Below are positions 1 through 64,000 of a DNA stretch of 64,000 bases, piece after piece. Both the position numbers and the translations under genes were made by a program. The notes beneath the pieces were generated by a model that saw nothing but the letters and a program-made list of their open reading frames with translations, did no database searches and was not told where the DNA came from. Origin of the DNA: Streptomyces sp. SAI-127 (GTDB lineage: Bacteria > Actinomycetota > Actinomycetes > Streptomycetales > Streptomycetaceae); NCBI RefSeq assembly GCF_029894425.1, contig NZ_JARXYJ010000001.1, positions 2,666,001-2,730,000 on the forward strand, given 5' to 3'. Position 1 is the stretch's first letter. Each line of letters opens with the position of its first letter.

Positions 1-2123
1 CCAACGCCCTCATCGAGCTGATCGGCGCGATCGGCTCCTACGACGAGTACACCCACCAGGTCGAGCGCTTCGGCCGGTTCGCCACGGCGGAGCAGGCCGA
101 GGAACTCGGCGACATCGAGCACAACAGCGCCCAGGCGACGATCGCCCGGCAGTACGCCGAGCTGCAGATCGACCCTGGCGCGCTCCAGGCGGGGACCCCG
201 TCCGAGATCAAGGACGCCTTCCAGACGGCGCTCGACTCCTACCCGGACTACCGCGCCCAGGCCCGGACCCGGCTGAAGACCACCACCTCGCTCATCGACC
301 AGATCGCCGACCGCGCCGACACCGCCTCCCGGGACGCGCGCTCGAACGCCGCCTGGCTGCTCGGTTCGGCCCTCCTCGGCTTCGTGCTGTGGCTCGCCTT
401 CTCGGTCGCCGTACGACGCTCCGTGGTGCGCCCCGTGCAGGCACTCACCGGTGCCGCCAAGCAGGTCGCCGAGGTGGCGGGCCGTGAGCTCGCCCGCGTG
501 GCCGACGACGACACCGAGGACACCGGGACGCCGCGGCTCCAGGAGATGCCGGTCACCGCGAAGGACGAGATCGGTGATCTCGCCGATGTGTTCAACCAGG
601 TGCAGACCACCGCGGTCGCGCTCCTGGAACGCCAGGTGCTCAGCCGCCGCAACGTCGCCGAGATGTTCGGCAACGTGGGCCGCCGGGTCAGCAACCTGAC
701 CACCCGGCAGCTGGCCCTGATCGACGCGGTCGAGCGCGGCGAGACCGACCCGGCACTCCTGGAACGCCTCTACAGCATCGACCACATCGCGGTCCGTCTG
801 CGCCGCAACGCCGACAGCCTGATGCTGCTCGCCGGCATCCGCGAGACCGTCCTCGACTCCGGACCGCTCGCCCTCACCAACGTCGTCCGCGCCGCGCTCG
901 GCCAGATCGAGGGCTTCCAGCGGGTCTCCCTCCAGGTCGGCACGGAGGTCATGGTCGAGCCCGACATCATCGGCGACCTCACGCTGATGGTGGCCGAACT
1001 CGTCGAGAACGCCGTGTCCTTCTCGCCCGCCGGCAGCCCCGTCGAGGTGATCGTCAAGGACAGTCACGAGGGTGCGCTGGTCGTCATCTCCGACCACGGT
1101 CTCGGCATGAGCGCCGAGCGCCTGGAGGAGGAGAACGCCCGCCTCATCCGCCGCGAACGCCTCGACCTCGTCCCGACGAAGGTGCTCGGCCTGTTCGTGG
1201 TCGGCACGCTGGCGCGCCGCTGGGAGGTGGGCGTCAGCCTCACCCGCACCCCCGGCGGCGGCGTCACGGCCGAGGTGACGATCCCGTCGTCCCTGCTGCT
1301 GACGATGAGCCCCCTGGCGGTTGCCTCTGCCTCCGGCGGTTCCGCGGCGGAGGCACGTACGGCACCGTCGGCGGGCGCGTCCGCCACCACCAACGGAACG
1401 CTCCCGGGCTCGACCGCGGCCGCCGGAGGCCACGCCGGCGCCACCCCGCACACGGCGGCGGACTCTCCTACGGCCCCGATCACTGGCACGCGGCCTGCCA
1501 CCACCGGAACACTCCCGGACTCGGCCGCGGAGCCGGCGCAGGACCCCCGTACGGCCTCGTCCGCGGGTCCGGTACCGGCGGCGCGGGCGGAAGCCACCGT
1601 GGACGGGACCGCGGGCGCCGGTTCCGGTCGGGGTGCCGCGAGGCCCGCCGAAGCCGGCGTCCGAGGAGCCGGCCCCGGCGCATCGAACGGGTCCCCCACC
1701 TCCGACACCGGCGAGCCCGCCCCGCTCCCCCGCCGTATCCCCCACCGCGACGCCCCCTCCGACACAACCCCGTTCATCCCGTCGGCCCGTACCGGCGAGG
1801 CGGCACCCGCCGAGATGACCGGGAACGGCGACGGCGACGGCGGCGACGGCGTGCGTCCCCTGCGTCGCCGCGTCCGTGGCGCCACGCTGCGCACCACCCT
1901 CGGTGCCGACGCCGAGCCCAAGGCGGCCCCGCCCCGGCCCGCGGACCCAGAGGCCGTGCGTGAGGCGCTCGACGAGTTCGAGGCGGCCGTGGAGCGCGCC
2001 CACCGGGACAGCGAGACCGGCAACCACACCAGACCGGTGTTCGAGGACGACGTGGAAACCCACAAGACCGCATCCAACCCCCCGCACGAACAGAACCACT
2101 CCCCGGAAGGAGCGGAGCAGTGA
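1..2123 (+). CDS. cvnA: Conservon sensor-kinase-like protein CvnA (5' truncated)
   Basis: Open from the left edge (frame begins at base 3), so the N-terminus lies outside the window. The visible part holds an extracytoplasmic sensing segment of the nitrate/nitrite-sensor type, a membrane helix near bases 350-410 (AAWLLGSALLGFVLWLAF), a HAMP-like linker, a dimerisation region with a conserved-type His (SIDHIAVRLRRN) and a GHKL ATPase domain with N-box ELVENAVSFSP. About 250 residues of Ala/Pro/Gly/Thr-rich, probably disordered tail follow. In conservons CvnA is thought to signal to the membrane-associated CvnB, CvnC and CvnD proteins. The stop overlaps the cvnB start as GTGA, so the genes are translationally coupled. 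The family and gene order are clear; the signal sensed is unknown. Confidence 0.93.
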   Translation, partial: NALIELIGAIGSYDEYTHQVERFGRFATAEQAEELGDIEHNSAQATIARQYAELQIDPGALQAGTPSEIKDAFQTALDSYPDYRAQARTRLKTTTSLIDQIADRADTASRDARSNAAWLLGSALLGFVLWLAFSVAVRRSVVRPVQALTGAAKQVAEVAGRELARVADDDTEDTGTPRLQEMPVTAKDEIGDLADVFNQVQTTAVALLERQVLSRRNVAEMFGNVGRRVSNLTTRQLALIDAVERGETDPALLERLYSIDHIAVRLRRNADSLMLLAGIRETVLDSGPLALTNVVRAALGQIEGFQRVSLQVGTEVMVEPDIIGDLTLMVAELVENAVSFSPAGSPVEVIVKDSHEGALVVISDHGLGMSAERLEEENARLIRRERLDLVPTKVLGLFVVGTLARRWEVGVSLTRTPGGGVTAEVTIPSSLLLTMSPLAVASASGGSAAEARTAPSAGASATTNGTLPGSTAAAGGHAGATPHTAADSPTAPITGTRPATTGTLPDSAAEPAQDPRTASSAGPVPAARAEATVDGTAGAGSGRGAARPAEAGVRGAGPGASNGSPTSDTGEPAPLPRRIPHRDAPSDTTPFIPSARTGEAAPAEMTGNGDGDGGDGVRPLRRRVRGATLRTTLGADAEPKAAPPRPADPEAVREALDEFEAAVERAHRDSETGNHTRPVFEDDVETHKTASNPPHEQNHSPEGAEQ

Positions 2124-2596
2124 GCACGTCCACAGGTGACACGCCTACGGAAGGCACCACGCCCGCCGACCTGCAGGCCGCCGCAGCCGACTTCACCTGG
2201 CTGCTGAACCGTTTCGCGACGGAGACGGCGGGCGTCGTCGACGCCATCGCCGTGTCCTCGGACGGGCTGCTCATCGCGGTGTCGGAACTGCGCGAGCACG
2301 CGGATTCCGAGCGCCTCGCCGCGATCGTCTCCGGCATCACGAGCCTGGCCGCCGGTGCCTCCGGCAACTACGGCCTCGGCGGCCTCAACAAGGTCATCAT
2401 CGACCTCGAGGGCGGCCATGTCCTGGTCTCCGCGATCGGCAGCGGCGCCGTGCTCGGCGTCGTCACCGACAAGGAGGCCAAGCTCGGCAACATCGCGTAC
2501 GAGATGACGCTGTTCGCGAACCGGGCCGGCAGCGCGCTCAGCCCCCAGCTCGTGCTCGAACTGAAGAACAGCGTCGGCACCGTGTCGAAGCGCTGA
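2120..2596 (+). CDS. cvnB: Roadblock/LC7 protein CvnB
   Basis: 158 residues with the Roadblock/LC7 fold typical of the second conservon gene; the sequence from LQAAAADFTWLLNRFA through the GGHVLVSAIG strand matches the family pattern. Such proteins resemble GTPase-activating or scaffold subunits and are expected to work with the small GTPase CvnD. GTG start overlaps the cvnA stop (GTGA); cvnC follows after 19 bases. No signal peptide or membrane segment, consistent with a cytoplasmic or membrane-peripheral role. Confidence 0.93.
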   Translation: MSTSTGDTPTEGTTPADLQAAAADFTWLLNRFATETAGVVDAIAVSSDGLLIAVSELREHADSERLAAIVSGITSLAAGASGNYGLGGLNKVIIDLEGGHVLVSAIGSGAVLGVVTDKEAKLGNIAYEMTLFANRAGSALSPQLVLELKNSVGTVSKR

Positions 2597-2615
2597 CCGA
2601 GGAGGAAGCGCAGTC

Positions 2616-3032
2616 ATGGCGGACGGCAGCACGCCTCCGAGCTCGGAGCCGGGCGGTCCCGTGCCCGCCGTACGGCCGTTCCTCGTCACCGCCGGCCGGG
2701 TGGCACCCGATCCGTCCGGCCGGACGATGCCCGTCGAGACCCAGGTGGTGGCCACCGCCGAGGGACTCGCCGTGCTCGACCGGCTCGCCTTCGAACAGCA
2801 CGACATCGTCGCCGCGTGCCGGATACCGCAGTCCATCGCGGAGATCGCGGCCCGGCTGCGGCTGCACCTGAACGTGGTCCGGATCCTCGCCGAGGACCTG
2901 CGCACGGCGGGGCAGCTGACGGTGCACGTGCCCGACACCGACGTCACCCACGACGCCTCCGTCCTGCGCAGGCTCATCGACGGCCTGCGCGCCATCCCCG
3001 ACTCCCGAGGGGTACTCCGTGACACCGACTGA
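2616..3032 (+). CDS. cvnC: DUF742 protein CvnC
   Basis: 138 residues, the normal DUF742 size. The family core is visible: VRPFLVTAGRV near residue 22, then a winged-helix-like half with LDRLAFEQHDIVAACRIPQSIAEIAARL and a region resembling a recognition helix. ATG at 2616 has a clear ribosome site, GGAGGA, at 2601-2606. The last 14 bases overlap the start of cvnD. DUF742 proteins are invariably third in conservons and may be adaptors; no enzymatic motif is visible. Confidence 0.92.
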   Translation: MADGSTPPSSEPGGPVPAVRPFLVTAGRVAPDPSGRTMPVETQVVATAEGLAVLDRLAFEQHDIVAACRIPQSIAEIAARLRLHLNVVRILAEDLRTAGQLTVHVPDTDVTHDASVLRRLIDGLRAIPDSRGVLRDTD

Positions 3033-3621
3033 ACCGGCCACCCGGCCCTCGGCCGCGCCCTCCGCCGCCGTACGACCGCCGCTGCCGGTCAAAATGGTGA
3101 TCGCGGGTGGCTTCGGGGTGGGCAAGACCACCGCGGTCGGCTCGATCTCCGAGATCGAGCCGCTGACCACCGAGGCCGCCATCACCGAGGTCGCCGCGGG
3201 CGTGGACGACCTCAGCCACACCCCGCGCAAGACCACGACCACGGTCGCGATGGACTTCGGCTGCATCACCGTCGACCCGACCCTGAAGCTGTACCTGTTC
3301 GGCACGCCGGGGCAGGAGCGCTTCGGCTTCATGTGGGACGACATCGTCGAGGGCGCGCTCGGCGGCCTGGTCATCGTCGACACCCGCCGCCTCGACGACT
3401 GCTACGCCGCGGTCGACTACTTCGAGCACCGGCAGATCCCGTTCGCGGTCGCCGTCAACGCCTTCGACGGCAGGGTCGAGCACACCCTGGACGAGGTCCG
3501 CTGGGCCCTGGACGTCAACGACCGCGTCCCGGTGATCGTCTTCGACGCGAGGGAGCGCGGTTCGGTCCGCGACGCGCTGCTGGTCGTCCTGGAACAGGCG
3601 TTGGCGCGCACGGAGGCTTGA
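3019..3621 (+). CDS. cvnD: Small ATP/GTP-binding protein CvnD
   Basis: 200-residue Ras-like GTPase of the conservon class. Walker A GGFGVGKTT is at residues 30-38, the switch II-like GTPGQERF follows about 65 residues later, and a VIVDTRR strand precedes an AVNAFDG segment in place of the usual NKxD. It would act as the switch of the CvnABC complex. GTG start lies inside the end of cvnC. Some conservons have a cytochrome P450 gene after cvnD; none is present, because a convergent transporter operon begins 36 bases downstream. Confidence 0.93.
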   Translation: MTPTEPATRPSAAPSAAVRPPLPVKMVIAGGFGVGKTTAVGSISEIEPLTTEAAITEVAAGVDDLSHTPRKTTTTVAMDFGCITVDPTLKLYLFGTPGQERFGFMWDDIVEGALGGLVIVDTRRLDDCYAAVDYFEHRQIPFAVAVNAFDGRVEHTLDEVRWALDVNDRVPVIVFDARERGSVRDALLVVLEQALARTEA

Positions 3622-3624
3622 CGG

Positions 3625-3652
3625 GGCCGGGGGAATCGGAACTCCCCCGGCC
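3625..3652. terminator. Bidirectional hairpin terminator between cvnD and the ABC operon
   Basis: GGCCGGGGG at 3625-3633 pairs perfectly with CCCCCGGCC at 3644-3652 around a 10-base loop. It fills the gap between two convergent genes (stops at 3621 and 3658), so it probably ends transcription from both sides. Confidence 0.75.
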
Positions 3653-3657
3653 TTCGC

Positions 3658-4326
3658 CTAGTTGCTCCTGAGCACCCCGCGCGAGACCGTGAGCCGGGTG
3701 ATCCCCCAGAACAGCGCCAGCGTCGCCAGCGCCATCAGGGCGACCAGTGCGGCGCCGCCCACGACCTTCTCGTAGTTGCGCTGGTAGAGCCCGTCCACGA
3801 TGTACCGCCCGAGCCCTCCGAGAGACACGTACGCGGCGATCGTGGCCGTCGACACGATCTGGATGGCCGCCGACCGCAGTCCGCCGAGAATCAGCGGAAG
3901 GGCGACCGGAAGCTCGACCCGGAAAAGCACCTCCACCTCGTGCATACCCATCCCCCGGGCCGCGTCCACCGGGGCGGGGTCGACCGACCGCATCGCCTCG
4001 TAGGTGGTGACCAGGATCGGCGGCACGGCGAGCACGACCAGCGGGATCATCACGTTGATCAGCCCGAACCCGAGCGACAGGGTCATCAGCACCAGCAGAC
4101 CGAAGGTGGGCAGGGCCCGCCCGGCGACGGCGATGAAGGCCAGCGCGTTGCCGCCCCGCCCGTAGTGCCCGGTGACGAGCCCCACCGGCAGTCCGATCGC
4201 CGCGGCGATGGCGAGGGCCTCCAGGGTGTACTGGACGTGCTCCCCCAGCCTCGTGGGAATCCCGTCGTAGCCCTGCCAGTGTGCGCTGTCGCTGAAGAAC
4301 GCGTTGATGAAGTTGAGGATGTTCAC
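3658..4326 (-). CDS. Glycine betaine/choline-type ABC permease (second permease)
   Basis: 222 residues with five to six hydrophobic segments and the binding-protein-dependent permease EAA region (GMHEVEVLFRVELPVALPLILGG). Closest in type to OpuCB/ProW permeases for compatible solutes. GTG start at 4326 overlaps the stop of the upstream permease by 4 bases, so the ATPase and both permeases form one coupled operon. In related operons a secreted binding-protein gene usually follows; here the operon ends at this gene. Confidence 0.88.
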   Translation of the reverse strand: MNILNFINAFFSDSAHWQGYDGIPTRLGEHVQYTLEALAIAAAIGLPVGLVTGHYGRGGNALAFIAVAGRALPTFGLLVLMTLSLGFGLINVMIPLVVLAVPPILVTTYEAMRSVDPAPVDAARGMGMHEVEVLFRVELPVALPLILGGLRSAAIQIVSTATIAAYVSLGGLGRYIVDGLYQRNYEKVVGGAALVALMALATLALFWGITRLTVSRGVLRSN

Positions 4327-5012
4327 CGGGCGGCGACCTCCGGTTCGGGCCGGTCCGTGCGCCGCGCACGCGCGCCGCTCGGCATCCACGGCGTCAGAAG
4401 CAGTCGTACGACGACCAGCAGCCCGTCGGCGAGGATCGCGAGGACCGCCATGGTCAGCACGGCGTTCACGGCGAGTTCGGGCCGGTTGTAGATGTTCGCG
4501 TCGTTGATGAGGTTGCCGAGCGCCCCCTGGTTGCCGATGAGCGCGCCGACACTGACGAGGGAGATGCTGGACACGGTCGCCACCCGCAGCCCCGCGATGA
4601 TGGCGGGCACGGCGATCGGCAACTGGACCTGGATGTAACGGCGTACGGGTCCGAAGCCCATGGCCGTCGCGGCGGCGATGGTCTCCTGCGGCACCGAACG
4701 GACGCCGTCGACGATCGCCGGAACCAGGATGACGAGTGTGTAGACGGTGAGCGGGATCATCACCGTGAGCTCGGTCTGTCCGGTGTAGTCGATGAGGACC
4801 ACGAAGAAGGCCAGCGACGGGATGGCGTACAGCACGGTCGTCACCCACAGCACCGGCGGGTACAGCCACCGGAAGCGCACGCACAGCTGGGCGAGCGGCA
4901 GGGAGATCAGCAGACCGGCGAGGACCGGCAGCCCGGCCTCCCGGACGTGCAGGCCGACGAGACCGAGCCAGCTGTGCTGGAGGTCGCTGGGGATGTCGAA
5001 GAAGCCGTCCAT
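4323..5012 (-). CDS. Glycine betaine/choline-type ABC permease (first permease)
   Basis: 229 residues beginning MDGFFDIPSDLQHSW, with several membrane helices and an EAA loop (MGFGPVRRYIQVQLPIAVPAIIAGLR). It pairs with the other small permease to form the membrane channel. ATG at 5012 overlaps the stop of the ATPase gene (ATGA) and its own stop overlaps the next GTG. A longer upstream frame exists but runs inside the ATPase gene, so this start is the right one. Confidence 0.88.
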   Translation of the reverse strand: MDGFFDIPSDLQHSWLGLVGLHVREAGLPVLAGLLISLPLAQLCVRFRWLYPPVLWVTTVLYAIPSLAFFVVLIDYTGQTELTVMIPLTVYTLVILVPAIVDGVRSVPQETIAAATAMGFGPVRRYIQVQLPIAVPAIIAGLRVATVSSISLVSVGALIGNQGALGNLINDANIYNRPELAVNAVLTMAVLAILADGLLVVVRLLLTPWMPSGARARRTDRPEPEVAAR

Positions 5013-6154
5013 CAGCCGACCTTGGAGTCCGGGACGGGGGCGTCCGCACGGCCCTGCGCGTGCGCCCCGCGGATCGCCTCGCCGATGGCCTGCTGGGAGA
5101 CCACTCCGGCCACCCGGCCCTCGGCGTCGACACCGACGGCCCACCCGGTGGGTGAGAGCACGGCACAGTCCAGCGCGGCCCGCAGCGAGTCCGTACCGGC
5201 GACGAACGGCCGTCCGTACGGCAGCAGTTGCCCGACGTCGACGCTCCCGGCGGTCAGCTGTCGCGGCTCGCTCCAGCCAAGGGGCTTGCCGTCCACGTCG
5301 GTGACGAGGAGATAGGGGGCCTCGGCCGTGTCCCGCGCGGCGATCTGCTCGGCGGTGGCGTCGACCGCGACGACCGGTCCGGTGAGCAGTCGCAGGCCCG
5401 CGGAGGGGAAGAAGGAGAGCCGCCGGATGCCGCGGTCGGTGCCGAGGAAGTCCTCGACGAACGCGTCGGCGGGGCTGGAGAGCAGTTCGGCGGGCGGCGC
5501 GTACTGGGCGAGCTTGCCGCCAGTGCGCATCACGGCGACCATCGTGCCGATCTTGACGGCCTCGTCGATGTCATGGGTGACGAAGACGATGGTCTTGCCC
5601 AACTCCTCCTGGATGCGCAGGAGTTCGTCCTGGAGACCCTTGCGGACGACGGGGTCGACGGCCGAGAACGGCTCGTCCATCAACAGCACCGGCGGATCGG
5701 CGGCGAGCGCCCGCGCCACACCGACGCGCTGCTGCTGTCCGCCGGACAGCTGGTAGGGGTACCGCTTGGCGAGCGAGCCGTCGAGCCCGACCCGCTCCAT
5801 CAGCTCCCGTGCCCGGGCCCGCGCCTTCTCCTTGCCCCAGCCCAGCATCCGGGGCACGGTGGCGATGTTGTCGACGATCGTGCGGTGCTGGAAGAGACCG
5901 GCGTTCTGGATGACGTACCCCATGGACCGGCGCAGCGTGTTGACCGGCTGCTGCCGGCTGTCCTTGCCGTCGATCAGGATGGTCCCCTCGCTGGGCTCGA
6001 CCATCCGGTTGATCATGCGCAGGGTCGTCGTCTTGCCGCAGCCCGAGGGACCGACGAGGACGGTGATCGAACGGTCGGGGATCTCCAACGAGAGCCGGTC
6101 GACCGCCACCGTGCCGTCCGGGTACCGCTTGGTGACTGAATCTATCCGTATCAA
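5012..6154 (-). CDS. Betaine/proline/choline-family ABC transporter ATPase with C-terminal CBS region
   Basis: 380 residues. Walker A GPSGCGKTT is at 35-43, the Q-loop at VIQ (81-83), signature LSGGQQQRV from 136 and Walker B VLLMDEP at 156-162. Residues from about 250 form a CBS-type regulatory region, as in OpuA/OpuC/ProV ATPases that respond to ionic strength. It energises uptake of a quaternary ammonium osmoprotectant; the exact substrate cannot be read from sequence. The TTG start at 6154 is preceded a few bases upstream by a -10-like TATTCG, so the mRNA may be leaderless. First gene of a three-gene operon. Confidence 0.92.
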   Translation of the reverse strand: MIRIDSVTKRYPDGTVAVDRLSLEIPDRSITVLVGPSGCGKTTTLRMINRMVEPSEGTILIDGKDSRQQPVNTLRRSMGYVIQNAGLFQHRTIVDNIATVPRMLGWGKEKARARARELMERVGLDGSLAKRYPYQLSGGQQQRVGVARALAADPPVLLMDEPFSAVDPVVRKGLQDELLRIQEELGKTIVFVTHDIDEAVKIGTMVAVMRTGGKLAQYAPPAELLSSPADAFVEDFLGTDRGIRRLSFFPSAGLRLLTGPVVAVDATAEQIAARDTAEAPYLLVTDVDGKPLGWSEPRQLTAGSVDVGQLLPYGRPFVAGTDSLRAALDCAVLSPTGWAVGVDAEGRVAGVVSQQAIGEAIRGAHAQGRADAPVPDSKVG

Positions 6155-6298
6155 AGCGCCGAATACCCTTCGGGTCTGGCAGAAGTTGTCCGCATTCGGC
6201 CAGTCCGGCAGGCCGTCCGGCAGAGTCTAGACGGCTTGTGTTGCGGACATTCGAACGGTGTCCTGAGCCGCGGACGCCTGTCCCGGCCGCGCCGCTCG

Positions 6299-8983
6299 TC
6301 ACGGCGCTCCGCCGTACACCGCGCGCCGGGCGGCGACCAGGGCCTGCCAGCGGGCGCGGGTGGGGCCCGGCCCGTCGAGCCATCGCGCCCGCGGCGGCCC
6401 GTCGTCGGGGAGGGGGCGGCCGGACATGAAACACACGATGTCGCCGTAGTAGGCGTAGTCGCCGCCGTGGACCGCCTCCCGCAGACGCGCGAGGCACGCG
6501 TCCAGCCGGGCGTGATCGGCGAGGATCGCGTGGTGGAAGCCGAGCGCGAGCTCGACCGCGAGCCGGGCCGCGGTGATCCCGGCGGTGCCCGCCTCGGCGC
6601 GCAGGACCTGGGCGCGGCCCTCGAGCTGGGCGGAGGCGGCTCCCGCGTCCCGTACGAGGGCGGCGATGTGCGCGGTGAGGCGGGTGGCCCGCAGGTCCAG
6701 GCCCACCAGCAGCTGATGGGCGAGGTCCAGTTCGTCCTGGGCGAGGGCGGGATCGGCGAAGGCCAGCGTGAAGGCCCGCTGCGCCTGGGCGGTGGCGCGT
6801 TCGCCGGCGACGGCGTGCTGCTCGGCCTCGTCGCGGGCGGCCCGGTACGCCTCGGCGGCGCGGGCCAGGTCGCCCTGCACCCACCACACGTCGCCGAGGA
6901 CGCGGTGGTGGCGCCCGGCCCAGCCGAGGGTGCCGGCGGTCCGCAGGGCGGTGGGGAAGTCCCCGGTCAGGCGGGCCAGGTGCGCGAGTCCGCGCCGGGC
7001 CGCCGGGGCGAGCCGCCCGCCGCCGTCGGCGACCATGCGCATCCCGTCCCGTGAGTCCTGTGAACGGCCCAGGTCGCGCAGGGCCTTGGCCCGGTAGTAG
7101 ACCGCCATGTCGCGCAGTTCCGCGGGCAGCAGGCCGGAGTCGACGACGGCGGTGAGCCGGGCGACGGTGTGCTCGCGGTGTTCGTGCTGGCGGCGGGCGA
7201 GCGCACTGAGCGTCTCCACCAGGGCGTCGGCCGCGGTGCTCAGCGTGGGCGGGGCGGGCTCGTCCGGGGCGGGCGGGGCGAGCGGCTCCCACACGGAGTC
7301 GGCGACATAGCTCCATGCGGCGTCGGCGAGCCAGCCGAGCCCCAGGCCGAAGTCCCGTGCCAGGCGCAGGCCTTGGCGCAGACAGTCGACGAGCAGGCCG
7401 CGGCCCGGGGCGGACGCCTCGGCCCAGCGTTCGCCGATCGCCTCGAGGGCCCGCACGGCCGCCTGCGTCCAGTCCCGCTCCGACCAGCGGTCGTCCGCCC
7501 GGTCACCGGCCGTACGGATGGTGGAGCGGATCACTCCGTGCAGGTGGTACGGCCAGACAGCGTGCGGATCGAAACGGACGAAGGGCCGCTCGACCATGCG
7601 CAGGGCGGCCGACTCGAAGGTCATTCCGGCCGCCCGGGAGGCGAGCGCCACGTCGAAGTTGTCGAGGAGGGAGACGGAGCGCAGGACATGCCGCTCGTCG
7701 GGGGTGAGATCGCTGAGTGTCCTGACGATGAGAGCGGGGAAGTCGAGGTCGAGATCGGCCGGCCGCGGGTCGCGCCCGGTACGCCGGATCGCCAGGAACC
7801 GCTGGACGGCCAGATCGAGATGGAGCGGCAGTCCGTGGGAGCGCGCGGTGATCACGGCCCGGACGTCCGGTCCCATGACGGGCTCGCCGTTCCGCGTCAG
7901 CCGCCGGGCGAGGTAGTCGTCACAGTCCTCTGCGGAGAAGTCCCCGATGAGGATCTGTCGTGCCGGTCCCGGTGCGGTGGCGTCCGCCGTTCCGGCGGGT
8001 ACGGCGAGGCCGGGCCAGGCCGCGGGACCGGTCCAGTCGAGCTGTCCGTGCAGGGCCTCCTCGGCCCACTGGAGCCGACTGCGTCCGGTGACGACGAAGA
8101 AGGCGTTGGGCATGAGCCACACGACCCTCTGCAGCAGCCGTTCCAGATCTCGATGCACGCGGTCGCCGATGTCCTCGAACGTGTCCAGGAGGATCACCGG
8201 CACGACGGCCCTGGCCGGGGGCAGACGGGCGAGCTCCCAGGCGAGCAGGTGCGGGTAGTAGGAGAGCGCGTCCAGACCGGGCTCGGCCTCCAGCAGATCG
8301 GCCAACCGGGAACAGCCCGCGAGCGCCCGGACCGAGGCCCGGTGGTCCCGCAGCGCCCGCACCAGCGCGCCGGTGATCTGCCCGACCACGGCGCCGACGG
8401 TGCCGGGCAGCAGCACGGCCTGGGCGATGTCGGTGAGCGCGGACTGCATCTGCTGCGGTACGGCCCTGCCGAACCGGCGGCCGAGTCCACCGCGCCGTAG
8501 GAACTCCTCCAGCGGTTCACCCGGGTGGACGTGGTCCCAGTAGCGGCGCAGCGCGAGGTCGAAGGCGGGCAGCGGCCGGCCCAGTTCGGCGAGGGCGAGC
8601 CTCAGGGTGAGGACCACCCGCTCGAAGTCGGTACCGGCCGAACGGGCGAGATCGATCCGGACAGGAAGCACCCGGGCGTTCACCCGGACGGGCGCACCCC
8701 ATTGGGCCGGCCGTTGGTCGCCGTGGGCCAGCGCCGACTCCACCTTCCTCGACAGCGTGGACTTGCCGATACCGCCGACGCCGTGGAAGACGAGAACGTT
8801 GTCACGCGGCGTCTCCAGATCCTCGACGTCGAAGCCGGGCGCGGCGACGGCTCGCGCGTGCTCGGCGAGGGCGGCTACGACCGCCTCCCACTGCTCCTGA
8901 CGGTCGGTGAAGTGCTCTTCGACCTGGATTCCCCGATCATTCGAACCGAACAGCGCACGAAGATCCAAATCCCGCCCGCCCAA
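6299..8983 (-). CDS. STAND-like P-loop NTPase with helical-repeat C-terminus
   Basis: 894 residues. Walker A GVGGIGKST is at 68-76; about 200 residues later come a hydrophobic Walker B strand (VVPVILLDTFED) and a sensor-like FFVVTGRSRLQWAE, the order expected of AP-ATPase/NB-ARC-like STAND proteins. The C-terminal half is Ala/Leu/Arg-rich with TPR-like helices. No DNA-binding, protease or nuclease domain is recognisable, so an output activity is not visible. STAND proteins act as ligand-triggered switches in regulation and in some defence systems; either is possible. The start is TTG at 8983 with a G-rich stretch just upstream; an internal start is possible. It stands alone between a transporter operon and a toxin-like locus. 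Confidence 0.75.
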   Translation of the reverse strand: MGGRDLDLRALFGSNDRGIQVEEHFTDRQEQWEAVVAALAEHARAVAAPGFDVEDLETPRDNVLVFHGVGGIGKSTLSRKVESALAHGDQRPAQWGAPVRVNARVLPVRIDLARSAGTDFERVVLTLRLALAELGRPLPAFDLALRRYWDHVHPGEPLEEFLRRGGLGRRFGRAVPQQMQSALTDIAQAVLLPGTVGAVVGQITGALVRALRDHRASVRALAGCSRLADLLEAEPGLDALSYYPHLLAWELARLPPARAVVPVILLDTFEDIGDRVHRDLERLLQRVVWLMPNAFFVVTGRSRLQWAEEALHGQLDWTGPAAWPGLAVPAGTADATAPGPARQILIGDFSAEDCDDYLARRLTRNGEPVMGPDVRAVITARSHGLPLHLDLAVQRFLAIRRTGRDPRPADLDLDFPALIVRTLSDLTPDERHVLRSVSLLDNFDVALASRAAGMTFESAALRMVERPFVRFDPHAVWPYHLHGVIRSTIRTAGDRADDRWSERDWTQAAVRALEAIGERWAEASAPGRGLLVDCLRQGLRLARDFGLGLGWLADAAWSYVADSVWEPLAPPAPDEPAPPTLSTAADALVETLSALARRQHEHREHTVARLTAVVDSGLLPAELRDMAVYYRAKALRDLGRSQDSRDGMRMVADGGGRLAPAARRGLAHLARLTGDFPTALRTAGTLGWAGRHHRVLGDVWWVQGDLARAAEAYRAARDEAEQHAVAGERATAQAQRAFTLAFADPALAQDELDLAHQLLVGLDLRATRLTAHIAALVRDAGAASAQLEGRAQVLRAEAGTAGITAARLAVELALGFHHAILADHARLDACLARLREAVHGGDYAYYGDIVCFMSGRPLPDDGPPRARWLDGPGPTRARWQALVAARRAVYGGAP

Positions 8984-9354
8984 CCTGCACCCCCCGGATA
9001 TACCAGGATTTTATGCGTGGGCAAACCGGGGATCCCATACTGGAATCAGACATTCCAGTACTGCGCTGCGTGTTGGTCATGTCGCAAGAGTGTCACTGGC
9101 GACCCAACCACCCTAAGCTGTGGCGCACGGAACGGGGGAAGCGCACAAGCCTCTTCATGCTCCGCTCCCGTACCACAAGACACGGAGAGAAGCCGGTGGG
9201 GTTGACCATCAGGGACACGGGTAGACACCCGGGCGAGACCGCCGACAAGAGAAATTCCGCGTGCATTCGTCACCCGTGGAAGACTGCCCTGACGGCCTTG
9301 GGAATTCGGACCCCCGAGAAAGCCCGGGCCGAGCAAGGCACCAAGGGACCTGCC
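8984..9354. other. Intergenic region upstream of the NTPase and the 99-residue gene
   Basis: 371 bases separating divergent genes. It is less GC-rich than its surroundings and should carry both promoters. The frame of the downstream small gene stays open back to 9013, but the extra 114 residues have irregular composition and no recognisable domain, so I treat that stretch as noncoding. I see no confident promoter pair, RNA gene or repeat. Confidence 0.5.
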
Positions 9355-9654
9355 GTGTCCGATCCGGAAATCCCGCGGAGAACACCCGCACCGAACTCCT
9401 CGTCCCGCACCGATTCCGGCGGATACGCCGTGGCCCTGGAATGCGTACGGCTCGTCATCGCCTGGTACAACAGCGCGATCTACGACGAGGAGCACGCGCC
9501 CTCGCCCGACGCCGGCCGTCTGGACAGGCTGATCGCCGAGCGACGGGAGTGCGTGATCGCCCGGAAGTCGCTCGCCCAGGCCGGTCCCGACGAGATCAGA
9601 AGCGTGGCACGGAAGTACGGGAAGCGATTCCGGGAGCTGACCGGCGTCAGTTGA
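9355..9654 (+). CDS. Hypothetical 99-residue protein, possible antitoxin-like partner
   Basis: GTG at 9355 has a GGGA ribosome site 8 bases upstream; the product begins MSDPEIPRRTPAP. After a polar 25-residue N-terminus the rest is predicted helical (YAVALECVRLVIAWYNSAIYDEEH ... LDRLIAERRECVIA), with a basic end (RKYGKRFRELTGVS). No named domain is recognised. Its last 8 bases overlap the end of the convergent zeta-toxin-like gene. Small helical proteins next to zeta kinases often act as antitoxins, but those normally precede the toxin in the same operon, so the pairing is only inferred from position. Confidence 0.6.
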   Translation: MSDPEIPRRTPAPNSSSRTDSGGYAVALECVRLVIAWYNSAIYDEEHAPSPDAGRLDRLIAERRECVIARKSLAQAGPDEIRSVARKYGKRFRELTGVS

Positions 9655-10459
9655 GCGACAACGGCATCAGCCGGTCGGCCAACGCGGCGATGTCGTCCCA
9701 TTCCACGCAGTACTCGGGCAGCGTCCGGTACAACTCTTCCTGGTTCTCGAGAAACACCTCCGCCTCCTCGGGGGTGTAGGGACGCTCCCATTCCTTCCGC
9801 AGGGCCTCGACCGCACCCTCGCCCAGGCTGCCCGCGGCGTCGCGCTCACTGTGGTGGAGCACGGTGCCGTCGCGGCGCACGACCTGCACGGAGTGGACCG
9901 CGGACTCCCGCTCGACCGCCGCGAGGACCTCGGCCAGGGCCTGGAAGCACACGTCGTGCCCGGCGACCGAGGTGAACCGGGCCCACGGACTGGTCAGCGC
10001 CCGGGCGTACCGCAGGCTGATGCCCTGTCGGCTGTCCGCCTTGCGCACGGCCAGCACGACGAGTTCGACGCGATAGCCCACGGCCCGGTACAGGGCGACG
10101 TCGTCGAGGAGTTTCCCGTCCGGGCCGGGGCTGAGCTCGATCACCACATCACCGCGCAGGTCACGTACCAGGCTCTCCATCCGCCGCTGCCACTCCTGAT
10201 AGACGGGGCGGATCCTTTCTCCGGCGGTGCGCGGGTCGGCCGCGAGGAGTTCCAGATACCGGGGATGGGCGATCTTGAAGTCGTCCCCACAGATGCGCGT
10301 CGCCTCGCGACCGGAAAACACCAGGGCCGGGTTGTCGGTCTTTCCTGCGCCGGGCTGGGCCGCGACACACACGAGGCGCGGGTCGTCCCGGCGCACAACG
10401 GGCTCGTAGTCGGGCCTGATGCGCTTCTCGAAAATCGTCTCCATGTCGTCCGGCGACAA
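9647..10459 (-). CDS. Zeta-toxin-family P-loop kinase
   Basis: About 270 residues. Zeta-toxin/PezT features are in order: P-loop AQPGAGKT near residues 34-41, ICGDDFKIAHPRYLEL (the usual D-x-F/Y-R-x-x-H-P segment), VIELSPG, then ELVVLAVR. Zeta kinases phosphorylate UDP-N-acetyl sugars and so poison cell-wall synthesis. The start is unsure: TTG at 10459 fits the family N-terminus (SPDDMETIFEKRI), ATG at 10444 is next, and neither has a good ribosome site. The frame stays open to 10771, but that extension has low third-position GC and no family match. The gene is tail to tail with the 99-residue gene, overlapping by 8 bases. Confidence 0.8.
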   Translation of the reverse strand: MSPDDMETIFEKRIRPDYEPVVRRDDPRLVCVAAQPGAGKTDNPALVFSGREATRICGDDFKIAHPRYLELLAADPRTAGERIRPVYQEWQRRMESLVRDLRGDVVIELSPGPDGKLLDDVALYRAVGYRVELVVLAVRKADSRQGISLRYARALTSPWARFTSVAGHDVCFQALAEVLAAVERESAVHSVQVVRRDGTVLHHSERDAAGSLGEGAVEALRKEWERPYTPEEAEVFLENQEELYRTLPEYCVEWDDIAALADRLMPLSLN

Positions 10460-10882
10460 GGCAACAAGAACGCGCGAACAGCTAATACAGGGACAACCCC
10501 GCTCGCGCGGAGATGGACCGACCCGACGAACGATGATGTGCAAGGGGGCCTCGTTCTGTGAAACTTGTTTCCCGCGGTTCACTCGGACCTCGGCAGCGTC
10601 ACCGAACATCTTCCGTGCAACCGTGTCCCACCGCAACGGTCCTTCGGGATTCCGGGCGGTTTCCGCAAGAGTGAAACGTTGTCCACCAGGCGTACATCGG
10701 TTAGCAAATTTGCGCCAACACTGAATTGAGTGCGTTTCAGACGAGCGGGTGGCGCCCCACCCGCTGTGCATGACCTGTGAGTTCCCTGATTCTCATCCTG
10801 CGTTCAGCGAAGCCACAGGGATCACCCAGCCCCGGGCCCGACGGTCATGGCAACCACCGCTCGGAGACCTGGAGTACGTGCC
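10460..10882. other. Divergent intergenic region with a hairpin
   Basis: 423 bases of comparatively AT-rich sequence (for example around 10690-10735) between the zeta-like gene and the glycosyltransferase gene. A perfect 9-bp stem with 4-base loop lies at 10744-10765 (AGCGGGTGG / CCACCCGCT), although no annotated gene ends there. On the minus strand a TGTATTAG near 10480 may be the -10 region of the zeta-like gene. No convincing coding sequence. Confidence 0.5.
10791..10808 (+). promoter_or_regulatory. Possible OmpR-type direct repeat upstream of the GT39 gene
   Basis: TCTCATC and GTTCAGC are separated by CTGC, two 7-mers in 11-bp phase sharing NNTCANC. This spacing is typical of winged-helix response-regulator sites. 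It lies about 75 bases before the glycosyltransferase start; the response regulator encoded at 15928 is a candidate ligand. Confidence 0.35.
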
Positions 10883-12910
10883 ATGACGACCCTCGCCCCA
10901 CCGCCCGCGCCGACCACCCAGGACGGCAGGCACCGGGCCGCGCCGCCCGCCGCGAGCAGCCGGCTGCGCGGACTGTTCACCGGTCCCGCGGAGGATCCGC
11001 GCTGGGCCCGCCCCGCTCTCTGGGCGATCCTCGTGCTGGCCACGGCCCTGTACGCCTGGAACATGTCGTCCATCAGCGGCAACACCTTCTACAACGCGGC
11101 CGTCTACTCCGGCACCAAGAGCTGGAAGGCGTTCTTCTTCGGCGCCCTGGACTCGGGCAGCTTCATCACGGTCGACAAACCGCCGTTCGCGCTGTGGGTG
11201 ATGGGCCTCTCGGCGCGTGTCCTCGGGTACGGCACCTGGCAGTTGATGCTGCCGATGGTCGCGCTCGGCACCGGCTCGGTGGCCTTGCTGTACCGCATGG
11301 TCAAGCGGGACTTCGGCGCCGTCGCGGCCACGATCGCGGCGCTCGCGCTCACTCTCACGCCGATCACCGTCGCCATCACCCGGGACACCAACCCCGATCC
11401 GGTCCTGGTCTTCCTGATGCTGCTGGGTGCGGCCGCGCTGATGAAGGCCGTGCGCACCGGGCGACTGATGCCGCTGGTGTGGTCGGGGGTCGCGATCGGC
11501 TTCGCCTTCAACACCAAGATGATGCAGGCGTACGTCGTCCTGCCTGCCTTCTTCCTGGTCTACCTGTGGGCGGCCAAGGGCTCGCTCGGCCGCCGTATCC
11601 GCAACCTCGCCGTCGGCACCGTCGCGCTGGTCGTCTCCAGCGCCTGGTGGATGGTGGTCGTCGACCTCGTTCCGGCGTCCTCCCGGCCGTACATCGGCGG
11701 CTCCACCGACAACACGGTGTGGGACCTGGTCATCGGCTACAACGGCTTCGGCCGGATCTTCGGGGCGAGTTCCTCGGTGGGCTCGCAGGGCAACGGCGCC
11801 AGTTTCGGCGGTGAGGCGGGGCTGTACCGGCTGTTCAACAGCATCATGGGCGGCCAGATCTCCTGGCTGATCCCCTTCGCGGTCGTCGCCCTGATCGGCG
11901 GTCTGGTGCTGCGCGGCCGGGCCCCTCGTACGGACGCGAAGCGGGCGGCGCTGCTGCTGTGGGGCGGCTGGTTCGTCCTGCACTACCTGACCTTCGCGCT
12001 CGCCGAGGGCACCTTCCACCCGTACTACGTCACCGCCATGGCGCCGGGTGTCGCCGCCCTGGCCGGTATCGGCGCAGTGACGCTCTACAAGGCCTTCCGT
12101 GAGGGCTCGGCGGCGAAGTGGGCGTGGGTGCTGCCGGCGGCGATCACGGGCAGCACGGTCTGGGCGGTCGTCCTGCTCCAGCGGGTCTCCGGCTCCGGGA
12201 CGCTGTACACGGTCGCCGAGGTCGTGGCCGGGGTCGCGGGTGCGGTCGCCGTGATCGGGCTGCTGCTCGGCCGGTTCACCGGGCGGCAGCGGCTGACGGG
12301 CATCGCGGCCCTCGCGGCGGTCGTCGCCCTGCTCGCCGGTCCCGCCGCGTACGCGGCGTCGGCGGCCGGCTCCAGCACCAACGGCACCAACCCGACGGCC
12401 GGTCCGAGCACCGGCGGCATGGGCGGTGGCGGCATGGGCGGGGGTCAGCGGCCCAGTGGGAGCGGCGGCCCGGGCGGCGGCACCGGCACGAGCAACAGCG
12501 GCAGCACACCGAGCGGCACCAGCAGTTCGCGCAGCCCCGGCTCCAGCAGCCAGTCCGCGTCCGGCCGGACCGCCGGAGGCATGGGCGACACCCAGGTCTC
12601 CTCCGCGATGATCTCGTACCTGAAGAAGAACCAGGACGGCGCCACCTGGCTGGTCGCCGTCGCCACCGACCAGACCGCCTCCTCGATCATCCTGGAGTCC
12701 GGTGAGCCGGTGATCTCCATGGGCGGCTGGTCCGGCTCCGACAACGCCATGACCCTCGCCAAACTGAAGAGCCTCGTGAAGTCCGGCAAGCTGCACTACA
12801 TCGTCATCAGCAGCAGCGGCCAGGGCTCCTCGAACTCCGAGATCTCCACCTGGGTCAAGAAGAACGGCACGGCGGTCTCCGCCTACAGCGGTTTGTACCG
12901 CCTCGGCTGA
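10883..12910 (+). CDS. GT39-family (ArnT/PMT-like) membrane glycosyltransferase
   Basis: 675 residues. A short cytoplasmic N-terminus precedes about eleven membrane helices; the first extracytoplasmic loop carries the GT-C acidic region and ITVDKPPFALW, followed by ITRDTNPDP, as in ArnT/protein mannosyltransferase relatives using polyprenyl-phosphate sugars. After the last helix comes a Gly/Ser-rich linker (about residues 510-575) and a soluble domain ending LYRLG that probably sits outside the membrane. ATG at 10883 follows GGAG at 10871; an in-frame ATG at 10847 is less well placed. It sits beside a flavinylation cluster and converges on apbE across a strong terminator. The acceptor is unknown. 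Confidence 0.85.
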   Translation: MTTLAPPPAPTTQDGRHRAAPPAASSRLRGLFTGPAEDPRWARPALWAILVLATALYAWNMSSISGNTFYNAAVYSGTKSWKAFFFGALDSGSFITVDKPPFALWVMGLSARVLGYGTWQLMLPMVALGTGSVALLYRMVKRDFGAVAATIAALALTLTPITVAITRDTNPDPVLVFLMLLGAAALMKAVRTGRLMPLVWSGVAIGFAFNTKMMQAYVVLPAFFLVYLWAAKGSLGRRIRNLAVGTVALVVSSAWWMVVVDLVPASSRPYIGGSTDNTVWDLVIGYNGFGRIFGASSSVGSQGNGASFGGEAGLYRLFNSIMGGQISWLIPFAVVALIGGLVLRGRAPRTDAKRAALLLWGGWFVLHYLTFALAEGTFHPYYVTAMAPGVAALAGIGAVTLYKAFREGSAAKWAWVLPAAITGSTVWAVVLLQRVSGSGTLYTVAEVVAGVAGAVAVIGLLLGRFTGRQRLTGIAALAAVVALLAGPAAYAASAAGSSTNGTNPTAGPSTGGMGGGGMGGGQRPSGSGGPGGGTGTSNSGSTPSGTSSSRSPGSSSQSASGRTAGGMGDTQVSSAMISYLKKNQDGATWLVAVATDQTASSIILESGEPVISMGGWSGSDNAMTLAKLKSLVKSGKLHYIVISSSGQGSSNSEISTWVKKNGTAVSAYSGLYRLG

Positions 12911-12928
12911 CCAGCATGGAGACACGCA

Positions 12929-12968
12929 GAGGGCGGGCCGCCGGTGAACAAACCGGCGGCCCGCCCTC
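12929..12968. terminator. Strong bidirectional terminator
   Basis: A perfect 17-bp stem (12929-12945 with 12952-12968) around a 6-base loop GAACAA. It occupies the 71-base gap between the GT39 gene and apbE, which converge, and should end both transcripts. Confidence 0.88.
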
Positions 12969-12981
12969 GTGACGTGTCCGG

Positions 12982-13704
12982 TCAGGGCACGGCCGGAAAG
13001 CCCGGCGTACGCAGCACCCGGCGCTCCGCGTCCACCGAGAAGACCTCGCAGCCCTCCAGGGAGGCGGCCCAGTCGACGCCCTCGGGGCCCATGGCGAAGG
13101 CCGCCGTGGCGACCGAGTCGGCCTCCGTGAGGGTCGGGGCCACGACGGTGAGGCTGAGCAGGCCCGTCGCCGCACCTCCGGTCCGGCCGTCGATGATGTG
13201 GTCGCCCCGCTCATAACGCGCGGACGTCGCGACCGCCCCGCTGTCGAGCGAGAGGACCGTGCACAGTTTGTCGGCGTGTTCGGGGTGCCGTACGCCCACC
13301 CGCCAGGGGCCGCCGGCGGTGACCACGTCACCGCCGGCGTTGAGGACGAACCGCGTCGCGCCGGCCGCTGTCAGCAACTCCGCCGCCCGCTGCACCGACC
13401 AGCCCTTGACCACCGCGCAGGGGTCGAGACGGCGACCGGGCAGCCGTACGTCGAAGGCGCCGCCGGTGGCCTTCCGGTAGTGCTCGCACAGGTCGAGGAT
13501 CTCGTGCAGGTCCGCGCTCAGCTCGTCCGCGGACAGCTCGCCGCGGTCGTACCGCGACACCTCGCTGTCCTCCTTGAACGGGCTGAACCGGGCGTCGGCC
13601 TCGCGCAGCCAGGCGAAGACCGCGTCCGCCGCCGACTCGGGGACGTCCTCGTCGTCGACCCGCAGCGAGACCGGGAACCCCATGACGTGTTCGACGCGGT
13701 GCAT
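12982..13704 (-). CDS. apbE: FAD:protein FMN transferase
   Basis: 240 residues of the ApbE family. Characteristic blocks are visible: FSPFKEDSEVSRYD near residue 40, DPCAVVKGWSVQRAA, the FVLNAGGDV motif, and the C-terminal TEADSVATAAFAMG metal-binding segment. ApbE moves FMN from FAD onto a Thr/Ser of an FMN-binding domain, normally outside the membrane. No signal peptide is apparent, as for many actinobacterial homologues. It follows the FMN-binding protein gene by 8 bases in one operon with the ferric-reductase-like gene, so its substrate is almost certainly that neighbour. Confidence 0.92.
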   Translation of the reverse strand: MHRVEHVMGFPVSLRVDDEDVPESAADAVFAWLREADARFSPFKEDSEVSRYDRGELSADELSADLHEILDLCEHYRKATGGAFDVRLPGRRLDPCAVVKGWSVQRAAELLTAAGATRFVLNAGGDVVTAGGPWRVGVRHPEHADKLCTVLSLDSGAVATSARYERGDHIIDGRTGGAATGLLSLTVVAPTLTEADSVATAAFAMGPEGVDWAASLEGCEVFSVDAERRVLRTPGFPAVP

Positions 13705-13712
13705 CGGAATGA

Positions 13713-14423
13713 TCAGCCCTTCGCGTCGATCGCGGCCTGGAGGGACTCCTTGTAGGCGTCACTGGTGATGGTCGCACCGGACACCGTGTCGATGTCCGCG
13801 CTCTGCGCCTCCAGCGTCTCCGCGACCAGCACCGGCACGGCGGCCGTCGTCTGCGGGTGGTTCGGCTGCTGAAGCATCTTCACCGCGGTGATCTTCGTAC
13901 CGGAGAAGGTCACCTGGACCTGTACGGGTCCCTTCTCCGTGCTGAGGGCCGAACCGTCGACGGTCCGGGAAGACGCCTCGGAAGCGGATGCCGAGGGCGA
14001 GGCCGACGCCGCCTTGGCGTTGTCGTCGATCGCGGCCTGGAGGGACTCCTTGTAGGCGTCACTGGTGATGGTCGCACCGGACACCGTGTCGATGTCCGCG
14101 CTCTGCGCCTCCAGCGTCTCCGCGACCAGCTTCGGCACGGCGGCCGTCGTCTGCGGGTGGTTCGGCTGCTGAAGCATCTTGACGGCCGTGATCTTCGTAC
14201 CGGAGAAGGTCACCTGGAGCTGCACAGGGCCCTTCTCCGTGTCGACCGTCGTGGTCGTGACCACGTTCGTACCGGACGACCCGGAGGACGAGGACGACGA
14301 GGAGGACGTCGAGGGCGCCGGAGTGGTGGCCTGGACGGTGGAGGACTCGGCCGACGGCTGGTAGAGCCACACGGGGACCAGGCCCGCGATGCTCAGGACG
14401 ACGACAGGTATGGCTCGTTTCAC
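13713..14423 (-). CDS. Secreted protein with two FMN-binding domains
   Basis: 236 residues: an N-terminal membrane anchor or signal (KRAIPVVVLSIAGLVPVWLY), a Ser/Thr-rich spacer, then two nearly identical FMN-binding domains. Each domain ends with TVSGATITSDAYKESLQAAI, where SGATITS is the ApbE flavinylation motif with Thr as the probable attachment site. Two covalent flavins per polypeptide would let it carry electrons outside the membrane, with the ferric-reductase-like protein encoded upstream as likely donor. GTG start at 14423 has GAGGAACAG upstream. The two domains differ at only a few DNA positions, pointing to recent duplication or gene conversion. Confidence 0.9.
   Translation of the reverse strand: MKRAIPVVVLSIAGLVPVWLYQPSAESSTVQATTPAPSTSSSSSSSSGSSGTNVVTTTTVDTEKGPVQLQVTFSGTKITAVKMLQQPNHPQTTAAVPKLVAETLEAQSADIDTVSGATITSDAYKESLQAAIDDNAKAASASPSASASEASSRTVDGSALSTEKGPVQVQVTFSGTKITAVKMLQQPNHPQTTAAVPVLVAETLEAQSADIDTVSGATITSDAYKESLQAAIDAKG
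13729..14220. repeat. Intragenic tandem duplication, period 300 bp
   Basis: 13729-13920 and 14029-14220 are almost identical, with about six differences over 192 bases by eye. Each unit encodes one FMN-binding domain. Identity at silent positions indicates a young duplication or ongoing conversion, not ancient domain repetition. Confidence 0.92.
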
Positions 14424-14433
14424 GGTCTGTTCC

Positions 14434-15840
14434 TCATCCCGCCAGGCTGAAGCGCTCGAAGTGGATCTGCGGTTTGGGCACGTCCAGCTCGCGCAGGCTG
14501 CCCAGGACCGCCTTCATCATCGGGGGCGGTCCGCACAGGAAGACGTCCCGCTCGGCGATGTCGGGCACGAGACGCGCCAGCTCGCCCGCCGCCAGCTTGT
14601 CGGGCACGGGCGGGCCGGTGACCAGGTGGAGTTCGGCGCCCTTGGCGATCGCGAGCTCGCGCAGCTCGTCGTAGAGGACGGCGTCCCGGTCGGAGCCGAC
14701 CCGGTAGATGACGACGGCGTGGCCGTGCACCTCCTCCAGGAGGGCCCGGATCGGGGTGACGCCGACGCCGCCGGCGATGAGGACGGACTCGGGCCGCGTG
14801 CGGTGCAGGGCGGTGAAGGCGCCGTAGGGGCCCTCGGCGAAGACGCGGGTGCCGACCTTGACGTGCCTGAGGGCGGCGCTGCCCTCGCCGGCCGCTTTGG
14901 CGGTCAGGCGCAGTGTCCTGCCGTCGGGGGCGGCGGAGAGGGAGAAGGGGTTGGCCTGCCACCAGCGGTCGGCGGTCAGGAAGCGCCACAGGAAGAACTG
15001 TCCGGCGCGGGCGGGCAGTTGGTCGAGGTCCTTGCCGCTGATGTAGATCGAGACGACGCTGTCGTTCTCGGGCACGACGGCCGTGACCCGGAACTGGTGA
15101 CGCCAGTTCCGCCACAGCGGGAGCACCGCGCGGCCCAGGACGACCGAGCCGAGGGCCACGCCCCAGACGCCGTACCAGTACCCGGTGGCGACGGAGGAGG
15201 ACGTGAAGGTGGTGCCGACGGCGACCTGGTGGGTGAAGGCCAGCACCACGGCGACGTACGTGTACAGGTGGATGAAGTGCCAGGTCTCGTAGGCGAGACG
15301 GCGCCGGGCGTACCGGGCGGAGACCGCGCCGACCACGATGATCAGGCAGAACGCGACGACCGCGCGCAGGACGCCCTCGGTGGTCTCGGCGAGGTCGACG
15401 ATCTCGCCGATCGGGCCCACGTCGGTGCCCTCGGCGTAGCCGAAGCTGATGAAGACGACGTGGGCGAGGAGCGTCCACAGGATGCCGAAGCCGGTCCAGC
15501 GGTGCCAGGAGGTCAGCCGGTCCATGCCGATGCGGCGGTCGAGCCAGGGCAGCCGGGCCACCAGGACCAGCTGGAAGGCCATGATGAGCGCGGCGTACAG
15601 GCCGGTGAGGCGGCCGAGCACGATGAGCGCGTTGGAGGCGAAGCCGGCCTGGGCGAAGAACCAGGCGACCACGGCCGCGTTGGCCGCCAGCACGGCGTAG
15701 AGCCCGGTGCGGGCCACCACCCTGGGGCGTTGTATCGCCGTGGGGGGCGCAGGGGGCGATTGGACGGTCGTCACGGGTCGTAGCTCCTTGATCGGGGCCT
15801 CTGGATAACCGAGCTTCTCCGGCGGGAGCTGTCGATTCAC
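14434..15840 (-). CDS. Ferric-reductase-like transmembrane flavohaem oxidoreductase
   Basis: 468 residues. The N-terminal half has about six helices with paired haem-ligand histidines (SWHRWTGFGILW, LLAHVV, ETWHFIHLYTYV, FTHQ), the FRE/NOX-type membrane domain. The C-terminal half is an FNR-like module with a flavin-binding NPFSLSAAP segment, the NAD(P)H-binding IAGGVGVTPIRALL and VFLCGPPPMM. It should pass electrons from cytoplasmic NAD(P)H across the membrane, here probably to the flavinylated protein encoded next. GTG start at 15840; the gene heads the operon reductase, FMN-binding protein, apbE and is divergent from the response-regulator gene. Confidence 0.9.
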   Translation of the reverse strand: MNRQLPPEKLGYPEAPIKELRPVTTVQSPPAPPTAIQRPRVVARTGLYAVLAANAAVVAWFFAQAGFASNALIVLGRLTGLYAALIMAFQLVLVARLPWLDRRIGMDRLTSWHRWTGFGILWTLLAHVVFISFGYAEGTDVGPIGEIVDLAETTEGVLRAVVAFCLIIVVGAVSARYARRRLAYETWHFIHLYTYVAVVLAFTHQVAVGTTFTSSSVATGYWYGVWGVALGSVVLGRAVLPLWRNWRHQFRVTAVVPENDSVVSIYISGKDLDQLPARAGQFFLWRFLTADRWWQANPFSLSAAPDGRTLRLTAKAAGEGSAALRHVKVGTRVFAEGPYGAFTALHRTRPESVLIAGGVGVTPIRALLEEVHGHAVVIYRVGSDRDAVLYDELRELAIAKGAELHLVTGPPVPDKLAAGELARLVPDIAERDVFLCGPPPMMKAVLGSLRELDVPKPQIHFERFSLAG

Positions 15841-15927
15841 TGTCGTACAACTTTCAAGAGCTTATCGATGTGGCCGGGGCGCCCACCCGGCGATGGCTTT
15901 CCGGCCGCTGTGCAGCACTATGAGCAG

Positions 15928-16617
15928 GTGGAAAAAGTACGACTCCTCGTCGTGGACGACGACCCGCCGATCGCCGATCTCGTGGCGACGGTCGCCCGCT
16001 ACGAGGGCTGGGAGGCGGTCACCGCCAACTCCGGTGAGGAGGCGCTGAGCCGCGCCGCGGAGTTCCGTCCCGACATCGTGGTGCTCGACCTCATGCTGCC
16101 CGACATCGACGGCTTCGGCGTGCTGGAGCGGCTGCGGCGCTCGGGCACGATGGTGCCCGTGGTGTTCCTCACGGCGCGGGACGCGGTCGCCGACCGGGTG
16201 GCCGGGCTGACCCGGGGCGGGGACGACTACCTGGTCAAGCCGTTCGCGGTGGAGGAGCTGATGGCCCGGCTGCGGACCGTACTGCGGCGCAGCTCCGGGC
16301 CCGGCTTCCAGCGCTCGGTGCTCGCGGTCGCGGATCTCACGATGGACGAGGACACCCGCGAGGTGCGCCGCGGCGACAAGCTGCTCACCCTTACGCCGAC
16401 CGAGTACGAGGTCCTCAGGTATCTGATGCGCAAGTCGCCGACCGTGCTGACCAAGGCGCAGATCCTCGACCATGTGTGGGAGTACGGCTTCGGCGGCCGC
16501 TCCAACGTCGTGGAGCTGGTCGTCAGCCGGCTGCGCCGCAAGCTGGACGACACGGGCGAGCCCCTGATCCACACCGTGCGGGGCTTCGGGTACGTCATCC
16601 GGCAGGCGGCCGAATGA
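15928..16617 (+). CDS. OmpR-family response regulator
   Basis: 229 residues beginning MEKVRLLVVDDD. Phosphoacceptor Asp is D54 in VVLDLML, the conserved Lys is in LVKPFA, and the C-terminus is a winged helix with TPTEYEVLRYL and VVSRLRRKLD. GTG at 15928 sits exactly where the receiver fold begins; an upstream in-frame extension to 15868 has no domain content. The gene overlaps its kinase by ATGA. Divergent position beside the reductase operon suggests it controls the flavinylation genes, possibly with the GT39 gene. Confidence 0.9.
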   Translation: MEKVRLLVVDDDPPIADLVATVARYEGWEAVTANSGEEALSRAAEFRPDIVVLDLMLPDIDGFGVLERLRRSGTMVPVVFLTARDAVADRVAGLTRGGDDYLVKPFAVEELMARLRTVLRRSSGPGFQRSVLAVADLTMDEDTREVRRGDKLLTLTPTEYEVLRYLMRKSPTVLTKAQILDHVWEYGFGGRSNVVELVVSRLRRKLDDTGEPLIHTVRGFGYVIRQAAE

Positions 16618-18071
16618 GATCCTTTTTCGGCCGGCTGCGTTCGGCGTACCGGAGGATGCGGCTCGGTACCCGTCTCGCGCTGGGACTCGGGGCGCTGGCC
16701 CTGGTGGTGTTCGCGGTGGTGGGCACCGCGCTGACCACGTACATGCGGGACTATCTGTCGGCCCAGCTCAACGAGCAGCTGTCGCTCGCCCAGGTCGCCC
16801 AGTCGAAGAGCATCGCCGAGTCCGGCACGCTCGCGGGCAAGAAGTACTGGAGCTGGTACTACGCGGTGTACGACGTCAAGGACGGCACCCCTCGGCTGCG
16901 CAAGCCCGAGGACCCCTCAGACCTGCCGGAGGACGTCGACGAGCTCACCGCCGTCGCGCAGGCGCAGACCGTCGCGCACACCGAGGTTCTGGCCACCGAG
17001 CACCTGAGGGGCCAGGGCGAGTACCGGCTGCGCGCCTGCGAGGTCGAGCCCGGTGTGGTCCTGGTGAGCGCGGCTCCCATGGACGACATCGAGGCCACGG
17101 TACGGCGGCTGATCACGGTCCAGGTGGTCGCCTTCGGGCTCGCGCTGCTGGCTCTCGTGGTGGTCGGCCGCAAGCTGCTGCGCCGGGGCCTGAAGCCGCT
17201 GAGCGACATGGCGCACACCGCGCACGGCATCGCCCTGCACGATCTGACGGAGTCGGCGGCCCGTCTGCCGCTGCGTGCCGACAAGCGGGGCGGCGGTCCG
17301 GAGGTCGAGGAGCTGCGGACGGCATTCAACACCATGCTGGAGCACATCGACGACTCGCTCGCGGTCCGCGCGGAGGCCGAGCAGCGGCTGCGCCGGTTCG
17401 TCGCGGACGCCTCGCACGAGCTGCGCACCCCTTTGATGTCCGTACGGGGCTACGCGGACCTCTTCCAGTACGCCGCCGCGAACGCCCCCGAGGAGCGCGA
17501 CAAGCACCTGGCCCGGCTGCGCGCCGAGGCCGCCCGCATGGGTTTCCTCCTGGACGACCTGCTGCTGCTCGCCCGTCTGGACGCGGCGGAGGTGGAGACC
17601 CCGCTCAGGCCCGTCGTGGCGGACCTGGTGGAGCTGGTGGAGCTCGCGGCCGACGCCTTCCGCGCGAGCCACCCGGACCATCCGCTGACGGTGACACCGG
17701 GTCCCCAGGCCCTGAAGCTGCGGCTCGATCCGCAGCGCGTCCGCCAGGTCCTCGACAACCTCCTCACCAACGCGGCCATGCACACTCCGCCGGGCACGGC
17801 CGTCTCCGTCGGGGTCCGCGTCCGGGACGGCCGGGCGCAGGTGCGGATCGCGGACGCGGGTCCCGGCATTCCGGCCGCCGACCAGGAGCGGGTCTTCGAC
17901 CGCTTCTACCGCGTCGACAAGGCCCGCAGCCGGGACCGGGGCGGCAGCGGTCTGGGCCTCGCGGTGGCGAGGTCCCTGGTCCGGGCGCACGGCGGCACGA
18001 TCGAGCTGGCCGCCGAGCCCGGCTCGACGGTGTTCACGGTGTCGCTCCCGCTGAGCCTCACGCGGCCGTGA
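16614..18071 (+). CDS. Sensor histidine kinase
   Basis: 485 residues: membrane helix at about 24-46, an extracytoplasmic sensor of about 120 residues, second helix near 170-190, a HAMP domain, then the kinase core. The phospho-accepting His is H268 in DASHELRTPL; N-box NLLTNAAMHTPPGT, G1 DAGPGIP and G2 GGSGLGLAVA are intact. ATG at 16614 overlaps the regulator stop. It phosphorylates the regulator encoded just upstream; the stimulus is unknown, though the genomic link is with extracytoplasmic flavin redox proteins. Confidence 0.92.
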   Translation: MRSFFGRLRSAYRRMRLGTRLALGLGALALVVFAVVGTALTTYMRDYLSAQLNEQLSLAQVAQSKSIAESGTLAGKKYWSWYYAVYDVKDGTPRLRKPEDPSDLPEDVDELTAVAQAQTVAHTEVLATEHLRGQGEYRLRACEVEPGVVLVSAAPMDDIEATVRRLITVQVVAFGLALLALVVVGRKLLRRGLKPLSDMAHTAHGIALHDLTESAARLPLRADKRGGGPEVEELRTAFNTMLEHIDDSLAVRAEAEQRLRRFVADASHELRTPLMSVRGYADLFQYAAANAPEERDKHLARLRAEAARMGFLLDDLLLLARLDAAEVETPLRPVVADLVELVELAADAFRASHPDHPLTVTPGPQALKLRLDPQRVRQVLDNLLTNAAMHTPPGTAVSVGVRVRDGRAQVRIADAGPGIPAADQERVFDRFYRVDKARSRDRGGSGLGLAVARSLVRAHGGTIELAAEPGSTVFTVSLPLSLTRP

Positions 18072-18074
18072 GTC

Positions 18075-18135
18075 TTACGAAGCCGTGACGTGACGGGCGC
18101 GGTCCGGCCGTCCGGGCAGCTCACGGCCCTAGCGT
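18075..18135 (+). promoter_or_regulatory. Promoter of the epimerase gene with shared regulator site
   Basis: TTACGAA (18075-18081), four bases, then TGACGT (18086-18091) form an 11-bp-phased pair that recurs at 25200 and, inverted, at 21100. The -10 element TAGCGT is at 18130-18135, only 6 bases before the ATG at 18142, so the transcript is probably leaderless. The site lies 38 bases before the -10, where an activator could bind. Confidence 0.6.
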
Positions 18136-18141
18136 GAGGGC

Positions 18142-19143
18142 ATGCGCGTACTGGTCACCGGCGGTGCCGGTTTCATCGGGTCCCAGATCGTCGAGGCGCT
18201 CGTGGCACACGGCCACGAGCCCGTCCTGTACGACGTCCGCGCCGACCCGGCGTCCGACGTACGGGACCCCGACGCCGTCCGCCGCGCCCTGACCGGGGTG
18301 GACGCGGTGTGCCATCAGGCGGCGATGGTCGGCCTGGGCGTGGACTTCGCCGACGCCCCGGAGTACGTCTCCCACAACGACCTGGGCACGGCGGTCCTGC
18401 TCGCCGCGATGGCCGGGGCGGGGGTACGGCGGCTCGTGCTGGCCGGGTCGATGGTGGTGTACGGCGAGGGCCGGTACACCTGCGCCCGGCACGGGACCGT
18501 ACGGCCGGGTCCGCGAGCCGTCGCCGACCTGGACGCGGGGCGCTTCGAGCCGCCGTGCCCGGTGTGCGGCGCGGCCCTCTCCCCCGGCCTGGTCGGCGAG
18601 GACGCCCCGGTCGATCCCCGGAACGTGTACGCGACGACCAAGCTCACCCAGGAGCACCTGGCGGCGTCCTGGGCGCGGGCCACGGGCGGGTCGGCGGTGG
18701 CACTGCGCTACCACAACGTCTACGGACCGGGCATGCCCCGCGACACCCCGTACGCCGGCGTCGCCTCCTTCTTCCGCTCCGCGCTCGCCCGCGGCGAGGC
18801 CCCACGTGTCTACGAGGACGGCTGTCAGCGCCGGGACTTCGTGCACGTACGGGACGTGGCCGCGGCCAACGTGGCAGCGCTGGAGGCCAGTTCGAGGAGC
18901 AGCGCGCTGACCTCGTACAACACCGGGAGCGGCGAGCCGCACACGGTGGGCGAGATGGCCCGCGCGCTGGCCGGGGCGCACGGCGGGCCCGAGCCCGTGG
19001 TCACCGGGGAGTACCGCCTCGGGGACGTACGGCACATCACGGCGGACTCGGCGCGGCTGCGGGCGGAGCTGGGGTGGAAGGCGGAGGTCGGATTCGCCGA
19101 GGGAATGCGGGAGTTCGCGGGCGCCGGGATGCGGGGCGCGTAG
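18142..19143 (+). CDS. NAD-dependent NDP-sugar epimerase/dehydratase (extended SDR) with Cys-rich insert
   Basis: 333 residues. Rossmann motif GGAGFIG is at 7-13 and the catalytic pair is Y163/K167 (YATTK). Between about residues 112 and 145 an insert carries C114, H117, C139 and C142 (CARHG ... CPVC), resembling a zinc ribbon and seen in some dTDP/UDP-sugar 4-epimerase-like SDRs. The substrate is probably a nucleotide sugar used by neighbouring glycosyltransferases; I cannot tell epimerase from dehydratase or reductase. ATG at 18142 follows a leaderless-type promoter; the gene converges on a sensor kinase gene. Confidence 0.85.
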   Translation: MRVLVTGGAGFIGSQIVEALVAHGHEPVLYDVRADPASDVRDPDAVRRALTGVDAVCHQAAMVGLGVDFADAPEYVSHNDLGTAVLLAAMAGAGVRRLVLAGSMVVYGEGRYTCARHGTVRPGPRAVADLDAGRFEPPCPVCGAALSPGLVGEDAPVDPRNVYATTKLTQEHLAASWARATGGSAVALRYHNVYGPGMPRDTPYAGVASFFRSALARGEAPRVYEDGCQRRDFVHVRDVAAANVAALEASSRSSALTSYNTGSGEPHTVGEMARALAGAHGGPEPVVTGEYRLGDVRHITADSARLRAELGWKAEVGFAEGMREFAGAGMRGA

Positions 19144-19156
19144 CCCGCGGTGGACC

Positions 19157-19207
19157 GGTGGTGCCGCCCGCGAAAGAAAGCGGCCGCGGGTGGCACCACC
19201 TCTTTTT
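19157..19207. terminator. Terminator hairpin with T-rich tail
   Basis: GGTGGTGCC at 19157-19165, extended by CCCGCG, pairs with CGCGGG and GGCACCACC ending at 19200, with one unpaired base each side and a loop containing AAAGAAAG. TCTTTTTC follows on the + strand. It lies between the convergent epimerase and kinase genes. Confidence 0.82.
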
Positions 19208-19221
19208 CAAGAGGCCGCCTT

Positions 19222-20334
19222 TCAGGAGACGGCCGACGGCAGCACCACCTCGAAGCGACAGCCGCCCGGCACATTGCGTACGGTGGCCCGGCCCGCGTGG
19301 GCCTCCACGATGCCCCGGACGATGGCGAGGCCAAGTCCCGCCCCGGCGGGCGGTGTCCGGGCGTGCGTGCCGCGCCAGCCGGTGTCGAAGACGCGGGGCA
19401 GGTCCTCCTCGGGGATGCCGCCGCAGCTGTCCGTGACGGACAGGACGACCCCCTCGGCGCGGTGCTCGGCGGCCACCGCGACCGTCCCGTCGGCGGGCGT
19501 GCGGCGGATGGCGTTGACGAGGAGGTTGCCCAGCACGCGGCTCATCTCCTTGCTGTCCACCTCGACCGGCACGGCCGCCACCCGGTCGCCGACCAGCCGT
19601 ACGCCGTATTCGCGCGCCAGGGGGTCGGCGCCCGCGAGGGCGTCCGAGACGAGGTCGTACAGGGAGATCCGGCTCGGGCTCAGCGCGAGCGTCCCCGCGT
19701 GGATGCGGGAGAGTTCGAAGAGGTCGCCGACCATGCCGTTGAGGCGTTCGACCTCGGTGCGGATCTGCCTCAGGTAGCGGGCGGGGTCGGCGGCGACACC
19801 GTCCTCCAGGGCCTCGGACATCGCGCGCAGGCCGGCCAGCGGGGTGCGCAGGTCGTGGGAGATCCAGGCGACGAGTTCACGCCGGGAGGACTCCAGGGCA
19901 CGTTCCCGCTCCCGGGACTCGGCGAGCTTCGCGCTGGTGGCCTCCAGCTCCCGGCTGAGTTCGGTGAGTTCGGCGGTCGTGGGGCCGCCGGGTGAGGTGA
20001 AGTCACCGCCGTCGCCGAAGGAGCGGGTTGCGAGCGCGAGGGCCCGGCTGCGGGCGGCGACCCAGCGGCCCAGCAGCAGCGCGGTGGCCAGGGAGACCAC
20101 GGCGGCCATCAGGACGACGGTCGTGACGACGCTCAGGTCGTGCCCGGACAGGAACATGGCCTGGGCGACCGCGAGGGTGCCGGCCAGCATCGCGGTGATG
20201 CCGACGGCGGCGACCACGGTGAGGTGCAGGGAGAGCGAGCGCCGCCGGATCAGCAGCAGCACGCACGCGCCGAGCACTCCGGCCGTGACGGCGCCGAGGA
20301 AGGCGTAGAGAGCGATGAGGAGCATGTCTTGCAC
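19222..20334 (-). CDS. Sensor histidine kinase
   Basis: 370 residues. Four closely spaced hydrophobic helices fill the first 100 residues with little extracytoplasmic material, suggesting sensing within or near the membrane. The kinase core has WISHDLRTPLAGL (phospho-His), N-box NLLVNAIRRTPADG, G1 DSCGGIPEED and G2 AGLGLAIVRG. GTG at 20334 is 3 bases after the stop of its regulator gene, so the two are co-transcribed. It probably controls the surrounding sugar and redox genes. Confidence 0.9.
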   Translation of the reverse strand: MQDMLLIALYAFLGAVTAGVLGACVLLLIRRRSLSLHLTVVAAVGITAMLAGTLAVAQAMFLSGHDLSVVTTVVLMAAVVSLATALLLGRWVAARSRALALATRSFGDGGDFTSPGGPTTAELTELSRELEATSAKLAESRERERALESSRRELVAWISHDLRTPLAGLRAMSEALEDGVAADPARYLRQIRTEVERLNGMVGDLFELSRIHAGTLALSPSRISLYDLVSDALAGADPLAREYGVRLVGDRVAAVPVEVDSKEMSRVLGNLLVNAIRRTPADGTVAVAAEHRAEGVVLSVTDSCGGIPEEDLPRVFDTGWRGTHARTPPAGAGLGLAIVRGIVEAHAGRATVRNVPGGCRFEVVLPSAVS

Positions 20335-20337
20335 GGG

Positions 20338-21051
20338 TCACACCTCCGCCGGTGAGCCGTCGAAGCGGTAGCCGACGCCCCACACGGTCTGGATCAGGCG
20401 GGGCCTGGCCGGGTCGTCCTCGACCTTGCCCCTGAGCCGGCGCACATGGACCGTGACGGTCGACAGGTCGCCGAAGTCCCAGCCCCACACCTCGCGCATC
20501 AGGTCCTCGCGGCTGAAGACCCGGCCGGGGTGGAGCAGGAAGAAGGCGAGGAGGTCGAACTCCCGGATGGTGAGGGCGAGTTCGGTGCCGTCCTTGAGGG
20601 CGCGGCGGGCCGCCGGGTCCATCGAGAGTCCGGCGGCGCCCAGGTGGCCGGACGGCTGGGTGGGCCGGGAGCGGCGCAGCACGGACTCCACCCGCAGGAC
20701 CAGTTCGCGGGGGCTGAACGGCTTGGTGACGTAGTCGTCGGCGCCGACCTCCAGGCCCAGGATCCGGTCGTCCTCGTCGCCGCGCGCGGTGAGCATGATG
20801 ACCGGGACGGGTCCGCGCCCCCGCATCCGGCGGCACACCTCCAGGCCGTCCATGCCGGGCAGCATCAGGTCGAGGACCACGAGGTCCGGGCGGTTGGCGG
20901 CGGCGCGGGCGAGGGCTTCGGGGCCGTCGGCGGCCCGGTCCACCAGGTATCCGGCCCGGTCGAGGTAGCCGGCGACCACCTCGGCGACGGTGGGGTCGTC
21001 GTCGACGACGAGGACCCGGGGCCGGGTCTGTGCGTACTGCTGCTGCTCCAT
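20338..21051 (-). CDS. OmpR-family response regulator
   Basis: 237 residues starting MEQQQYAQTRPRVLVVDDD. D61 (VVLDLML) is the phosphorylation site, the Lys is in VTKPFSPREL, and the C-terminal winged helix has TIREFDLLAFFL and TVTVHVRRLRGKVE. ATG at 21051 has GAGG about 9 bases upstream. First gene of a regulator-kinase operon. A TTACGAA-type site at 21100-21116 in its own upstream region suggests autoregulation. Confidence 0.9.
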   Translation of the reverse strand: MEQQQYAQTRPRVLVVDDDPTVAEVVAGYLDRAGYLVDRAADGPEALARAAANRPDLVVLDLMLPGMDGLEVCRRMRGRGPVPVIMLTARGDEDDRILGLEVGADDYVTKPFSPRELVLRVESVLRRSRPTQPSGHLGAAGLSMDPAARRALKDGTELALTIREFDLLAFFLLHPGRVFSREDLMREVWGWDFGDLSTVTVHVRRLRGKVEDDPARPRLIQTVWGVGYRFDGSPAEV

Positions 21052-21099
21052 GTCGCAAGCCTCGCACCGCGCGTGCGCAGGTGCGGCCGACGGGCGCCG

Positions 21100-21163
21100 A
21101 CGTCCTTGTTTCGTAAGGAGCCGAAGTCGGGTTCGTCCGTTTTGCGCTCGTAGGGTGAACGTC
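21100..21163. promoter_or_regulatory. Divergent control region with inverted copy of the shared site and a leaderless promoter
   Basis: On the minus strand TTACGAA (21110-21116), ACAA and GGACGT (21100-21105) match the sites at 18075 and 25200 in spacing and core bases. On the plus strand -10 TAGGGT (21151-21156) lies 7 bases before the GTG at 21164, giving a leaderless transcript for the glycosyltransferase gene. The region serves both the regulator operon and the glycosyltransferase operon. Confidence 0.6.
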
Positions 21164-21865
21164 GTGACGACCCCTTCCGCAAACGAACCGGCGGCGTCCG
21201 TGGACGTCGTGCTGCCCTGTCTCGACGAGGCCCGGGCCCTGCCGTGGGTGCTGGAACGCATCCCGCCCGGCTGGCGCGCGCTCGTCGTCGACAACGGCTC
21301 CTCGGACGGCTCGGCCCGCATCGCCCAGGCCCTCGGCGCGACCGTCGTCCGCGAGGAGCGGCGCGGTTTCGGCGCCGCCTGCCATGCGGGGCTGACCGCG
21401 GCCACGGCCGACATCGTGTGCTTCTGCGACTGCGACGCCTCGCTTGACCCTTCTGACCTGGTGCCGTTCGTGGCCGAGGTGCTGGCCGGCGAGGCGGATC
21501 TCGTGCTCGGCCGGCGGCGCCCGCAGGCCCGTGGTGCCTGGCCGCCGCACGCCCGGGCGGGCAACCTCGCGCTCGCCCGGCTGCTGCGCCGCCGCACCGG
21601 TCTGCGCCTGCACGACCTGGGCCCGCTGCGCGCCGCCCGGCGCGAGCCGCTGCTCGCCCTCGGCCTCACGGACCGGCGCAGCGGCTATCCCCTGCAGATG
21701 GTGGTGCGGGCGGCCGACGCGGGCTGGCGGATCGCCGAGCACGACGTCCCGTACCGGCCGCGCACCGGCGCCTCCAAGGTGACGGGCACCTGGCGGGGCA
21801 CGTGGCAGGCGGTGCGGGACATGAGCCAGGTCCTCTCCGAGTCCGGGACGGGGGTGCGGGCGTGA
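21164..21865 (+). CDS. GT2-family glycosyltransferase
   Basis: 233 residues of the dolichyl-phosphate-sugar-synthase-like GT2 type. VDVVLPCLDEARALPWVL starts the fold, VVDNGSSDGS binds the nucleotide, and the metal-binding DCDASLD follows near residue 90; a late segment contains RRSGYPLQM. No membrane helix, so it is cytoplasmic. The GTG at 21164 is supported by a -10 element 7 bases upstream; GTG at 21155 is an alternative but overlaps that element. The stop overlaps the next start (GTGA), opening a three-gene operon. Confidence 0.87.
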   Translation: MTTPSANEPAASVDVVLPCLDEARALPWVLERIPPGWRALVVDNGSSDGSARIAQALGATVVREERRGFGAACHAGLTAATADIVCFCDCDASLDPSDLVPFVAEVLAGEADLVLGRRRPQARGAWPPHARAGNLALARLLRRRTGLRLHDLGPLRAARREPLLALGLTDRRSGYPLQMVVRAADAGWRIAEHDVPYRPRTGASKVTGTWRGTWQAVRDMSQVLSESGTGVRA

Positions 21866-22470
21866 CCACGCTGCTCGTCATCGCCAAGGAGCCGCGGCCG
21901 GGGCGGGTCAAGACCCGGCTCACCCCGCCGTTCACCCCGGAGGAGGCGGCCGCGCTGGCCGAGGCGTCCCTCGCGGACACCCTCGACGTGGTCGCCCGCA
22001 CTCCGGCCCGCCGCCGGGTCCTGGTCCTGGAGGGCGCGCCGGGCCCCTGGCTGCCGCCGGGTTTCGATGTCGTACGGCAGTGCGCGGGCGGCCTCGACGA
22101 ACGGCTGGCCGCGGCCTTCGCGGGCTGCGACGGCCCGGCCCTCCTCATCGGGATGGACACGCCCCAGGTGACCCCGGAACTGCTCACGGTGGACTTCGCC
22201 GACTGCGACGCGTACTTCGGGCCGGCCGAGGACGGCGGCTTCTGGGCACTGGGTCTGGCACAACCGGATCCGTCCCGGCTGCGCGGGGTGCCGATGTCGA
22301 CACCACGGACCGGAGCGGCCCAGCGGGCCCGGCTGACCGGCCTGCGGGTAAGGCAGCTGCCGCCGCTGCGGGACGTGGACACGGCGTACGACGCGGAGCT
22401 GGTGGCGAAGGCGGCACCGGGCGGACGGTTCGCGGCGGAGCTGGAACGACTTGCGGGGGCGGGGCGATGA
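21862..22470 (+). CDS. DUF2064/TIGR04282-type glycosyltransferase-like protein
   Basis: 202 residues with the family signatures IAKEPRPGRVKTRLTPP at the N-terminus, LLIGMDTPQVTPELL in the middle and FGPAEDGGFWALGL, a nucleotidyltransferase-like GT-A fold. Some members are linked to arsenosugar synthesis, but no arsenic gene is nearby, so sugar-nucleotide or sugar-phosphate handling for a surface glycan is more likely. Coupled to both neighbours by 4-base overlaps (GTGA, ATGA). An upstream GTG would lie inside the GT2 gene and is rejected. Confidence 0.82.
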   Translation: MTTLLVIAKEPRPGRVKTRLTPPFTPEEAAALAEASLADTLDVVARTPARRRVLVLEGAPGPWLPPGFDVVRQCAGGLDERLAAAFAGCDGPALLIGMDTPQVTPELLTVDFADCDAYFGPAEDGGFWALGLAQPDPSRLRGVPMSTPRTGAAQRARLTGLRVRQLPPLRDVDTAYDAELVAKAAPGGRFAAELERLAGAGR

Positions 22471-23633
22471 GGGGACCGGGGACGGACGTCGCGGCACGGA
22501 TCGCGGAGGCGGGGCGCCTGCGGGCGGACGGCGAGAGCTGCGCCGGCCCGGAGGCGCACGGCGAGGCCGACAGCCCGCGGCGGGGCGGGGTCGGACGGCC
22601 GCGAGACGCGGCCAGGGCACCACGGGAACCGACCCTGACGACCGCGCTTGATACCCGGCCGCCCGACACGGGCCCGGAAGTTCGAGCGGACAGCACCGGG
22701 CAGCGAGGAGAGCCGCTCACGGCCGCCGCGACCGACACACGCCCCGGAACCCGACCGCCCGGCCCCGGCACGACCGCCCAAGCCGACAGCCCACGACCAC
22801 AGACGGACAGCACCGGACAGCGACGAAAGCCGCTCACGGCCACCGCGATCCACACACGACCCGGGGCCTGGCCGCACGCCACGGATGCCCCCTCCCACGA
22901 CGGCACCTGGTCCGCCGACCCCTATGCCCAGGCCCTCCGCACCGGTCAGGGGCCGCTGTTCCTGCGGCGCTCCGACGGGTGGCTGCTCCTGCTCGAGTTG
23001 GAGCGGTGGTGCGCGGCCGCGGATGCCGCGGATCTGGAGGTGTTGCGGCGCTGCGAGGGCGCGGTGCTGGATGTCGGCTGTGGTCCCGGGCGGCTCGTCG
23101 CCGCGCTCGGTGCCCGCGGCCGGCGGGTGCTCGGCATCGACGTGAGCGAGGCGGCCGTCGCACGGACCGTCGCGCTCGGCGGGCAAGCCCTTCGGCGGTC
23201 CGTCTTCGAGACCGTGCCGGGCGAGGGCCGCTGGGGCACCGCGCTGCTGATCGACGGCAACGTCGGCATCGGCGGCGACCCACCGGCCCTGCTCGACCGG
23301 ATGTCCCAACTCCTCGCCCCCGGCGGCCTGTTGATCGCGGAGACGGTCACCGACCCGGACATCGACGAGCGGGTCCAGGTGCGGGTCACCGATGCCCGGG
23401 GAGCCACCGGCAACCCGTTCCCGTGGGCCCGGCTCGGCAGCCCGGCCCTGCTGCGGCACGCGGCCCGCAGCGACTGGGCGCCCGTGGATCAGTGGGCGGC
23501 GGGCGGCCGTTCCTTCGTGTCCCTGCGCCGCCGTACGACGAAGACCACCGCCGAGCCACCGAACAGCACGGCGGTCACCAGCAGCCAGCGGGCCAGGAAG
23601 CCGTCCGGGGACAGGCCGGTCGCGGAGGCGTAG
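22467..23633 (+). CDS. Class I SAM-dependent methyltransferase with long low-complexity N-terminus
   Basis: 388 residues. The methyltransferase fold starts near residue 150: SAM motif I is LDVGCGPGRLVAALG, followed by VLGIDVSEAAV and PGGLLIAETVTDPDIDE. Before it stands a charged, Pro/Thr/Arg-rich segment (residues 20-145) with an imperfect in-frame repeat of 39 residues (DSTGQRGEPLTA and DSTGQRRKPLTA copies). The last ~40 codons are antisense to the convergent membrane-protein gene, and that tail (TTKTTAEPPNSTAV...) looks unselected, so an earlier stop was probably lost. Operon partner of the GT2 and DUF2064 genes; the acceptor is unknown. Confidence 0.82.
   Translation: MRGPGTDVAARIAEAGRLRADGESCAGPEAHGEADSPRRGGVGRPRDAARAPREPTLTTALDTRPPDTGPEVRADSTGQRGEPLTAAATDTRPGTRPPGPGTTAQADSPRPQTDSTGQRRKPLTATAIHTRPGAWPHATDAPSHDGTWSADPYAQALRTGQGPLFLRRSDGWLLLLELERWCAAADAADLEVLRRCEGAVLDVGCGPGRLVAALGARGRRVLGIDVSEAAVARTVALGGQALRRSVFETVPGEGRWGTALLIDGNVGIGGDPPALLDRMSQLLAPGGLLIAETVTDPDIDERVQVRVTDARGATGNPFPWARLGSPALLRHAARSDWAPVDQWAAGGRSFVSLRRRTTKTTAEPPNSTAVTSSQRARKPSGDRPVAEA
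22689..22860 (+). repeat. In-frame tandem repeat inside the methyltransferase gene
   Basis: A segment of about 58 bases starting at 22689 recurs at 22806 with roughly eight differences, an offset of 117 bases (39 codons). It encodes the repeated DSTGQR-x-x-PLTA block of the disordered N-terminal region. Confidence 0.7.
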
Positions 23634-23926
23634 CGGTCCGCGACCTGCCCGCTGATCAGCGGGAACCAGACGAGCAGGAGCAGGAGAGAGAGGGCGGCGG
23701 GGACCCGGACGTACAGCACGTGCCGCCCCGCCGTCTTCACGAGCGCCCGGTCCGCCGCCGCGTACAGCGGCAGCAGCAGCACGTCGTGCACCACGGCCGC
23801 CCCCACGAACCACAGCGCGACCCCGAACCAGTCCCCCGCGAGCAGCTGCACCCCCGCATACCCCGCGAGGGCGAACGAGCAGACGAGCAGGAGGAGTTGG
23901 AGTGGGTTGCCGAGAGGGATCCGCAT
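23489..23926 (-). CDS. Small four-helix membrane protein
   Basis: 145 residues, MRIPLGNPLQLLLLVCSF onward, with about four hydrophobic helices and a basic tail (VVRRRRDTKERPPAAH). ATG at 23926 overlaps the stop of the molybdopterin oxidoreductase gene, so it is translated with it and may be a membrane partner or quinone-side subunit. No cofactor ligand motif is obvious. Its final 145 bases overlap the convergent methyltransferase gene, an unusually long antisense overlap. Function unknown. Confidence 0.75.
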   Translation of the reverse strand: MRIPLGNPLQLLLLVCSFALAGYAGVQLLAGDWFGVALWFVGAAVVHDVLLLPLYAAADRALVKTAGRHVLYVRVPAALSLLLLLVWFPLISGQVADRYASATGLSPDGFLARWLLVTAVLFGGSAVVFVVRRRRDTKERPPAAH

Positions 23927-25152
23927 CACAGGTCTCCGAACGTCAGCCGGGCCACCCACTTGGTGTTGAGCACACCGGGCGCCGCGGGCACGATGATCCG
24001 GGCCGGGTGGCCGTGGTCGGGGGTCAGGTCCTCTCCGTTGACGGACAGGGCCAGCAGGGACCGCGGATCGGCGACCTGGTTGGCGCGCAGGGCGGCCCGC
24101 CGGAAGGCACCGTGCCGTTGCAGTGACTCCACGAAGACGTCCGGCGGATCGTCCTCGTACCCGACGAGCGCCGCGAGGTCCCGCAGCCGCACCCCGCGCC
24201 ACCACTGGTCGGAGGTGGACCAGCCCTCCACACAGGCGATGGGCAACGCCGAGCTGTGCAAAGGGAGTTGGAGGAGTTCCGCGCGGCCGAGACGGACGGT
24301 ACGTCCCGCACGTCCCACGACGACGAGCCGCCAGGCCTCCTCGCTCGTCTCACGCGGATCGATCCCGGCGTACGCGGCGGTCTTGTTGATCTGGAAGCCG
24401 CCCGGTCCGGAGGCCGGTTCGGCGCCCCCGTGCGGGGCGAGCAGGGCGGTTCTGCGGAGCACGCCGTCGAAGTTCTGCCCGGCCGTGGTGACGAACAGCA
24501 GCAGTGAGCCGCTCCCGACGAACCAGAGGGCGCCGCGCCGGGACACGGTCGGCCGGGCGGGGTCCGGCGACACCAACTCGGTCTTCTCCTCACGGAGTCG
24601 GCGCAGATTCCGCCAGGCGAGCGGCATCTTCAGGACGGCATGGGCGACGAACGCGGCGAAGAACACCCACGCCCCGTAGAAGTGCAGGGGATAGAAGGAG
24701 CCCGGGAAGACGTAGTCCAACTGGACGTTGAGCACTCCGGTCACGAACTCGAACAGGGCACCGCCGACCAGCAGCAGCAGCGAGATCCGTTCCAGGGCGT
24801 GCGCGAGCGACCGCGCGGGCGGCAGCGTGAACAGCTTCGGTACGACCGACCACAGCTTGGCCAGCAGGACGGGGATCAGGGTGACGCCGAGGGTGACGTG
24901 GACGCCCTGGTTCAGCCGGTACAGCCAGTGCGGGTCGGTCGGCCAGGAGAAGAGGTAGAAGCCGAGGAGGCCCTTGTCCGGGGTCTTGTCGTTCACCGGC
25001 GAGAGGTCCGGGTTGTAGGCGGCGTACGACAGCAGCCCGGTGACGAACAGCAGCGTGATCCCGCCGAGGAGCACGACGCCGAGGACCGAGGTGAGCCAGG
25101 GGCCGCGCAGCGGACTGCGCCAGAAGGAGGGTGCGAAGGGAGACCGTGCCAT
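23926..25152 (-). CDS. Membrane-anchored molybdopterin (sulfite-oxidase/YedY-type) oxidoreductase
   Basis: 408 residues. The first 185 form four or so membrane helices with His residues (LNQGVHVTLG, PLHFYGAW, FVAHAVLK) resembling a haem b cytochrome domain. A helix follows near 208-225, then a catalytic domain of the sulfite-oxidase superfamily, where C307 in LPIACVEGW is the expected molybdenum ligand, and a final PGVLNTKWVARLTFGDL block. Fusion of cytochrome and Mo domains suggests an extracytoplasmic reductase or oxidase linked to quinones. ATG at 25152 lies 6 bases after a TACCGT -10 element (minus strand), so probably leaderless. Substrate unknown. Confidence 0.85.
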   Translation of the reverse strand: MARSPFAPSFWRSPLRGPWLTSVLGVVLLGGITLLFVTGLLSYAAYNPDLSPVNDKTPDKGLLGFYLFSWPTDPHWLYRLNQGVHVTLGVTLIPVLLAKLWSVVPKLFTLPPARSLAHALERISLLLLVGGALFEFVTGVLNVQLDYVFPGSFYPLHFYGAWVFFAAFVAHAVLKMPLAWRNLRRLREEKTELVSPDPARPTVSRRGALWFVGSGSLLLFVTTAGQNFDGVLRRTALLAPHGGAEPASGPGGFQINKTAAYAGIDPRETSEEAWRLVVVGRAGRTVRLGRAELLQLPLHSSALPIACVEGWSTSDQWWRGVRLRDLAALVGYEDDPPDVFVESLQRHGAFRRAALRANQVADPRSLLALSVNGEDLTPDHGHPARIIVPAAPGVLNTKWVARLTFGDL

Positions 25153-25199
25153 GCCCCGACGGTAGGCCCGCGCCACCCCGTGAACGCGTCCGCGAACCA

Positions 25200-25259
25200 T
25201 GACGAAACTCTGACGTCCTCGCATGTCAGCCGTCCGGGGGAGGGCCTGCGGCCTAGCGT
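25200..25259 (+). promoter_or_regulatory. Divergent promoter region with shared regulator site
   Basis: TGACGAA (25200-25206), ACTC, TGACGT (25211-25216) matches the paired site at 18075. The -10 TAGCGT at 25254-25259 is 37 bases further and precedes GTG 25267 by 7 bases. Spacing between site and -10 is the same to within one base as at the epimerase promoter. Confidence 0.6.
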
Positions 25260-25266
25260 CGTCCGC

Positions 25267-26592
25267 GTGAACCGGGACCTTCGTCGTGACCTGTACGCGG
25301 CCCTGTGCGCCGCTCTCCTCGTGCTGACCGCCGTACTGGTCGGCACGGCGATCCAGCACCGGAACGGCTCGCTGCGGGTCGGCTGGCCGCCCCTGCTGGC
25401 GAGCTGGGACCCGCATGTCGGCCCCGGCACCCCGGCCGCGGTCGTCGTCGCGGCCGCCGTGGTGGCGTACGGCCCCTCGCTGGCGGCCCGCCTCCCCTGG
25501 CGGTCGCTGCTGCTCGCCGTCTGGGGCGCGAGCATGGCCTGGACCTGGTCCCTGGCCCTCGTGGACGGCTGGCACCGGGGCGTCGCCGAGCAGCTGACCA
25601 CCAGGAACGAGTACCTCCCGGCCGTCGGCCGCTTCCACGACATCCCGGCGGCCCTGCGGGACTTCACCCGGCACATCCTGATCGACTCGCCGGACAACTG
25701 GGGCGCCCATGTCGCCGGGCATCCCCCGGGCGCCACCCTCACCTTCGTCCTGCTCGACCGGATCGGGCTGGGCGGCGGGGGCTGGGCGGGGACCTGGTGC
25801 ATCACCGTCGGCACGACCGCGGCGGTCGCGGTCCTGGTCGCCGTACGGACCCTCGCCGCCGAGTCGCTCGCCCGCCGCGCCGCGCCCTTCCTGGTCCTGG
25901 CGCCGGCCGCGGTCTGGGTGGGCACGTCGGCCGACGGGTACTTCGCGGCGGTGGCCGCGTGGGCGGTGGCGCTGCTCGCCCTTGCGGTGCGGGGGGTCCG
26001 GTCGGCTCTGAACGGCTTCTGCTCGGGCTTGCTGTTCGGGCTGACCGTCTATCTGTCGTACGGCCTGACACTGATGGCCGTCGTCGCGGGGGCGGTGGTG
26101 TGGATGGGGTCCTCCCGCCGGCGGCCCCTGTTGTTCGCCCTGGCCGGCTTCGTGGTCGTGCCGGCCGTCTTCACCGCGCTGGGGTTCGAGTGGTGGGAGG
26201 GGTACCGGATCCTCGTCACCCGCTACTACCAGGGGGCGGGCGGGGTTCGGCCGTACGGGTACTGGGTGTGGGCGAACCTGGCGTGCACGGTGCTGATCGT
26301 GGGGCCGGCGACGGTGGCGGGGGTGCGGCGGGCCGTGGTTGGGCTGCGGCCGCATGGGGGCTGGTCGCGCAGCTCCCCGCGCCCCTTGGCGGTGTTGGTG
26401 CTCGCCGCCGTGCTGGCCCTGCTCATCGCCGATCTCTCCGGGATGAGCAAGGCGGAGACCGAGCGGATCTGGTTGCCGTTCGCCGTGTGGCTGTTGCCGG
26501 CGTGTGCGTTTCTGACGGGGGCGCGGGGGTGGCTGGTCGGGCAGGCCGTGCTCGCGCTGCTCCTGAACCATCTCCTGCTCACGGGGTGGTGA
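25267..26592 (+). CDS. Polytopic membrane protein, glycosyltransferase-like (GT-C fold likely)
   Basis: 441 residues with ten or more hydrophobic helices. Large loops after the early helices carry RFHDIPAALRDFTRHIL and DSPDNWGAHVAGHPPGATL, a layout seen in GT-C polyprenyl-sugar transferases; no defining DxD is certain. GTG at 25267 is 7 bases after a TAGCGT -10 element. It is divergent from the molybdopterin oxidoreductase and shares a regulator site with the epimerase, so it is likely the membrane transferase of the same glycan pathway. Residues about 358-374 (GLRPHGGWSRSSPRPL) are encoded by a dispersed repeat element inserted in frame. Confidence 0.78.
   Translation: MNRDLRRDLYAALCAALLVLTAVLVGTAIQHRNGSLRVGWPPLLASWDPHVGPGTPAAVVVAAAVVAYGPSLAARLPWRSLLLAVWGASMAWTWSLALVDGWHRGVAEQLTTRNEYLPAVGRFHDIPAALRDFTRHILIDSPDNWGAHVAGHPPGATLTFVLLDRIGLGGGGWAGTWCITVGTTAAVAVLVAVRTLAAESLARRAAPFLVLAPAAVWVGTSADGYFAAVAAWAVALLALAVRGVRSALNGFCSGLLFGLTVYLSYGLTLMAVVAGAVVWMGSSRRRPLLFALAGFVVVPAVFTALGFEWWEGYRILVTRYYQGAGGVRPYGYWVWANLACTVLIVGPATVAGVRRAVVGLRPHGGWSRSSPRPLAVLVLAAVLALLIADLSGMSKAETERIWLPFAVWLLPACAFLTGARGWLVGQAVLALLLNHLLLTGW
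26343..26387 (-). repeat. Dispersed GC-rich element, short form, inside a membrane-protein gene
   Basis: On the minus strand the sequence begins GGGGCGCGGGGAGCTGCG and continues through CGACCAGCCCCCA to a GCGGCCGCAG end. It matches the copy at 48151 almost base for base over its first 28 bases and both ends of the long copies at 41875 and 56661. It sits in frame in a loop-coding part of the host gene. Confidence 0.8.
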
Positions 26593-26596
26593 GCCC

Positions 26597-29446
26597 TCAC
26601 GGCAGCGGCAGTTCGGTCCAGATGATCTTTCCGTCGGGGGTGTAGCGGGTCCCCCAGCGCTCGGTGAGCTGGGCGACGAGGAAGAGGCCGCGGCCGCCCT
26701 CGTCCTCGGTGCGGGCGCGGCGCAGCCGGGGCGAGGTGCCGCTGCCGTCGGAGACCTCGCAGATCAGGGCGCGGTCGCGGAGCAGCCGTAGCTGGACCGG
26801 GCCCGTGGCGTGACGGATGGCGTTGGTGACCAGTTCGCTGGCGACGAGTTCGACGGTGAACGACAGCTCGTCCAGGCCCCAGGCGGCGAGCTGTTCGGTG
26901 ACCGCGGCGCGGGAGCGGGAGACGACCGCCGGGTCGCTCGGCAGCTCCCACTGGGCGACCCGCTCGGGGCCGAGGGCGCGGGTGCGGGCGACGAGGAGGG
27001 CCACGTCGTCGCTGGGGCGGGCCGGGAGCAGCGTGTCCAGCACGGCCTCGCAGGTCTCCTCCGGTGACCGGTCGGCACAGGCCAGGACGGTACGCAGCCG
27101 CTCCAGCCCGGCGTCGATGTCCTGGTGCCGGTCCTCGATCAACCCGTCGGTGTAGAGCACCAGTTGGCTGCCCTCGGCGAGTTCCAGCTCCACCGTCTCG
27201 AAGGGCATGCCGCCGAGCCCGAGGGGCTGTCCCGAGGGCAGGTCGACGAACTCGACGGTGCCGTCGGGGCGGACGATCGCGGGCAGGGGGTGTCCGGCGC
27301 GGGTGAGGGCGCAGCGCCGGGACACCGGGTCGTAGACGGCGTACAGGCAGGTGGCACCGACGATGCCGGAGTCCGCCTGGCTGCTGTCCACCGCCCAGCC
27401 CTCGCCGCGGTCCAGGCGGCCCACCAGGTCGTCGAGGTGGGTGAGGAGTTCGTCGGGCGGCAGGTCCAGGGAGCAGAAGTTGTGCACGGCGGTGCGCAGC
27501 CGGCCCATGGTGGCGGCGGCGTGCAGGCCGTGGCCGACGACGTCGCCGACGATCAGCGCCACCCGCGCCCCGGACAGCGGGATGACATCGAACCAGTCGC
27601 CGCCGACACCCGCCTGCGCGGGCAGATAGCGGTACGCGACCTCGACGGCGCTCTGCTCGGGGCGGCCCTTCGGCAGCAGGCTCCGCTGGAGGGCGAGCGC
27701 GGTGTTGTGCTCGCGGGTGTAGCGGCGTGCGTTGTCGATGCAGATCGCCGCGCGTCCGGCCAGCTCCTGGGCGAGGGACAGGTCGTCCTCCTCGAAGGGG
27801 GCGGGGTGCCCCGAGCGGTAGAAGCTGACCACGCCGAGCGTCGTGCCGCGCGCCCGCAGCGGCACGGTGATCAGGGAATGGATGCCGGCGGTGAGCACCC
27901 GGGCGAGCCGCGCCGGGTCCTGGGCCAGCCAGCCGCCCGCCTCCGCGAGCACCGGTTCGAGCACCGCCCGCCCGGTCTCCAGGCTGCGGAACTGCGGGGT
28001 GGAGGGCACGTAACCGACCTGGTCGCCGACGCCGTACAGGTCGGGCTCCTCGCGCACGCTGCCCACGGCGACCCGGCGCAGCGGGGTCGCCGCGCCGAGC
28101 GGTCCCGGCTCCTCGCCGTGCAGCACCGGGTCCGGGAGATCCACGGACGCGAAGTCGGCGAACCACGGTACGGCCACCTCCGCGAGCTCCTCCGCGGTCC
28201 GTGCGACGTCCAGCGTGGTGCCGATCCTGATCCCGGCCTCGTGCAGCAGTTCCAGGCGCCTGCGCGCGAGTACGGCGAGCCGGCCCACGCCGGGGTCGCC
28301 GAGGAGGAGCAGGCGGTCGTCGGTCACGGGCTGGGGGGCGGAGGGCTGCGGGGGCGGGAGGAGAAGCATGGGAGTGGGCGGAGACGTGGGCGGACCGGGC
28401 AGGCCGGCGGCGGCCGCCTTCTTCTTCGACGGCGGCGGCGGGGCGATCTTGGACACCGGCACCACCCCGGCCACGGTCCCCGGTCCCGCGAGCCCGACCG
28501 GCCCCACATCCGCCCCGCCGAGAATCCGCGCCTCGACCACGACTCCCGTCTCCCCCGCCGCTCCCCGCACCTGGCGGCGCAGCAGCATGGCGCTGCGGCC
28601 GCCCGACAGCATCACTTCGTCGAGGGTCCGGTGCGGCGCGGCGATGAGCTCCTCGGCCTTCTCCCGCAGTACGGCCAGATCGATCCGCCCGAGGCGAGCG
28701 CCCGCCCCCTCGCCGTACCGCCCCGGCCGCGCGCCCGCGGGCTGCTGCGGCCACCCGTCGGCGTCCCGTCCGGCGCGCCGGTACGCGGCGAGCAGCGCCC
28801 GCTCCCGCTGCGTGGCCTGTTCCAGCAGCCGCGCCTCGATGTCACGGGCGGCCTCGCGGACCAGCCGCAGCATGAGGGGGTCGCCGTCGTCCCGCAGACA
28901 GGTGAGATCGAGTACGGCCTCGATGTGCCCGCTGAGCGGGTTGCGCACCGGCGTGCCCGCACAGGCGAAGGGCTGGAGGCAGTCCGCGAAGTGCTCACGC
29001 CCGACGACATAGACGGGTCCGCGCTCGGCCAGCGCGGTGCCGACGCCGTTGGTGCCGACGACCTGCTCGGAGGCGTCGAAGCCCGGGGCGAACTGCACGC
29101 CGTCCAGTCGCTCCCGCAACAGCCGGTCGCCGCCGAGCCGCTGGACCATCCGGCCCTGGCTGTCGCAGAGCGCGATGGTCATGCCGACCTCGGACAGCGA
29201 GCCGGTGAGCCGTTGCAGCACCGGCTCGGCGGCCCGCAGGAAGGTGTCGTCCAGGGCCAGACCGGGTGCGTACGGCACCAGCAGCCGGTCCGGCTCGAGA
29301 CCGACGGACCTGCACCGCTTCCAGGAGTCGAGCACCGCGCTCCGGACATCCGCGTCCACCCGGGCACCGGTCAGGAATCGTTCGTGGGCATCGACCAGCC
29401 CGCCGATGTCGTCCCAGGTGACGGACAACGGAATCACTTCCCTCAC
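26597..29446 (-). CDS. Multi-domain PP2C (SpoIIE-type) phosphatase with GAF sensors and kinase-like ATPase domain
   Basis: 949 residues. The N-terminal ~230 resemble the sensor half of acetoin/sigma-54-activator regulators (SWKRCRSVGLEPD, then a GAF with VVGTNGVGTAL). A Pro/Ala/Lys-rich linker (about 310-370) leads to a second GAF (about 385-560), then a SpoIIE/PP2C phosphatase with VGGDWFDVIPL, VGDVVGHGLHAAA and TDGLIEDR metal-binding Asp motifs, and last a GHKL anti-sigma-type ATPase (ELVTNAIRHATGP, DEGGRGLFLVAQL). It combines the two activities of sigma-factor partner-switching, phosphatase and kinase. GTG at 29446; single-gene unit, co-oriented with the cell-wall genes upstream. Confidence 0.88.
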   Translation of the reverse strand: MREVIPLSVTWDDIGGLVDAHERFLTGARVDADVRSAVLDSWKRCRSVGLEPDRLLVPYAPGLALDDTFLRAAEPVLQRLTGSLSEVGMTIALCDSQGRMVQRLGGDRLLRERLDGVQFAPGFDASEQVVGTNGVGTALAERGPVYVVGREHFADCLQPFACAGTPVRNPLSGHIEAVLDLTCLRDDGDPLMLRLVREAARDIEARLLEQATQRERALLAAYRRAGRDADGWPQQPAGARPGRYGEGAGARLGRIDLAVLREKAEELIAAPHRTLDEVMLSGGRSAMLLRRQVRGAAGETGVVVEARILGGADVGPVGLAGPGTVAGVVPVSKIAPPPPSKKKAAAAGLPGPPTSPPTPMLLLPPPQPSAPQPVTDDRLLLLGDPGVGRLAVLARRRLELLHEAGIRIGTTLDVARTAEELAEVAVPWFADFASVDLPDPVLHGEEPGPLGAATPLRRVAVGSVREEPDLYGVGDQVGYVPSTPQFRSLETGRAVLEPVLAEAGGWLAQDPARLARVLTAGIHSLITVPLRARGTTLGVVSFYRSGHPAPFEEDDLSLAQELAGRAAICIDNARRYTREHNTALALQRSLLPKGRPEQSAVEVAYRYLPAQAGVGGDWFDVIPLSGARVALIVGDVVGHGLHAAATMGRLRTAVHNFCSLDLPPDELLTHLDDLVGRLDRGEGWAVDSSQADSGIVGATCLYAVYDPVSRRCALTRAGHPLPAIVRPDGTVEFVDLPSGQPLGLGGMPFETVELELAEGSQLVLYTDGLIEDRHQDIDAGLERLRTVLACADRSPEETCEAVLDTLLPARPSDDVALLVARTRALGPERVAQWELPSDPAVVSRSRAAVTEQLAAWGLDELSFTVELVASELVTNAIRHATGPVQLRLLRDRALICEVSDGSGTSPRLRRARTEDEGGRGLFLVAQLTERWGTRYTPDGKIIWTELPLP

Positions 29447-29557
29447 CCGGAGGCGGCCCGGTCGCTCGCCGCCACTCGGCTCGCCCCCCCGGCGCCCTCC
29501 AAGCCCCTACACCGTAGACCCCTTGTGACGCGCATCACAACACCGCGAGTGAACGGG

Positions 29558-30694
29558 TCAGCAGGTGGCCACGCCGTCCAGCCAGGCCGGGCCCTTGATG
29601 TAGATGTTGGTCATCCACGAGCCGTCGGTCAGCTTCGACCAGGCGTCGTTGGTGTAGCCCTCGGCCGTCACCTCCTGGGCGTGCTTCTGGCAGACCACGT
29701 TGACCGTGGTCGGCTGCGCGAAGTAGTCGACGACGCCGGCGTTGACGTTCGGCTCGCTGTGGGTGCGCACCCCGGTGCCCCAGGTCTGGAAGGCCTTGCT
29801 GCCACCGGACGGCGGCGAGGTGCTGCTGCCGCCGCAGTCCGGGATCCCGGGCAGCCAGGCCGGGCCCTTGATGTAGATGTTGGTCACCCACGAGCCGTCG
29901 GCTAGCTTGGCCCAGGCGTCGTTGGTGTAGCCCTCGGCGGTCACGGTCTCCGCGTGCTGCTGGCACTGGACCGACACCTGGGTCGGTCCGGGGAAGGTGT
30001 CGACGACGGCGGAGCCCACGCTCGGCGTCCGGTGCGTGCGCACGCCGGTGCCCCAGGTCTCGAAGACCGTGCCGCCGTTCGCGGGCGGCGGGACGGGGGT
30101 GCCCGAACCGTTGATCCGGACCGCGCCCGCGTAGTCGCCGCCGGTGCGCACGGACGTGACCCTGATGTGGGTGCCCGACTCGTACGCCTCGACCATCTGG
30201 CCGCCGCCCAGGTACATGGCGACGTGGTGGATGTGCCCGTTGCCCCAGAACATCAGGTCGCCCGGCAGCAGCGGGGCGGTGCCCTGCCCGGCGGAGAACC
30301 GGGCGGAGGCCTGCGAGCTGTGGAACTGGTCGTCGGCCGTGCCGTTGAGCAGGTCCTTGCCGGTCGCCCGGTAGTAGGCGTACCGCATCAGGCCCGAGCA
30401 GTCGAAGCCCTTGCGCTCGCCGTCGTGGAGGCTGTCCGGGTCGGAGCCGTCGTAGAAGCCGTAGCTGGCGCCGGGCGTGGCGGCGTGGCCGCCGCCCCAG
30501 CTGTACCAGACGCCGATCTGCGAACAGGCCGCGTCGACGGCGGCCTGCGCGGTGGCCGAGGCGCCGGGCGCGAGGACACCGCAGGTGGCGTCCTGGGCGG
30601 CGTGGGCCGGGGCGGAGAAAAACGCGGTGAGCGCCAGCGCCGAGGCACCCACGAGCGCGCCGCTGGTCCGACGGCGCGTACTGATGGTCTTCAA
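29558..30694 (-). CDS. Secreted NlpC/P60 peptidoglycan hydrolase with two C-terminal SH3-like repeats
   Basis: 378 residues. A signal peptide (MKTISTRRRTSGALVGASAL ... APAHA) is followed by an NlpC/P60 domain, with catalytic C99 in FDCSGLMRY and His in GHIHHVAMYLG. Two SH3b-like repeats follow (FETWGTGVRTH... and FQTWGTGVRTH...), each ending TNIYIKGPAWL-x-G; both carry paired Cys. It should cleave D-iGlu-DAP-type stem peptides outside the cell. The TTG at 30694 is chosen because AAGGAAGAG lies 5 bases upstream and the signal peptide starts there; upstream in-frame codons to 30797 add no domain. Confidence 0.9.
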   Translation of the reverse strand: MKTISTRRRTSGALVGASALALTAFFSAPAHAAQDATCGVLAPGASATAQAAVDAACSQIGVWYSWGGGHAATPGASYGFYDGSDPDSLHDGERKGFDCSGLMRYAYYRATGKDLLNGTADDQFHSSQASARFSAGQGTAPLLPGDLMFWGNGHIHHVAMYLGGGQMVEAYESGTHIRVTSVRTGGDYAGAVRINGSGTPVPPPANGGTVFETWGTGVRTHRTPSVGSAVVDTFPGPTQVSVQCQQHAETVTAEGYTNDAWAKLADGSWVTNIYIKGPAWLPGIPDCGGSSTSPPSGGSKAFQTWGTGVRTHSEPNVNAGVVDYFAQPTTVNVVCQKHAQEVTAEGYTNDAWSKLTDGSWMTNIYIKGPAWLDGVATC

Positions 30695-30759
30695 GGGACT
30701 CTTCCTTCGTCGAGGTGGCGTCAGCGGGAGGCCGGTGACACCGGTGGGAGACGCGGAGA

Positions 30760-30802
30760 CCCGGGTGGCGCACCCCACCCCCGTGGGGGTGCGCCACCCG
30801 GG
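30760..30802. terminator. Strong hairpin abutting the ECF sigma stop codon
   Basis: A perfect 17-bp inverted repeat (30760-30776 with 30786-30802, CCCGGGTGGCGCACCCC type) around a 9-base loop. It begins on the base after the sigma gene's TAG stop and precedes the NlpC/P60 gene, so it should terminate or attenuate read-through. Confidence 0.87.
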
Positions 30803-31354
30803 CTAGCTGTGAAGAGCGGCACGCATCTTGGCGAGGCCGCGCAGTCGGTTGCGCTGGACCGTGCCGCGGTGGGCGCCGAGACGCTCCCCGGCCGTGTCGT
30901 GGGTGAGTCCCTCCAGGTCCACGAGGATCACCGCGGCGGCCTCCTTCTCGGAGAGCATGCCGAGCAGCGCGAGCGCCGTCGCGGAGGCCTCGTAGGAGGC
31001 GAGCCCGCCGTCCCAGCCGGCTTCCGGCAGCTGGTCCGTGGTGCGCTCGCGGCGGGAGGGGTGCTGCCAGGAGTCGCGCAGCAGGTTGAGGGCGACGGCG
31101 CAGGTGTAGGCGTACGGATGCTGCTGCCGCGTCAGGCTCTGGGAGCGGGCCCGCCGGGAGAGCCGCAGATAGGTCTCCTGGAGCAGGTCGTCGGCGTCGT
31201 GCGGATTGCCCGTCAGGGCCAGCAGCCGTCGTCGCAGACGTGGCATGTCGGCCGTGAAGGACGCGTCGAAGTCTCCCGGGGTCATCCGGTTGTCCGGGCT
31301 CGTCCGGTCGTCGGCCTCGCGCGGCGGTGGCGGACAGGTGGCGTGGCTGTGCAT
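30803..31354 (-). CDS. ECF-type RNA polymerase sigma factor
   Basis: 183 residues. Sigma region 2 is seen in DFDASFTADMPRLRRRLLALTGNPHDADDLLQETYLRL; region 4 in LLGMLSEKEAAAVILVDLEGLTHDTAGERLGAHRGTVQ-type sequence, ending in a basic recognition helix. ATG at 31354 is preceded by a clear AAGGGGGAAA site. No anti-sigma gene is adjacent. Position between a D,D-dipeptidase gene and an NlpC/P60 gene, all on the same strand, points to a cell-wall regulon. Confidence 0.88.
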   Translation of the reverse strand: MHSHATCPPPPREADDRTSPDNRMTPGDFDASFTADMPRLRRRLLALTGNPHDADDLLQETYLRLSRRARSQSLTRQQHPYAYTCAVALNLLRDSWQHPSRRERTTDQLPEAGWDGGLASYEASATALALLGMLSEKEAAAVILVDLEGLTHDTAGERLGAHRGTVQRNRLRGLAKMRAALHS

Positions 31355-31362
31355 CTGTTTCC

Positions 31363-31402
31363 CCCTTGCGGTGATCCTCGCGGCGATCCCTTGCGGTGAT
31401 CC
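31363..31402. repeat. Direct repeat upstream of the sigma gene
   Basis: CCCTTGCGGTGATCC occurs at 31363-31377 and again at 31388-31402, exactly 25 bases apart, in the 86-base leader between the dipeptidase stop and the sigma start. It may be a regulator site or a mRNA feature; the first copy contains the complement of the ribosome-site G-run. Confidence 0.6.
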
Positions 31403-31440
31403 CCTCGTGGTGTTCTTCGTGCGCTGTCCCGCTCCGGTGG

Positions 31441-32106
31441 TCAGGCCGGAGGGCGGGGCGGGTCGGCGGGGCCGTAGCGGGCGGCCGGCACGCGGCGCAG
31501 CAGGGCCCAGTACCGGTCGCCGTACGACCAGTGCCACCACTCGGTCGGGTAGTTGACGAACCCGGTCGCGGTGAGCACCCGGCGCAGCAGGGCCCGGTGC
31601 TCGCGGGCCTCGGCGCCGATGCCGGGCGCGTCGGTGCGGCAGGCGCCCGCGCTCTCCTCCGGGGTGGCGTTGACCTCCGTGCCGAGCGGCAGTTCCCGGC
31701 CCGTGTGGTCGCACAGGGTCAGATCGACCGCGCCGCCACTGACGTGCGGGGCGACCTCCGGCGGCGAGATGTACGCGCTCGCCAGCTCACGGATCCGCTC
31801 GGGAGACGCGTCCGGGTGGGCCTTCCGCATGGTCGCCGCATACTGCTCGAAGTACCGGCGCTGGAGGTCGGGCGGCCGGTACCCCTCCACCACCAGGAAC
31901 CGGATCCCCACGGGCAGCAGCCGCTGCGCCCGCACGAGCCGCTGCAGCGCGCCGACCCGCAGATGGGCGTAGCTCCCCTCGTCGTCGGCCTGCCGGGCAT
32001 CGAGCCGCAACCGGCCGTCCTCCCGCAGATCGACGAGCGGTTCCCCGCACTCGTCGTGCGTCACCGCGGCAACCCTGGGATCCGCGAGCGTGATGATGTC
32101 TGTCAC
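31441..32106 (-). CDS. D-alanyl-D-alanine dipeptidase (VanX-like, peptidase M15D)
   Basis: 221 residues. The zinc site of M15D enzymes is intact: HVSGGAVDLTL supplies His and Asp, and EWWHWSYGD supplies the catalytic Glu and third His. Other family blocks are FLVVEGYRPPDLQRRYF and GAEAREHRALLRRVL. No signal peptide, so it is cytoplasmic and would hydrolyse D-Ala-D-Ala or recycle related dipeptides. No vanH/vanA neighbours, so glycopeptide resistance is not implied. GTG at 32106 has no good ribosome site; a GACGCT element 5 bases upstream could be the -10 of a leaderless transcript. Three phased repeats lie just upstream. Confidence 0.85.
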   Translation of the reverse strand: MTDIITLADPRVAAVTHDECGEPLVDLREDGRLRLDARQADDEGSYAHLRVGALQRLVRAQRLLPVGIRFLVVEGYRPPDLQRRYFEQYAATMRKAHPDASPERIRELASAYISPPEVAPHVSGGAVDLTLCDHTGRELPLGTEVNATPEESAGACRTDAPGIGAEAREHRALLRRVLTATGFVNYPTEWWHWSYGDRYWALLRRVPAARYGPADPPRPPA

Positions 32107-32128
32107 GAGAAGAGCGTCGCGGGGCCTT

Positions 32129-32161
32129 CTGCAAATGCTCTGCAGATCGCCTGCAAGCGGT
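32129..32161 (-). promoter_or_regulatory. Three heptamers in 11-bp phase: likely SARP binding site
   Basis: CTGCA starts at 32129, 32140 and 32151, exactly 11 bases apart. Read on the minus strand the units are CTTGCAG, TCTGCAG and TTTGCAG separated by 4 bases, the layout of SARP sites beside a -10 element. A fourth CTGCA at 32174 is out of phase. The array lies between the SARP-type gene and the dipeptidase start, 22 bases from the latter. Confidence 0.65.
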
Positions 32162-32189
32162 GGACCGAGAGTTCTGCAGCGCTTCGCTC

Positions 32190-35100
32190 CTACGCCCGCT
32201 CCCGCGCCTCCCGAGCCCCCAACTCCCGGAAGATCCCCATCGCTTCGGCTCGGGCGCCCGAAGCCGCCCCCGCCTCCCCGTCGGCCTCCCACGCCTCAGC
32301 CAGGTCCCAGAGGGTCCGCGCCCGCCACAGCGGCAGCCGCAACGTCTCCCAGAGCGACAGCGACCGCTCCAGCGGCCCCCGCGCACTCCCGGCGTCGCCG
32401 GAAGCCAGACACCACTCCCCCAGCGTCCGCAGCACCAGTGCCTCGCCGAACCGGTCCTGCCGCTCCCGCGCCAGCTCCAGACACCGCCCGAGCCGTTCGC
32501 GCGACTCGTCCAGAAGACCCAGCCGCAGCTCCACCTTCGCCAGCGACTGCTCCGTGTACATCACGCCGAACGTGTCGTGGAGGCCGACGAAAACCCGCAG
32601 CACGCCCCGCAGCAACCGTTCGGCGTCCTCGTACTCCCCCTCGGCCCGGTGGCAGAGGGCCAGCGCGCGCAGGATCAGCGCCTCCCCGTGCCGGTCGTTC
32701 TCCGTGCGGTGCAGCTCCAGGGCCTGTGCGAAGGCCTCACGGGCCGCGGGGCCGTCGCCCTGTTCCCGGTACACGTAGCCGAGGCCGTACAGCACCCGGG
32801 CCCGCGCCCCGCGGTCGTCGAGCCGCCCGTATCGCTCCAGCGCCGCGCCGAGCAGCTCCAGTGCCTCGGAGTAGCGGGCCTGTTCACGCCGGGCCGTGGC
32901 CATGCCGAGCAGGGCCTGGGCCGTCCCCTGCGGCCCGTCGCCCTGTGCCTCGAACAGCCGCAGGGCGTCGCGGTAGTAGGCGTACGACTCCTCGAACTCG
33001 TCCTGTTCGTAGCGCAGTTGCCCGAGCCCCGTGAGCAGCCACGCCTCGCCCTCACCGTCGCCGCTGCGCCGCACCGCCGCCATCGCCGCGGTGTGCGAGC
33101 GGGACCAGGCGTCGAACTGGTTGTACAGCGCGACCGAGCTCGCGATCAGCGCGCCGGCGAGGTCCCGGGCGGCGCGGTCCATCCCGTGGTCGGCGCAGTA
33201 CTCCACCGCCGCCAGCAGGCCGGCCTGTTCGGCGGCGAACCAGGCCGCCGGGCGGCCGAGCAGATCCTCCTCGGCGTGCGGATCGAGCGGGTCGACGGGC
33301 CGTACGGCGGCCGGTTCGGGGAAGTAGCGTGCGGTGCCGCCGGGGCCCCGCGCCGCGGCCTTCTCGGCCAGCCCGAGCCAGCACTCCACCAGGCGCCGCA
33401 CGGCCGCCGCCCGCTCCTCGGCGCTCTCCTCCGACAGACAGCGTTCGCGGGCGTGCTCCCGGGCCAGGTCGTGGATGCGGTAACGGCTGCGGCCGGTGCC
33501 GTCCACCCCGATCACGTCGATGAAGTGGCAGTCCACCAGCCGCTCGACGGCCTCCTCGGCCTCCTCCGTGCCGATGTCCAGCAGGGGCGCGGCGATCCAG
33601 GCCGCGAAGTCGGGCAGGTCGAGCAGGGCCAGGCGGCGCAGGGCGCGCCGTTCCTGCGGATCGAGGTCGGCGTAGCCCAGTTCGAGGCTGGTGCGCAACT
33701 CCAGGTCCCCGGCGCGGAGTTCGTTGAGCCGCAGGCGCTCGTCCCGCAGGCGGGCGGCGAGCCGGCCGGGCACCCAGTGCGGCCGGGCCGCGAGCCGCGC
33801 GCCGGCGATGCGCACGGCGAGCGGCAGGCGCCCGCACAGGGCGACGATCTCGGCGGTCTGTTCCGGCTCCGCGCGGACCCGGTCGGCTCCGGCGACCCGT
33901 CTGAGGAGTTCGAGTGCCTCCTCCTCGTCCGGGACGGTCAGATCGAGATGGGCCGCACCTTCCAGCGCCACGAGTCGGCGCCGGCTCGTGACGAGCACCG
34001 CGGAGCCGGGTCCGGGCGGCAGCAGCGGCCGTACGTGCGCCTCGCCGGCGGCGTTGTCGAGGATCAGCAGAATGCGGCGGTGCCCGGTGTACGTGCGGTA
34101 CAGCCCCGTCAGTTCCTCGACGGAGCTCGGCAGCGTCGCCGGTTCGGCGCCCATGGCCCGCAGCAGCCGGGCGAGGGCGTCGGCCGGCTCCAGCGGGGCG
34201 GTGTCGGCGGCCCGCAGGTCCACGAACAGGCGGCCGTCCGGGAAGAGCTCCGCGGTGCGATGACCGACGTGGACGGCGAGGGCGGTCTTGCCCGTTCCGG
34301 AGCGTCCGGAGATCACCCCGATCGGCGGGGCGGTACGGCCGGGATCGTCGACCCGGCCCAGCAGCGAGACGGCCCAGTCGACCTGGTCCGACCGGCCGAC
34401 GAAGTCGGCTATGTCCGGGGGAAGGTGGGACGGGGCGGGTCTCGGGGACGGCGCGCCCGGTCCGGTGCCGACCGCCGTCGCAGGGCTCGTGGTCCGCTGC
34501 CGGGCCTTCGAAGCGGCGGCGGCCTCCTGTGCCGACGGGCTGGAGCCGGAGCCGAGCGGTGAGGGGTTGTGGGGGCCTGCGCCGGAGCCCGGCGGAGCGG
34601 AGTCGGATCTGGGGCCGGTGCGGGAGCCGGTGCCGGTGCCGGTGCCGAGCAGCGAGGGGTCGTTGGTGAGTACGGCCTTGTGCAGCGACCGCAGTTCCGG
34701 CCCGGCGTCGATGCCCAGCTCCTCGCGCAGGACCTCGCGGCCCTCCTGGTAGGTGCGCAGGGCGTCGGAGACCCGTCCGGTGCGGAACAGCGCGGTCATC
34801 AGCTGGCCGCGCGGCCGTTCCCGGAGGGGGTGGGCGGCGACGTGCGCGAGCAGGGGCGCGATGGTGCGGTCCGCGCGGCCGAGCTCCAGCTGGAGGCCGA
34901 AGGACTCCTCCTGGGCGACCAGCCGCAGTTCGCCCAGCCGGGCCGCCTCGATCCGGGCGAACGACTGGCCCAGACCTTCCATGGCCTCCTGCCCCCGCCA
35001 CAGTCCCAACGCCTCGGACAGCAGCTCGGCGGCCTCGTCGGCGCGGCCCCGGGCGGCCTCGGCCCGGCCCGACGTGAGCAGCTCCTCGAAGCGGCGGGCG

Positions 35101-35399
35101 TCGACCTGGGAGGGGTCGAGGTCGGCGACGTATCCCGGCGGCCGGGTGCGGATCACCTCCGCCTCACCGACGCGGGCCAGCGCGCGGCGCACCGCGGAGA
35201 CATGGGTGGCGACGAGGGCACTGGCGGTGGCGGGCGCCTGCTCGTCCCAGACACAGTCCACGAGCCGTTCCGTGGAGAGCACCTCGCCCAGATGAACGAC
35301 GAGCGCGGACAGCACCGCCAGGGGTCTGACCCCGCCGAGCGGGGCCCGTCGGTTCCCCTCCCACACCTCCACCGGACCCAGTAGACGTACCTGGAGCAT
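32190..35399 (-). CDS. AfsR/SARP-family transcriptional regulator with NB-ARC and TPR domains
   Basis: 1069 residues, full length for the AfsR class. Order: OmpR-like winged helix (MLQVRLLGPVEVWEG ... GYVADLD), bacterial transcriptional-activation domain to about 250, a Gly/Ser/Pro linker, an NB-ARC ATPase (GRSGTGKTALA; RILLILDNA; VLVTSRRR), then a long TPR array. SARPs bind direct repeats overlapping the -35 and recruit polymerase; the ATPase/TPR part gates this. ATG at 35399 has GGGGGA just upstream; a longer in-frame start at 35471 lacks domain content. The nearby 11-bp repeats suggest the downstream dipeptidase gene as target. Confidence 0.92.
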   Translation of the reverse strand: MLQVRLLGPVEVWEGNRRAPLGGVRPLAVLSALVVHLGEVLSTERLVDCVWDEQAPATASALVATHVSAVRRALARVGEAEVIRTRPPGYVADLDPSQVDARRFEELLTSGRAEAARGRADEAAELLSEALGLWRGQEAMEGLGQSFARIEAARLGELRLVAQEESFGLQLELGRADRTIAPLLAHVAAHPLRERPRGQLMTALFRTGRVSDALRTYQEGREVLREELGIDAGPELRSLHKAVLTNDPSLLGTGTGTGSRTGPRSDSAPPGSGAGPHNPSPLGSGSSPSAQEAAAASKARQRTTSPATAVGTGPGAPSPRPAPSHLPPDIADFVGRSDQVDWAVSLLGRVDDPGRTAPPIGVISGRSGTGKTALAVHVGHRTAELFPDGRLFVDLRAADTAPLEPADALARLLRAMGAEPATLPSSVEELTGLYRTYTGHRRILLILDNAAGEAHVRPLLPPGPGSAVLVTSRRRLVALEGAAHLDLTVPDEEEALELLRRVAGADRVRAEPEQTAEIVALCGRLPLAVRIAGARLAARPHWVPGRLAARLRDERLRLNELRAGDLELRTSLELGYADLDPQERRALRRLALLDLPDFAAWIAAPLLDIGTEEAEEAVERLVDCHFIDVIGVDGTGRSRYRIHDLAREHARERCLSEESAEERAAAVRRLVECWLGLAEKAAARGPGGTARYFPEPAAVRPVDPLDPHAEEDLLGRPAAWFAAEQAGLLAAVEYCADHGMDRAARDLAGALIASSVALYNQFDAWSRSHTAAMAAVRRSGDGEGEAWLLTGLGQLRYEQDEFEESYAYYRDALRLFEAQGDGPQGTAQALLGMATARREQARYSEALELLGAALERYGRLDDRGARARVLYGLGYVYREQGDGPAAREAFAQALELHRTENDRHGEALILRALALCHRAEGEYEDAERLLRGVLRVFVGLHDTFGVMYTEQSLAKVELRLGLLDESRERLGRCLELARERQDRFGEALVLRTLGEWCLASGDAGSARGPLERSLSLWETLRLPLWRARTLWDLAEAWEADGEAGAASGARAEAMGIFRELGAREARERA

Positions 35400-35868
35400 G
35401 GTCCCCCGATCGCCGCACCGCCCACCCCACGGATACGCGTTCGACGATATCGACGGGCACTGACAGTTCATGCCGTGGTCACAGCCGCCCTGGCCTGATC
35501 CGACCGGCCCGCCACCCCGGGGCGGGCCTCGGACGGGGCCCGGATCCCGGAACGGGCGGTGCGCCTGTCGACTTCCACGCCGAACGGTGGTTGGCCGGAT
35601 TTCGACGTGGGCGCAGGTCCTGCTCGTCCGAGGGACGGCTGGGCGGGGCCGCTCGTATGAGGGCCCGCCGGAATTTCCCGCGTCGGAGATTCGTGTACGT
35701 CCCGTGTGACACGCGGTTGCAGACAGAGAAGACCCATCGCGCGCCGTCCTCGTATGACCGCCGGCACAAGAAACAAATCCGCGGTCCGAGGGTCATACGG
35801 ACGTGCCTTCCGGGGCGTCAACGGCTCGTAAGAACAACCCAGTTCGACTTCACCCCCGGAGCATGCCG
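35400..35868. other. Divergent intergenic region with hairpin and CTCGTATGA repeats
   Basis: 469 bases between the SARP gene and a lipoprotein gene. GGCCCGCC (35506-35513) pairs with GGCGGGCC (35521-35528). CTCGTATGA occurs at 35652 and 35749, and TCATACG, its inverse core, at 35791. These may be regulator sites for the lipoprotein gene. I see no supported open reading frame or RNA gene. Confidence 0.5.
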
Positions 35869-36858
35869 ATGAAGCGCGCCGACGCCCCACGCCGGACGGT
35901 GGTACCGAGTGGACGCAGCCCACGACGCGCGGCCACCGCGGTGGGCGTGATCGCCGCACTGACCTCGCTCGTGCTGGCCGGTTGCACGGCGGCCACCGAC
36001 GCGGCCCACCGCGCCTCGCCGGCCGCGCGGACCGAGGCCGCCACGGCCGGCGAGAAGCTCACCTACGCCCAGGACCTGCGGATCTCCGACGCCGAGCAGC
36101 ACCTGATCACGGTCTGCATGAGGAAGCGGGGTTTCCGCTACTGGGAGGCAAAGCCGCTGAGCCTGGAGGAGAGCCGACCGGTCGGCTACGTCCAGGACGA
36201 CGCCGACTGGGCGCGCAGCCACGGCTACGGCAGCCGGATCACGGCGAAGGAGGACCGCGCCCGCCTGCGCAACCCCAACATCGCCTACCGCGAGTCCCTT
36301 TCCCGCTCGCGCCAGAAGGCTTTTGACATCGCGATGGACGGCGGCCGGGACGCCGTACTGCTGAAGTCACCGACACCGTCCGGCGGCACGATCACCAAGC
36401 AGTCCGGCGGCTGCGCCCGCCAGGCCGAGAAGATGCTGTACGGCGATCCGGCGGCATGGTTCCGCTCCGACGTGGCCGTCAGAAACCTGCGCCCCCTGTA
36501 CGTGGGCAAGCTGCTGGGCGACAAGGAGTTCAAGAGCGCGGTGGCCGCCTGGTCGCGCTGCATGAACCAGGCGGGCCACCCCTTCCCCGACCCCGACGCG
36601 GCACGCCGGTCCGCACGCGAGCCCAGCGCGCAGCAGACCCGGGCCGAGGAGGCCAGGACCTTCGCGAACGAGACCCGGATCGCGGTCGCCGACGCCACCT
36701 GCGCCCGATCCGTCTCCCTCCGCTCGATCGGCGAACGGCGCGAGGCTCACTACGTCGGCGAACTGGCCAAGAAGTACGGCCACGCCCTCGACGCCCACCT
36801 GCGGATGCGGCGGCACGCCCTGACCGTCGCCGAGCGCACTGTCCCGGCCCGCACCTGA
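35869..36858 (+). CDS. Hypothetical lipoprotein
   Basis: 329 residues. The signal peptide ends in lipobox LVLAGC with C39 as lipidation site, so the protein should be anchored outside the membrane. The mature part is charged and helical, with Cys residues in ITVCMRKRGF, GGCARQ, SRCMNQAG and DATCARS; the phrase WSRCMNQAGHPFPDP is common in actinobacterial lipoproteins of unknown function. ATG at 35869 is preferred over 35863 because GGAG sits 7 bases upstream. No enzymatic motif is recognised. It stands alone, followed by two hairpins. Confidence 0.75.
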   Translation: MKRADAPRRTVVPSGRSPRRAATAVGVIAALTSLVLAGCTAATDAAHRASPAARTEAATAGEKLTYAQDLRISDAEQHLITVCMRKRGFRYWEAKPLSLEESRPVGYVQDDADWARSHGYGSRITAKEDRARLRNPNIAYRESLSRSRQKAFDIAMDGGRDAVLLKSPTPSGGTITKQSGGCARQAEKMLYGDPAAWFRSDVAVRNLRPLYVGKLLGDKEFKSAVAAWSRCMNQAGHPFPDPDAARRSAREPSAQQTRAEEARTFANETRIAVADATCARSVSLRSIGERREAHYVGELAKKYGHALDAHLRMRRHALTVAERTVPART

Positions 36859-36882
36859 TCCAGGACGCGCCGGCCCCAGACA

Positions 36883-36929
36883 TCCGTGACACCCGCGTCA
36901 CGGACAGACCCCGCGACGATGCTCGCGGG
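36883..36929. terminator. Two tandem hairpins
   Basis: TCCGTGAC/GTCACGGA (36883-36890 with 36897-36904, 6-base loop) is followed by CCCGCGA/TCGCGGG (36910-36916 with 36923-36929, 6-base loop). They lie 25-70 bases after the lipoprotein stop and probably end its transcript. Confidence 0.65.
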
Positions 36930-36988
36930 TCGTCTCCTCACCATCCCACCCACGCCTCCCACGGGGCGCAAGCAGAACAGGAATCCGT

Positions 36989-37456
36989 ATGCGCAAGCTG
37001 ACCGTCTCCCTCGCCACCCTGGGCCTCGCGGCCCTCGGCATCGCCATCCCGGCCACCGCCCACGCGGGCCCCGGCTGCAACGCCAACTGGAACTCGCACG
37101 GCCGCGACGGCAACGTCCGCGCCTGGGACGGCACCGACTGCGGTGGCGAACTCCTCGGCGTCACCCCCGGCAACGACCCCGAGTGGGACGACAACCTCGG
37201 CCCCTTCCAGGGCTCCGACGTCAACCGCGCCTCGTCCGTCATGAACAGCGGATTCGTCGGCGGCAAGGACGTCGTGGCCTTCTACTACCTCGGGGGGTAC
37301 GACGACAGGGCGTACGGCTGCCTCCTGCCGGGCGAGAAGTATGTGGACGACCTCGGCCGGAACCGCTACACCAACGGCGTGTACATGAACAACAGCATCG
37401 AGTCGCACGCCTGGGTGACCTCGGGCGCCTGCGCCCCGGGCTCCTTCATCAGCTGA
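36989..37456 (+). CDS. Secreted peptidase-inhibitor-family (I36-like) protein
   Basis: 155 residues: a signal peptide (MRKLTVSLATLGLAALG ... ATAHA) then a small Cys-containing beta-rich domain with Trp/Asn/Gly-rich turns (CNANWNSHGRDGNVRAWD, VNRASSVMNSGF) that resembles Streptomyces I36 metalloproteinase inhibitors. Four Cys in the mature part could form two disulfides. It likely acts outside the cell; the target is unknown. Start at ATG 36989; monocistronic. Confidence 0.75.
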   Translation: MRKLTVSLATLGLAALGIAIPATAHAGPGCNANWNSHGRDGNVRAWDGTDCGGELLGVTPGNDPEWDDNLGPFQGSDVNRASSVMNSGFVGGKDVVAFYYLGGYDDRAYGCLLPGEKYVDDLGRNRYTNGVYMNNSIESHAWVTSGACAPGSFIS

Positions 37457-37696
37457 AGCCCCCTGTAGCGACCGAAGTTCCCTTGCCCGCCCCGGCATCC
37501 CGAAAGGGAGCCGGGGCGGACCCGTTTCCGCACCGGCGCCCCACCCCGTTTCGCCCAGCCGCCCGCGCTCCTTCGACTGCCGGACATTTGAACGTCACAC
37601 CGAGCGGGAACGTTTCCCTCGTCCCCTCTGCATCGCCTTGCCTCCGTCATGCCCCGTGTCCCGCACGGGGCATGACGCGAAAGGACGACGTGCGCC
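37457..37696. promoter_or_regulatory. Intergenic region with an 11-bp perfect inverted repeat
   Basis: CATGCCCCGTG (37648-37658) and CACGGGGCATG (37664-37674) form a perfect inverted repeat with a 5-base gap, 22 bases before the next gene. It could be an operator or a leader hairpin. GGGAACGTTTCCC at 37606-37618 is a second near-palindrome. No coding potential seen. Confidence 0.5.
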
Positions 37697-38737
37697 GTGT
37701 CCCTGCTTCCGCTCGAAGGTCCCCCGGGTCCGCTCCCCGCTCCCGCCCCGGCACCGCTCCCGATCAGTGTTCCGGCTCCCGCTCCCGCCGGTTCCCGCCG
37801 CTCCCTGACCCGTCTCACCCGCCGCCTGCTCACCCTGCTCCCCGTCCTGCTCATCGGCATCTGGGCGGTGCTGGACTGGCGTGCCCTGTACGACGGCACC
37901 GCGCGGCTGGCCACCGCCGACCCCGGGTGGCTGCTCATCGGGCTCTTCTACACCTGCCTGGGCTGGGTGTCCGCCTCCGTCGTCCGGCAGGGCGCCCTGC
38001 CCGAGCGGCTGCCGGCGGGGCTGCTGGTCGCCTCGCAGTTCGCGGCCGGCGCGGCCAACCACGTGCTGCCGGCGAGCCTCGGCGCGCACGCGGTCACCCT
38101 GCGCTTCCTTCAGGCGCGGGGCATCCCGCTGGGCCGGGCCACCGCCTCGCTCGCCCTGTACGCGCTGGTCAGGCCGATCGCCAAGACGCTCGTCCTGATC
38201 GGCTTCCTGGTCGCCATGCCAGGTCTGCTGCGGCTCGGTGAGCTCGTCCCGGACCGGCGCATGCTGTTCCTGCCCCTGGTGGCCGCGGGACTCGGGCTCG
38301 GTGGCACGCTCCTGGTGCTGACCCTCGTCCGCCCGCTGCGCCGCCCGGCGGTCACGTTCGTGCGCACCGCCCTGACCGACGCCCGCCGGCTGCACACCAT
38401 GCCCAGCCGGGTCCTCGCCCTGTGGGGCGGCGCGGCCGCCGCACCCCTGCTCCAGGCGAGCGTGATCCACGCGGTCGGCGCCTCGCTCGGAGTGACGCTG
38501 TCCTGGGCACAGGTCGCGTTCGCGTACCTCGCCGCGAGCAGCGCGGTCGGTTCCGTGCCCGCGCCCGGCGGCATCGGCCCGGTGGACGCGGCCATGGTCT
38601 TCACCCTCGCCGTCTACGGCGTCCCCGTGAGCCTCGGCACGGCGACCCTCATCGGCTACCGCGTTCTGACGGTGTGGCTGCCCCTGCTGCCGGGTGTGCT
38701 GTGCATGTCGGCCCTCGTGCACCGAAAGGCACTCTGA
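37697..38737 (+). CDS. Lysylphosphatidylglycerol-synthase-TM/YbhN-like membrane protein
   Basis: 346 residues. A Pro-rich N-terminal stretch of about 35 residues is followed by eight or so membrane helices of the LPG_synthase_TM (flippase-like) family. The conserved segments NHVLPASLGAHAVTLRFLQARG, ALYALVRPIAKTL and GSVPAPGGIGPVDAAM are present; the catalytic transferase domain of true MprF is absent. Such proteins are thought to move or help make membrane lipids or glycolipids. GTG start at 37697. The substrate is not readable from sequence. Confidence 0.8.
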   Translation: MSLLPLEGPPGPLPAPAPAPLPISVPAPAPAGSRRSLTRLTRRLLTLLPVLLIGIWAVLDWRALYDGTARLATADPGWLLIGLFYTCLGWVSASVVRQGALPERLPAGLLVASQFAAGAANHVLPASLGAHAVTLRFLQARGIPLGRATASLALYALVRPIAKTLVLIGFLVAMPGLLRLGELVPDRRMLFLPLVAAGLGLGGTLLVLTLVRPLRRPAVTFVRTALTDARRLHTMPSRVLALWGGAAAAPLLQASVIHAVGASLGVTLSWAQVAFAYLAASSAVGSVPAPGGIGPVDAAMVFTLAVYGVPVSLGTATLIGYRVLTVWLPLLPGVLCMSALVHRKAL

Positions 38738-38751
38738 ACACCCGGGAACCA

Positions 38752-38780
38752 TTGAATGATGTATTCAACGCTTCTAGCAT
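38752..38780 (+). promoter_or_regulatory. GH84 promoter with overlapping operator
   Basis: TTGAAT (38752-38757) serves as -35 and, with ATTCAA (38763-38768), forms a perfect inverted repeat. After a 17-base spacer the -10 TAGCAT is at 38775-38780, 6 bases before the GTG, so the message is leaderless. The repeat is preceded by GAACC, giving GAACCATTGAAT, related to sites elsewhere in the locus. A repressor bound here would cover the -35. Confidence 0.7.
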
Positions 38781-38786
38781 CCTCAG

Positions 38787-41700
38787 GTGGATTCATTCAT
38801 CAATCTCAGATGTGTGGCCGCCGCCCTGCTGCTGGCCCTGGGCCTCGCGGCACCGGCGGCCCCCGCCTCGGCCGAGCCCCGGCAGACGGTGCCGGAGGTA
38901 TGGCCGACCCCTCAGAAGATCACCGTCGGGCAGGGCCGACTCCCCGTTCCCGACCGGGTAGTCGAGGTCGTCGGTCCCGGTACCGATCCCTCGGCCCGAA
39001 AGGTCGTCGAGGCGGCCCTCAAGGCCGCCGGAGCCGACCACATCACGAAGGTCGACGCCGGCGACCGGCCGCCGCCGGCCGACCTGACCGTCTACGTCGG
39101 CGGCCCCGGGGAGAACAGCGCCACCGCCCGGACGCTGAAACGACTCGGCGCCGCCTCCCCGTCCGGTCTCGCCCCCGGCGGTTACGTCCTGGCCTCCGGC
39201 CGCAGCCACGGCCAGGCCCTCCTCGCCCTCTCCGGCGTCGACACCACCGGCACCTTCTACGCCGCCCAGACCCTGCGCCAACTCCTGGCCGGACAGCGCC
39301 AGTTGCCTGTGGTCACGGTCCGCGACTGGCCCACCGCCGCGCTCCGCGGAGTCATCGAGGGCTTCTACGGCACACCCTGGACGCACGCCGAGCGACTCGC
39401 CCAGCTCGACTTCTACGGCCGTACGAAGCAGAACGTCTACGTCTACTCCCCCAAGGACGACGACTACCTGCGCGCCCGCTGGCGGGACGAGTACCCGCCC
39501 GCGGCACTGGACCGGCTGAAGGAACTGGTCGACCGGGCCGACGCCGACCACGTCCGCTTCACCTACGCCCTCTCGCCCGGCCTGTCGGTCTGCTACTCCT
39601 CGGACTCCGACATCAAGGCACTCACCGCCAAGTTCGACTCGTTGTACGCCATCGGCGTCCGTTCCTTCGCGATACCGCTGGACGACATCAGCTACACCAA
39701 GTGGAACTGCCCCGAGGACGAGCAGGAGTTCGGCACGGGCGGCGGTGCGGCGGGTGCCGCGCAGGCGCATCTGCTGAACACCGTGTGGAAGCGGTTCTCC
39801 GCCGACCACACCGGCCTCCAGCCCCTGGAAATGGTTCCCACCGAGTACTCCGACCTCACCGACTCCCCGTACAAGAAGGCCCTCAGGGAGCAGCTCGATC
39901 CGTCCGTGGTCGTCGAGTGGACCGGCGTCGGCGTCATCGCGCCCACCATCACCACCGCGCAGGTGAAGCAGGCCCGCGAGGTCTACGGCCACCCGATCCT
40001 GGTCTGGGACAACTACCCGGTCAACGACTACGTCACCAGTCGGCTCCTCCTCGGCCCCTACACGGGCCGGGAACCCGGCGTGGCGAGCGCCGCCACCGGC
40101 GTGACGGCCAACCCGATGGTCCAGGGCGAGGCGAGCCGGATCGCGCTGTTCACCTCGGCCGCCTATCTGTGGAACCCGACCGCCTACGACCCGGGCAAGG
40201 CGTTCGACGCCTCGGTCCAGGACCTGGCAGGACCCCACGCCGCCACATGGCTGCGAATCTTCGCCGAGAACAACTACTCCTCCCAGCTCGACCCGACGGA
40301 GTCCCCCACCCTCACCCGGCTGATCGCCGCCTTCCGCAAGGCATACGAGCAGGACAGCGGACTCGACCGGGCGGCAGCCCGGCTGAAGGCCTACTTCGCC
40401 GACATGGCCGCCACTCCCGCCCAACTGCGCGCCCGGCTCGACAACCCCGGGTTCCTCGACGAGACCTCCGCCTGGCTCGACAAGCTCGGCCGCTACGGCG
40501 GCGCGGGCGGGACGGCCGTGGACCTGCTGCTGGCCCACAAGCGCGGTGACGCGGACGCCGTCTCCACGTACTGGAAGCAACTCCAGGAAGAGCGCAAGCA
40601 GTTGGACGCCATTCCGCAGCAGGTCTCACCGGGCGTGATGGACCAGTTCCTCTACACCACGATGCTGGAGAACGCCCCCGATCCCGGCGTGGACGCCTCC
40701 TTCACGCCCAGCTCCCTGTCGGTCGGGCCCGGAGCCTCCGCCACGGTCACCCTCGACTTCTCCGACGCGCAGGCCAGGACCGTGAGCTGGAAGCTCGACG
40801 TGCCCGACGGCGTCACGGCCTCGCCCTCCGAGGGCACGGCCACCACCCCGGGCGCCAAGGTCACCGTCACCCTCACCGGGAAGACCGAGGGCGTCCACTC
40901 CGTCGTCGTGTCGGGCACCGGCATCCTGGACCGCGCACTCCCGGTCCAGGTCACCGACGGCACCGGCACACCCCGCGCGCTGACCGCCGACTTCAGTGGC
41001 GCGTCGGTGAGTTCCATCGACCTGACCTCCGGCACGACCAGGAACATCGCCGTCGGCAACAACCCCGGCGAGGTCGTCGTGAGCGCGGACGGGCGTACCG
41101 CGTACGCCGCCAACCAGGGCTCCGACACGGTCAGCGTGATCGACGTGGCGAGCGGCACGGTCACCGCCACGGTCGCCGTCGGCAAGGTCCCCGCCGGACT
41201 CGCACTCACCCCGGACGGCGCCACACTCTGGGTCGCCAACTACACGGACGGCACAGTGCAGTCGATCGACACGGGCACCCTGAAGACCGGCACTCCGGTC
41301 CCGGTCGGCGACGGCCCCGAGAACATGGCGATCACGCCCGACGGCAGAACGCTGTACGTGGCCGACATCCACGACAACACGGTGAGCCCCGTCGACCTCG
41401 CCACCGGCAGGGCGGGCGCGGCGATCCCGGTCGGCCCCAGCCCCTTCAACGTCGTGGCGGCCCCGGACAGCAGGACGGTCTACGTCTCCAACTCCGGCGG
41501 CTCGACGGTGACTCCGATCGACACGACGACGAACGAGACCGAACCGACCTTCCTGGTCTCCGGCCAGGCGTACGGCCTCGCCCTCTCACCGGACGGCCGG
41601 ACCCTGTGGGTCAGTCCGAGCAACGGGGACACGATCACCCCGATCGACACGGTGACCGGCGCACCGGGCACCACGGTGAAGGTGGGCAAGTCGGCCTTCG

Positions 41701-41858
41701 ACGTGGCCCTGGACTGGAACGGCGGCACGGCCTACGTCACGACGGCGGACGGCAACTCCCTGGTGCCGGTGGACACCGCCACGAACACCGCCGGGTCACC
41801 GCTGACGACCGGCGCGTATCCGCTGGCCGTCGCCTTGACTCCGGTACCTGTCGACTGA
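38787..41858 (+). CDS. Secreted GH84 beta-N-acetylglucosaminidase with C-terminal beta-propeller
   Basis: 1023 residues. Signal peptide to about 29 (PAAPASAEP), a GH20b-like domain (about 35-180), then the GH84 catalytic domain with RGVIEGFYGTPWTHAERL and the catalytic pair D299-D300 in IPLDDISYTKW. A helical region follows, then an Ig-like NEW3-type domain (about 635-725), and roughly seven 42-residue YVTN-type propeller repeats (NNPGEVVVSADGRTAYAA and similar) fill the end. It should release GlcNAc from glycoproteins or glycans outside the cell by substrate-assisted catalysis. GTG at 38787 follows a leaderless promoter. First gene of the glycan locus. Confidence 0.9.
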   Translation: MDSFINLRCVAAALLLALGLAAPAAPASAEPRQTVPEVWPTPQKITVGQGRLPVPDRVVEVVGPGTDPSARKVVEAALKAAGADHITKVDAGDRPPPADLTVYVGGPGENSATARTLKRLGAASPSGLAPGGYVLASGRSHGQALLALSGVDTTGTFYAAQTLRQLLAGQRQLPVVTVRDWPTAALRGVIEGFYGTPWTHAERLAQLDFYGRTKQNVYVYSPKDDDYLRARWRDEYPPAALDRLKELVDRADADHVRFTYALSPGLSVCYSSDSDIKALTAKFDSLYAIGVRSFAIPLDDISYTKWNCPEDEQEFGTGGGAAGAAQAHLLNTVWKRFSADHTGLQPLEMVPTEYSDLTDSPYKKALREQLDPSVVVEWTGVGVIAPTITTAQVKQAREVYGHPILVWDNYPVNDYVTSRLLLGPYTGREPGVASAATGVTANPMVQGEASRIALFTSAAYLWNPTAYDPGKAFDASVQDLAGPHAATWLRIFAENNYSSQLDPTESPTLTRLIAAFRKAYEQDSGLDRAAARLKAYFADMAATPAQLRARLDNPGFLDETSAWLDKLGRYGGAGGTAVDLLLAHKRGDADAVSTYWKQLQEERKQLDAIPQQVSPGVMDQFLYTTMLENAPDPGVDASFTPSSLSVGPGASATVTLDFSDAQARTVSWKLDVPDGVTASPSEGTATTPGAKVTVTLTGKTEGVHSVVVSGTGILDRALPVQVTDGTGTPRALTADFSGASVSSIDLTSGTTRNIAVGNNPGEVVVSADGRTAYAANQGSDTVSVIDVASGTVTATVAVGKVPAGLALTPDGATLWVANYTDGTVQSIDTGTLKTGTPVPVGDGPENMAITPDGRTLYVADIHDNTVSPVDLATGRAGAAIPVGPSPFNVVAAPDSRTVYVSNSGGSTVTPIDTTTNETEPTFLVSGQAYGLALSPDGRTLWVSPSNGDTITPIDTVTGAPGTTVKVGKSAFDVALDWNGGTAYVTTADGNSLVPVDTATNTAGSPLTTGAYPLAVALTPVPVD

Positions 41859-41874
41859 GGGCAAGCTGAAAAAT

Positions 41875-41941
41875 GGGCGCGGGGCTGAGTCGAATCTGCG
41901 GCTACCGCCGCGCGGGCGCGACCAGCCCCCACCGGCCGCAA
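41875..41941 (+). repeat. Dispersed GC-rich element, long form
   Basis: Starts GGGCGCGGGGCTGAGTCGAA, has a central CTGCGGCTACCGCCGCG hairpin-forming part and ends GCGACCAGCCCCCACCGGCC. It matches the copy at 56661 nearly throughout. Both long copies fill the gap between convergent genes, here GH84 and the SIS gene, where the outer GGGGCT/AGCCCC pairing could act as a terminator. Confidence 0.82.
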
Positions 41942-41966
41942 GTTCCCCGCGATACCCCAGGCACCC

Positions 41967-42731
41967 CTAACTCGCCGTACGCCGAACCCGCCCCGCGTAC
42001 CGCTTCTCCAACTCCAGGTTGCCCTCGAACCCACCGGGCACGTTGGCCGAGACATACACCGGTGGCCGCTCGCCGGAGGCAAGCAGCAGCCCCGAAGCCT
42101 CCGCAACCGCCATCTGCACCAGCATCACCCCGGTCAGAGTGGACAGCGCCCCCACCGCCCCACCCCCCGGCAACGACAGCAACGCATCCCCGACGGGCGC
42201 CGCGTTGTCCAGCACCACATCCGCCAGGTCCACGAGCTTCTTCCCGCTCGCGTGCCCGGCCGGCACGGCCGCCGTGTGGGTGAGTGAGGTGATCGCGAGG
42301 ATCTTGTGCCCCTGGTGCCTGGCATGCAGCGCCATCTCCACGATGACGTTGTTGACGCCGGAGTTGGAGATGATGACGAACAGGTCCCGGGCGTGCGGCG
42401 CGGCCAGCTCGTAGAGACGGACGGCCACCCCCGGCTCACGTTCCAGCAGCGGGTCGTCGAGGACGCTCGGGTCGTCACCGCCGTAGAGGACGAGGTCGGA
42501 GATCTGGAGCCGGTTCGTGGGCACGAGCCCGCCCGCGCGGCCCGCGACCTCCAGGACCATCGCCTGGGAGTGACCGGTGCCGAAGGCGTGGATCACACCG
42601 TCGGCGCGGATGCAGTCGGCGATCAGCTCGGCGGCGCGGCGCACGTCCTCGCGGGCGGACTCGGTGACGTGACGGAGGACGTCCAGGCTCTGTTCGGCGA
42701 AGCCCTGGGCGCTGACTGACTCGACGGACAC
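41967..42731 (-). CDS. SIS-domain sugar-phosphate isomerase-like protein (UPF0309 type)
   Basis: 254 residues with one SIS domain: IHAFGTGHSQAMVLEVAGRAGG, DLFVIISNSGVNNVIVEMAL, GHKILAITSLTHT. The SIS fold binds phosphosugars; whether this one is catalytic (isomerase/etherase) or regulatory is not certain. GTG at 42731 is selected for its GGGGAG site 8 bases upstream; an in-frame start at 42815 would overlap the operator region. Divergent from the RpiR regulator gene with which it shares operators, so it probably handles a GlcNAc- or mannose-derived phosphosugar in the cytoplasm. Confidence 0.82.
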   Translation of the reverse strand: MSVESVSAQGFAEQSLDVLRHVTESAREDVRRAAELIADCIRADGVIHAFGTGHSQAMVLEVAGRAGGLVPTNRLQISDLVLYGGDDPSVLDDPLLEREPGVAVRLYELAAPHARDLFVIISNSGVNNVIVEMALHARHQGHKILAITSLTHTAAVPAGHASGKKLVDLADVVLDNAAPVGDALLSLPGGGAVGALSTLTGVMLVQMAVAEASGLLLASGERPPVYVSANVPGGFEGNLELEKRYAGRVRRTAS

Positions 42732-42752
42732 GCGACACTCCCCACTGATGGA

Positions 42753-42826
42753 TTGAACCACCATATAATCACCGATCGGTGAATCAATAAACCACAACGC
42801 GGTCCTGGTATTCAATCAGTGGTTCT
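42753..42826. promoter_or_regulatory. Operator cluster between the SIS and RpiR genes
   Basis: TTGAACCA (42753-42760), a perfect 14-bp palindrome TCACCGATCGGTGA (42769-42782), and ATTCAA...TGGTTC (42810-42825) lie in the 119-base divergent region. The RpiR -10 TACCTT (42839-42844) is 6 bases before its ATG, so its message is probably leaderless. On the minus strand TTGATT and TATGGT, 16 bases apart, may drive the SIS gene. Confidence 0.6.
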
Positions 42827-42850
42827 AAGGGTGGCTGATACCTTCTTTGC

Positions 42851-43735
42851 ATGCCTGCGACCGACGTCACCACCCTGATCCGCACCGAGCTGCCCCGGCT
42901 GGCCGGTTCCCTGCGGAAGGTCGGCGAGCTGATCCTGGAGGATCCGGCCGCCGTCACCCACTGCTCGGCCGCCGAGCTGGGCCGCCGCACCGGGACCTCG
43001 CAGGCCACGGTGACCCGGTTCTGCCGTGCCATCGGACTCGACTCCTATCAGCATCTGCTGATCGAACTGGCCCAGGAGCGCGGCCGCGGCGAGGTCTCCG
43101 ACTGGGGTTCGGCCGAGATCGGCCCCGACATCTCGCCGGACGACAGCCTTGAGCGGGTCGTCCAGGTGGTGGGCAGCGCGGACCTGCGCGCGATCCAGCA
43201 GACCATCGAGCGCATCGACCTCGATGCCCTGGAGCGCGCCGCCCAGGCCCTGGCGAAGGCCCGCCGCATCGACGTGTACGGCGTCGGCGGCAGTGGCGCG
43301 GTCGCCCAGGAGACCGAGACCCGGCTGTTCCGCATCGGCTGCCAGGTCCGCGGCTGGACCGAGGTGCACGGCGCGGCCACCTCCGCGGCCCTGCTCACCC
43401 CCGCCGACGTGGCCATAGGCATCTCCCACTCCGGCGCCACCCGCGAGACCCTCGAGCCCTTCGAGATGGCCAGGGAGCGGGGCGCGACCACCATCGCCAT
43501 CACCACCGACCCGCGCTCCCCGCTGGCCAGGGCCGCCGACATCCGGCTCATCTCCTCGACCTCCGAGACCAGCTTCCGCACCGGCAGCATCGGCGGCCGG
43601 CACTCCGTCCTGATGATCGTCGACTGCCTCTACGTCCGCGTCGGCCAGGTCGGCTACCAGCGGGCCAGCGCCTCCCTCGCGCTCACCGAGCACATCAGCC
43701 CGCAGCACACGGTGAAGGCTCGCCGTACGCGTTGA
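42851..43735 (+). CDS. RpiR/MurR-family transcriptional regulator
   Basis: 294 residues: N-terminal HTH_6 domain (HCSAAELGRRTGTSQATVTRFCRAIGL) and C-terminal SIS effector domain (IDVYGVGGSGAVAQE, VAIGISHSGATRETLEPFEMA). RpiR proteins sense phosphosugars, often amino-sugar phosphates. ATG at 42851 follows a -10 element directly. It is central and divergent within the glycan locus, and TGGTTC-core sites occur at its own promoter and at the promoters of the surrounding enzymes and transporter, so it is the likely pathway regulator, probably a repressor. Confidence 0.9.
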   Translation: MPATDVTTLIRTELPRLAGSLRKVGELILEDPAAVTHCSAAELGRRTGTSQATVTRFCRAIGLDSYQHLLIELAQERGRGEVSDWGSAEIGPDISPDDSLERVVQVVGSADLRAIQQTIERIDLDALERAAQALAKARRIDVYGVGGSGAVAQETETRLFRIGCQVRGWTEVHGAATSAALLTPADVAIGISHSGATRETLEPFEMARERGATTIAITTDPRSPLARAADIRLISSTSETSFRTGSIGGRHSVLMIVDCLYVRVGQVGYQRASASLALTEHISPQHTVKARRTR

Positions 43736-43756
43736 CCATGTCCGATCTTGCATGGA

Positions 43757-43796
43757 TGAACCACCGAGATAACTCAACAATGGTTGTTTGAATCAT
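43757..43796 (+). promoter_or_regulatory. Operator sites upstream of the GH38 gene
   Basis: TGAACCA (43757-43763), CAATGGTTG (43778-43786) and TTGAAT (43788-43793) recur here, 50-90 bases before the GH38 start. They match half-sites at the other promoters of this locus. A clear -10 was not identified. Confidence 0.55.
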
Positions 43797-43845
43797 CCTC
43801 TCAGTGCCAGGATGGGGCTCCCCCGAGTCATCTCGTAGGAGCCCC

Positions 43846-46800
43846 ATGCGTGTCACCGCTGTTGAGTCGACCGAGTTGTTCGTCGGTACACCCGAGCGGC
43901 CGCTCCAGGTGGTGGCCGTCGCCATCGAGCACCTTCCGGGTCGCTCGGTCCGCGTCACCGTCGAGGGACGCGGCACCGGAGAGACGGTCGTCACCGTCGG
44001 CGAGAACGGCACCGTGCGCGCCGAGATACCCGTGACCGGCGACGGCGGGCCCATCACGGTCACCGCGACCGACGGCGACGAGAGCGCGCACGACACCGGA
44101 GAGTTCACGGTCGCCGAGCCCGGCTGGACCATGTTCATGGTCAGCCACTTCCACTACGACCCCGTCTGGTGGAACACCCAGGGCGCCTACACCGAGACCT
44201 GGGACGTCGCCGACGCCCCGGTCACCACCGGTCTCCCGGCCCGCACCTTCGACTCGCGCGGCCAGTCCGGGATGAGCCTGGTCCGCGCCCACTGCGACCT
44301 GGCCCGGCGCGACCCGGCGTACACCTTCGTGCTGGCCGAGGTCGACTACCTCAAGCCGTACTGGGACTCCTTCCCGGAGGAGCGCGGCTTCCTGCGCGAG
44401 CTGATCCGCACCGGCCGCGTCGAGATCATGGGCGGCACCTACAACGAGCCGAACACCAATCTCACCGGCGCCGAGGCGACCGTACGCAATGCGCTGTACG
44501 GCGACGGATACCAGCGCGCGATCCTCGGGGCGTCCCCGGAGACGGCCTGGCAGCTGGACGCGTTCGGGCACGACCCGCAGTTCCCCGGGCTGATGGCCGA
44601 CGCCGGGGTGACGTCCAGCTCCTGGGCGCGCGGTCCCTTCCACCAGTGGGGCCCCACCCTGTCCGTCTTCGGCGAGGAGCCGCGGGACCCGACGCGGATG
44701 CAGTTCCCGGCGGAGTTCGACTGGATCGCACCCTCGGGGCGCGGGCTCCTCACCGCGTACATGGTCAACCACTACGGCGCCGGCTGGCGGATCGACAACG
44801 CGCCGACGCTGCCCGAAGCGGAGGCGGAGGCGTTCAAGCTCTTCCAGGGGCTCAAGAAGGTCGCGCTCACACGCAACGTGCTGCTCCCGGTCGGCGGCGA
44901 CTACGCGCCGCCGTGCCGCTGGGTGATGGACATCCACCGGAGCTGGAACGCCCGTTACGTCTGGCCCCGGTTCATCAGTGCCGTCCCCCGGGACTTCTTC
45001 GCCGCCGTGCGCGCGGAGCTGGACGCCGAGGGCCGCAGGGCCTCGCCGCAGACCCGGGACATGAACCCGGTCTACACCGGCAAGGACGTCTCCTACATCG
45101 ACACCAAGCAGGCCCAGCGTTACGGCGAGACGCTCCTCGCCGACGCGGAGGCCTGGGCGACCCTCGCCTCCCTCGTCACCGGGCACGCCTATCCGGACGC
45201 GGCCCTCGACAAGGCCTGGCGGCAACTCGTCTACGGCGCCCACCACGACGCCATCACCGGCTCGGAGTCGGACCAGGTGTACATCGATCTCCTCACCGGC
45301 TGGCGGGAGTTGGCCGACCTAGCCGAGACCGTGCACGCGGATGCCACCAAGGCGCTGGCCGACCGGGTCGAGCCGGGCACCGGCCCGGACCTGGTGGTCT
45401 TCAACCCGACGACCTGGGAACGACAGGACGTGCTGACCGTCGACGACCCGGGCCTGGTGCCCGTCGGCGACGACTTCCAGCCGCTGCCGGCCGTGCGCGA
45501 GCAGGACGGCACCCTGCGGGTCGTCGTCCCGCAGGTGCCCGGCATGGGCCTCAAGACCCTGCCCCTGGCGGCCGGTTCCCTCCCCGGATGGACCTCCGGC
45601 GAGGGGACCACCATTCGCAACGAGTTCTACGAGGTGACGGTCGACGCGGCTCGCGGCGGTGCCGTGAGCAGCCTGCGGGCGGTGACCGAGGGCGGCCGGG
45701 AGCTGCTGCCCGCCGGGGAGATCGGCAACGAACTCGTCGTCCAGGAGGAGTTCCCGAGACACCCGCGCTTCGGCGAGGGCCCCTGGCACCTCACCCCGAC
45801 CGGCACGACCGCCGCGCGCGGCCGTGACGTGACCGCCGACATCGAAGTCGCTCACTCCCCGGCCGGCTCCCGGATCACCGTCCGTGCCGACCTCGGCCTC
45901 TTCAAGTACACCCAGCGGCTCACCCTTTGGGCGGGCGTCGACCGTCTCGACGTCTCCACGACGATCGACGGCTACGACGGCGCCGACCGCCTGATCCGGG
46001 TCCGCTGGCCCTCCGACGTGCGGGGCGGGCTGCCCGTGCACGAGGTCGCCGACGCGGTGATCGGGCGCGGCTTCGGCTTCGTGGAGGTGGACAGCGAGCA
46101 GTTCCCGTGGACGCTGGACAACCCGGCCAACACCTGGTTCGGACTCGGTTCCACGGCCCGGGTCCTCCTGCACGACGACTCCGGTGCGCCGCTCGGCAGG
46201 CGGGCCATCGGCGTCGCGGAGCTGGTGTACGCCGACTGGGACGAGGCCGGTGAGCTGGGCGCCCCGCTCGCGGCGGCCCTCGTCCGCGCGGGCGTCACCG
46301 CCACCTCGACCATCGCGGGCGGCCCCCGCTACGGAGACCTGGAGGTGGACTCCAACCTCCCCGACATCCGGATCGCCGTCGGCGGCCCGGAGCGCAACTC
46401 GCTGGTCGCCGAGGCGCTCGCCATGGACCCGGCCGCCGACCGCGAGCTGCGCCGCCAGGTCGCCGAGCGGGGCGTGGCGTCCGTGTGGGTCGCACCGCGC
46501 GCCTCGCTGCGCGAGGAGTGGGTGCCGGGCGCCGACCTGCGCGACCTGGAACGCCTGCCCCTGCTCGTGATCGCGGGCTCGGACCCCTCGGGTGACGCCA
46601 AGGCGGTCGACGCGCTGATCGCCGACCTGGAGGACTTCACCGTCACGGCCACGGCGCCGGGCGGTGGCGAGGCCCTGCCGCCGGGCGACGCCTGGGACGG
46701 GCGCGGCTTCGCCGTCCTGAACCGCGGCACACCGGGCTGTGTGGTCACCTCCTCCGGAGACCTCTACATGTCCCTGATGCGCTCCTGCACCGGCTGGCCG

Positions 46801-48060
46801 TCCGGCATCTGGGTCGACCCGCCCCGCCGCACGACCCCCGACGGGTCGGGCTTCCAGCTCCAGCGCTGGTCGCACACCTTCGAGTACGCGGTCGTGGCGG
46901 GCGAGGGTGACTGGCGGGACCTCCGACTCCCCGCCCGCGGCCATGAGTTCAACCATCCGCTCACGGCCCGGGTGCGCGGTGGGTCCACGTCCCCGCTCCT
47001 GCCCAGGAAGACCTCCCTGCTGACGGTCGAGCCCGCCGGCGAGGTGCTTGTCGACGCCCTCAAGCCGCTGGGCTCCCCGCTGGCACGGGGCGGCACGACG
47101 CCGGCGGACCCGGGACGCGGGGTCGTCGTCCGCGTGCACGAGGTGAACGGACGGCCGGTGCGGGCACGGGTGCGCGGGCCGGTCGCCTGGACGGAGGGCG
47201 CCCGGGCGGACGTACTGGAAAGGCCCGGGGAGTCGCTGATCCCGGACGGCGAGGGGGCTCTGGAGGCGGAGCTGACCGGCTTCGAGGTGGCCACCGTCCT
47301 GGCCACGCCGCCACAGGCTCCCGAACCGACGGCCGACCCCGGTGTCGCCGCCCACGAGCCCGCCCAGCCCGTCCACACCCGTTACTGGCTGCACAACTCC
47401 GGGCCCGCCCCACGCGGCAACATGCCCGTCTCCGTCTACCTCTCCCCCACGGCTCTGACCGCCTCCGGCCCCGTCACGGCGACGGTCCGGATCAGCTCGG
47501 AGCTCACCGACACCTCGACGAACGGCACGGTGCTCTTCGAGGTGCCGCCCGGCTGGTCCGCGGAGCCCGCCGAACTGCCGTACGCGCTCGGCCCCGGCGG
47601 CTTCTCGCTGGCCGAGGTGACGGTGACACCGCCACCGGACGCCGAGCCCGGCCGCCACTGGCTCACGGCCCGGCTCTCGTACGGCGGGCAGAACTACGAG
47701 GACGTCATCGGCCTCGACGTGCCCGGCGGTCCGCCCGCCGGACAGGGGCTGGTGTGCGAGCTGAACGCCGACCGGGTCACCGTGCGCAGGGGTGAGCGGG
47801 CTCAGGTTCCGGTGAGCCTGCACAACACCACACGGGGCCCGGTCGGCGGCCAGCTGTGGGCGGTGTCCTCATGGGGCACGTGGCAGGGCGTGGGCCCCGG
47901 ACTGCGGGGCTTCACGGTGCCGGGCGGGGAACAGGTGGAGTGCGCGATCGAGGTGGACGGTTCCGCGATCCCACCGGGCTCGTACTGGCTGATGGCGAAG
48001 GCGGCGTGGAACGGCCACGTGGCCTACACCAAGGCGATCGCCCTGGAGGTGACGGAGTGA
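43846..48060 (+). CDS. GH38 alpha-mannosidase (large, cytoplasmic)
   Basis: 1404 residues. An extra N-terminal beta domain (1-92) precedes the GH38 catalytic domain: zinc ligands H103 and D105 in SHFHYDPVWW, nucleophile D238 in QLDAFGHDPQFPG, and the later zinc His in GAHHDAITGSESDQ. Middle and C-terminal beta-sandwich domains complete the GH38 architecture, with additional NPCBM/NEW3-like beta domains after about residue 1180. No signal peptide, so it acts inside on imported oligosaccharides, removing alpha-mannose by a retaining mechanism. ATG at 43846 has TAGGAG 5 bases upstream. The stop overlaps the next gene (GTGA). Confidence 0.92.
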   Translation: MRVTAVESTELFVGTPERPLQVVAVAIEHLPGRSVRVTVEGRGTGETVVTVGENGTVRAEIPVTGDGGPITVTATDGDESAHDTGEFTVAEPGWTMFMVSHFHYDPVWWNTQGAYTETWDVADAPVTTGLPARTFDSRGQSGMSLVRAHCDLARRDPAYTFVLAEVDYLKPYWDSFPEERGFLRELIRTGRVEIMGGTYNEPNTNLTGAEATVRNALYGDGYQRAILGASPETAWQLDAFGHDPQFPGLMADAGVTSSSWARGPFHQWGPTLSVFGEEPRDPTRMQFPAEFDWIAPSGRGLLTAYMVNHYGAGWRIDNAPTLPEAEAEAFKLFQGLKKVALTRNVLLPVGGDYAPPCRWVMDIHRSWNARYVWPRFISAVPRDFFAAVRAELDAEGRRASPQTRDMNPVYTGKDVSYIDTKQAQRYGETLLADAEAWATLASLVTGHAYPDAALDKAWRQLVYGAHHDAITGSESDQVYIDLLTGWRELADLAETVHADATKALADRVEPGTGPDLVVFNPTTWERQDVLTVDDPGLVPVGDDFQPLPAVREQDGTLRVVVPQVPGMGLKTLPLAAGSLPGWTSGEGTTIRNEFYEVTVDAARGGAVSSLRAVTEGGRELLPAGEIGNELVVQEEFPRHPRFGEGPWHLTPTGTTAARGRDVTADIEVAHSPAGSRITVRADLGLFKYTQRLTLWAGVDRLDVSTTIDGYDGADRLIRVRWPSDVRGGLPVHEVADAVIGRGFGFVEVDSEQFPWTLDNPANTWFGLGSTARVLLHDDSGAPLGRRAIGVAELVYADWDEAGELGAPLAAALVRAGVTATSTIAGGPRYGDLEVDSNLPDIRIAVGGPERNSLVAEALAMDPAADRELRRQVAERGVASVWVAPRASLREEWVPGADLRDLERLPLLVIAGSDPSGDAKAVDALIADLEDFTVTATAPGGGEALPPGDAWDGRGFAVLNRGTPGCVVTSSGDLYMSLMRSCTGWPSGIWVDPPRRTTPDGSGFQLQRWSHTFEYAVVAGEGDWRDLRLPARGHEFNHPLTARVRGGSTSPLLPRKTSLLTVEPAGEVLVDALKPLGSPLARGGTTPADPGRGVVVRVHEVNGRPVRARVRGPVAWTEGARADVLERPGESLIPDGEGALEAELTGFEVATVLATPPQAPEPTADPGVAAHEPAQPVHTRYWLHNSGPAPRGNMPVSVYLSPTALTASGPVTATVRISSELTDTSTNGTVLFEVPPGWSAEPAELPYALGPGGFSLAEVTVTPPPDAEPGRHWLTARLSYGGQNYEDVIGLDVPGGPPAGQGLVCELNADRVTVRRGERAQVPVSLHNTTRGPVGGQLWAVSSWGTWQGVGPGLRGFTVPGGEQVECAIEVDGSAIPPGSYWLMAKAAWNGHVAYTKAIALEVTE

Positions 48061-48731
48061 CGGAACACGCGGCACTGGTGGACGGCGAGGCGATCGCGAA
48101 ATCACGTGTGGACGCCTTCTTGGATGGACGCGGTCCTGGAGCGCCCCATAGGGGCGCGGGGAACTGCGCGACCAGCCCCAACGAACCCGCACCCGCCAGA
48201 CGACAAGCAGAGGCACCCTCTGCCGCGCGGCAACGACGACGGTGGGCCACCCAAGTCGTCGTCACCGACGAACTCGCCCGAAGGGCCTGCACCGACCGAG
48301 CCCTGAACGTACCGGAAGAGGTGTCACCCGCCTCCGTCCTGGCCGTCGCCGAGACAGACGTCGCAGACCTCGGCAGCATCGTCGCCGCAGCCCTCGCCCA
48401 CTCCCCCGCCGCCCGCACCCTCCTCGCCGCCCTGGAGTCCGAACAGACGGTCCCGGAAACCGCCGTACGGGACTACTACGACCGCAACCGGGACCGCTTC
48501 CTCACCCCGGACGCCCTCAGGCGGGGCGTCGATCCCTTCGACGAGGCCGCGCCCAGCGACACGCTGCCGTACGACGAGGTCCGCGAAGGCATCACACGCG
48601 AGCTCCGCAGGGCGGCAGGCCGCAAGGCATTCTTCGGCTGGCTGGACCAGGCACGCGCCGGTGTGACCTACGCCCACGGGCATGAACACCCCGGCGACCC
48701 CTCGCACCCGGACCACGAACACCGGCACTGA
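48057..48731 (+). CDS. Small protein with parvulin/SurA-like C-terminal part, coupled to GH38
   Basis: 224 residues, cytoplasmic. AVRDYYDRNRDRFLTPD and LPYDEVREGITRELRRAAGRKAFFGWLDQAR resemble the helical N/C regions of PpiC/SurA proteins, though a complete isomerase domain is not visible. The C-terminus is His/Asp-rich (AHGHEHPG...HPDHEHRH), suggesting metal binding. Translational coupling to GH38 (GTGA) hints at a chaperone or zinc-delivery role for that enzyme; this is inference. Residues about 29-43 (APHRGAGNCATSPNE) are encoded by a dispersed repeat inserted in frame, and the region after it is low-complexity. Confidence 0.7.
   Translation: MTEHAALVDGEAIAKSRVDAFLDGRGPGAPHRGAGNCATSPNEPAPARRQAEAPSAARQRRRWATQVVVTDELARRACTDRALNVPEEVSPASVLAVAETDVADLGSIVAAALAHSPAARTLLAALESEQTVPETAVRDYYDRNRDRFLTPDALRRGVDPFDEAAPSDTLPYDEVREGITRELRRAAGRKAFFGWLDQARAGVTYAHGHEHPGDPSHPDHEHRH
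48141..48186 (+). repeat. Dispersed GC-rich element, short form, inside a coding gene
   Basis: GCGCCCC-ATA-GGGGCGC is a perfect hairpin at 48141-48157, then CGGGGAACTGCGCGACCAG and CCCC follow. It is nearly identical to the copy in the membrane-protein gene at 26343 (opposite strand). The reading frame of the host gene is kept through it. Confidence 0.82.
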
Positions 48732-48761
48732 TCTCGCACGGAACCTAAACGCAACACGGGA

Positions 48762-48831
48762 AACCATTGACCTCCGATGAATTCTGGTCCACCTTTTCAT
48801 CAATCGGAGTCGGAGTTGGTTCATTGAACCA
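48762..48831 (+). promoter_or_regulatory. Promoter-operator region of the sugar ABC transporter
   Basis: TGGTTCATTGAACCA (48817-48831) is a perfect 15-bp palindrome, the best full operator in the locus. AACCATTGA (48762-48770) repeats the half-site at 38748. CTCCGAT (48772-48778) and ATCGGAG (48803-48809) form another inverted repeat. The palindrome lies 18 bases before the ATG, where a bound repressor would block initiation. Confidence 0.65.
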
Positions 48832-48849
48832 GCCGTGGAGGGGCATCAC

Positions 48850-50223
48850 ATGCGTGCAAAGAGACTGACCCGCACCCTGACCTGTTTCGCCGTTCTGTCG
48901 CTGACAGCCGCCGGCTGCGGCCTGTCCGGCGGCGGATCCGACAGCGGAGACGCCACCGCCGGCGGCTGCAAGGTCGACAAGGGCAACGTCGGGTCGGGCA
49001 AGCTCACCGGCGAGGTCAAGGGCGACATCACCTTCCAGACCACCAACCTGAAGAAGGACTTCGGAGACTTCTTCAACGGAGTGATCAAGGACTTCGAGAC
49101 CGCCCACCCCGGCACCAAGGTCAAGTGGATCGACGACCCGGGCGACTCGACGTTCGGCCAGCGCACGGTCGCCGACGCCCAGGCCTGCACCCTGCCGGAC
49201 GTCCTCAACGTCGACTCCCCCACCGCGACCTCCCTCACCAAGGCCGGCTACCTGCTGAACGTGGGCGTCAAGGACCCCGACGCCGCCAAGCCCTTCGTCC
49301 CGGCCTTCTGGAAGTCCAGCGTCATGAAGGACCCCTCCGGCGCGTCGGTCCACACGGTCCTGCCCTGGTACACCGGCGGCATCGTTCTGACGTACAACAC
49401 CGATCTGCTGAAGCAGGCCGGTGTCGACCCGGCGAAGCCGCCGACGACCCTGTTCGGGCTGTTCGCGGACTACGAGAAGGTCGCCAAGGCGGGCGACGGC
49501 AAGTTCTACGCGACGATGGCCAACCCGGTGTGGCGGATCCCGTCCGACTGGGACCAGATGAACATCAAGACGCTGTCCGCCGACGGCAAGTCCGCCGTCT
49601 TCGCCGACGATCCGCGCACGGTCCAGTGGGTCGAGTGGATGACCAAGCTGTACAAGGAGGGCGCGATGCCGAAGGACTCGCTGTCCTCCAGCAACGACCC
49701 CTCCACGCTCTACAGCCAGGGCAAGGTCGCCTACGGCTCGACCAACCCGAGCTTCGTGCGCTTCGTGCAGCAGAACAGCCCCTCGGTCTACGACAAGACC
49801 GCGGTCGGCCAGCAGCCCTTCGACGCGCTCGGCCACACCACCGGCGCCCCGCAGTACATCGCGACGGCGGCGACCAGCAAGAACGCCACCACGGCGCTGG
49901 CGTTCTCGGAGTTCCTCACCAACGCCGAGAACCAGACGGCCTGGTGCAAGGACCCGAAGGTGGTGATCTTCCCGACGACCTCGGCCTCGCTGGACGACCC
50001 GTTCTTCCAGAAGGTCGCCGGTGACGACCCGTTCGCGCAGGCCCGCAAGCTGGTCGCCGAGCAGCTGAAGACGGCCACCGCCTACCAGACCAACATCTCC
50101 TCGGCCATGCAGAACGCCATCGTCGCCCAGGTGCAGCTGGCCATGCAGGGCAAGAAGAGCGCGGCGGACGCGGTGAAGGACGCCCAGGCGAAGGCCAACG
50201 AGATGCTGAAGCAGAGCAGCTGA
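48850..50223 (+). CDS. Sugar ABC transporter substrate-binding lipoprotein
   Basis: 457 residues. Lipobox LTAAGC with C23 marks a lipoprotein. The mature part is a family 1 extracellular solute-binding protein (DFETAHPGTKVKWIDDPGD, PDVLNVDSPTAT, LPWYTGGIVLTYNTDLLKQAG), the type that binds oligosaccharides. ATG at 48850 has GGAGGGG 6 bases upstream; the longer frame to 48835 has none. First gene of a three-gene importer operon with the two permeases; no ATPase gene is present, so a shared MsiK-like ATPase elsewhere probably energises it. The ligand is most likely an N-glycan fragment, from context. Confidence 0.9.
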   Translation: MRAKRLTRTLTCFAVLSLTAAGCGLSGGGSDSGDATAGGCKVDKGNVGSGKLTGEVKGDITFQTTNLKKDFGDFFNGVIKDFETAHPGTKVKWIDDPGDSTFGQRTVADAQACTLPDVLNVDSPTATSLTKAGYLLNVGVKDPDAAKPFVPAFWKSSVMKDPSGASVHTVLPWYTGGIVLTYNTDLLKQAGVDPAKPPTTLFGLFADYEKVAKAGDGKFYATMANPVWRIPSDWDQMNIKTLSADGKSAVFADDPRTVQWVEWMTKLYKEGAMPKDSLSSSNDPSTLYSQGKVAYGSTNPSFVRFVQQNSPSVYDKTAVGQQPFDALGHTTGAPQYIATAATSKNATTALAFSEFLTNAENQTAWCKDPKVVIFPTTSASLDDPFFQKVAGDDPFAQARKLVAEQLKTATAYQTNISSAMQNAIVAQVQLAMQGKKSAADAVKDAQAKANEMLKQSS

Positions 50224-51245
50224 TGGCGGCGACGCACACCACGAACCCGGTGTCCGTGCCCGGTGCGGAGGCCAAGGTCTCCGCACCGGGCCCGGCCCCG
50301 TCCCGCGCCCGCCGACTCGCCAGGGCCGTACTGCCGGGGCCCGCCCCCGGCGCCAACGGGGCGGCCATGTACCGCCGTTGGTGGCTGCCGTGGCTGTGGA
50401 CCGCGCCCGCGATCGCCTGCGCGGTGATCTTCGGCGTGTTCCCGTTCCTCAACACCATGCTGCTGTCGTTCACCAACGCCAAGCCGCTGGGCGGCGCGTA
50501 CCGTTTCGTCGGGCTCGACAACTACACGCGGATGCTGGACGACTCGGACTTCTGGCTGGCGACCCGCAACAGCGTCCTGTACGCGCTGATCGTCGTACCG
50601 CTGATGGTGCTGCTGCCACTGCTGCTCGCCGTGCTGGTGGAGAAGAACCTGCCGGGCATCGGCTTCTTCCGGTCCGCCTTCTACACACCGGTGCTGGCCT
50701 CCAGCGTGGTCGTCGGTCTGAGCTGGCAGTGGCTGCTGGCCGACGACGGACTGGTCAACACCTGGCTGCAGAAGGCCCACTTGATCAGGTCGGCCGTCCC
50801 GTTCCTGTCGGACTCCTGGCTGATCCTGCTGTCCGCGATGGGCCTGACCCTGTGGAAGGGCCTCGGCTGGTACATGGTCTTCTACCTGGCCGCCCTCGGG
50901 AACGTCCCCAAAGAGCTCCACGAGGCCGCCGCCATGGACGGCGCCGGAGCGGCCCGCCGCTTCTGGCACATCACCGTGCCCGGCGTACGGCAGGCCATGA
51001 TGCTCGTCGGCACCCTCACCGGCATCGGATCGCTCAGGGTCTTCACCGAGATCTACATGCTCGGCAGCGCCACCGGCGGCCCCGGCGGCGCCGACCGCAC
51101 CCTGCCCTTCTACATCCGGGACGTCGGCCTGGACCCGATCACCGGCAACGCGGGGTACGGCTCGGCCGTCAGCGTGGCCCTGTTCCTGCTGACGCTGGGA
51201 CTGACCCTGCTGGCGCAGCGCCTGACGAAGGAGGACGAGGCATGA
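50223..51245 (+). CDS. Sugar ABC transporter permease (MalF type)
   Basis: 340 residues: a Pro/Ala-rich cytoplasmic N-terminus of about 50, then six membrane helices. The EAA motif is ELHEAAAMDGAGAARRFWHITVPG. Its ATG shares one base with the stop of the binding-protein gene (TGATG), so translation is coupled. It pairs with the next gene's product as the inner-membrane channel of the importer. Confidence 0.9.
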   Translation: MAATHTTNPVSVPGAEAKVSAPGPAPSRARRLARAVLPGPAPGANGAAMYRRWWLPWLWTAPAIACAVIFGVFPFLNTMLLSFTNAKPLGGAYRFVGLDNYTRMLDDSDFWLATRNSVLYALIVVPLMVLLPLLLAVLVEKNLPGIGFFRSAFYTPVLASSVVVGLSWQWLLADDGLVNTWLQKAHLIRSAVPFLSDSWLILLSAMGLTLWKGLGWYMVFYLAALGNVPKELHEAAAMDGAGAARRFWHITVPGVRQAMMLVGTLTGIGSLRVFTEIYMLGSATGGPGGADRTLPFYIRDVGLDPITGNAGYGSAVSVALFLLTLGLTLLAQRLTKEDEA

Positions 51246-52123
51246 CGACCGCTGTCGCACCCAAGCGCCGCCGCCTGATGCCGCGTTGGCGGGACTACGG
51301 CCGCCCCCGCGAACTCGTCGTCCGCTATCTGCTGCTCCTCCTGGTCCTCGGCCTCACCGTCGGCCCGCTTCTCTGGCAGCTCCTCGCCTCCCTGAAGAGC
51401 ACCGGCGAGGACGTCTTCGGCGCGAACGCCACCCTGCTGCCCCACCACCCGACCCTGCGGGCCTACCGGACCATCTTCGACCAGGTGCCGGTGGGCACGT
51501 ACATCAGGAACAGCCTGATCGTGGTCGCCCTGTCGGTCACCAGCCAGCTGGTCTTCTCCACCACCGCCGGCTACATGCTCTCCAAGCCCGGCTGGAAGGG
51601 CCGCAAGGCGGTCTGGGTGGTTCTGATCGCCTCGATGATGTTCCCCTTCGAGTCGATCATGGTGTCGCTGTTCCTGAGCATCCGGGACATGGGCCTGGTC
51701 GACCACCTGGCCGGCGTGTGGCTGCCCGGGTTCGTCGGCGCCATCAACGTCCTCCTCATGCGCGGCGCGTTCCTCGCGGTCCCGCGCGAGATCGAGGACT
51801 CGGCCATGCTCGACGGCGCGAACGAGTGGCAGCGCTTCCGGCACCTGTATCTGCCGTCCGCGTGGGGCGCGATCCTGGTGGTCGTCATCAACACCTTCAT
51901 CAGCGCCTGGGACGACTTCCTGTGGCCGCTGATCGTGTTGCGCTCCGAGAGCAACATGACGCTGACGCTGGGACTTTCCCGCCTGCAGAACTCGTCGTTC
52001 GGCTACGACCAGCGGATGGTCATGGCCGGCTCGGTGATCTCCGTGATCCCGGTGCTGGTGCTGTTCGTGATCACCCAGCGGTGGTTCTACAAGGGTGTCT
52101 CGTCAGGGGCCGTCAAGCTGTGA
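51242..52123 (+). CDS. Sugar ABC transporter permease (MalG type)
   Basis: 293 residues with six membrane helices and EAA motif EIEDSAMLDGANEWQRFRHLYLPS; ends WFYKGVSSGAVKL as typical MalG proteins do. ATG at 51242 overlaps the previous stop (ATGA). The last 37 bases overlap the end of the convergent GH3 gene, leaving no room for a terminator between them. Confidence 0.9.
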   Translation: MTTAVAPKRRRLMPRWRDYGRPRELVVRYLLLLLVLGLTVGPLLWQLLASLKSTGEDVFGANATLLPHHPTLRAYRTIFDQVPVGTYIRNSLIVVALSVTSQLVFSTTAGYMLSKPGWKGRKAVWVVLIASMMFPFESIMVSLFLSIRDMGLVDHLAGVWLPGFVGAINVLLMRGAFLAVPREIEDSAMLDGANEWQRFRHLYLPSAWGAILVVVINTFISAWDDFLWPLIVLRSESNMTLTLGLSRLQNSSFGYDQRMVMAGSVISVIPVLVLFVITQRWFYKGVSSGAVKL

Positions 52124-54315
52124 CCCCGCGCGGCGAGCGCCTCCCCGGCTGAGGCGGCGACCCTGATCTCGACCGTCCTGGAAGGGGCGAGCTGCTCGGG
52201 GTCCAGGGTCAGCGAGACCGTACGGCGCTCACCCGGAGCCAGGCCGACACCCTCGAACGCGCACAGTTCGAGGGTGCGCGGCCAGGTGGGGGTGAGCAGG
52301 CGCCGCAGATAGACCTGGACGACCGAACGCCCGTACCGCTGACCGGTGTTGGTGACATCGACCTCGACCGTGAGGCCCGTGAGCCGTGGCGTGCCGTACG
52401 CGAAACTCGTGTACGACAGCCCGTGCCCGAAGGAGTACCGCGGCTGCGTGCTCTCGTCCACGTATCCGCCGTACTCGGTGTCCTTGTGGTTGTAGTGAAC
52501 GGGGAGTTGGGCCGCCGAGCGCGGAACTGAGACGGGCAGTCGGCCCGCCGGCTCCGTGAGCCCCAGCAGTACCCCGGCGATCGCCTCACCGCCCCACGGG
52601 CCCGGATACCAGGCGGTGAGCAGCGCGGCGGCGGTGTCGGGGACGAGGTGCGGGCGGCCCTGGATCAGGACGACCGCCGTGGGCGTGCCGGTCGCGACGA
52701 CGGCGTCCAGGAGCGCGTACTGGGCCGTGCCGAGCCGCAGTCCGGCCAGGTCGACGCCCTCGCCGCAGGTCATCTCGGACACGGTTTTGCGCGCGGCCCC
52801 GTTGGCGTCGAACTCCGTCTCGGGGGTACGGGCGCTGCTGCCGCCCAGCACCAGGACGGCCAGGTCGGACGCGGCGGCCTGGGCGATGGCCTCGGGGATC
52901 CCGGAGAGGTCGGCGCCGGTGAGGGCGCAGCCGGGGGCGTGGCGGATCTCCAGGCCGGGCGGGGCGAGGCGGCGCAGGGCGTCGAGGACGCTGCTGCCGG
53001 TGCCGGGACGCTGCGGGGCGGTGTAGTCGCCCAACTGGTGTGCGGTGGTGGCGGCCTGGGGTCCGAGGACGGCGATCCGTGAGACGTTCGCGCCGATCGG
53101 CAACGCGCCGTCGTTGCGCAGGAGGGTGACGGCCGCCCGGGCGGCCTCCCTGCTGATCGCCTCACCGTCGGCCGGCGGGCGGGCCGTCGCGTCCTGCTGG
53201 TCGAAGAGGCCCAGCCTGAACTTGAGCCGCAGCACGCGGGCGACGGCGGTGTCGAGGGTCTGCTCGCTCACCAGACCACGCTCGACGGCTTCCTCCAGAT
53301 GGGTGAAGCCCTCGTCCCAGAGGCTCAGATCCACACCGGAGTCGAGGGCGAGAGCACCCGCGGAGACCTTGTCCCCCGTGATCCGGGCCAGCCGGTCGAC
53401 GGCCAGGCCGTCCGCCATGACGAGCCCGTCGAAGCCCCAGTCCTCGCGCAACAGCCCGGTGAGCAGGGCGCGGTTGCCGGAGCAGGGCATCCCGTCGACC
53501 TCGTTGTACGCGGCCATGACGGCGGCGGCGCCCGCGCGGACACCGGCCCGGGCGGCGGGGAGGTGGATCTCGTGGAGTTCGCGCAGGCCGAGTTCGGACT
53601 CGGCGGAGTTGCGGCCGCCGACGGTGGCACCCTGGCCGGCGAAGTGCTTGAGGACGACAGGAGCCTTGTCGGCGGCGAAGACGTCGTCGCCCGGGACCCC
53701 CTGCATTCCCCGGACCAGCGCCTCCGTCAGCCGGGCGGCCAGGTACGGGTCCTCGCCGAAGCACTCCTCCGTACGGCCCCAGCGCGGGTCGCGGACGATG
53801 TCCAGCGCCGAGACGAGGGCCACGTGGCCGCCGCGGGCACGGAGTTCGGCGGCGGCGTGCGCGGCGGCGCGCTCGTGGAGGTCGGGGTCCCAGGTGGCGC
53901 CGATCGCCAGGTTGACCGGGAGGACCGTGCCGTCGAGGGCCATGAGGCCGTGCGGGACCTCCTCGACGAAGAGTGCGGGGATGCCGAGCCGGCTCCGGCC
54001 CATGACATGCCGCTGGACCAGTTCGGCGAGGGCGGCTCCGTCCTGCGCGCCGGGTCCGCTCCCGTGCTCCACGCCGGACCAGGCGTCGGCGCGCTGGAGG
54101 CCGTACAGGGCACCGAGTCCCTCGAAACGGTCGGTCTCGGCGTGCAGGGCCTCGGTGAGTTCGAACCCGCCGTCGGAGGTGCGGCGGTAGGCGTCCCAGC
54201 CGTACATGCGCTGGTTGAGCTGGCCGGCCTTCTCGCGCAGGGTCATCCGGGACAACAGGTCGCGGACGCGGGCGGCCACGGGTGCGGTGGGGTCGCGGTA
54301 GAGGACATCGCTCAT
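52087..54315 (-). CDS. GH3 beta-glycosidase (three-domain, cytoplasmic)
   Basis: 742 residues with the full GH3 layout: TIM barrel containing RDPRWGRTEECFGEDP, KHF at 223-225 and nucleophile D302 in GLVMADGLA; an alpha/beta sandwich; and a fibronectin-III-like end (DVTNTGQRYGRSVVQVYL). Substrates of this class are beta-glucosides, xylosides or related; here, beside GlcNAc and mannose genes, specificity is open. No signal peptide. ATG at 54315 overlaps the stop of the kinase gene upstream (ATGA), giving a kinase-glycosidase operon. Confidence 0.9.
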   Translation of the reverse strand: MSDVLYRDPTAPVAARVRDLLSRMTLREKAGQLNQRMYGWDAYRRTSDGGFELTEALHAETDRFEGLGALYGLQRADAWSGVEHGSGPGAQDGAALAELVQRHVMGRSRLGIPALFVEEVPHGLMALDGTVLPVNLAIGATWDPDLHERAAAHAAAELRARGGHVALVSALDIVRDPRWGRTEECFGEDPYLAARLTEALVRGMQGVPGDDVFAADKAPVVLKHFAGQGATVGGRNSAESELGLRELHEIHLPAARAGVRAGAAAVMAAYNEVDGMPCSGNRALLTGLLREDWGFDGLVMADGLAVDRLARITGDKVSAGALALDSGVDLSLWDEGFTHLEEAVERGLVSEQTLDTAVARVLRLKFRLGLFDQQDATARPPADGEAISREAARAAVTLLRNDGALPIGANVSRIAVLGPQAATTAHQLGDYTAPQRPGTGSSVLDALRRLAPPGLEIRHAPGCALTGADLSGIPEAIAQAAASDLAVLVLGGSSARTPETEFDANGAARKTVSEMTCGEGVDLAGLRLGTAQYALLDAVVATGTPTAVVLIQGRPHLVPDTAAALLTAWYPGPWGGEAIAGVLLGLTEPAGRLPVSVPRSAAQLPVHYNHKDTEYGGYVDESTQPRYSFGHGLSYTSFAYGTPRLTGLTVEVDVTNTGQRYGRSVVQVYLRRLLTPTWPRTLELCAFEGVGLAPGERRTVSLTLDPEQLAPSRTVEIRVAASAGEALAARGHSLTAPDETPL

Positions 54316-55370
54316 GAGGGGTGCGCCAGCCGTGCGAGGGCGACCGCGCCGGGACAGCCGTCGGCCACCCAGTCGAGGCTCAGGCCGTGGCTGTGGAGCC
54401 GTTCGGCCAGCGGGGCCGTGAGCGGCCCCCGGGGACCGAGCAGGCCGCCGGTGGCGACGATCCGTTCGCCGGGGCGCGGTTCCAGCGCCCGTACGGTCTC
54501 CAGCAGGTGGTCCGCCGCCTCGCTCATGATCGTCTTGGCTACGGCGTCCTGCTCGGCGGCCGCGTCGGCGACCAGCGGGGCGAAGCGGGCCAGCCGGATC
54601 GGCGGATCGGCCATGACGGCGGGCAGCAGATGGCGGCGGAAGTCCTCACGCCGGGCGCGTGACCAGCCGGGGACGCCGGTGGGGTGGGCGCCGGTACCGC
54701 TCGGCAGGGCGGTGCCGCCTTGGTCGTAGGAAGGGATTCCGCCCTTCGGGAGGACGTCTACCGGCAGGCCGAGGGTGCGGCCGACCCAGCCGGCGAGGAC
54801 GGTCGGACGGCCGCGGCCGTCGGCCATGCGAAGGGCCGCGCGGACCGCGCTGCGGCCGATCCAGAAGCCGCTGCCCTCGTCGCCGAGGAGCCAGCCGTCG
54901 CCGTCCACCGTTGTCGTGGCGTGTCGGTCGGTGATGCGCATGGCGACCGCGCCCGTGCCCGCGACCAGGGCGAGGCCGTCGGAGGGGGTGCCGGGGGCTG
55001 CGGCGAAGGCGGCCTCGATGTCGCTGCAGACGCCGACCCGGCAGGCCGGGATGCCGAGGCGTCCCAGGGCCTCGGTGAGGGCCGTGCGGGCCCTGGAAGT
55101 GCCGGGGTCCTGCTCGGAGGCCGCCGTGGCGCCCGCGAAACCGCCGGTCACGGCCACGACCCGGGCACGCGCCCCCTCGGGCACCACTTGGGCCAGCGCC
55201 TCGGCGAGGTGGTCGATGAGCTGCGGGACCGGCACGGTCATGGCGTTGCCGGGGCCGCCGGTGCTCTCGCCCAGCACGCGACCGTCGTCGGCGGCGGCGA
55301 GGACCGCGCGGGTGCGGGTGCCCCCGGCGTCGAGGCCGACGACCAATTCTTGGTTCAAATCATTACCCAT
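54312..55370 (-). CDS. BadF/BcrA-type N-acetylglucosamine kinase
   Basis: 352 residues of the ASKHA kinase fold: LDAGGTRTRAVLAA (phosphate 1), VTGGFAGA, GLALVAGTGAVAMRI (phosphate 2), DGWLLGDEGSGFWIG, IVATGGLLGPRGPL (adenosine). The DEGSGFWIG segment is typical of GlcNAc kinases in this family. It would phosphorylate GlcNAc released in the cytoplasm, feeding amino-sugar catabolism and perhaps making the RpiR effector. ATG at 55370; the operator half-site TTGAACCA lies within its first codons. Operon with GH3. Confidence 0.85.
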   Translation of the reverse strand: MGNDLNQELVVGLDAGGTRTRAVLAAADDGRVLGESTGGPGNAMTVPVPQLIDHLAEALAQVVPEGARARVVAVTGGFAGATAASEQDPGTSRARTALTEALGRLGIPACRVGVCSDIEAAFAAAPGTPSDGLALVAGTGAVAMRITDRHATTTVDGDGWLLGDEGSGFWIGRSAVRAALRMADGRGRPTVLAGWVGRTLGLPVDVLPKGGIPSYDQGGTALPSGTGAHPTGVPGWSRARREDFRRHLLPAVMADPPIRLARFAPLVADAAAEQDAVAKTIMSEAADHLLETVRALEPRPGERIVATGGLLGPRGPLTAPLAERLHSHGLSLDWVADGCPGAVALARLAHPS

Positions 55371-55384
55371 CGACGACTATGGTG
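55345..55384. promoter_or_regulatory. Divergent operator region, kinase and GH5-like genes
   Basis: TTGGTTCAAATCATT begins at 55350 and carries the locus half-site TGGTTCA; it overlaps the first codons of the kinase gene. On the plus strand TTCAAA (55354-55359) and TATGGT (55378-55383), 18 bases apart, can serve as -35 and -10, predicting a start near 55390. Confidence 0.5.
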
Positions 55385-55385
55385 A

Positions 55386-56648
55386 TTGATACATTCGCGC
55401 AGGACAAGGCCCCGGCCCGAGGAGGATCCCATTCCCACGCTCCGCTTCGGCGTCAACTACACGCCCCGCCACGGCTGGTTCCACGCCTGGCACGACTTCG
55501 ATCCGGGCCGCGCCCGCGAGGACCTGGCCCACATAGCCGGGCTCGGCCTCGACCACGTCCGGGTCTTCCACCTCTGGCCGCTCCTGCAGCCCAACCGCAC
55601 GCTGATCCGCACCGCCGCCGTGGACCAGCTGACGCAGCTGGTCGACCTGGCGGCCGAGGCGGGCCTCGACGTCCTGGTGGACGGCGTGCAGGGCCATCTG
55701 TCGAGCTTCGACTTCTACCCGGAGTGGACCCGCAGCTGGCACCACCGCAACGTCTTCACCGACCCGGAGGCGATCGACGCCCAGGCGGACCTGCTCCGCA
55801 CCCTCGGCCGCGCCCTCGCCGGCCGCCCGAACCTCATCGGCCTCCAGCTGGGCAACGAGCTCAACAACCTCATCGAGCACAACCCGGCGACGGTGGCGGA
55901 GGTCGACCACTACCTGGACACCCTGCTGGCCGCCGCCCGGGACGGCCTGGGCTCCCAGGGCCTCGTCACCCACTCCGCGTACGACGCGGCCTGGTACGGC
56001 GACGACCACCCCTTCACCCCGGAGGCCTCGGCCCGCAAGGGCGACCTCACCACGGTCCACCCCTGGGTCTTCTCCGGCGGCTGCGCGAGCCTCTACGGCC
56101 CCCGCTCCCCCCAGGTCCTGCACCTCGCCGAATACGGCACGGAACTGGCCAAGGCCTACGCCGCGGACCCGTCCCGCCCGGTCTGGGTCCAGGAGACAGG
56201 CGCCCCCGAACCCCACATCCCGGCCGCCGACGCCCCGCACTTCGCCCGCGAGACGATCCTGAACGCGTCGGGTTGCGAGAACCTGTGGGGCGTGACGTGG
56301 TGGTGCTCCCACGACGTGGACCGCTCCCTGGCGGACTTCCCGGAGCTGGAGTACACGCTGGGGTTGTTCGACGCGGAGGGGCGCCCCAAGCCGATCGCTC
56401 AGGCGCTGGCGACGACGATCACCGAACTGCGGGCCGGATCACTGCCGGCTGAGCCACGCGACACGGCCCTGGTCCTGGCCTGCACACCGTCCACGCGATC
56501 GGTGTCGGGGCCGGGCGGGGCGTACTTCGAGGAGTGGATGCGCCTGCGCCAGCAGGGGTTGCGTCCGGCGGTGGTCCTGGCGGAACGGGCGGAGGACGCG
56601 GGCTATCTGGCGGCAAGAGGGGTCAAGGAGCTCATACACATTCCATGA
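55386..56648 (+). CDS. GH5-like glycoside hydrolase, candidate beta-mannosidase
   Basis: 420 residues from TTG 55386. TIM-barrel pattern of clan A: RFGVNYTPRHGWFH, acid/base E158 in LQLGNELNN, nucleophile E270 in VWVQETGAP, and WGVTWWCSHD. A C-terminal segment of about 60 residues follows. No signal peptide. Some bacterial GH5 enzymes of this size (subfamily 18) cleave Man-beta-1,4-GlcNAc, which would fit the locus; that is inference. The start is doubtful: a perfect GAGGAGG (55419-55425) stands 5 bases before ATT at 55431, immediately before PTLRFGVNYTP, whereas TTG 55386 has no ribosome site. Confidence 0.83.
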   Translation: MIHSRRTRPRPEEDPIPTLRFGVNYTPRHGWFHAWHDFDPGRAREDLAHIAGLGLDHVRVFHLWPLLQPNRTLIRTAAVDQLTQLVDLAAEAGLDVLVDGVQGHLSSFDFYPEWTRSWHHRNVFTDPEAIDAQADLLRTLGRALAGRPNLIGLQLGNELNNLIEHNPATVAEVDHYLDTLLAAARDGLGSQGLVTHSAYDAAWYGDDHPFTPEASARKGDLTTVHPWVFSGGCASLYGPRSPQVLHLAEYGTELAKAYAADPSRPVWVQETGAPEPHIPAADAPHFARETILNASGCENLWGVTWWCSHDVDRSLADFPELEYTLGLFDAEGRPKPIAQALATTITELRAGSLPAEPRDTALVLACTPSTRSVSGPGGAYFEEWMRLRQQGLRPAVVLAERAEDAGYLAARGVKELIHIP

Positions 56649-56653
56649 AGGTG

Positions 56654-56731
56654 AGCGCCTCGAAGGGGCGCGGGGCTGTATCGATATGCGGCTCCGCCGC
56701 GTGGGCGCGACAAGCCCCCACCGGCCCGCAG
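56654..56731 (+). repeat. Dispersed GC-rich element, long form
   Basis: GCGCCTCGAAGGGGCGC (56655-56671) is an imperfect hairpin, followed by GGGGCT, a central TGCGGCTCCGCCGCG and the end CAAGCCCCCACCGGCCCG. It nearly repeats the copy at 41875 and likewise fills the gap between two convergent genes, here the GH5-like and GH3 genes. Confidence 0.83.
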
Positions 56732-56736
56732 ACGAA

Positions 56737-58215
56737 TCACCGCGCTCCGACCAGCACTTCAGCCACCGCCCGCAGATTGACCCTCCCCCGCCCGTAAGAA
56801 CACAACGCATCCCCCTCCGGCAGCCCCGTGGCGACCCGTACCACCCCCGGCCGCCGGGCCTCGATCACCTCCCGCATGCGGGCCTGCCAGGGATGCAGGC
56901 CCGCATCGCACGTGGCCACGACCAGTGGCGCACCCCCGGCCTTGGCCAGGATTTCCTCGACCGCACCTTCCAGATCGGCGGGCTCCCCGTTGACCGCCGT
57001 CCCCGTGGCCGTCGGATCAACGGCCAGCACCGCGGTCAGCAGATCCTCCCCACCCCAGTTCAACGCCGGATGCGGCGCCGGAAACAGGTCCACGACATGC
57101 GCCCCGGACACGGGACCCGGCGAAACCTGCCCCCGCAGGGCCCGCCGAGCCGCCTCCAGCCCCGCCCCTTCGTCCCATACAGCGACTTCCGCGCCCGGCG
57201 TCGCATACCGCTCCGCCAGCCGCTGAACCCGCCCCGCGGCCTCCCGAACCCGTTCCTCGGCCAGCACCCCGTCCCGCAGCGCCTCGAGCACGGCGTCCCG
57301 GCACTCCAGAGTCACCCCCAGATCCGCCACGGCGACGATGACCTGGTCCGCTCCGGCGGCGAGGGCGATCCGCGCCCCCGCGGCCTCCCCGTACAGGTCC
57401 GCGATCGACTTCATCTCCAGTGCGTCACTGACCAGCACCCCGTCGAAGTCGAGCTCGTGCCGCAGCAGATCCCCCAGGATGCGCCGGCTGAGCGTGGCCG
57501 GCCGGTTGGGGTCCAGTGCCGGAAAGACGACGTGCGCACTCATCAGCATCGGCACACCCGCGGCTATCGCGGCCCGGAAGGGGCCGAGGTCGAGTTCCTC
57601 GTACGGCCGCGGGTCGACGGCGACTTCGTGGTGGCTGTCGGTGAGGGTGCCGCCGTGCCCGGGGAAGTGCTTGGCGCAGGAGGCGATGCCCCGCGCCTCG
57701 GTGGCCGCGATCCAGGCGCCCAGGTGCCGGGAGACCAGCTCTGGCTCGGTACCGAAGGCGCGCGTGCGCACGATCGGGTTGCCGGCCTGTCGCTGGATGT
57801 CGGCGACGGGTGCGTAGGAGGCGGTGATGCCCAGCGTGGCCAGATGTCCGGCGAGGGCGTCGGCGCAGCGGGCGGTGAGGTCCGGGTCGTCGACGACGCC
57901 GAGGGCGTAGGAGCCGGGGATCTCCGGGGCGCCCGCGGCGACCAGGTGCCCGATGCCGCCGCCCTCGTTGTCGATGGCGACCAGCAGGTCGGGCCTCAGC
58001 GCCCGCAGGGTGTCGGTGAGCCGGCGCACCTGTTCCGCGTCGCGCACGTTGCGGGTGAACAGGATGACTCCGCCGAGACCGCGGTCGATGAGCCGCTTCA
58101 GGGTGTCGGGGACGGCCGTGGTGCCCTCGAACCCGGCGACGAGACAGCGGTGTGCGGCCTCGTCGAGGTCGACGGGCAGGGCGGTGCGGGCAGGCTGGCG
58201 CTCGGTGTGGGTCAC
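56737..58215 (-). CDS. GH3 beta-N-acetylhexosaminidase (NagZ-like)
   Basis: 492 residues. NagZ features are clear: IDNEGGGIGHL, KHFPGHG at 182-188, the general acid/base H195 in TLTDSHHEV, and nucleophile D264 in LVSDALEMKS. The C-terminal ~150 residues add an alpha/beta domain found in larger members. It removes beta-linked GlcNAc in the cytoplasm, either from imported glycans or from muropeptides. GTG at 58215 is chosen because a -10-like TATGTT and an operator half-site lie just upstream; a longer frame to 58275 would contain them. Last gene of the glycan locus. Confidence 0.88.
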   Translation of the reverse strand: MTHTERQPARTALPVDLDEAAHRCLVAGFEGTTAVPDTLKRLIDRGLGGVILFTRNVRDAEQVRRLTDTLRALRPDLLVAIDNEGGGIGHLVAAGAPEIPGSYALGVVDDPDLTARCADALAGHLATLGITASYAPVADIQRQAGNPIVRTRAFGTEPELVSRHLGAWIAATEARGIASCAKHFPGHGGTLTDSHHEVAVDPRPYEELDLGPFRAAIAAGVPMLMSAHVVFPALDPNRPATLSRRILGDLLRHELDFDGVLVSDALEMKSIADLYGEAAGARIALAAGADQVIVAVADLGVTLECRDAVLEALRDGVLAEERVREAAGRVQRLAERYATPGAEVAVWDEGAGLEAARRALRGQVSPGPVSGAHVVDLFPAPHPALNWGGEDLLTAVLAVDPTATGTAVNGEPADLEGAVEEILAKAGGAPLVVATCDAGLHPWQARMREVIEARRPGVVRVATGLPEGDALCSYGRGRVNLRAVAEVLVGAR

Positions 58216-58251
58216 CCCCGGAATCTTCTGGCTCGTCCAGCCGAAAGTCAA

Positions 58252-58276
58252 CATACCAATGGTTCGGTCATTCATC
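58252..58276 (-). promoter_or_regulatory. Operator/promoter upstream of the NagZ-like gene
   Basis: On the + strand CAATGGTTCGGTCATTC carries the locus half-site (CAATGGTTC) plus ATTC. On the minus strand TATGTT just inside it can serve as -10, putting the start point about 35-40 bases before GTG 58215. Confidence 0.5.
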
Positions 58277-58297
58277 GCCGCGCGGGGCGGCCGTTCC

Positions 58298-59770
58298 TCA
58301 AGCCGGGTCCCAGCCCAGCCCGTCCGCGGAGGCGACGAGGTGACCTGTGCCCGCCGGACCGGTGTCGTCCAGGGGTCCGCCGTAGAGCGCCTGCTCCTGG
58401 AGATCGTTGCCGGTCCGGAAGGTCTCGCCGACGACCCGCGTGGACAGCAGCGGGTTCACCCGGTCGTCGGTGGTCGCCAACCGGCCCACCGCGCCTTCCA
58501 GTTCGGCCGCCGCGGCACTCCAGTGGTCCCCGAGCCGCTCCGGGCCCAGCACCGCCGAGTCACCCGAGACCAGTCCACCCGCCAGTTCGGCGAAGGCGGC
58601 CACCTCGGTGCTGTCGACCTTCGTGACCTTCTTCGCGGACCAGAAGTAGGACTCGTCGTTGCGCTCCATGTCGTAGAAGGCGATGAGGAACTCGTAGAAC
58701 ACCCCGTACTCACGCCGGTAGCGCGCCTCGAACTCGGCGAAGCCGCGCTCCTCGGGCACACTGCCGTCGAGTGCCGAGTTGACCGCGCGGGCCGCCAACA
58801 GGGCGCCGTAGGTGGCCAGATGGACGCCGGACGACAGCACCGGGTCCACGAAGCAGGCGGCGTCACCGACGAGCGCCATGCCGGGCGTCGAGAAGGACGT
58901 CTTCCAGTACGACCAGTCCTTGCGCACCCGCACCCGGTCGTACGGCGGCTCGGTCGCGGCCGGCACCCCGTCGAGCAGCTCGGCGACCTCCGGGCAGGCC
59001 CGGATCATGTCCCGCCAGGCGGCCCGCGGATCCCGCTGGACGGCGGCGGTGTGCTCGGGCGAGATCACGGCGCCGACGCTGGTCAGGTCGTCGCGCAGCG
59101 GGATGTACCAGAGCCAGCCGGCGTCGAACGCGGCACAGAAGATGTTGCCCCTGTTCGGCTCGGGGAGCCGCCGTCCGCCCGCGAGGTACCCGAACACGGC
59201 GAGATTGCGGAAGAAGTCCGAGTACACCCGCGTCCCGCCCACCCCGGAGTGCACCCGGCTGGTGCTGCCGGACGCGTCGATGACGTAACGGCCGTACGCG
59301 GTACGGGCGTTGCCGTCAGCGTCGGTGTACTCGACTCCGCGCACCCGCTCGTCGTCGGCGACGATCCGGCGCACTGTGCTGCCCTCCCGCACCTCGGCGC
59401 CGACGCGGGCGGCGTTGCGCAGCAGGATCTCGTCGAACCGGGAGCGCTCCACCTGGAAGGCGGTCGCCGTGGGTTCGGGCAGCCGGGGCGTCATGGAGAA
59501 GGAGAACTGCCACGGCTTCGGGTCGCGCCCCCAGCGCAGTGTGCCGCCGCGCTTGAGGGTGAACCCGGCCTCGGCGACCTCCTCGGCGACACCGAGGATG
59601 CCGCACAGGCCGTGCACGGTCGCCGGCAGCAGCGACTCGCCGATCTGGTACCTCGGGAACGTCTCCCGCTCCAGCAGCAGCACCCGGTGCCCGCGCATCG
59701 CGACGGCGGCCGCGGCGGTCGAGCCGGCCGGCCCGCCACCGACGACGATCAGGTCGTACTCGGGGTCCAT
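58298..59770 (-). CDS. Flavin-dependent halogenase
   Basis: 490 residues. FAD-binding GGGPAGS is at 11-17; catalytic-type Lys K73 is in LKRGGTLRWG; the halogenase hallmark WLWYIP is at 219-224; and GDAACFVDPVLSSGVHL binds FAD near the middle. The group resembles halogenases acting on phenolic or carrier-bound polyketide substrates (CmlS/CndH-like). ATG at 59770 has GGAG 7 bases upstream. It follows the PKS gene by 43 bases on the same strand, so chlorination of the polyketide or a precursor is likely; the halide and site are unknown. Confidence 0.88.
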   Translation of the reverse strand: MDPEYDLIVVGGGPAGSTAAAAVAMRGHRVLLLERETFPRYQIGESLLPATVHGLCGILGVAEEVAEAGFTLKRGGTLRWGRDPKPWQFSFSMTPRLPEPTATAFQVERSRFDEILLRNAARVGAEVREGSTVRRIVADDERVRGVEYTDADGNARTAYGRYVIDASGSTSRVHSGVGGTRVYSDFFRNLAVFGYLAGGRRLPEPNRGNIFCAAFDAGWLWYIPLRDDLTSVGAVISPEHTAAVQRDPRAAWRDMIRACPEVAELLDGVPAATEPPYDRVRVRKDWSYWKTSFSTPGMALVGDAACFVDPVLSSGVHLATYGALLAARAVNSALDGSVPEERGFAEFEARYRREYGVFYEFLIAFYDMERNDESYFWSAKKVTKVDSTEVAAFAELAGGLVSGDSAVLGPERLGDHWSAAAAELEGAVGRLATTDDRVNPLLSTRVVGETFRTGNDLQEQALYGGPLDDTGPAGTGHLVASADGLGWDPA

Positions 59771-59813
59771 CGGGAACTCCAGTTCTCGGTCGGGGGTTAC
59801 GCGGGTTGTCGGC

Positions 59814-62800
59814 CTACGCGGGCAGCCAGGCGCGGATCGCCGCGGCCGTGGAGTCGGCGTCCTGGTGGACGACGGAATAGTGGTCGCCGGGGACGTCCGC
59901 GGTGTCGTGGGGCAGCGGCCAGTGCGGCAGCCAGTCCCCCTCGGGGTCGATCGTCCGCATCTCGGCGGTCGGCCGGCCGCGCAGCAGCAGCGTCGGCACG
60001 GGGGACGACTCGGGGACCGGCTCGGGGTGCCATCCCTCGAGAACGCGCGCATAGCCGCCGCCCGCGATCAGCAACGAGTCGTCGAACTCCGCGACCACGT
60101 CCTCCGGCAGGGCGGCCCCGGCCGCCATCAGGGCGAGTGCGCGCGCGTCACCGCGCTGGAGCACACCCGCGTGGGAGTCGATCAGGACGACACCGGCCGG
60201 CGGCTCCCCGGCGGTCGCCAGCCGGCGTGCCACCTCGTGCGCGATCACCCCGCCGGCGCAGTAGCCGACCAGGACCACGGGGCCGCCCCGGGCGATCTCC
60301 CGCACCGCGTCGGCGTGCGCTCGCGCCAGCGTCTCCATCGAGTCCGGCACCGCCCGGTCGGCCCCGAATCCGGGGTGCTCCAGCAGGTACAGGTCCCGCT
60401 CCCCGGCGAACTGCCGGGCCAGTCCGGCCGGGACGCGCTGGAAGGGTGCGAGGTAGTCGGGGATGTAGGCGAGCGCTGCGGTCCTTCGTCCGGTGCCGCT
60501 GCGGGCGAGCCGGAGGGGTTCGACGGCATGCCGGGCGCGGTCCGTGGCGGTGAAGGACGGCAGGGCGTACGAGGCGACGTACCGCAGGGTCATCGCCTCC
60601 AGCGGACCCTGCTCGCCCAGGACACGGTGGTAGAGGGTGGTGAACCGGTAGGCGGACGGCGGTACTTGAACCGCGGTCTCCGTCACCGGGGTGCCTTCCG
60701 GCTCCTCCGGCCCCGCTGATTCCGGCAACGCACCCGCCTCCGCCAAAGCGTCGAGGATGTGCGCCGACAGCCCCTCCAGCGTCGGATGCTCGAGGACGAC
60801 CGTGGGCGCCAGCCGCACCCGCGTGAACGCGCTGAGCCGGTTGCGGAACTGAAGGGCCGTCAGCGAGTCGAAGCCGAGCTGCCCGAACTCCCGGTCGGCG
60901 GGGAACGCGTCCGCGTCCGGGAAGCCGAGCACCGCGGCCAGTTCGGCGCGGAGCAGACCCGCCAGCACACCGGCGCGGTCGGCCTCGGGAGTCGCCGCGA
61001 GCCTCTTGCGCCAGGCACCGGGAGCCTGGCCGGCCACGGGTGCCACGGCAACCGGTGCCGGGCGCGCCGGAAGCAGGTCGGCGAGCACCGGCGGCGGGGT
61101 CGAGCCGCTCGCCGTCGCGCGGGCGAACGGGACGGGCACCAGCACCGGTTCCGCCGTGCGCAGCGCGGAGTCCAACAGCTCGACGCCCTCGTGCTCGGTG
61201 ACCGCCGGCACCCCGCCCTCGTCCGGCAGGTTCGGGGCGACCCGGCCCGCCATGCCCTCGCCGTGCGCGGTGGTCCAAGGGCCCCACGCGAGGGACTGCG
61301 CGGGCAGCCCACGGGCGGCCCGGTACTCGGCCAGCGCGTCGAGGAAGCCGTTGGCGGCCGCGTAGTTGGACTGTCCCGGCCGGCCCAGCACACCGGCGGC
61401 AGAGGAGTACAGCACGAACGCGGACAGTCCCAGGTCCTCGGTCGCCTCGTGCAGATGCCAGGCGGCGTCCGCCTTGGGCGCCAGCACCTCGGCCACCCGC
61501 TCGGGCGTCATACCGTCCACGACACCGTCGGCCACCACTCCGGCCAGATGGAACACGCCGGTCAGGGGCGGCCTGCAGGACTCGACCAGCGCGTCGACGG
61601 CCGCCCGGTCGCTCGCGTCACAGGCCACCACCCGCACGTCCGCGGGCAGTTCGGCCGCCCAGTCCGGGGTACGGCCGCCGCGGCTCGCCAACAGCAGGTG
61701 CCGTGCCCCGTGTTCGGCCACGAGATACCGGGCGAGGCTCGCGCCGAGCGCACCCGTGCCGCCGGTGATCAGCACGGTGCCGTCGGGGTCGAGGGCGGGT
61801 GGCGGGGCGCTCGCGGGGCCCGTGGCGACCAGCCTGGGCACCAGGACCGTGCCGTCGTGCAGGGCGAGTTGGGGTTCACCGGTGCGCAGGGCCGCGTCCA
61901 GCGCCGCGGGCGTGGCGGTGCCGTCACGGAGGTCGACCTGCACGATCCGGCCGGGGTGCTCGGACTGGGCGCTGCGCAGGAACCCGGCCACCGCGGCCTG
62001 CGCCGGGTCCGGGTCGTCCCCGGTGGCGTGGCGGGTGAGTACCAGCAGACGGCCCGGGCGGGGGTCGGCGACCCGGTCGCGTACGCGGGCGAGGACGGCC
62101 GTGACGAGGTCCCGGGCCCGGCCCGGCGTGTCCGCGCGGGACCCGGCCGACAGGTGTGCCGCATCGAGCAGTTCGTGCTCGGTGTCGGTGTTTCCGGCTT
62201 CCGGGGCGGGCCGCCAGGCCACCTTGTACAGCTCGCTGGGCCGGACCTTCACCGCCCGGGTGACCATCGACTCGACCGTGGCCAGGGGCCGCCCGTCCAC
62301 GCCGGTCAGCGTCACCCGTACCTCGTCGGGTCCGAGCCGCTCCAGACGCGCCCTCGCGGCGGTGGCGCCCGTCGCGTGCACGCTCACTCCGGTGCAGGCG
62401 AGCGGGACCCGCGCCTCGCCCGGCCCCCCGGCCAGCAGCGCGGCGTGCAGAGCCGCGTCGAACAGCGCGGGATGCAGGGTGTACGAGCCGGCCTCCGCCG
62501 CCTCCTGCGGCTGAAGCTCCAGCTCCGCGAACGTCTCGGCGCCACGCCGCCAGAGCCTGGTGACCGCGCGGAAGGCCCGGCCGTAGTGGTGGCCGTACGC
62601 GGCGGGCCGCGCATAGTCGACGGCGAGCTCCTCGGCGCCGACGGGCGGCCAGGGCGTGTCCTGAGCGGCGGGTGGCGTACCGGCCGCGGCGACCGACGCT
62701 TCGGCATGGCGGGTCCATGTGCTGCCCGTGTGTGCCCACACGGTGATCGGGCGGTTCCCCTCCTGATCCGGGGTGTCCGCGACCACCTGGATCCGCACCT

Positions 62801-64000
62801 GTTCCGACGCGGGCAGCACCAGCGGCTCGTGGAGGACCAGCTCGGACAGCCGTGGCGAGCCCTCCGCCGCGCTTTCCCCGGCCGCCCGGAACGCCAGCTC
62901 GGCGAAGACCGTCGCGGGCACCAGCACCCGGTCGCCGATCACATGGTCCGCGAGCCAGGGCTGCCGCGCGGTGGACAGCACACCGCTGTACCGGGTCCGG
63001 GGCCCGTCGGCGTCCGGCTGCGCCGGTCCGACCAGCTTCCGGTCGTCACCGCTGTCGTCGCCCCGCACGTCGAGCCAGAACCGCTGCCGCTGGAAGGGGT
63101 ACGTCGGCAACGGCCGCCGCCGGGCGCCGGTCCCGGCGTAGACGGACCGCCAGTCCACCGGCACGCCGTGGACGTGCAGCTCCGCCAGAGCTACGGCCGT
63201 CTCGGCGCCGGACGTGAACAGGGCCCCGGAGCCCGGCTCGACGCACTCCTCGGCCGCCGCGCTCAGCGCCGCCGACGGTCCGGCCTCCACGTACGCCGTC
63301 ACCCCCGCCCGCGCCAGCCACCGCACCGCGTCGGCGAACCGCACGGTCTCGCGTGCCTGCCGTACCCAGTACTCGGCGGTCCGGATCGCGTCCGGCTCCG
63401 GGCGGCCGGTCAGCGTCGACACCACCGGCAGGGACGGCCGGTGGTAGGTGACCGACTCGGCGACCTCCCGGAACTCCTCCAGCATCGGGTCGAGCAGCGG
63501 CGAGTGGAAGGCGTGGCTGACCTTCAACCTGGTTGCCGTACCGCCGAGTCGAGCCGCCAGCGCGGACACCTCCTCCTCGGCACCGGACAGCACCACGGAC
63601 TCGGGGCCGTTGACCGCCGCGACGGCGACCCGGGCGCCGGGCACCTCGTCGAGCTGTTTCACCACGTCCGTCAGGGGAGCCCGTACGGCGAACATCGCGC
63701 CGCCTGCGGGGAGTGCGGCCATCAGCCGGCCCCGCGCGGCCACCAGCCGTACCGCGTCGGAGCGTGAGAGGACGCCCGCGATGTGGGCGGCGGCCAGTTC
63801 GCCGATCGAGTGGCCGACCAGGAAGTCCGGCCGTACCCCGCAGTCGGCGAGCAGGGTGTGCAGCGCGACCTCGTAGGCGAACAGGGCGGGCTGGGCGTAG
63901 TCGGTGCGGTGCAGGAGGTCGCTGTCGGGGTCGTCGATCACCTCGCGCAGGGGCAGGTCGAGCAACGGGGTGAAGGCGTCGCACAGTTCGGTGAAGGCCT
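59814..64000 (-). CDS. Type I polyketide synthase, terminal module AT-DH-KR-ACP-TE (5' truncated)
   Basis: About 1395 residues visible; open through the right edge, so the KS lies outside. AT: GHSIGE and HAFHSP, the latter typical of malonyl-CoA selection. DH: DHVIGDRVLVP with a second catalytic Asp in LFDAALHAA. KR: GGTGALGASLARYL, catalytic Tyr in SNYAAANGF, and AGVVADG where the B-type LDD motif stands, keeping its last Asp. ACP: LGFDSL phosphopantetheine Ser. TE: nucleophile motif GYCAGG with Cys instead of Ser, Asp in VVLIDSHAG and His in GDHYSVV. The module should add malonate, reduce and dehydrate, then release the chain. No ER domain. Ends 43 bases before the halogenase gene. Confidence 0.93.
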   Translation of the reverse strand, partial: AFTELCDAFTPLLDLPLREVIDDPDSDLLHRTDYAQPALFAYEVALHTLLADCGVRPDFLVGHSIGELAAAHIAGVLSRSDAVRLVAARGRLMAALPAGGAMFAVRAPLTDVVKQLDEVPGARVAVAAVNGPESVVLSGAEEEVSALAARLGGTATRLKVSHAFHSPLLDPMLEEFREVAESVTYHRPSLPVVSTLTGRPEPDAIRTAEYWVRQARETVRFADAVRWLARAGVTAYVEAGPSAALSAAAEECVEPGSGALFTSGAETAVALAELHVHGVPVDWRSVYAGTGARRRPLPTYPFQRQRFWLDVRGDDSGDDRKLVGPAQPDADGPRTRYSGVLSTARQPWLADHVIGDRVLVPATVFAELAFRAAGESAAEGSPRLSELVLHEPLVLPASEQVRIQVVADTPDQEGNRPITVWAHTGSTWTRHAEASVAAAGTPPAAQDTPWPPVGAEELAVDYARPAAYGHHYGRAFRAVTRLWRRGAETFAELELQPQEAAEAGSYTLHPALFDAALHAALLAGGPGEARVPLACTGVSVHATGATAARARLERLGPDEVRVTLTGVDGRPLATVESMVTRAVKVRPSELYKVAWRPAPEAGNTDTEHELLDAAHLSAGSRADTPGRARDLVTAVLARVRDRVADPRPGRLLVLTRHATGDDPDPAQAAVAGFLRSAQSEHPGRIVQVDLRDGTATPAALDAALRTGEPQLALHDGTVLVPRLVATGPASAPPPALDPDGTVLITGGTGALGASLARYLVAEHGARHLLLASRGGRTPDWAAELPADVRVVACDASDRAAVDALVESCRPPLTGVFHLAGVVADGVVDGMTPERVAEVLAPKADAAWHLHEATEDLGLSAFVLYSSAAGVLGRPGQSNYAAANGFLDALAEYRAARGLPAQSLAWGPWTTAHGEGMAGRVAPNLPDEGGVPAVTEHEGVELLDSALRTAEPVLVPVPFARATASGSTPPPVLADLLPARPAPVAVAPVAGQAPGAWRKRLAATPEADRAGVLAGLLRAELAAVLGFPDADAFPADREFGQLGFDSLTALQFRNRLSAFTRVRLAPTVVLEHPTLEGLSAHILDALAEAGALPESAGPEEPEGTPVTETAVQVPPSAYRFTTLYHRVLGEQGPLEAMTLRYVASYALPSFTATDRARHAVEPLRLARSGTGRRTAALAYIPDYLAPFQRVPAGLARQFAGERDLYLLEHPGFGADRAVPDSMETLARAHADAVREIARGGPVVLVGYCAGGVIAHEVARRLATAGEPPAGVVLIDSHAGVLQRGDARALALMAAGAALPEDVVAEFDDSLLIAGGGYARVLEGWHPEPVPESSPVPTLLLRGRPTAEMRTIDPEGDWLPHWPLPHDTADVPGDHYSVVHQDADSTAAAIRAWLPA

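Follow-up and report, generated by a model that had tools for sequence, protein, structure and literature searches.

The window, the whole 64-kb stretch of DNA from a soil Streptomyces that was analyzed, contains a gene cluster that looks N-glycan-degrading (Table 1). By sequence, the cluster includes the components of an N-glycan core locus, namely a GH38 enzyme, a GH5_18 enzyme, and an ABC transporter. The GH84 gene is seen in 34 of the 80 syntenic loci as retrieved, some of which are incomplete. Among solved proteins, the putative BadF-type kinase matches a hexokinase (2e2n, E 8.1e-21), a MurNAc/GlcNAc kinase (8zo3, E 7.3e-14), and a GlcNAc kinase (2ch5, E 2.1e-11), and the NagZ-like GH3 protein scores 202.2 bits against NF003740, slightly below the cut-off of 207. 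The SIS_2 protein was not assigned as NagS, its match to SCO4393 (9eol, 122.7 bits) being only distant, as is its match to 3cvj (131.2 bits); according to the portion of the NagS report available, nagS adjoins dmdR1, and distant homologues of about 30% identity lack NagS activity (PMC12680351). The RpiR-family regulator exceeds the cut-offs of both PF01418 (45.5 bits; cut-off 28.3) and PF01380 (78.3 bits; cut-off 25), its SIS domain aligns with those of MurR and other RpiR structures, and its recognition helix is TGTSQATVTRFC.

Table 1. Genes and operator sites of the locus (window coordinates; scores are matrix scores)
Feature	Position	Strand	Sequence	Remarks
GH84-type beta-N-acetylglucosaminidase, C-terminal beta-propeller	38787..41858	+		PF07555 E 2.6e-113
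SIS_2 sugar isomerase-domain protein	41967..42731	-		PF13580 E 9.3e-41; ORF open up to 42815; GTG at 42731 is the likely start
RpiR-family regulator (HTH_6 + SIS)	42851..43735	+		PF01418 E 7.4e-12; PF01380 E 5.9e-22
GH38 alpha-mannosidase	43846..48060	+		PF01074 E 3.8e-45
ABC transporter solute-binding protein	48850..50223	+		PF01547 E 4.5e-26; nearest solved 6wpm
ABC transporter permease	50223..51245	+		PF00528 E 2.5e-11
Second ABC permease (domain extent)	51560..52099	+		PF00528 E 2.5e-15; reading frame 50378-52123
GH3 family glycosidase	52087..54315	-		PF00933 and PF01915
BadF-type sugar kinase (putative)	54312..55370	-		PF01869 E 9.2e-20
GH5_18-type beta-mannosidase	55386..56648	+		Start uncertain; ScGH5_18 7lr7 E 5.6e-136
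GH3 (NagZ-like) beta-N-acetylhexosaminidase	56737..58275	-		PF00933 E 6.1e-64; true start probably inside ORF
Site D1	38753..38767		TGAATGATGTATTCA	Overlaps likely -35 of GH84 gene; score only 8.2
Site D2 (candidate)	38788..38802		TGGATTCATTCATCA	35 bp from D1; overlaps presumed GH84 start; score 12.2, non-training
Site A1	42746..42760		TGATGGATTGAACCA	Score 20.7, non-training
Site A2	42780..42794		TGAATCAATAAACCA	34 bp from A1; score 20.0, non-training
Site B1	43749..43763		TGCATGGATGAACCA	32 bp from B2; score 13.1, non-training
Site B2	43781..43795		TGGTTGTTTGAATCA	Overlaps likely GH38 -35; score 22.1, training-type
Site C1 (doubtful)	48785..48799		TGGTCCACCTTTTCA	32 bp from C2; score 1.3 only
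Site C2	48817..48831		TGGTTCATTGAACCA	Perfect palindrome upstream of binding-protein gene; training-type
Site E1	55351..55365		TGGTTCAAATCATTA	Overlaps codons of kinase start; score 16.5, non-training
Site E2	55383..55397		TGATTGATACATTCG	32 bp from E1, between kinase and GH5 genes; score 8.4
Site F (candidate)	58260..58274		TGGTTCGGTCATTCA	Upstream of GH3 promoter; score 10.4, non-training

The promoters of the glycan locus share one nearly symmetric 15-bp palindrome, TGRTKNAWTNAAYCA, which is often paired. The original prediction had proposed a shared operator made of half-sites with a TGGTTC core. The half-site strings that it quoted are present at their positions and the shared operator is retained, but the hexamer description gives way to the palindrome: TGGTTC is common in coding DNA and unspecific, occurring 34 times in the window (expectation 16.3), with 26 of these 34 occurrences outside the intergenic regions then listed. 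The half-site at 42820, part of an ATTCAA...TGGTTC element placed at 42810, is kept in only 1 of 80 syntenic loci. At 38746, where another half-site had been reported, the conserved core is TTGAATG of site D1, kept in 30 of the 32 orthologous GH84 promoters. Also absent from the earlier list were site A2 (position 42780) and the fact that sites in three promoter regions are paired at 32 or 34 bp.

In the whole genome, TGRTKNAWTNAAYCA with at most one mismatch occurs at seven places, four of them at this locus, and the reversed control yields two and three matches on the two strands. The sequence TGGTTCNNNGAACCA is found without mismatch at a single place in the genome, 48817, and with at most two mismatches at 161 places, compared with 100 for its reversed control; with at most three mismatches, the window shows no enrichment (19 matches versus 15.0 expected; 22 of 100 shuffles reach 19). 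A scoring matrix was built from the orthologous B2 and C2 sites only (153 sites, 16 distinct 15-mers). The two top-ranking positions in the window, 48817 and 43781, are equivalents of the training sites, and ranks 3-9 all fall at the locus: 42746, 42780, 55351, 43749, 38788, 42749, and 58260. Position 42749 is an overlapping register of 42746, and 43749 shares the intergenic region of B2 and yet is no training site. Eight window positions score at least 12, compared with 0.69 such positions on average, and never more than 3, in each of 100 simulated windows. As in other RpiR-type systems, a palindromic operator lies at the promoters of linked sugar genes, strong in regions A, B, C, and E and modest in D and F.

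A consensus scan for sigma-70-type promoters across the region found none, and promoter positions were therefore read by eye. Upstream of the GH84 gene, a -35 element TTGAAT (38752-38757) and a -10 element TAGCAT (38775-38780) are separated by a 17-bp spacer. Weak sites are D1, E2, F, and C1. Both D2 and E1 extend over start codons, and the conservation of D2 is confounded by this coding overlap. Site C1 was rejected as an operator on its score of 1.3, and an alternative partner of C2 at -29 scores 2.3. A site scoring at least 9 is present in five of nine orthologous GH3 promoters.

Across 80 syntenic loci, promoter intervals contain 344 of the 353 strong sites, a count that includes training-type sites. 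The best site scores at least 15 in all 78 loci for region A, all 80 for B, 76 of 77 for C, 37 of 64 for E, and 4 of 32 for D, and none of 399 coding stretches used as a control reaches this score. The paired arrangement is likewise conserved: the 34-bp A pair is present in 63 of 78 loci, the 32-bp B pair in 68 of 80, and the 32-bp E pair in 59 of 64. The two copies stand roughly three helical turns apart, at 32 bp in B and E, 34 bp in A, and approximately 35 bp in D; at 34-35 bp, they deviate from a shared helix face by some 1/4 to 1/3 turn. In regions C and F, the site seems to be unpaired.

The local RpiR-type protein, predicted from the outset to be the ligand of the motif, is the well-supported choice of reader on comparative evidence, in that the motif accompanies this RpiR lineage and its recognition helix from genome to genome, even where the surrounding genes differ. 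Of 35 genomes that encode this RpiR, 27 contain the strict motif, compared with 10 of the 258 that do not encode it (Fisher 5.6e-23, for genomes that share ancestry). Three of the eight RpiR-bearing genomes that lack the strict motif were scanned with the matrix and have sites scoring 22.1 (L160), 15.2 (L097), and 15.2 (L098). A sister RpiR, 62-66% identical, resides in a different neighborhood in which no GH38 gene was found; a site scoring at least 16 lies between the kinase and rpiR genes in 9 of 9 of these loci, and in six of eight, the SIS gene is preceded by two sites with a spacing of exactly 32 bp. The recognition helix is SQATVTRFC in the aligned motif-bearing groups (SQASVTRFC in L091) and differs in other groups. 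RpiR relatives with another recognition helix have no such site directly before rpiR, including six loci that keep the SIS and kinase genes.

Strict-motif matches in 7 of the 10 genomes without this RpiR were examined as 3-kb loci (L128, L135, L136, L143, and L150-L152), and no gene in these seven loci matches a glycan-locus gene. In L136, the match lies between ORFs that by eye resemble citrate synthases. In the host genome, an off-locus site at C1:9130144 scores 19.1 and is located before another ABC binding-protein gene, beside another SIS-domain gene; the regulon or the reader may therefore extend beyond the glycan locus. By eye, GAAACT boxes recur in the kinase/rpiR regions of class-level RpiR relatives (L169-L182), and L172 contains one 15-bp palindrome, TTGTGAAACTCACAA.

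Taken as a whole, the proposal that the local RpiR represses the locus through the shared palindromic operator and that a sugar phosphate releases it is probably correct. The N-terminal HTH of RpiR would bind the 15-bp operator, and the bound protein would most likely repress the GH84, SIS, GH38, transporter, kinase, and GH5 genes, with the last GH3 gene as a possible further target; repression is favored because the sites lie over or beside apparent -35, -10, or start regions. Glycan breakdown products would become phosphorylated inside the cell, and a sugar phosphate, perhaps a HexNAc-6-phosphate, would bind the SIS domain and release repression. As for the ligand, a phosphorylated amino sugar is weakly favored over a mannose phosphate, since in the loci without GH38 the regulator is still accompanied by the BadF-type kinase and the SIS protein; the preference is weak because the best solved match of the kinase is a hexokinase.

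The same protein could instead bind these sites and activate transcription when loaded with sugar phosphate, as proposed for pneumococcal NanR. The position of B1, and possibly F, upstream of the core promoter would suit such an activator, as would two precedents: NanR, described in the portion of its preprint available as an RpiR activator whose tetramer is stabilized by ligand (PMC12713135), and GlaR, an RpiR-family activator judging by its paper's title. The strongest sites, however, overlap or follow apparent core promoter elements as read by eye, and earlier-reported RpiR regulators are repressors according to the same part of the NanR preprint (PMC12713135), a statement that the GlaR title contradicts; activation appears unlikely.

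Still less probable is a reader encoded elsewhere (for example the GlcNAc regulator DasR, a ROK protein, or a different SIS-domain regulator), with rpiR as a passenger of the locus. The core of the DasR dre is TGGTCTAGACCA. With at most two mismatches, it has five matches in the window, all elsewhere, and none in the operator regions, and membership in the DasR regulon was rejected on this absence of dre-like sites from the promoters. The off-locus site adjoining another SIS-domain gene would fit a different reader, as would the roles of DasR in GlcNAc uptake and metabolism in Streptomyces and of a ROK gene in glucosamine toxicity, both taken from the part of the report available (PMC12680351). 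On the other side stand the rarity of the motif in related genomes without this RpiR, its passage with the sister RpiR into a different neighborhood, and its absence before rpiR in the six loci with another helix. That the pattern is ordinary promoter or coding conservation among related Streptomyces, with promoter likeness arising by chance in AT-richer intergenic DNA, is barely credible: the start-codon overlaps of D2 and E1 and the individually modest best scores of D and F (reached by 0.018 and 0.0145 of 2000 composition-matched simulations, or 1-2%) speak for it, but only 0.0005, 0, 0, and 0.003 of simulations attain the best scores of A, B, C, and E, respectively (B and C being training-type), the two-site-trained matrix picks up sites in unrelated promoters, and the identical 32-bp pairing recurs in another gene neighborhood.

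For Streptomyces N-glycan-type loci, seen in 80 cases, the proposal supplies a predicted regulator, operator, and regulon; among the literature matches listed (open-licence papers), none describes an RpiR regulon for Streptomyces N-glycan genes. The lineages with a changed helix, which lack the motif yet keep the partner genes, provide a natural test of RpiR DNA recognition, and the operator pairing makes the role of tetramers in RpiR regulators directly testable. Paired sites may be held by the two dimers of one RpiR tetramer. Because ligands of RpiR proteins occupy the interface of the tetramer, the sugar phosphate would then switch the locus through the tetramer state, a tentative idea that fits the operator pairs and that we consider rather doubtful. 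If it is true, the operator spacing, conserved between two loci of different gene content, lets an oligomerization switch be read from the DNA; we found no such switch described for an RpiR-family repressor.

Several known systems resemble parts of this arrangement. GH38/GH5_18 pairs with ABC transporter and regulator genes have been described in actinobacterial N-glycan loci of Cutibacterium and others (PMC6160142), and the window GH5 protein is closest to ScGH5_18 among solved proteins; in contrast to the window locus, the available part of that text gives no operator for their regulator gene. NanR of Streptococcus pneumoniae binds N-acetylmannosamine-6-phosphate at its tetramer interface and is proposed, in the available part of the preprint, to connect an 18-bp site with a degenerate half-site that lies 23 bp downstream (PMC12713135). 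It differs in being an activator and in using one full site and a half-site rather than two 15-bp sites. RccR of Pseudomonas, an RpiR protein like HexR, recognizes a 15-bp pseudo-palindrome, TGTAGT-N3-ACTACA, which lies in core promoter regions and at aceE occurs twice with a spacing of 68 bp, according to the part of the paper available (PMC5489143). The 15-bp geometry of the window motif resembles that of RccR, whereas the operator letters and gene set differ, the window pairs are 32-35 bp apart, and the RccR ligand is KDPG.

MurR of E. coli, the MurNAc-6-phosphate repressor, is likewise an RpiR protein with an SIS domain, and the structure 7en5 ranks among the solved proteins most closely related to the SIS part of the window regulator. 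In one locus (L092), the sister regulator is accompanied by an SIS protein, a PF00144 beta-lactamase-type protein, and a BadF kinase, a neighborhood that presumably recalls murQ-yfeW of the MurR system. The window locus differs from that system in its GH38, GH5_18, and GH84 genes.

The promoter regions of the glycan locus share a 15-bp palindromic operator, often present as a pair, for which the RpiR-family regulator encoded in the same locus is the proposed reader. The half-sites quoted in the original prediction are present at their positions. The TGGTTC hexamer put forward as their shared core is unspecific (34 occurrences in the window vs 16.3 expected), and TGGTTCNNNGAACCA with 3 mismatches occurs at chance level in the window. 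A longer conserved unit was seen by eye in orthologous promoters, on a quarter of the loci. A palindromic matrix was trained solely on the orthologous B2 and C2 sites (153 sites, 16 distinct 15-mers). In a scan of the window, the equivalents of the training sites took ranks 1 and 2, and ranks 3–9 were A1, A2, E1, B1 (in one intergenic region with the training-type site B2), D2, 42749 (overlapping A1), and F. Eight positions in the window score at least 12, whereas 100 simulated windows averaged 0.69 such positions and never exceeded 3. The best observed score was reached in composition-matched simulations at a frequency of 0.0005 for A, 0.003 for E, and 0/2000 for B and C, whose scores are those of training-type sites; D and F are individually modest because simulations reach their best scores in 0.018 and 0.0145. 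Two minus-strand TGGTTC hexamers, 18 bp apart near the start of an ORF, are not among the top matrix sites of the window.

Operator sites and other features (window positions unless prefixed)
Feature	Region or neighbour	Position	Partner spacing in window
A1, A2	A, SIS/rpiR	42746, 42780	34 bp
B1, B2	B, GH38	43749, 43781	32 bp
C2	C, ABC binding protein	48817	weak partners only
D1, D2	D, GH84	38753, 38788	35 or 31 bp
E1, E2	E, kinase/GH5	55351, 55383	32 bp
F	F, last GH3	58260	weak partners only
TGGTTC hexamers, minus strand	ORF 21666-23813	23807, 23825	
GGTGGCTGnTACnTTC	directly 5' of rpiR	42800-42850	
GGAACCnAAAnGCAACA, CCATTGACCTCCGAT	before binding-protein promoter	48740-48781	
TGATTGATAGCACCA	off-locus ABC binding-protein gene	C1:9130144-9130158 (L183:4145-4159)	
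Sister-lineage locus L092	between pgi and tpi-pgk-gap	L092:1532-12839	

The locus, in a genome of 10.7 Mb, is predicted to encode a GH84 N-acetylglucosaminidase, a SIS_2 protein, the RpiR regulator, a GH38 alpha-mannosidase, an ABC binding protein with permeases, a GH3, a BadF-type sugar kinase, a GH5 closest to ScGH5_18, and a NagZ-like GH3. PMC6160142 describes a GH38/GH5_18 pair, along with transporter genes, as a pathway for the N-glycan core in the cytoplasm of Cutibacterium. The GH38 protein served as query, and the best 80 of 382 places encoding a relative were fetched and mapped (79 Streptomyces, one labelled Actinobacteria bacterium). As fetched, with some loci ended by contig ends, these 80 contain RpiR (80), SIS (78), binding protein (77), kinase (67), GH5 (64), and GH84 (34).

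Over the 80 loci, 344 of the 353 sites scoring at least 15 lie in promoter intervals, training-type sites counted in. The best site per region reaches this score in 78/78 loci for A, 80/80 for B, 76/77 for C, 37/64 for E, and 4/32 for D, and a score of at least 10 in 64/64 for E and 25/32 for D. Control GH38-coding stretches, which are not composition-matched, reach 15 in 0/399 and 10 in one. In region D, TTGAATG is found in 30/32 promoters, as is TTGAAT followed by TA after a 17-bp gap; in region F, five of nine scored relatives have a site of at least 9. The half-site proposed at 42820, in its strict expression, is kept in only 1/80 loci. Directly before rpiR and only a few bases from its start codon, GGTGGCTGnTACnTTC is kept in 78/80 loci and looks like the -10 element of a leaderless transcript. 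GGAACCnAAAnGCAACA (50/77 loci) and CCATTGACCTCCGAT (67/77) do not match the RpiR motif; this stretch may be core promoter or a site for a second regulator.

Pairing is likewise conserved. Taking the best pair with each site scoring at least 5, the spacing is 34 bp in 63/78 loci for A, 32 bp in 68/80 for B, 32 bp in 59/64 for E, and 35 bp in 15/32 for D; coding controls under the same criterion gave no pair in 80. Region C has no clean pair, since even with the threshold lowered to 0 a spacing of 29 bp (best in 47/77) beats 32 bp (18). A spacing of 32 bp corresponds to about three helical turns, approximately one helix face, and 34–35 bp departs from that face by between a quarter and a third of a turn. 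The pairing suits, and does not show, one RpiR tetramer bridging two sites.

An RpiR at least 80% identical is found in 35/293 genomes of the order. The strict motif, the consensus searched without mismatch, occurs in 27 of these 35 vs 10 of the 258 others, which take in nine sister-lineage genomes (Fisher 5.6e-23, genomes not being independent). Among its listed matches in RpiR-bearing genomes, three lie off the locus (G030:C5, G200:C188, and G170:C1:4736977). Eight RpiR-bearing genomes have no strict match; the three scanned gave scores of 22.1 (G006, L160), 15.2 (G116, L097), and 15.2 (G138, L098). In the nine sister-lineage genomes (RpiR 62–66% identical) the neighbourhood is different, with a kinase in 9/9, SIS in 8/9, and no GH38 in the fetched stretches (shorter in L089 and L096). 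A site of at least 16.2 lies between kinase and rpiR in 9/9, and a pair precedes the SIS gene in 6/8 loci with SIS, spaced exactly 32 bp each time. In L092, the sole sister locus with neighbours typed by Pfam, genes for a BadF kinase, SIS, and a PF00144 beta-lactamase-type protein accompany the regulator, a setting that hints at recycling of cell-wall sugars.

More distant relatives show no such site directly before rpiR. Nine loci with a 41–46% identical RpiR and nine with a 37–41% paralogue have no site of at least 9 directly before rpiR (61 bases scanned in L110), the nearest scoring 12.4 about 325 bp upstream in L111. Six class-level loci (RpiR 46–47% identical) retain SIS and kinase, and their top scores do not exceed 12.5, the value of a site within the SIS gene of L163; in L166 the stretch separating kinase from rpiR has a differently built palindrome that scores 9.3. 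The recognition helix reads SQATVTRFC in the aligned motif-bearing groups (SQASVTRFC in L091), is varied in the 41–46% group (e.g. SAATVMRFC, SPATVLRFC, SETTVIRFC), reads SEATVVRTA in 8/9 paralogues, and has SPATV or SAATV in the six class-level loci. The strongest case for RpiR as the predicted reader is that the motif tracks this helix. Kinase/rpiR intergenic regions of class-level relatives L169–L182 contain recurring GAAACT boxes, with the palindrome TTGTGAAACTCACAA in L172, perhaps these relatives' own operator.

Off the locus, the window's genome has three one-mismatch places. TGATTGATAGCACCA, scoring 19.1, precedes an ABC binding-protein gene and adjoins one for a SIS-domain protein; a DeoR-type regulator is encoded ~3 kb beyond. 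This site could be an additional target or a relative's operator. Neither of the other places (L085, 17.4; L087, 17.6) matched any locus gene.

Judged by eye, B2 and D1 fall on -35-like letters, A2 and A1 lie on either side of the SIS promoter, as do E1/E2 for the kinase/GH5 promoters, and C2 follows the likely transcription start; we infer these placements, as a consensus scan found no promoter. The layout would suit a repressor, and the local RpiR would repress these promoters from sites at -35-like or start regions. The ligand would be a sugar phosphate, a guess drawn from the genes that accompany the regulator elsewhere, those of the kinase and SIS protein. Among solved structures, the kinase is matched first by a hexokinase and then by GlcNAc or MurNAc kinases. 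Another family member, GlaR, is reportedly an activator, according to its paper's title. A NanR preprint describes earlier RpiR regulators as repressors, and in crystals RpiR proteins form tetramers that hold the phosphosugar at their interface (PMC12713135). This operator, regulon, and pairing were not found in the open-licence literature searched, which does not prove their absence. Local RpiR regulons with palindromic operators are already a known kind. RccR reads a 15-bp pseudo-palindrome with geometry like that of the window operator, in two copies 68 bp apart (PMC5489143).
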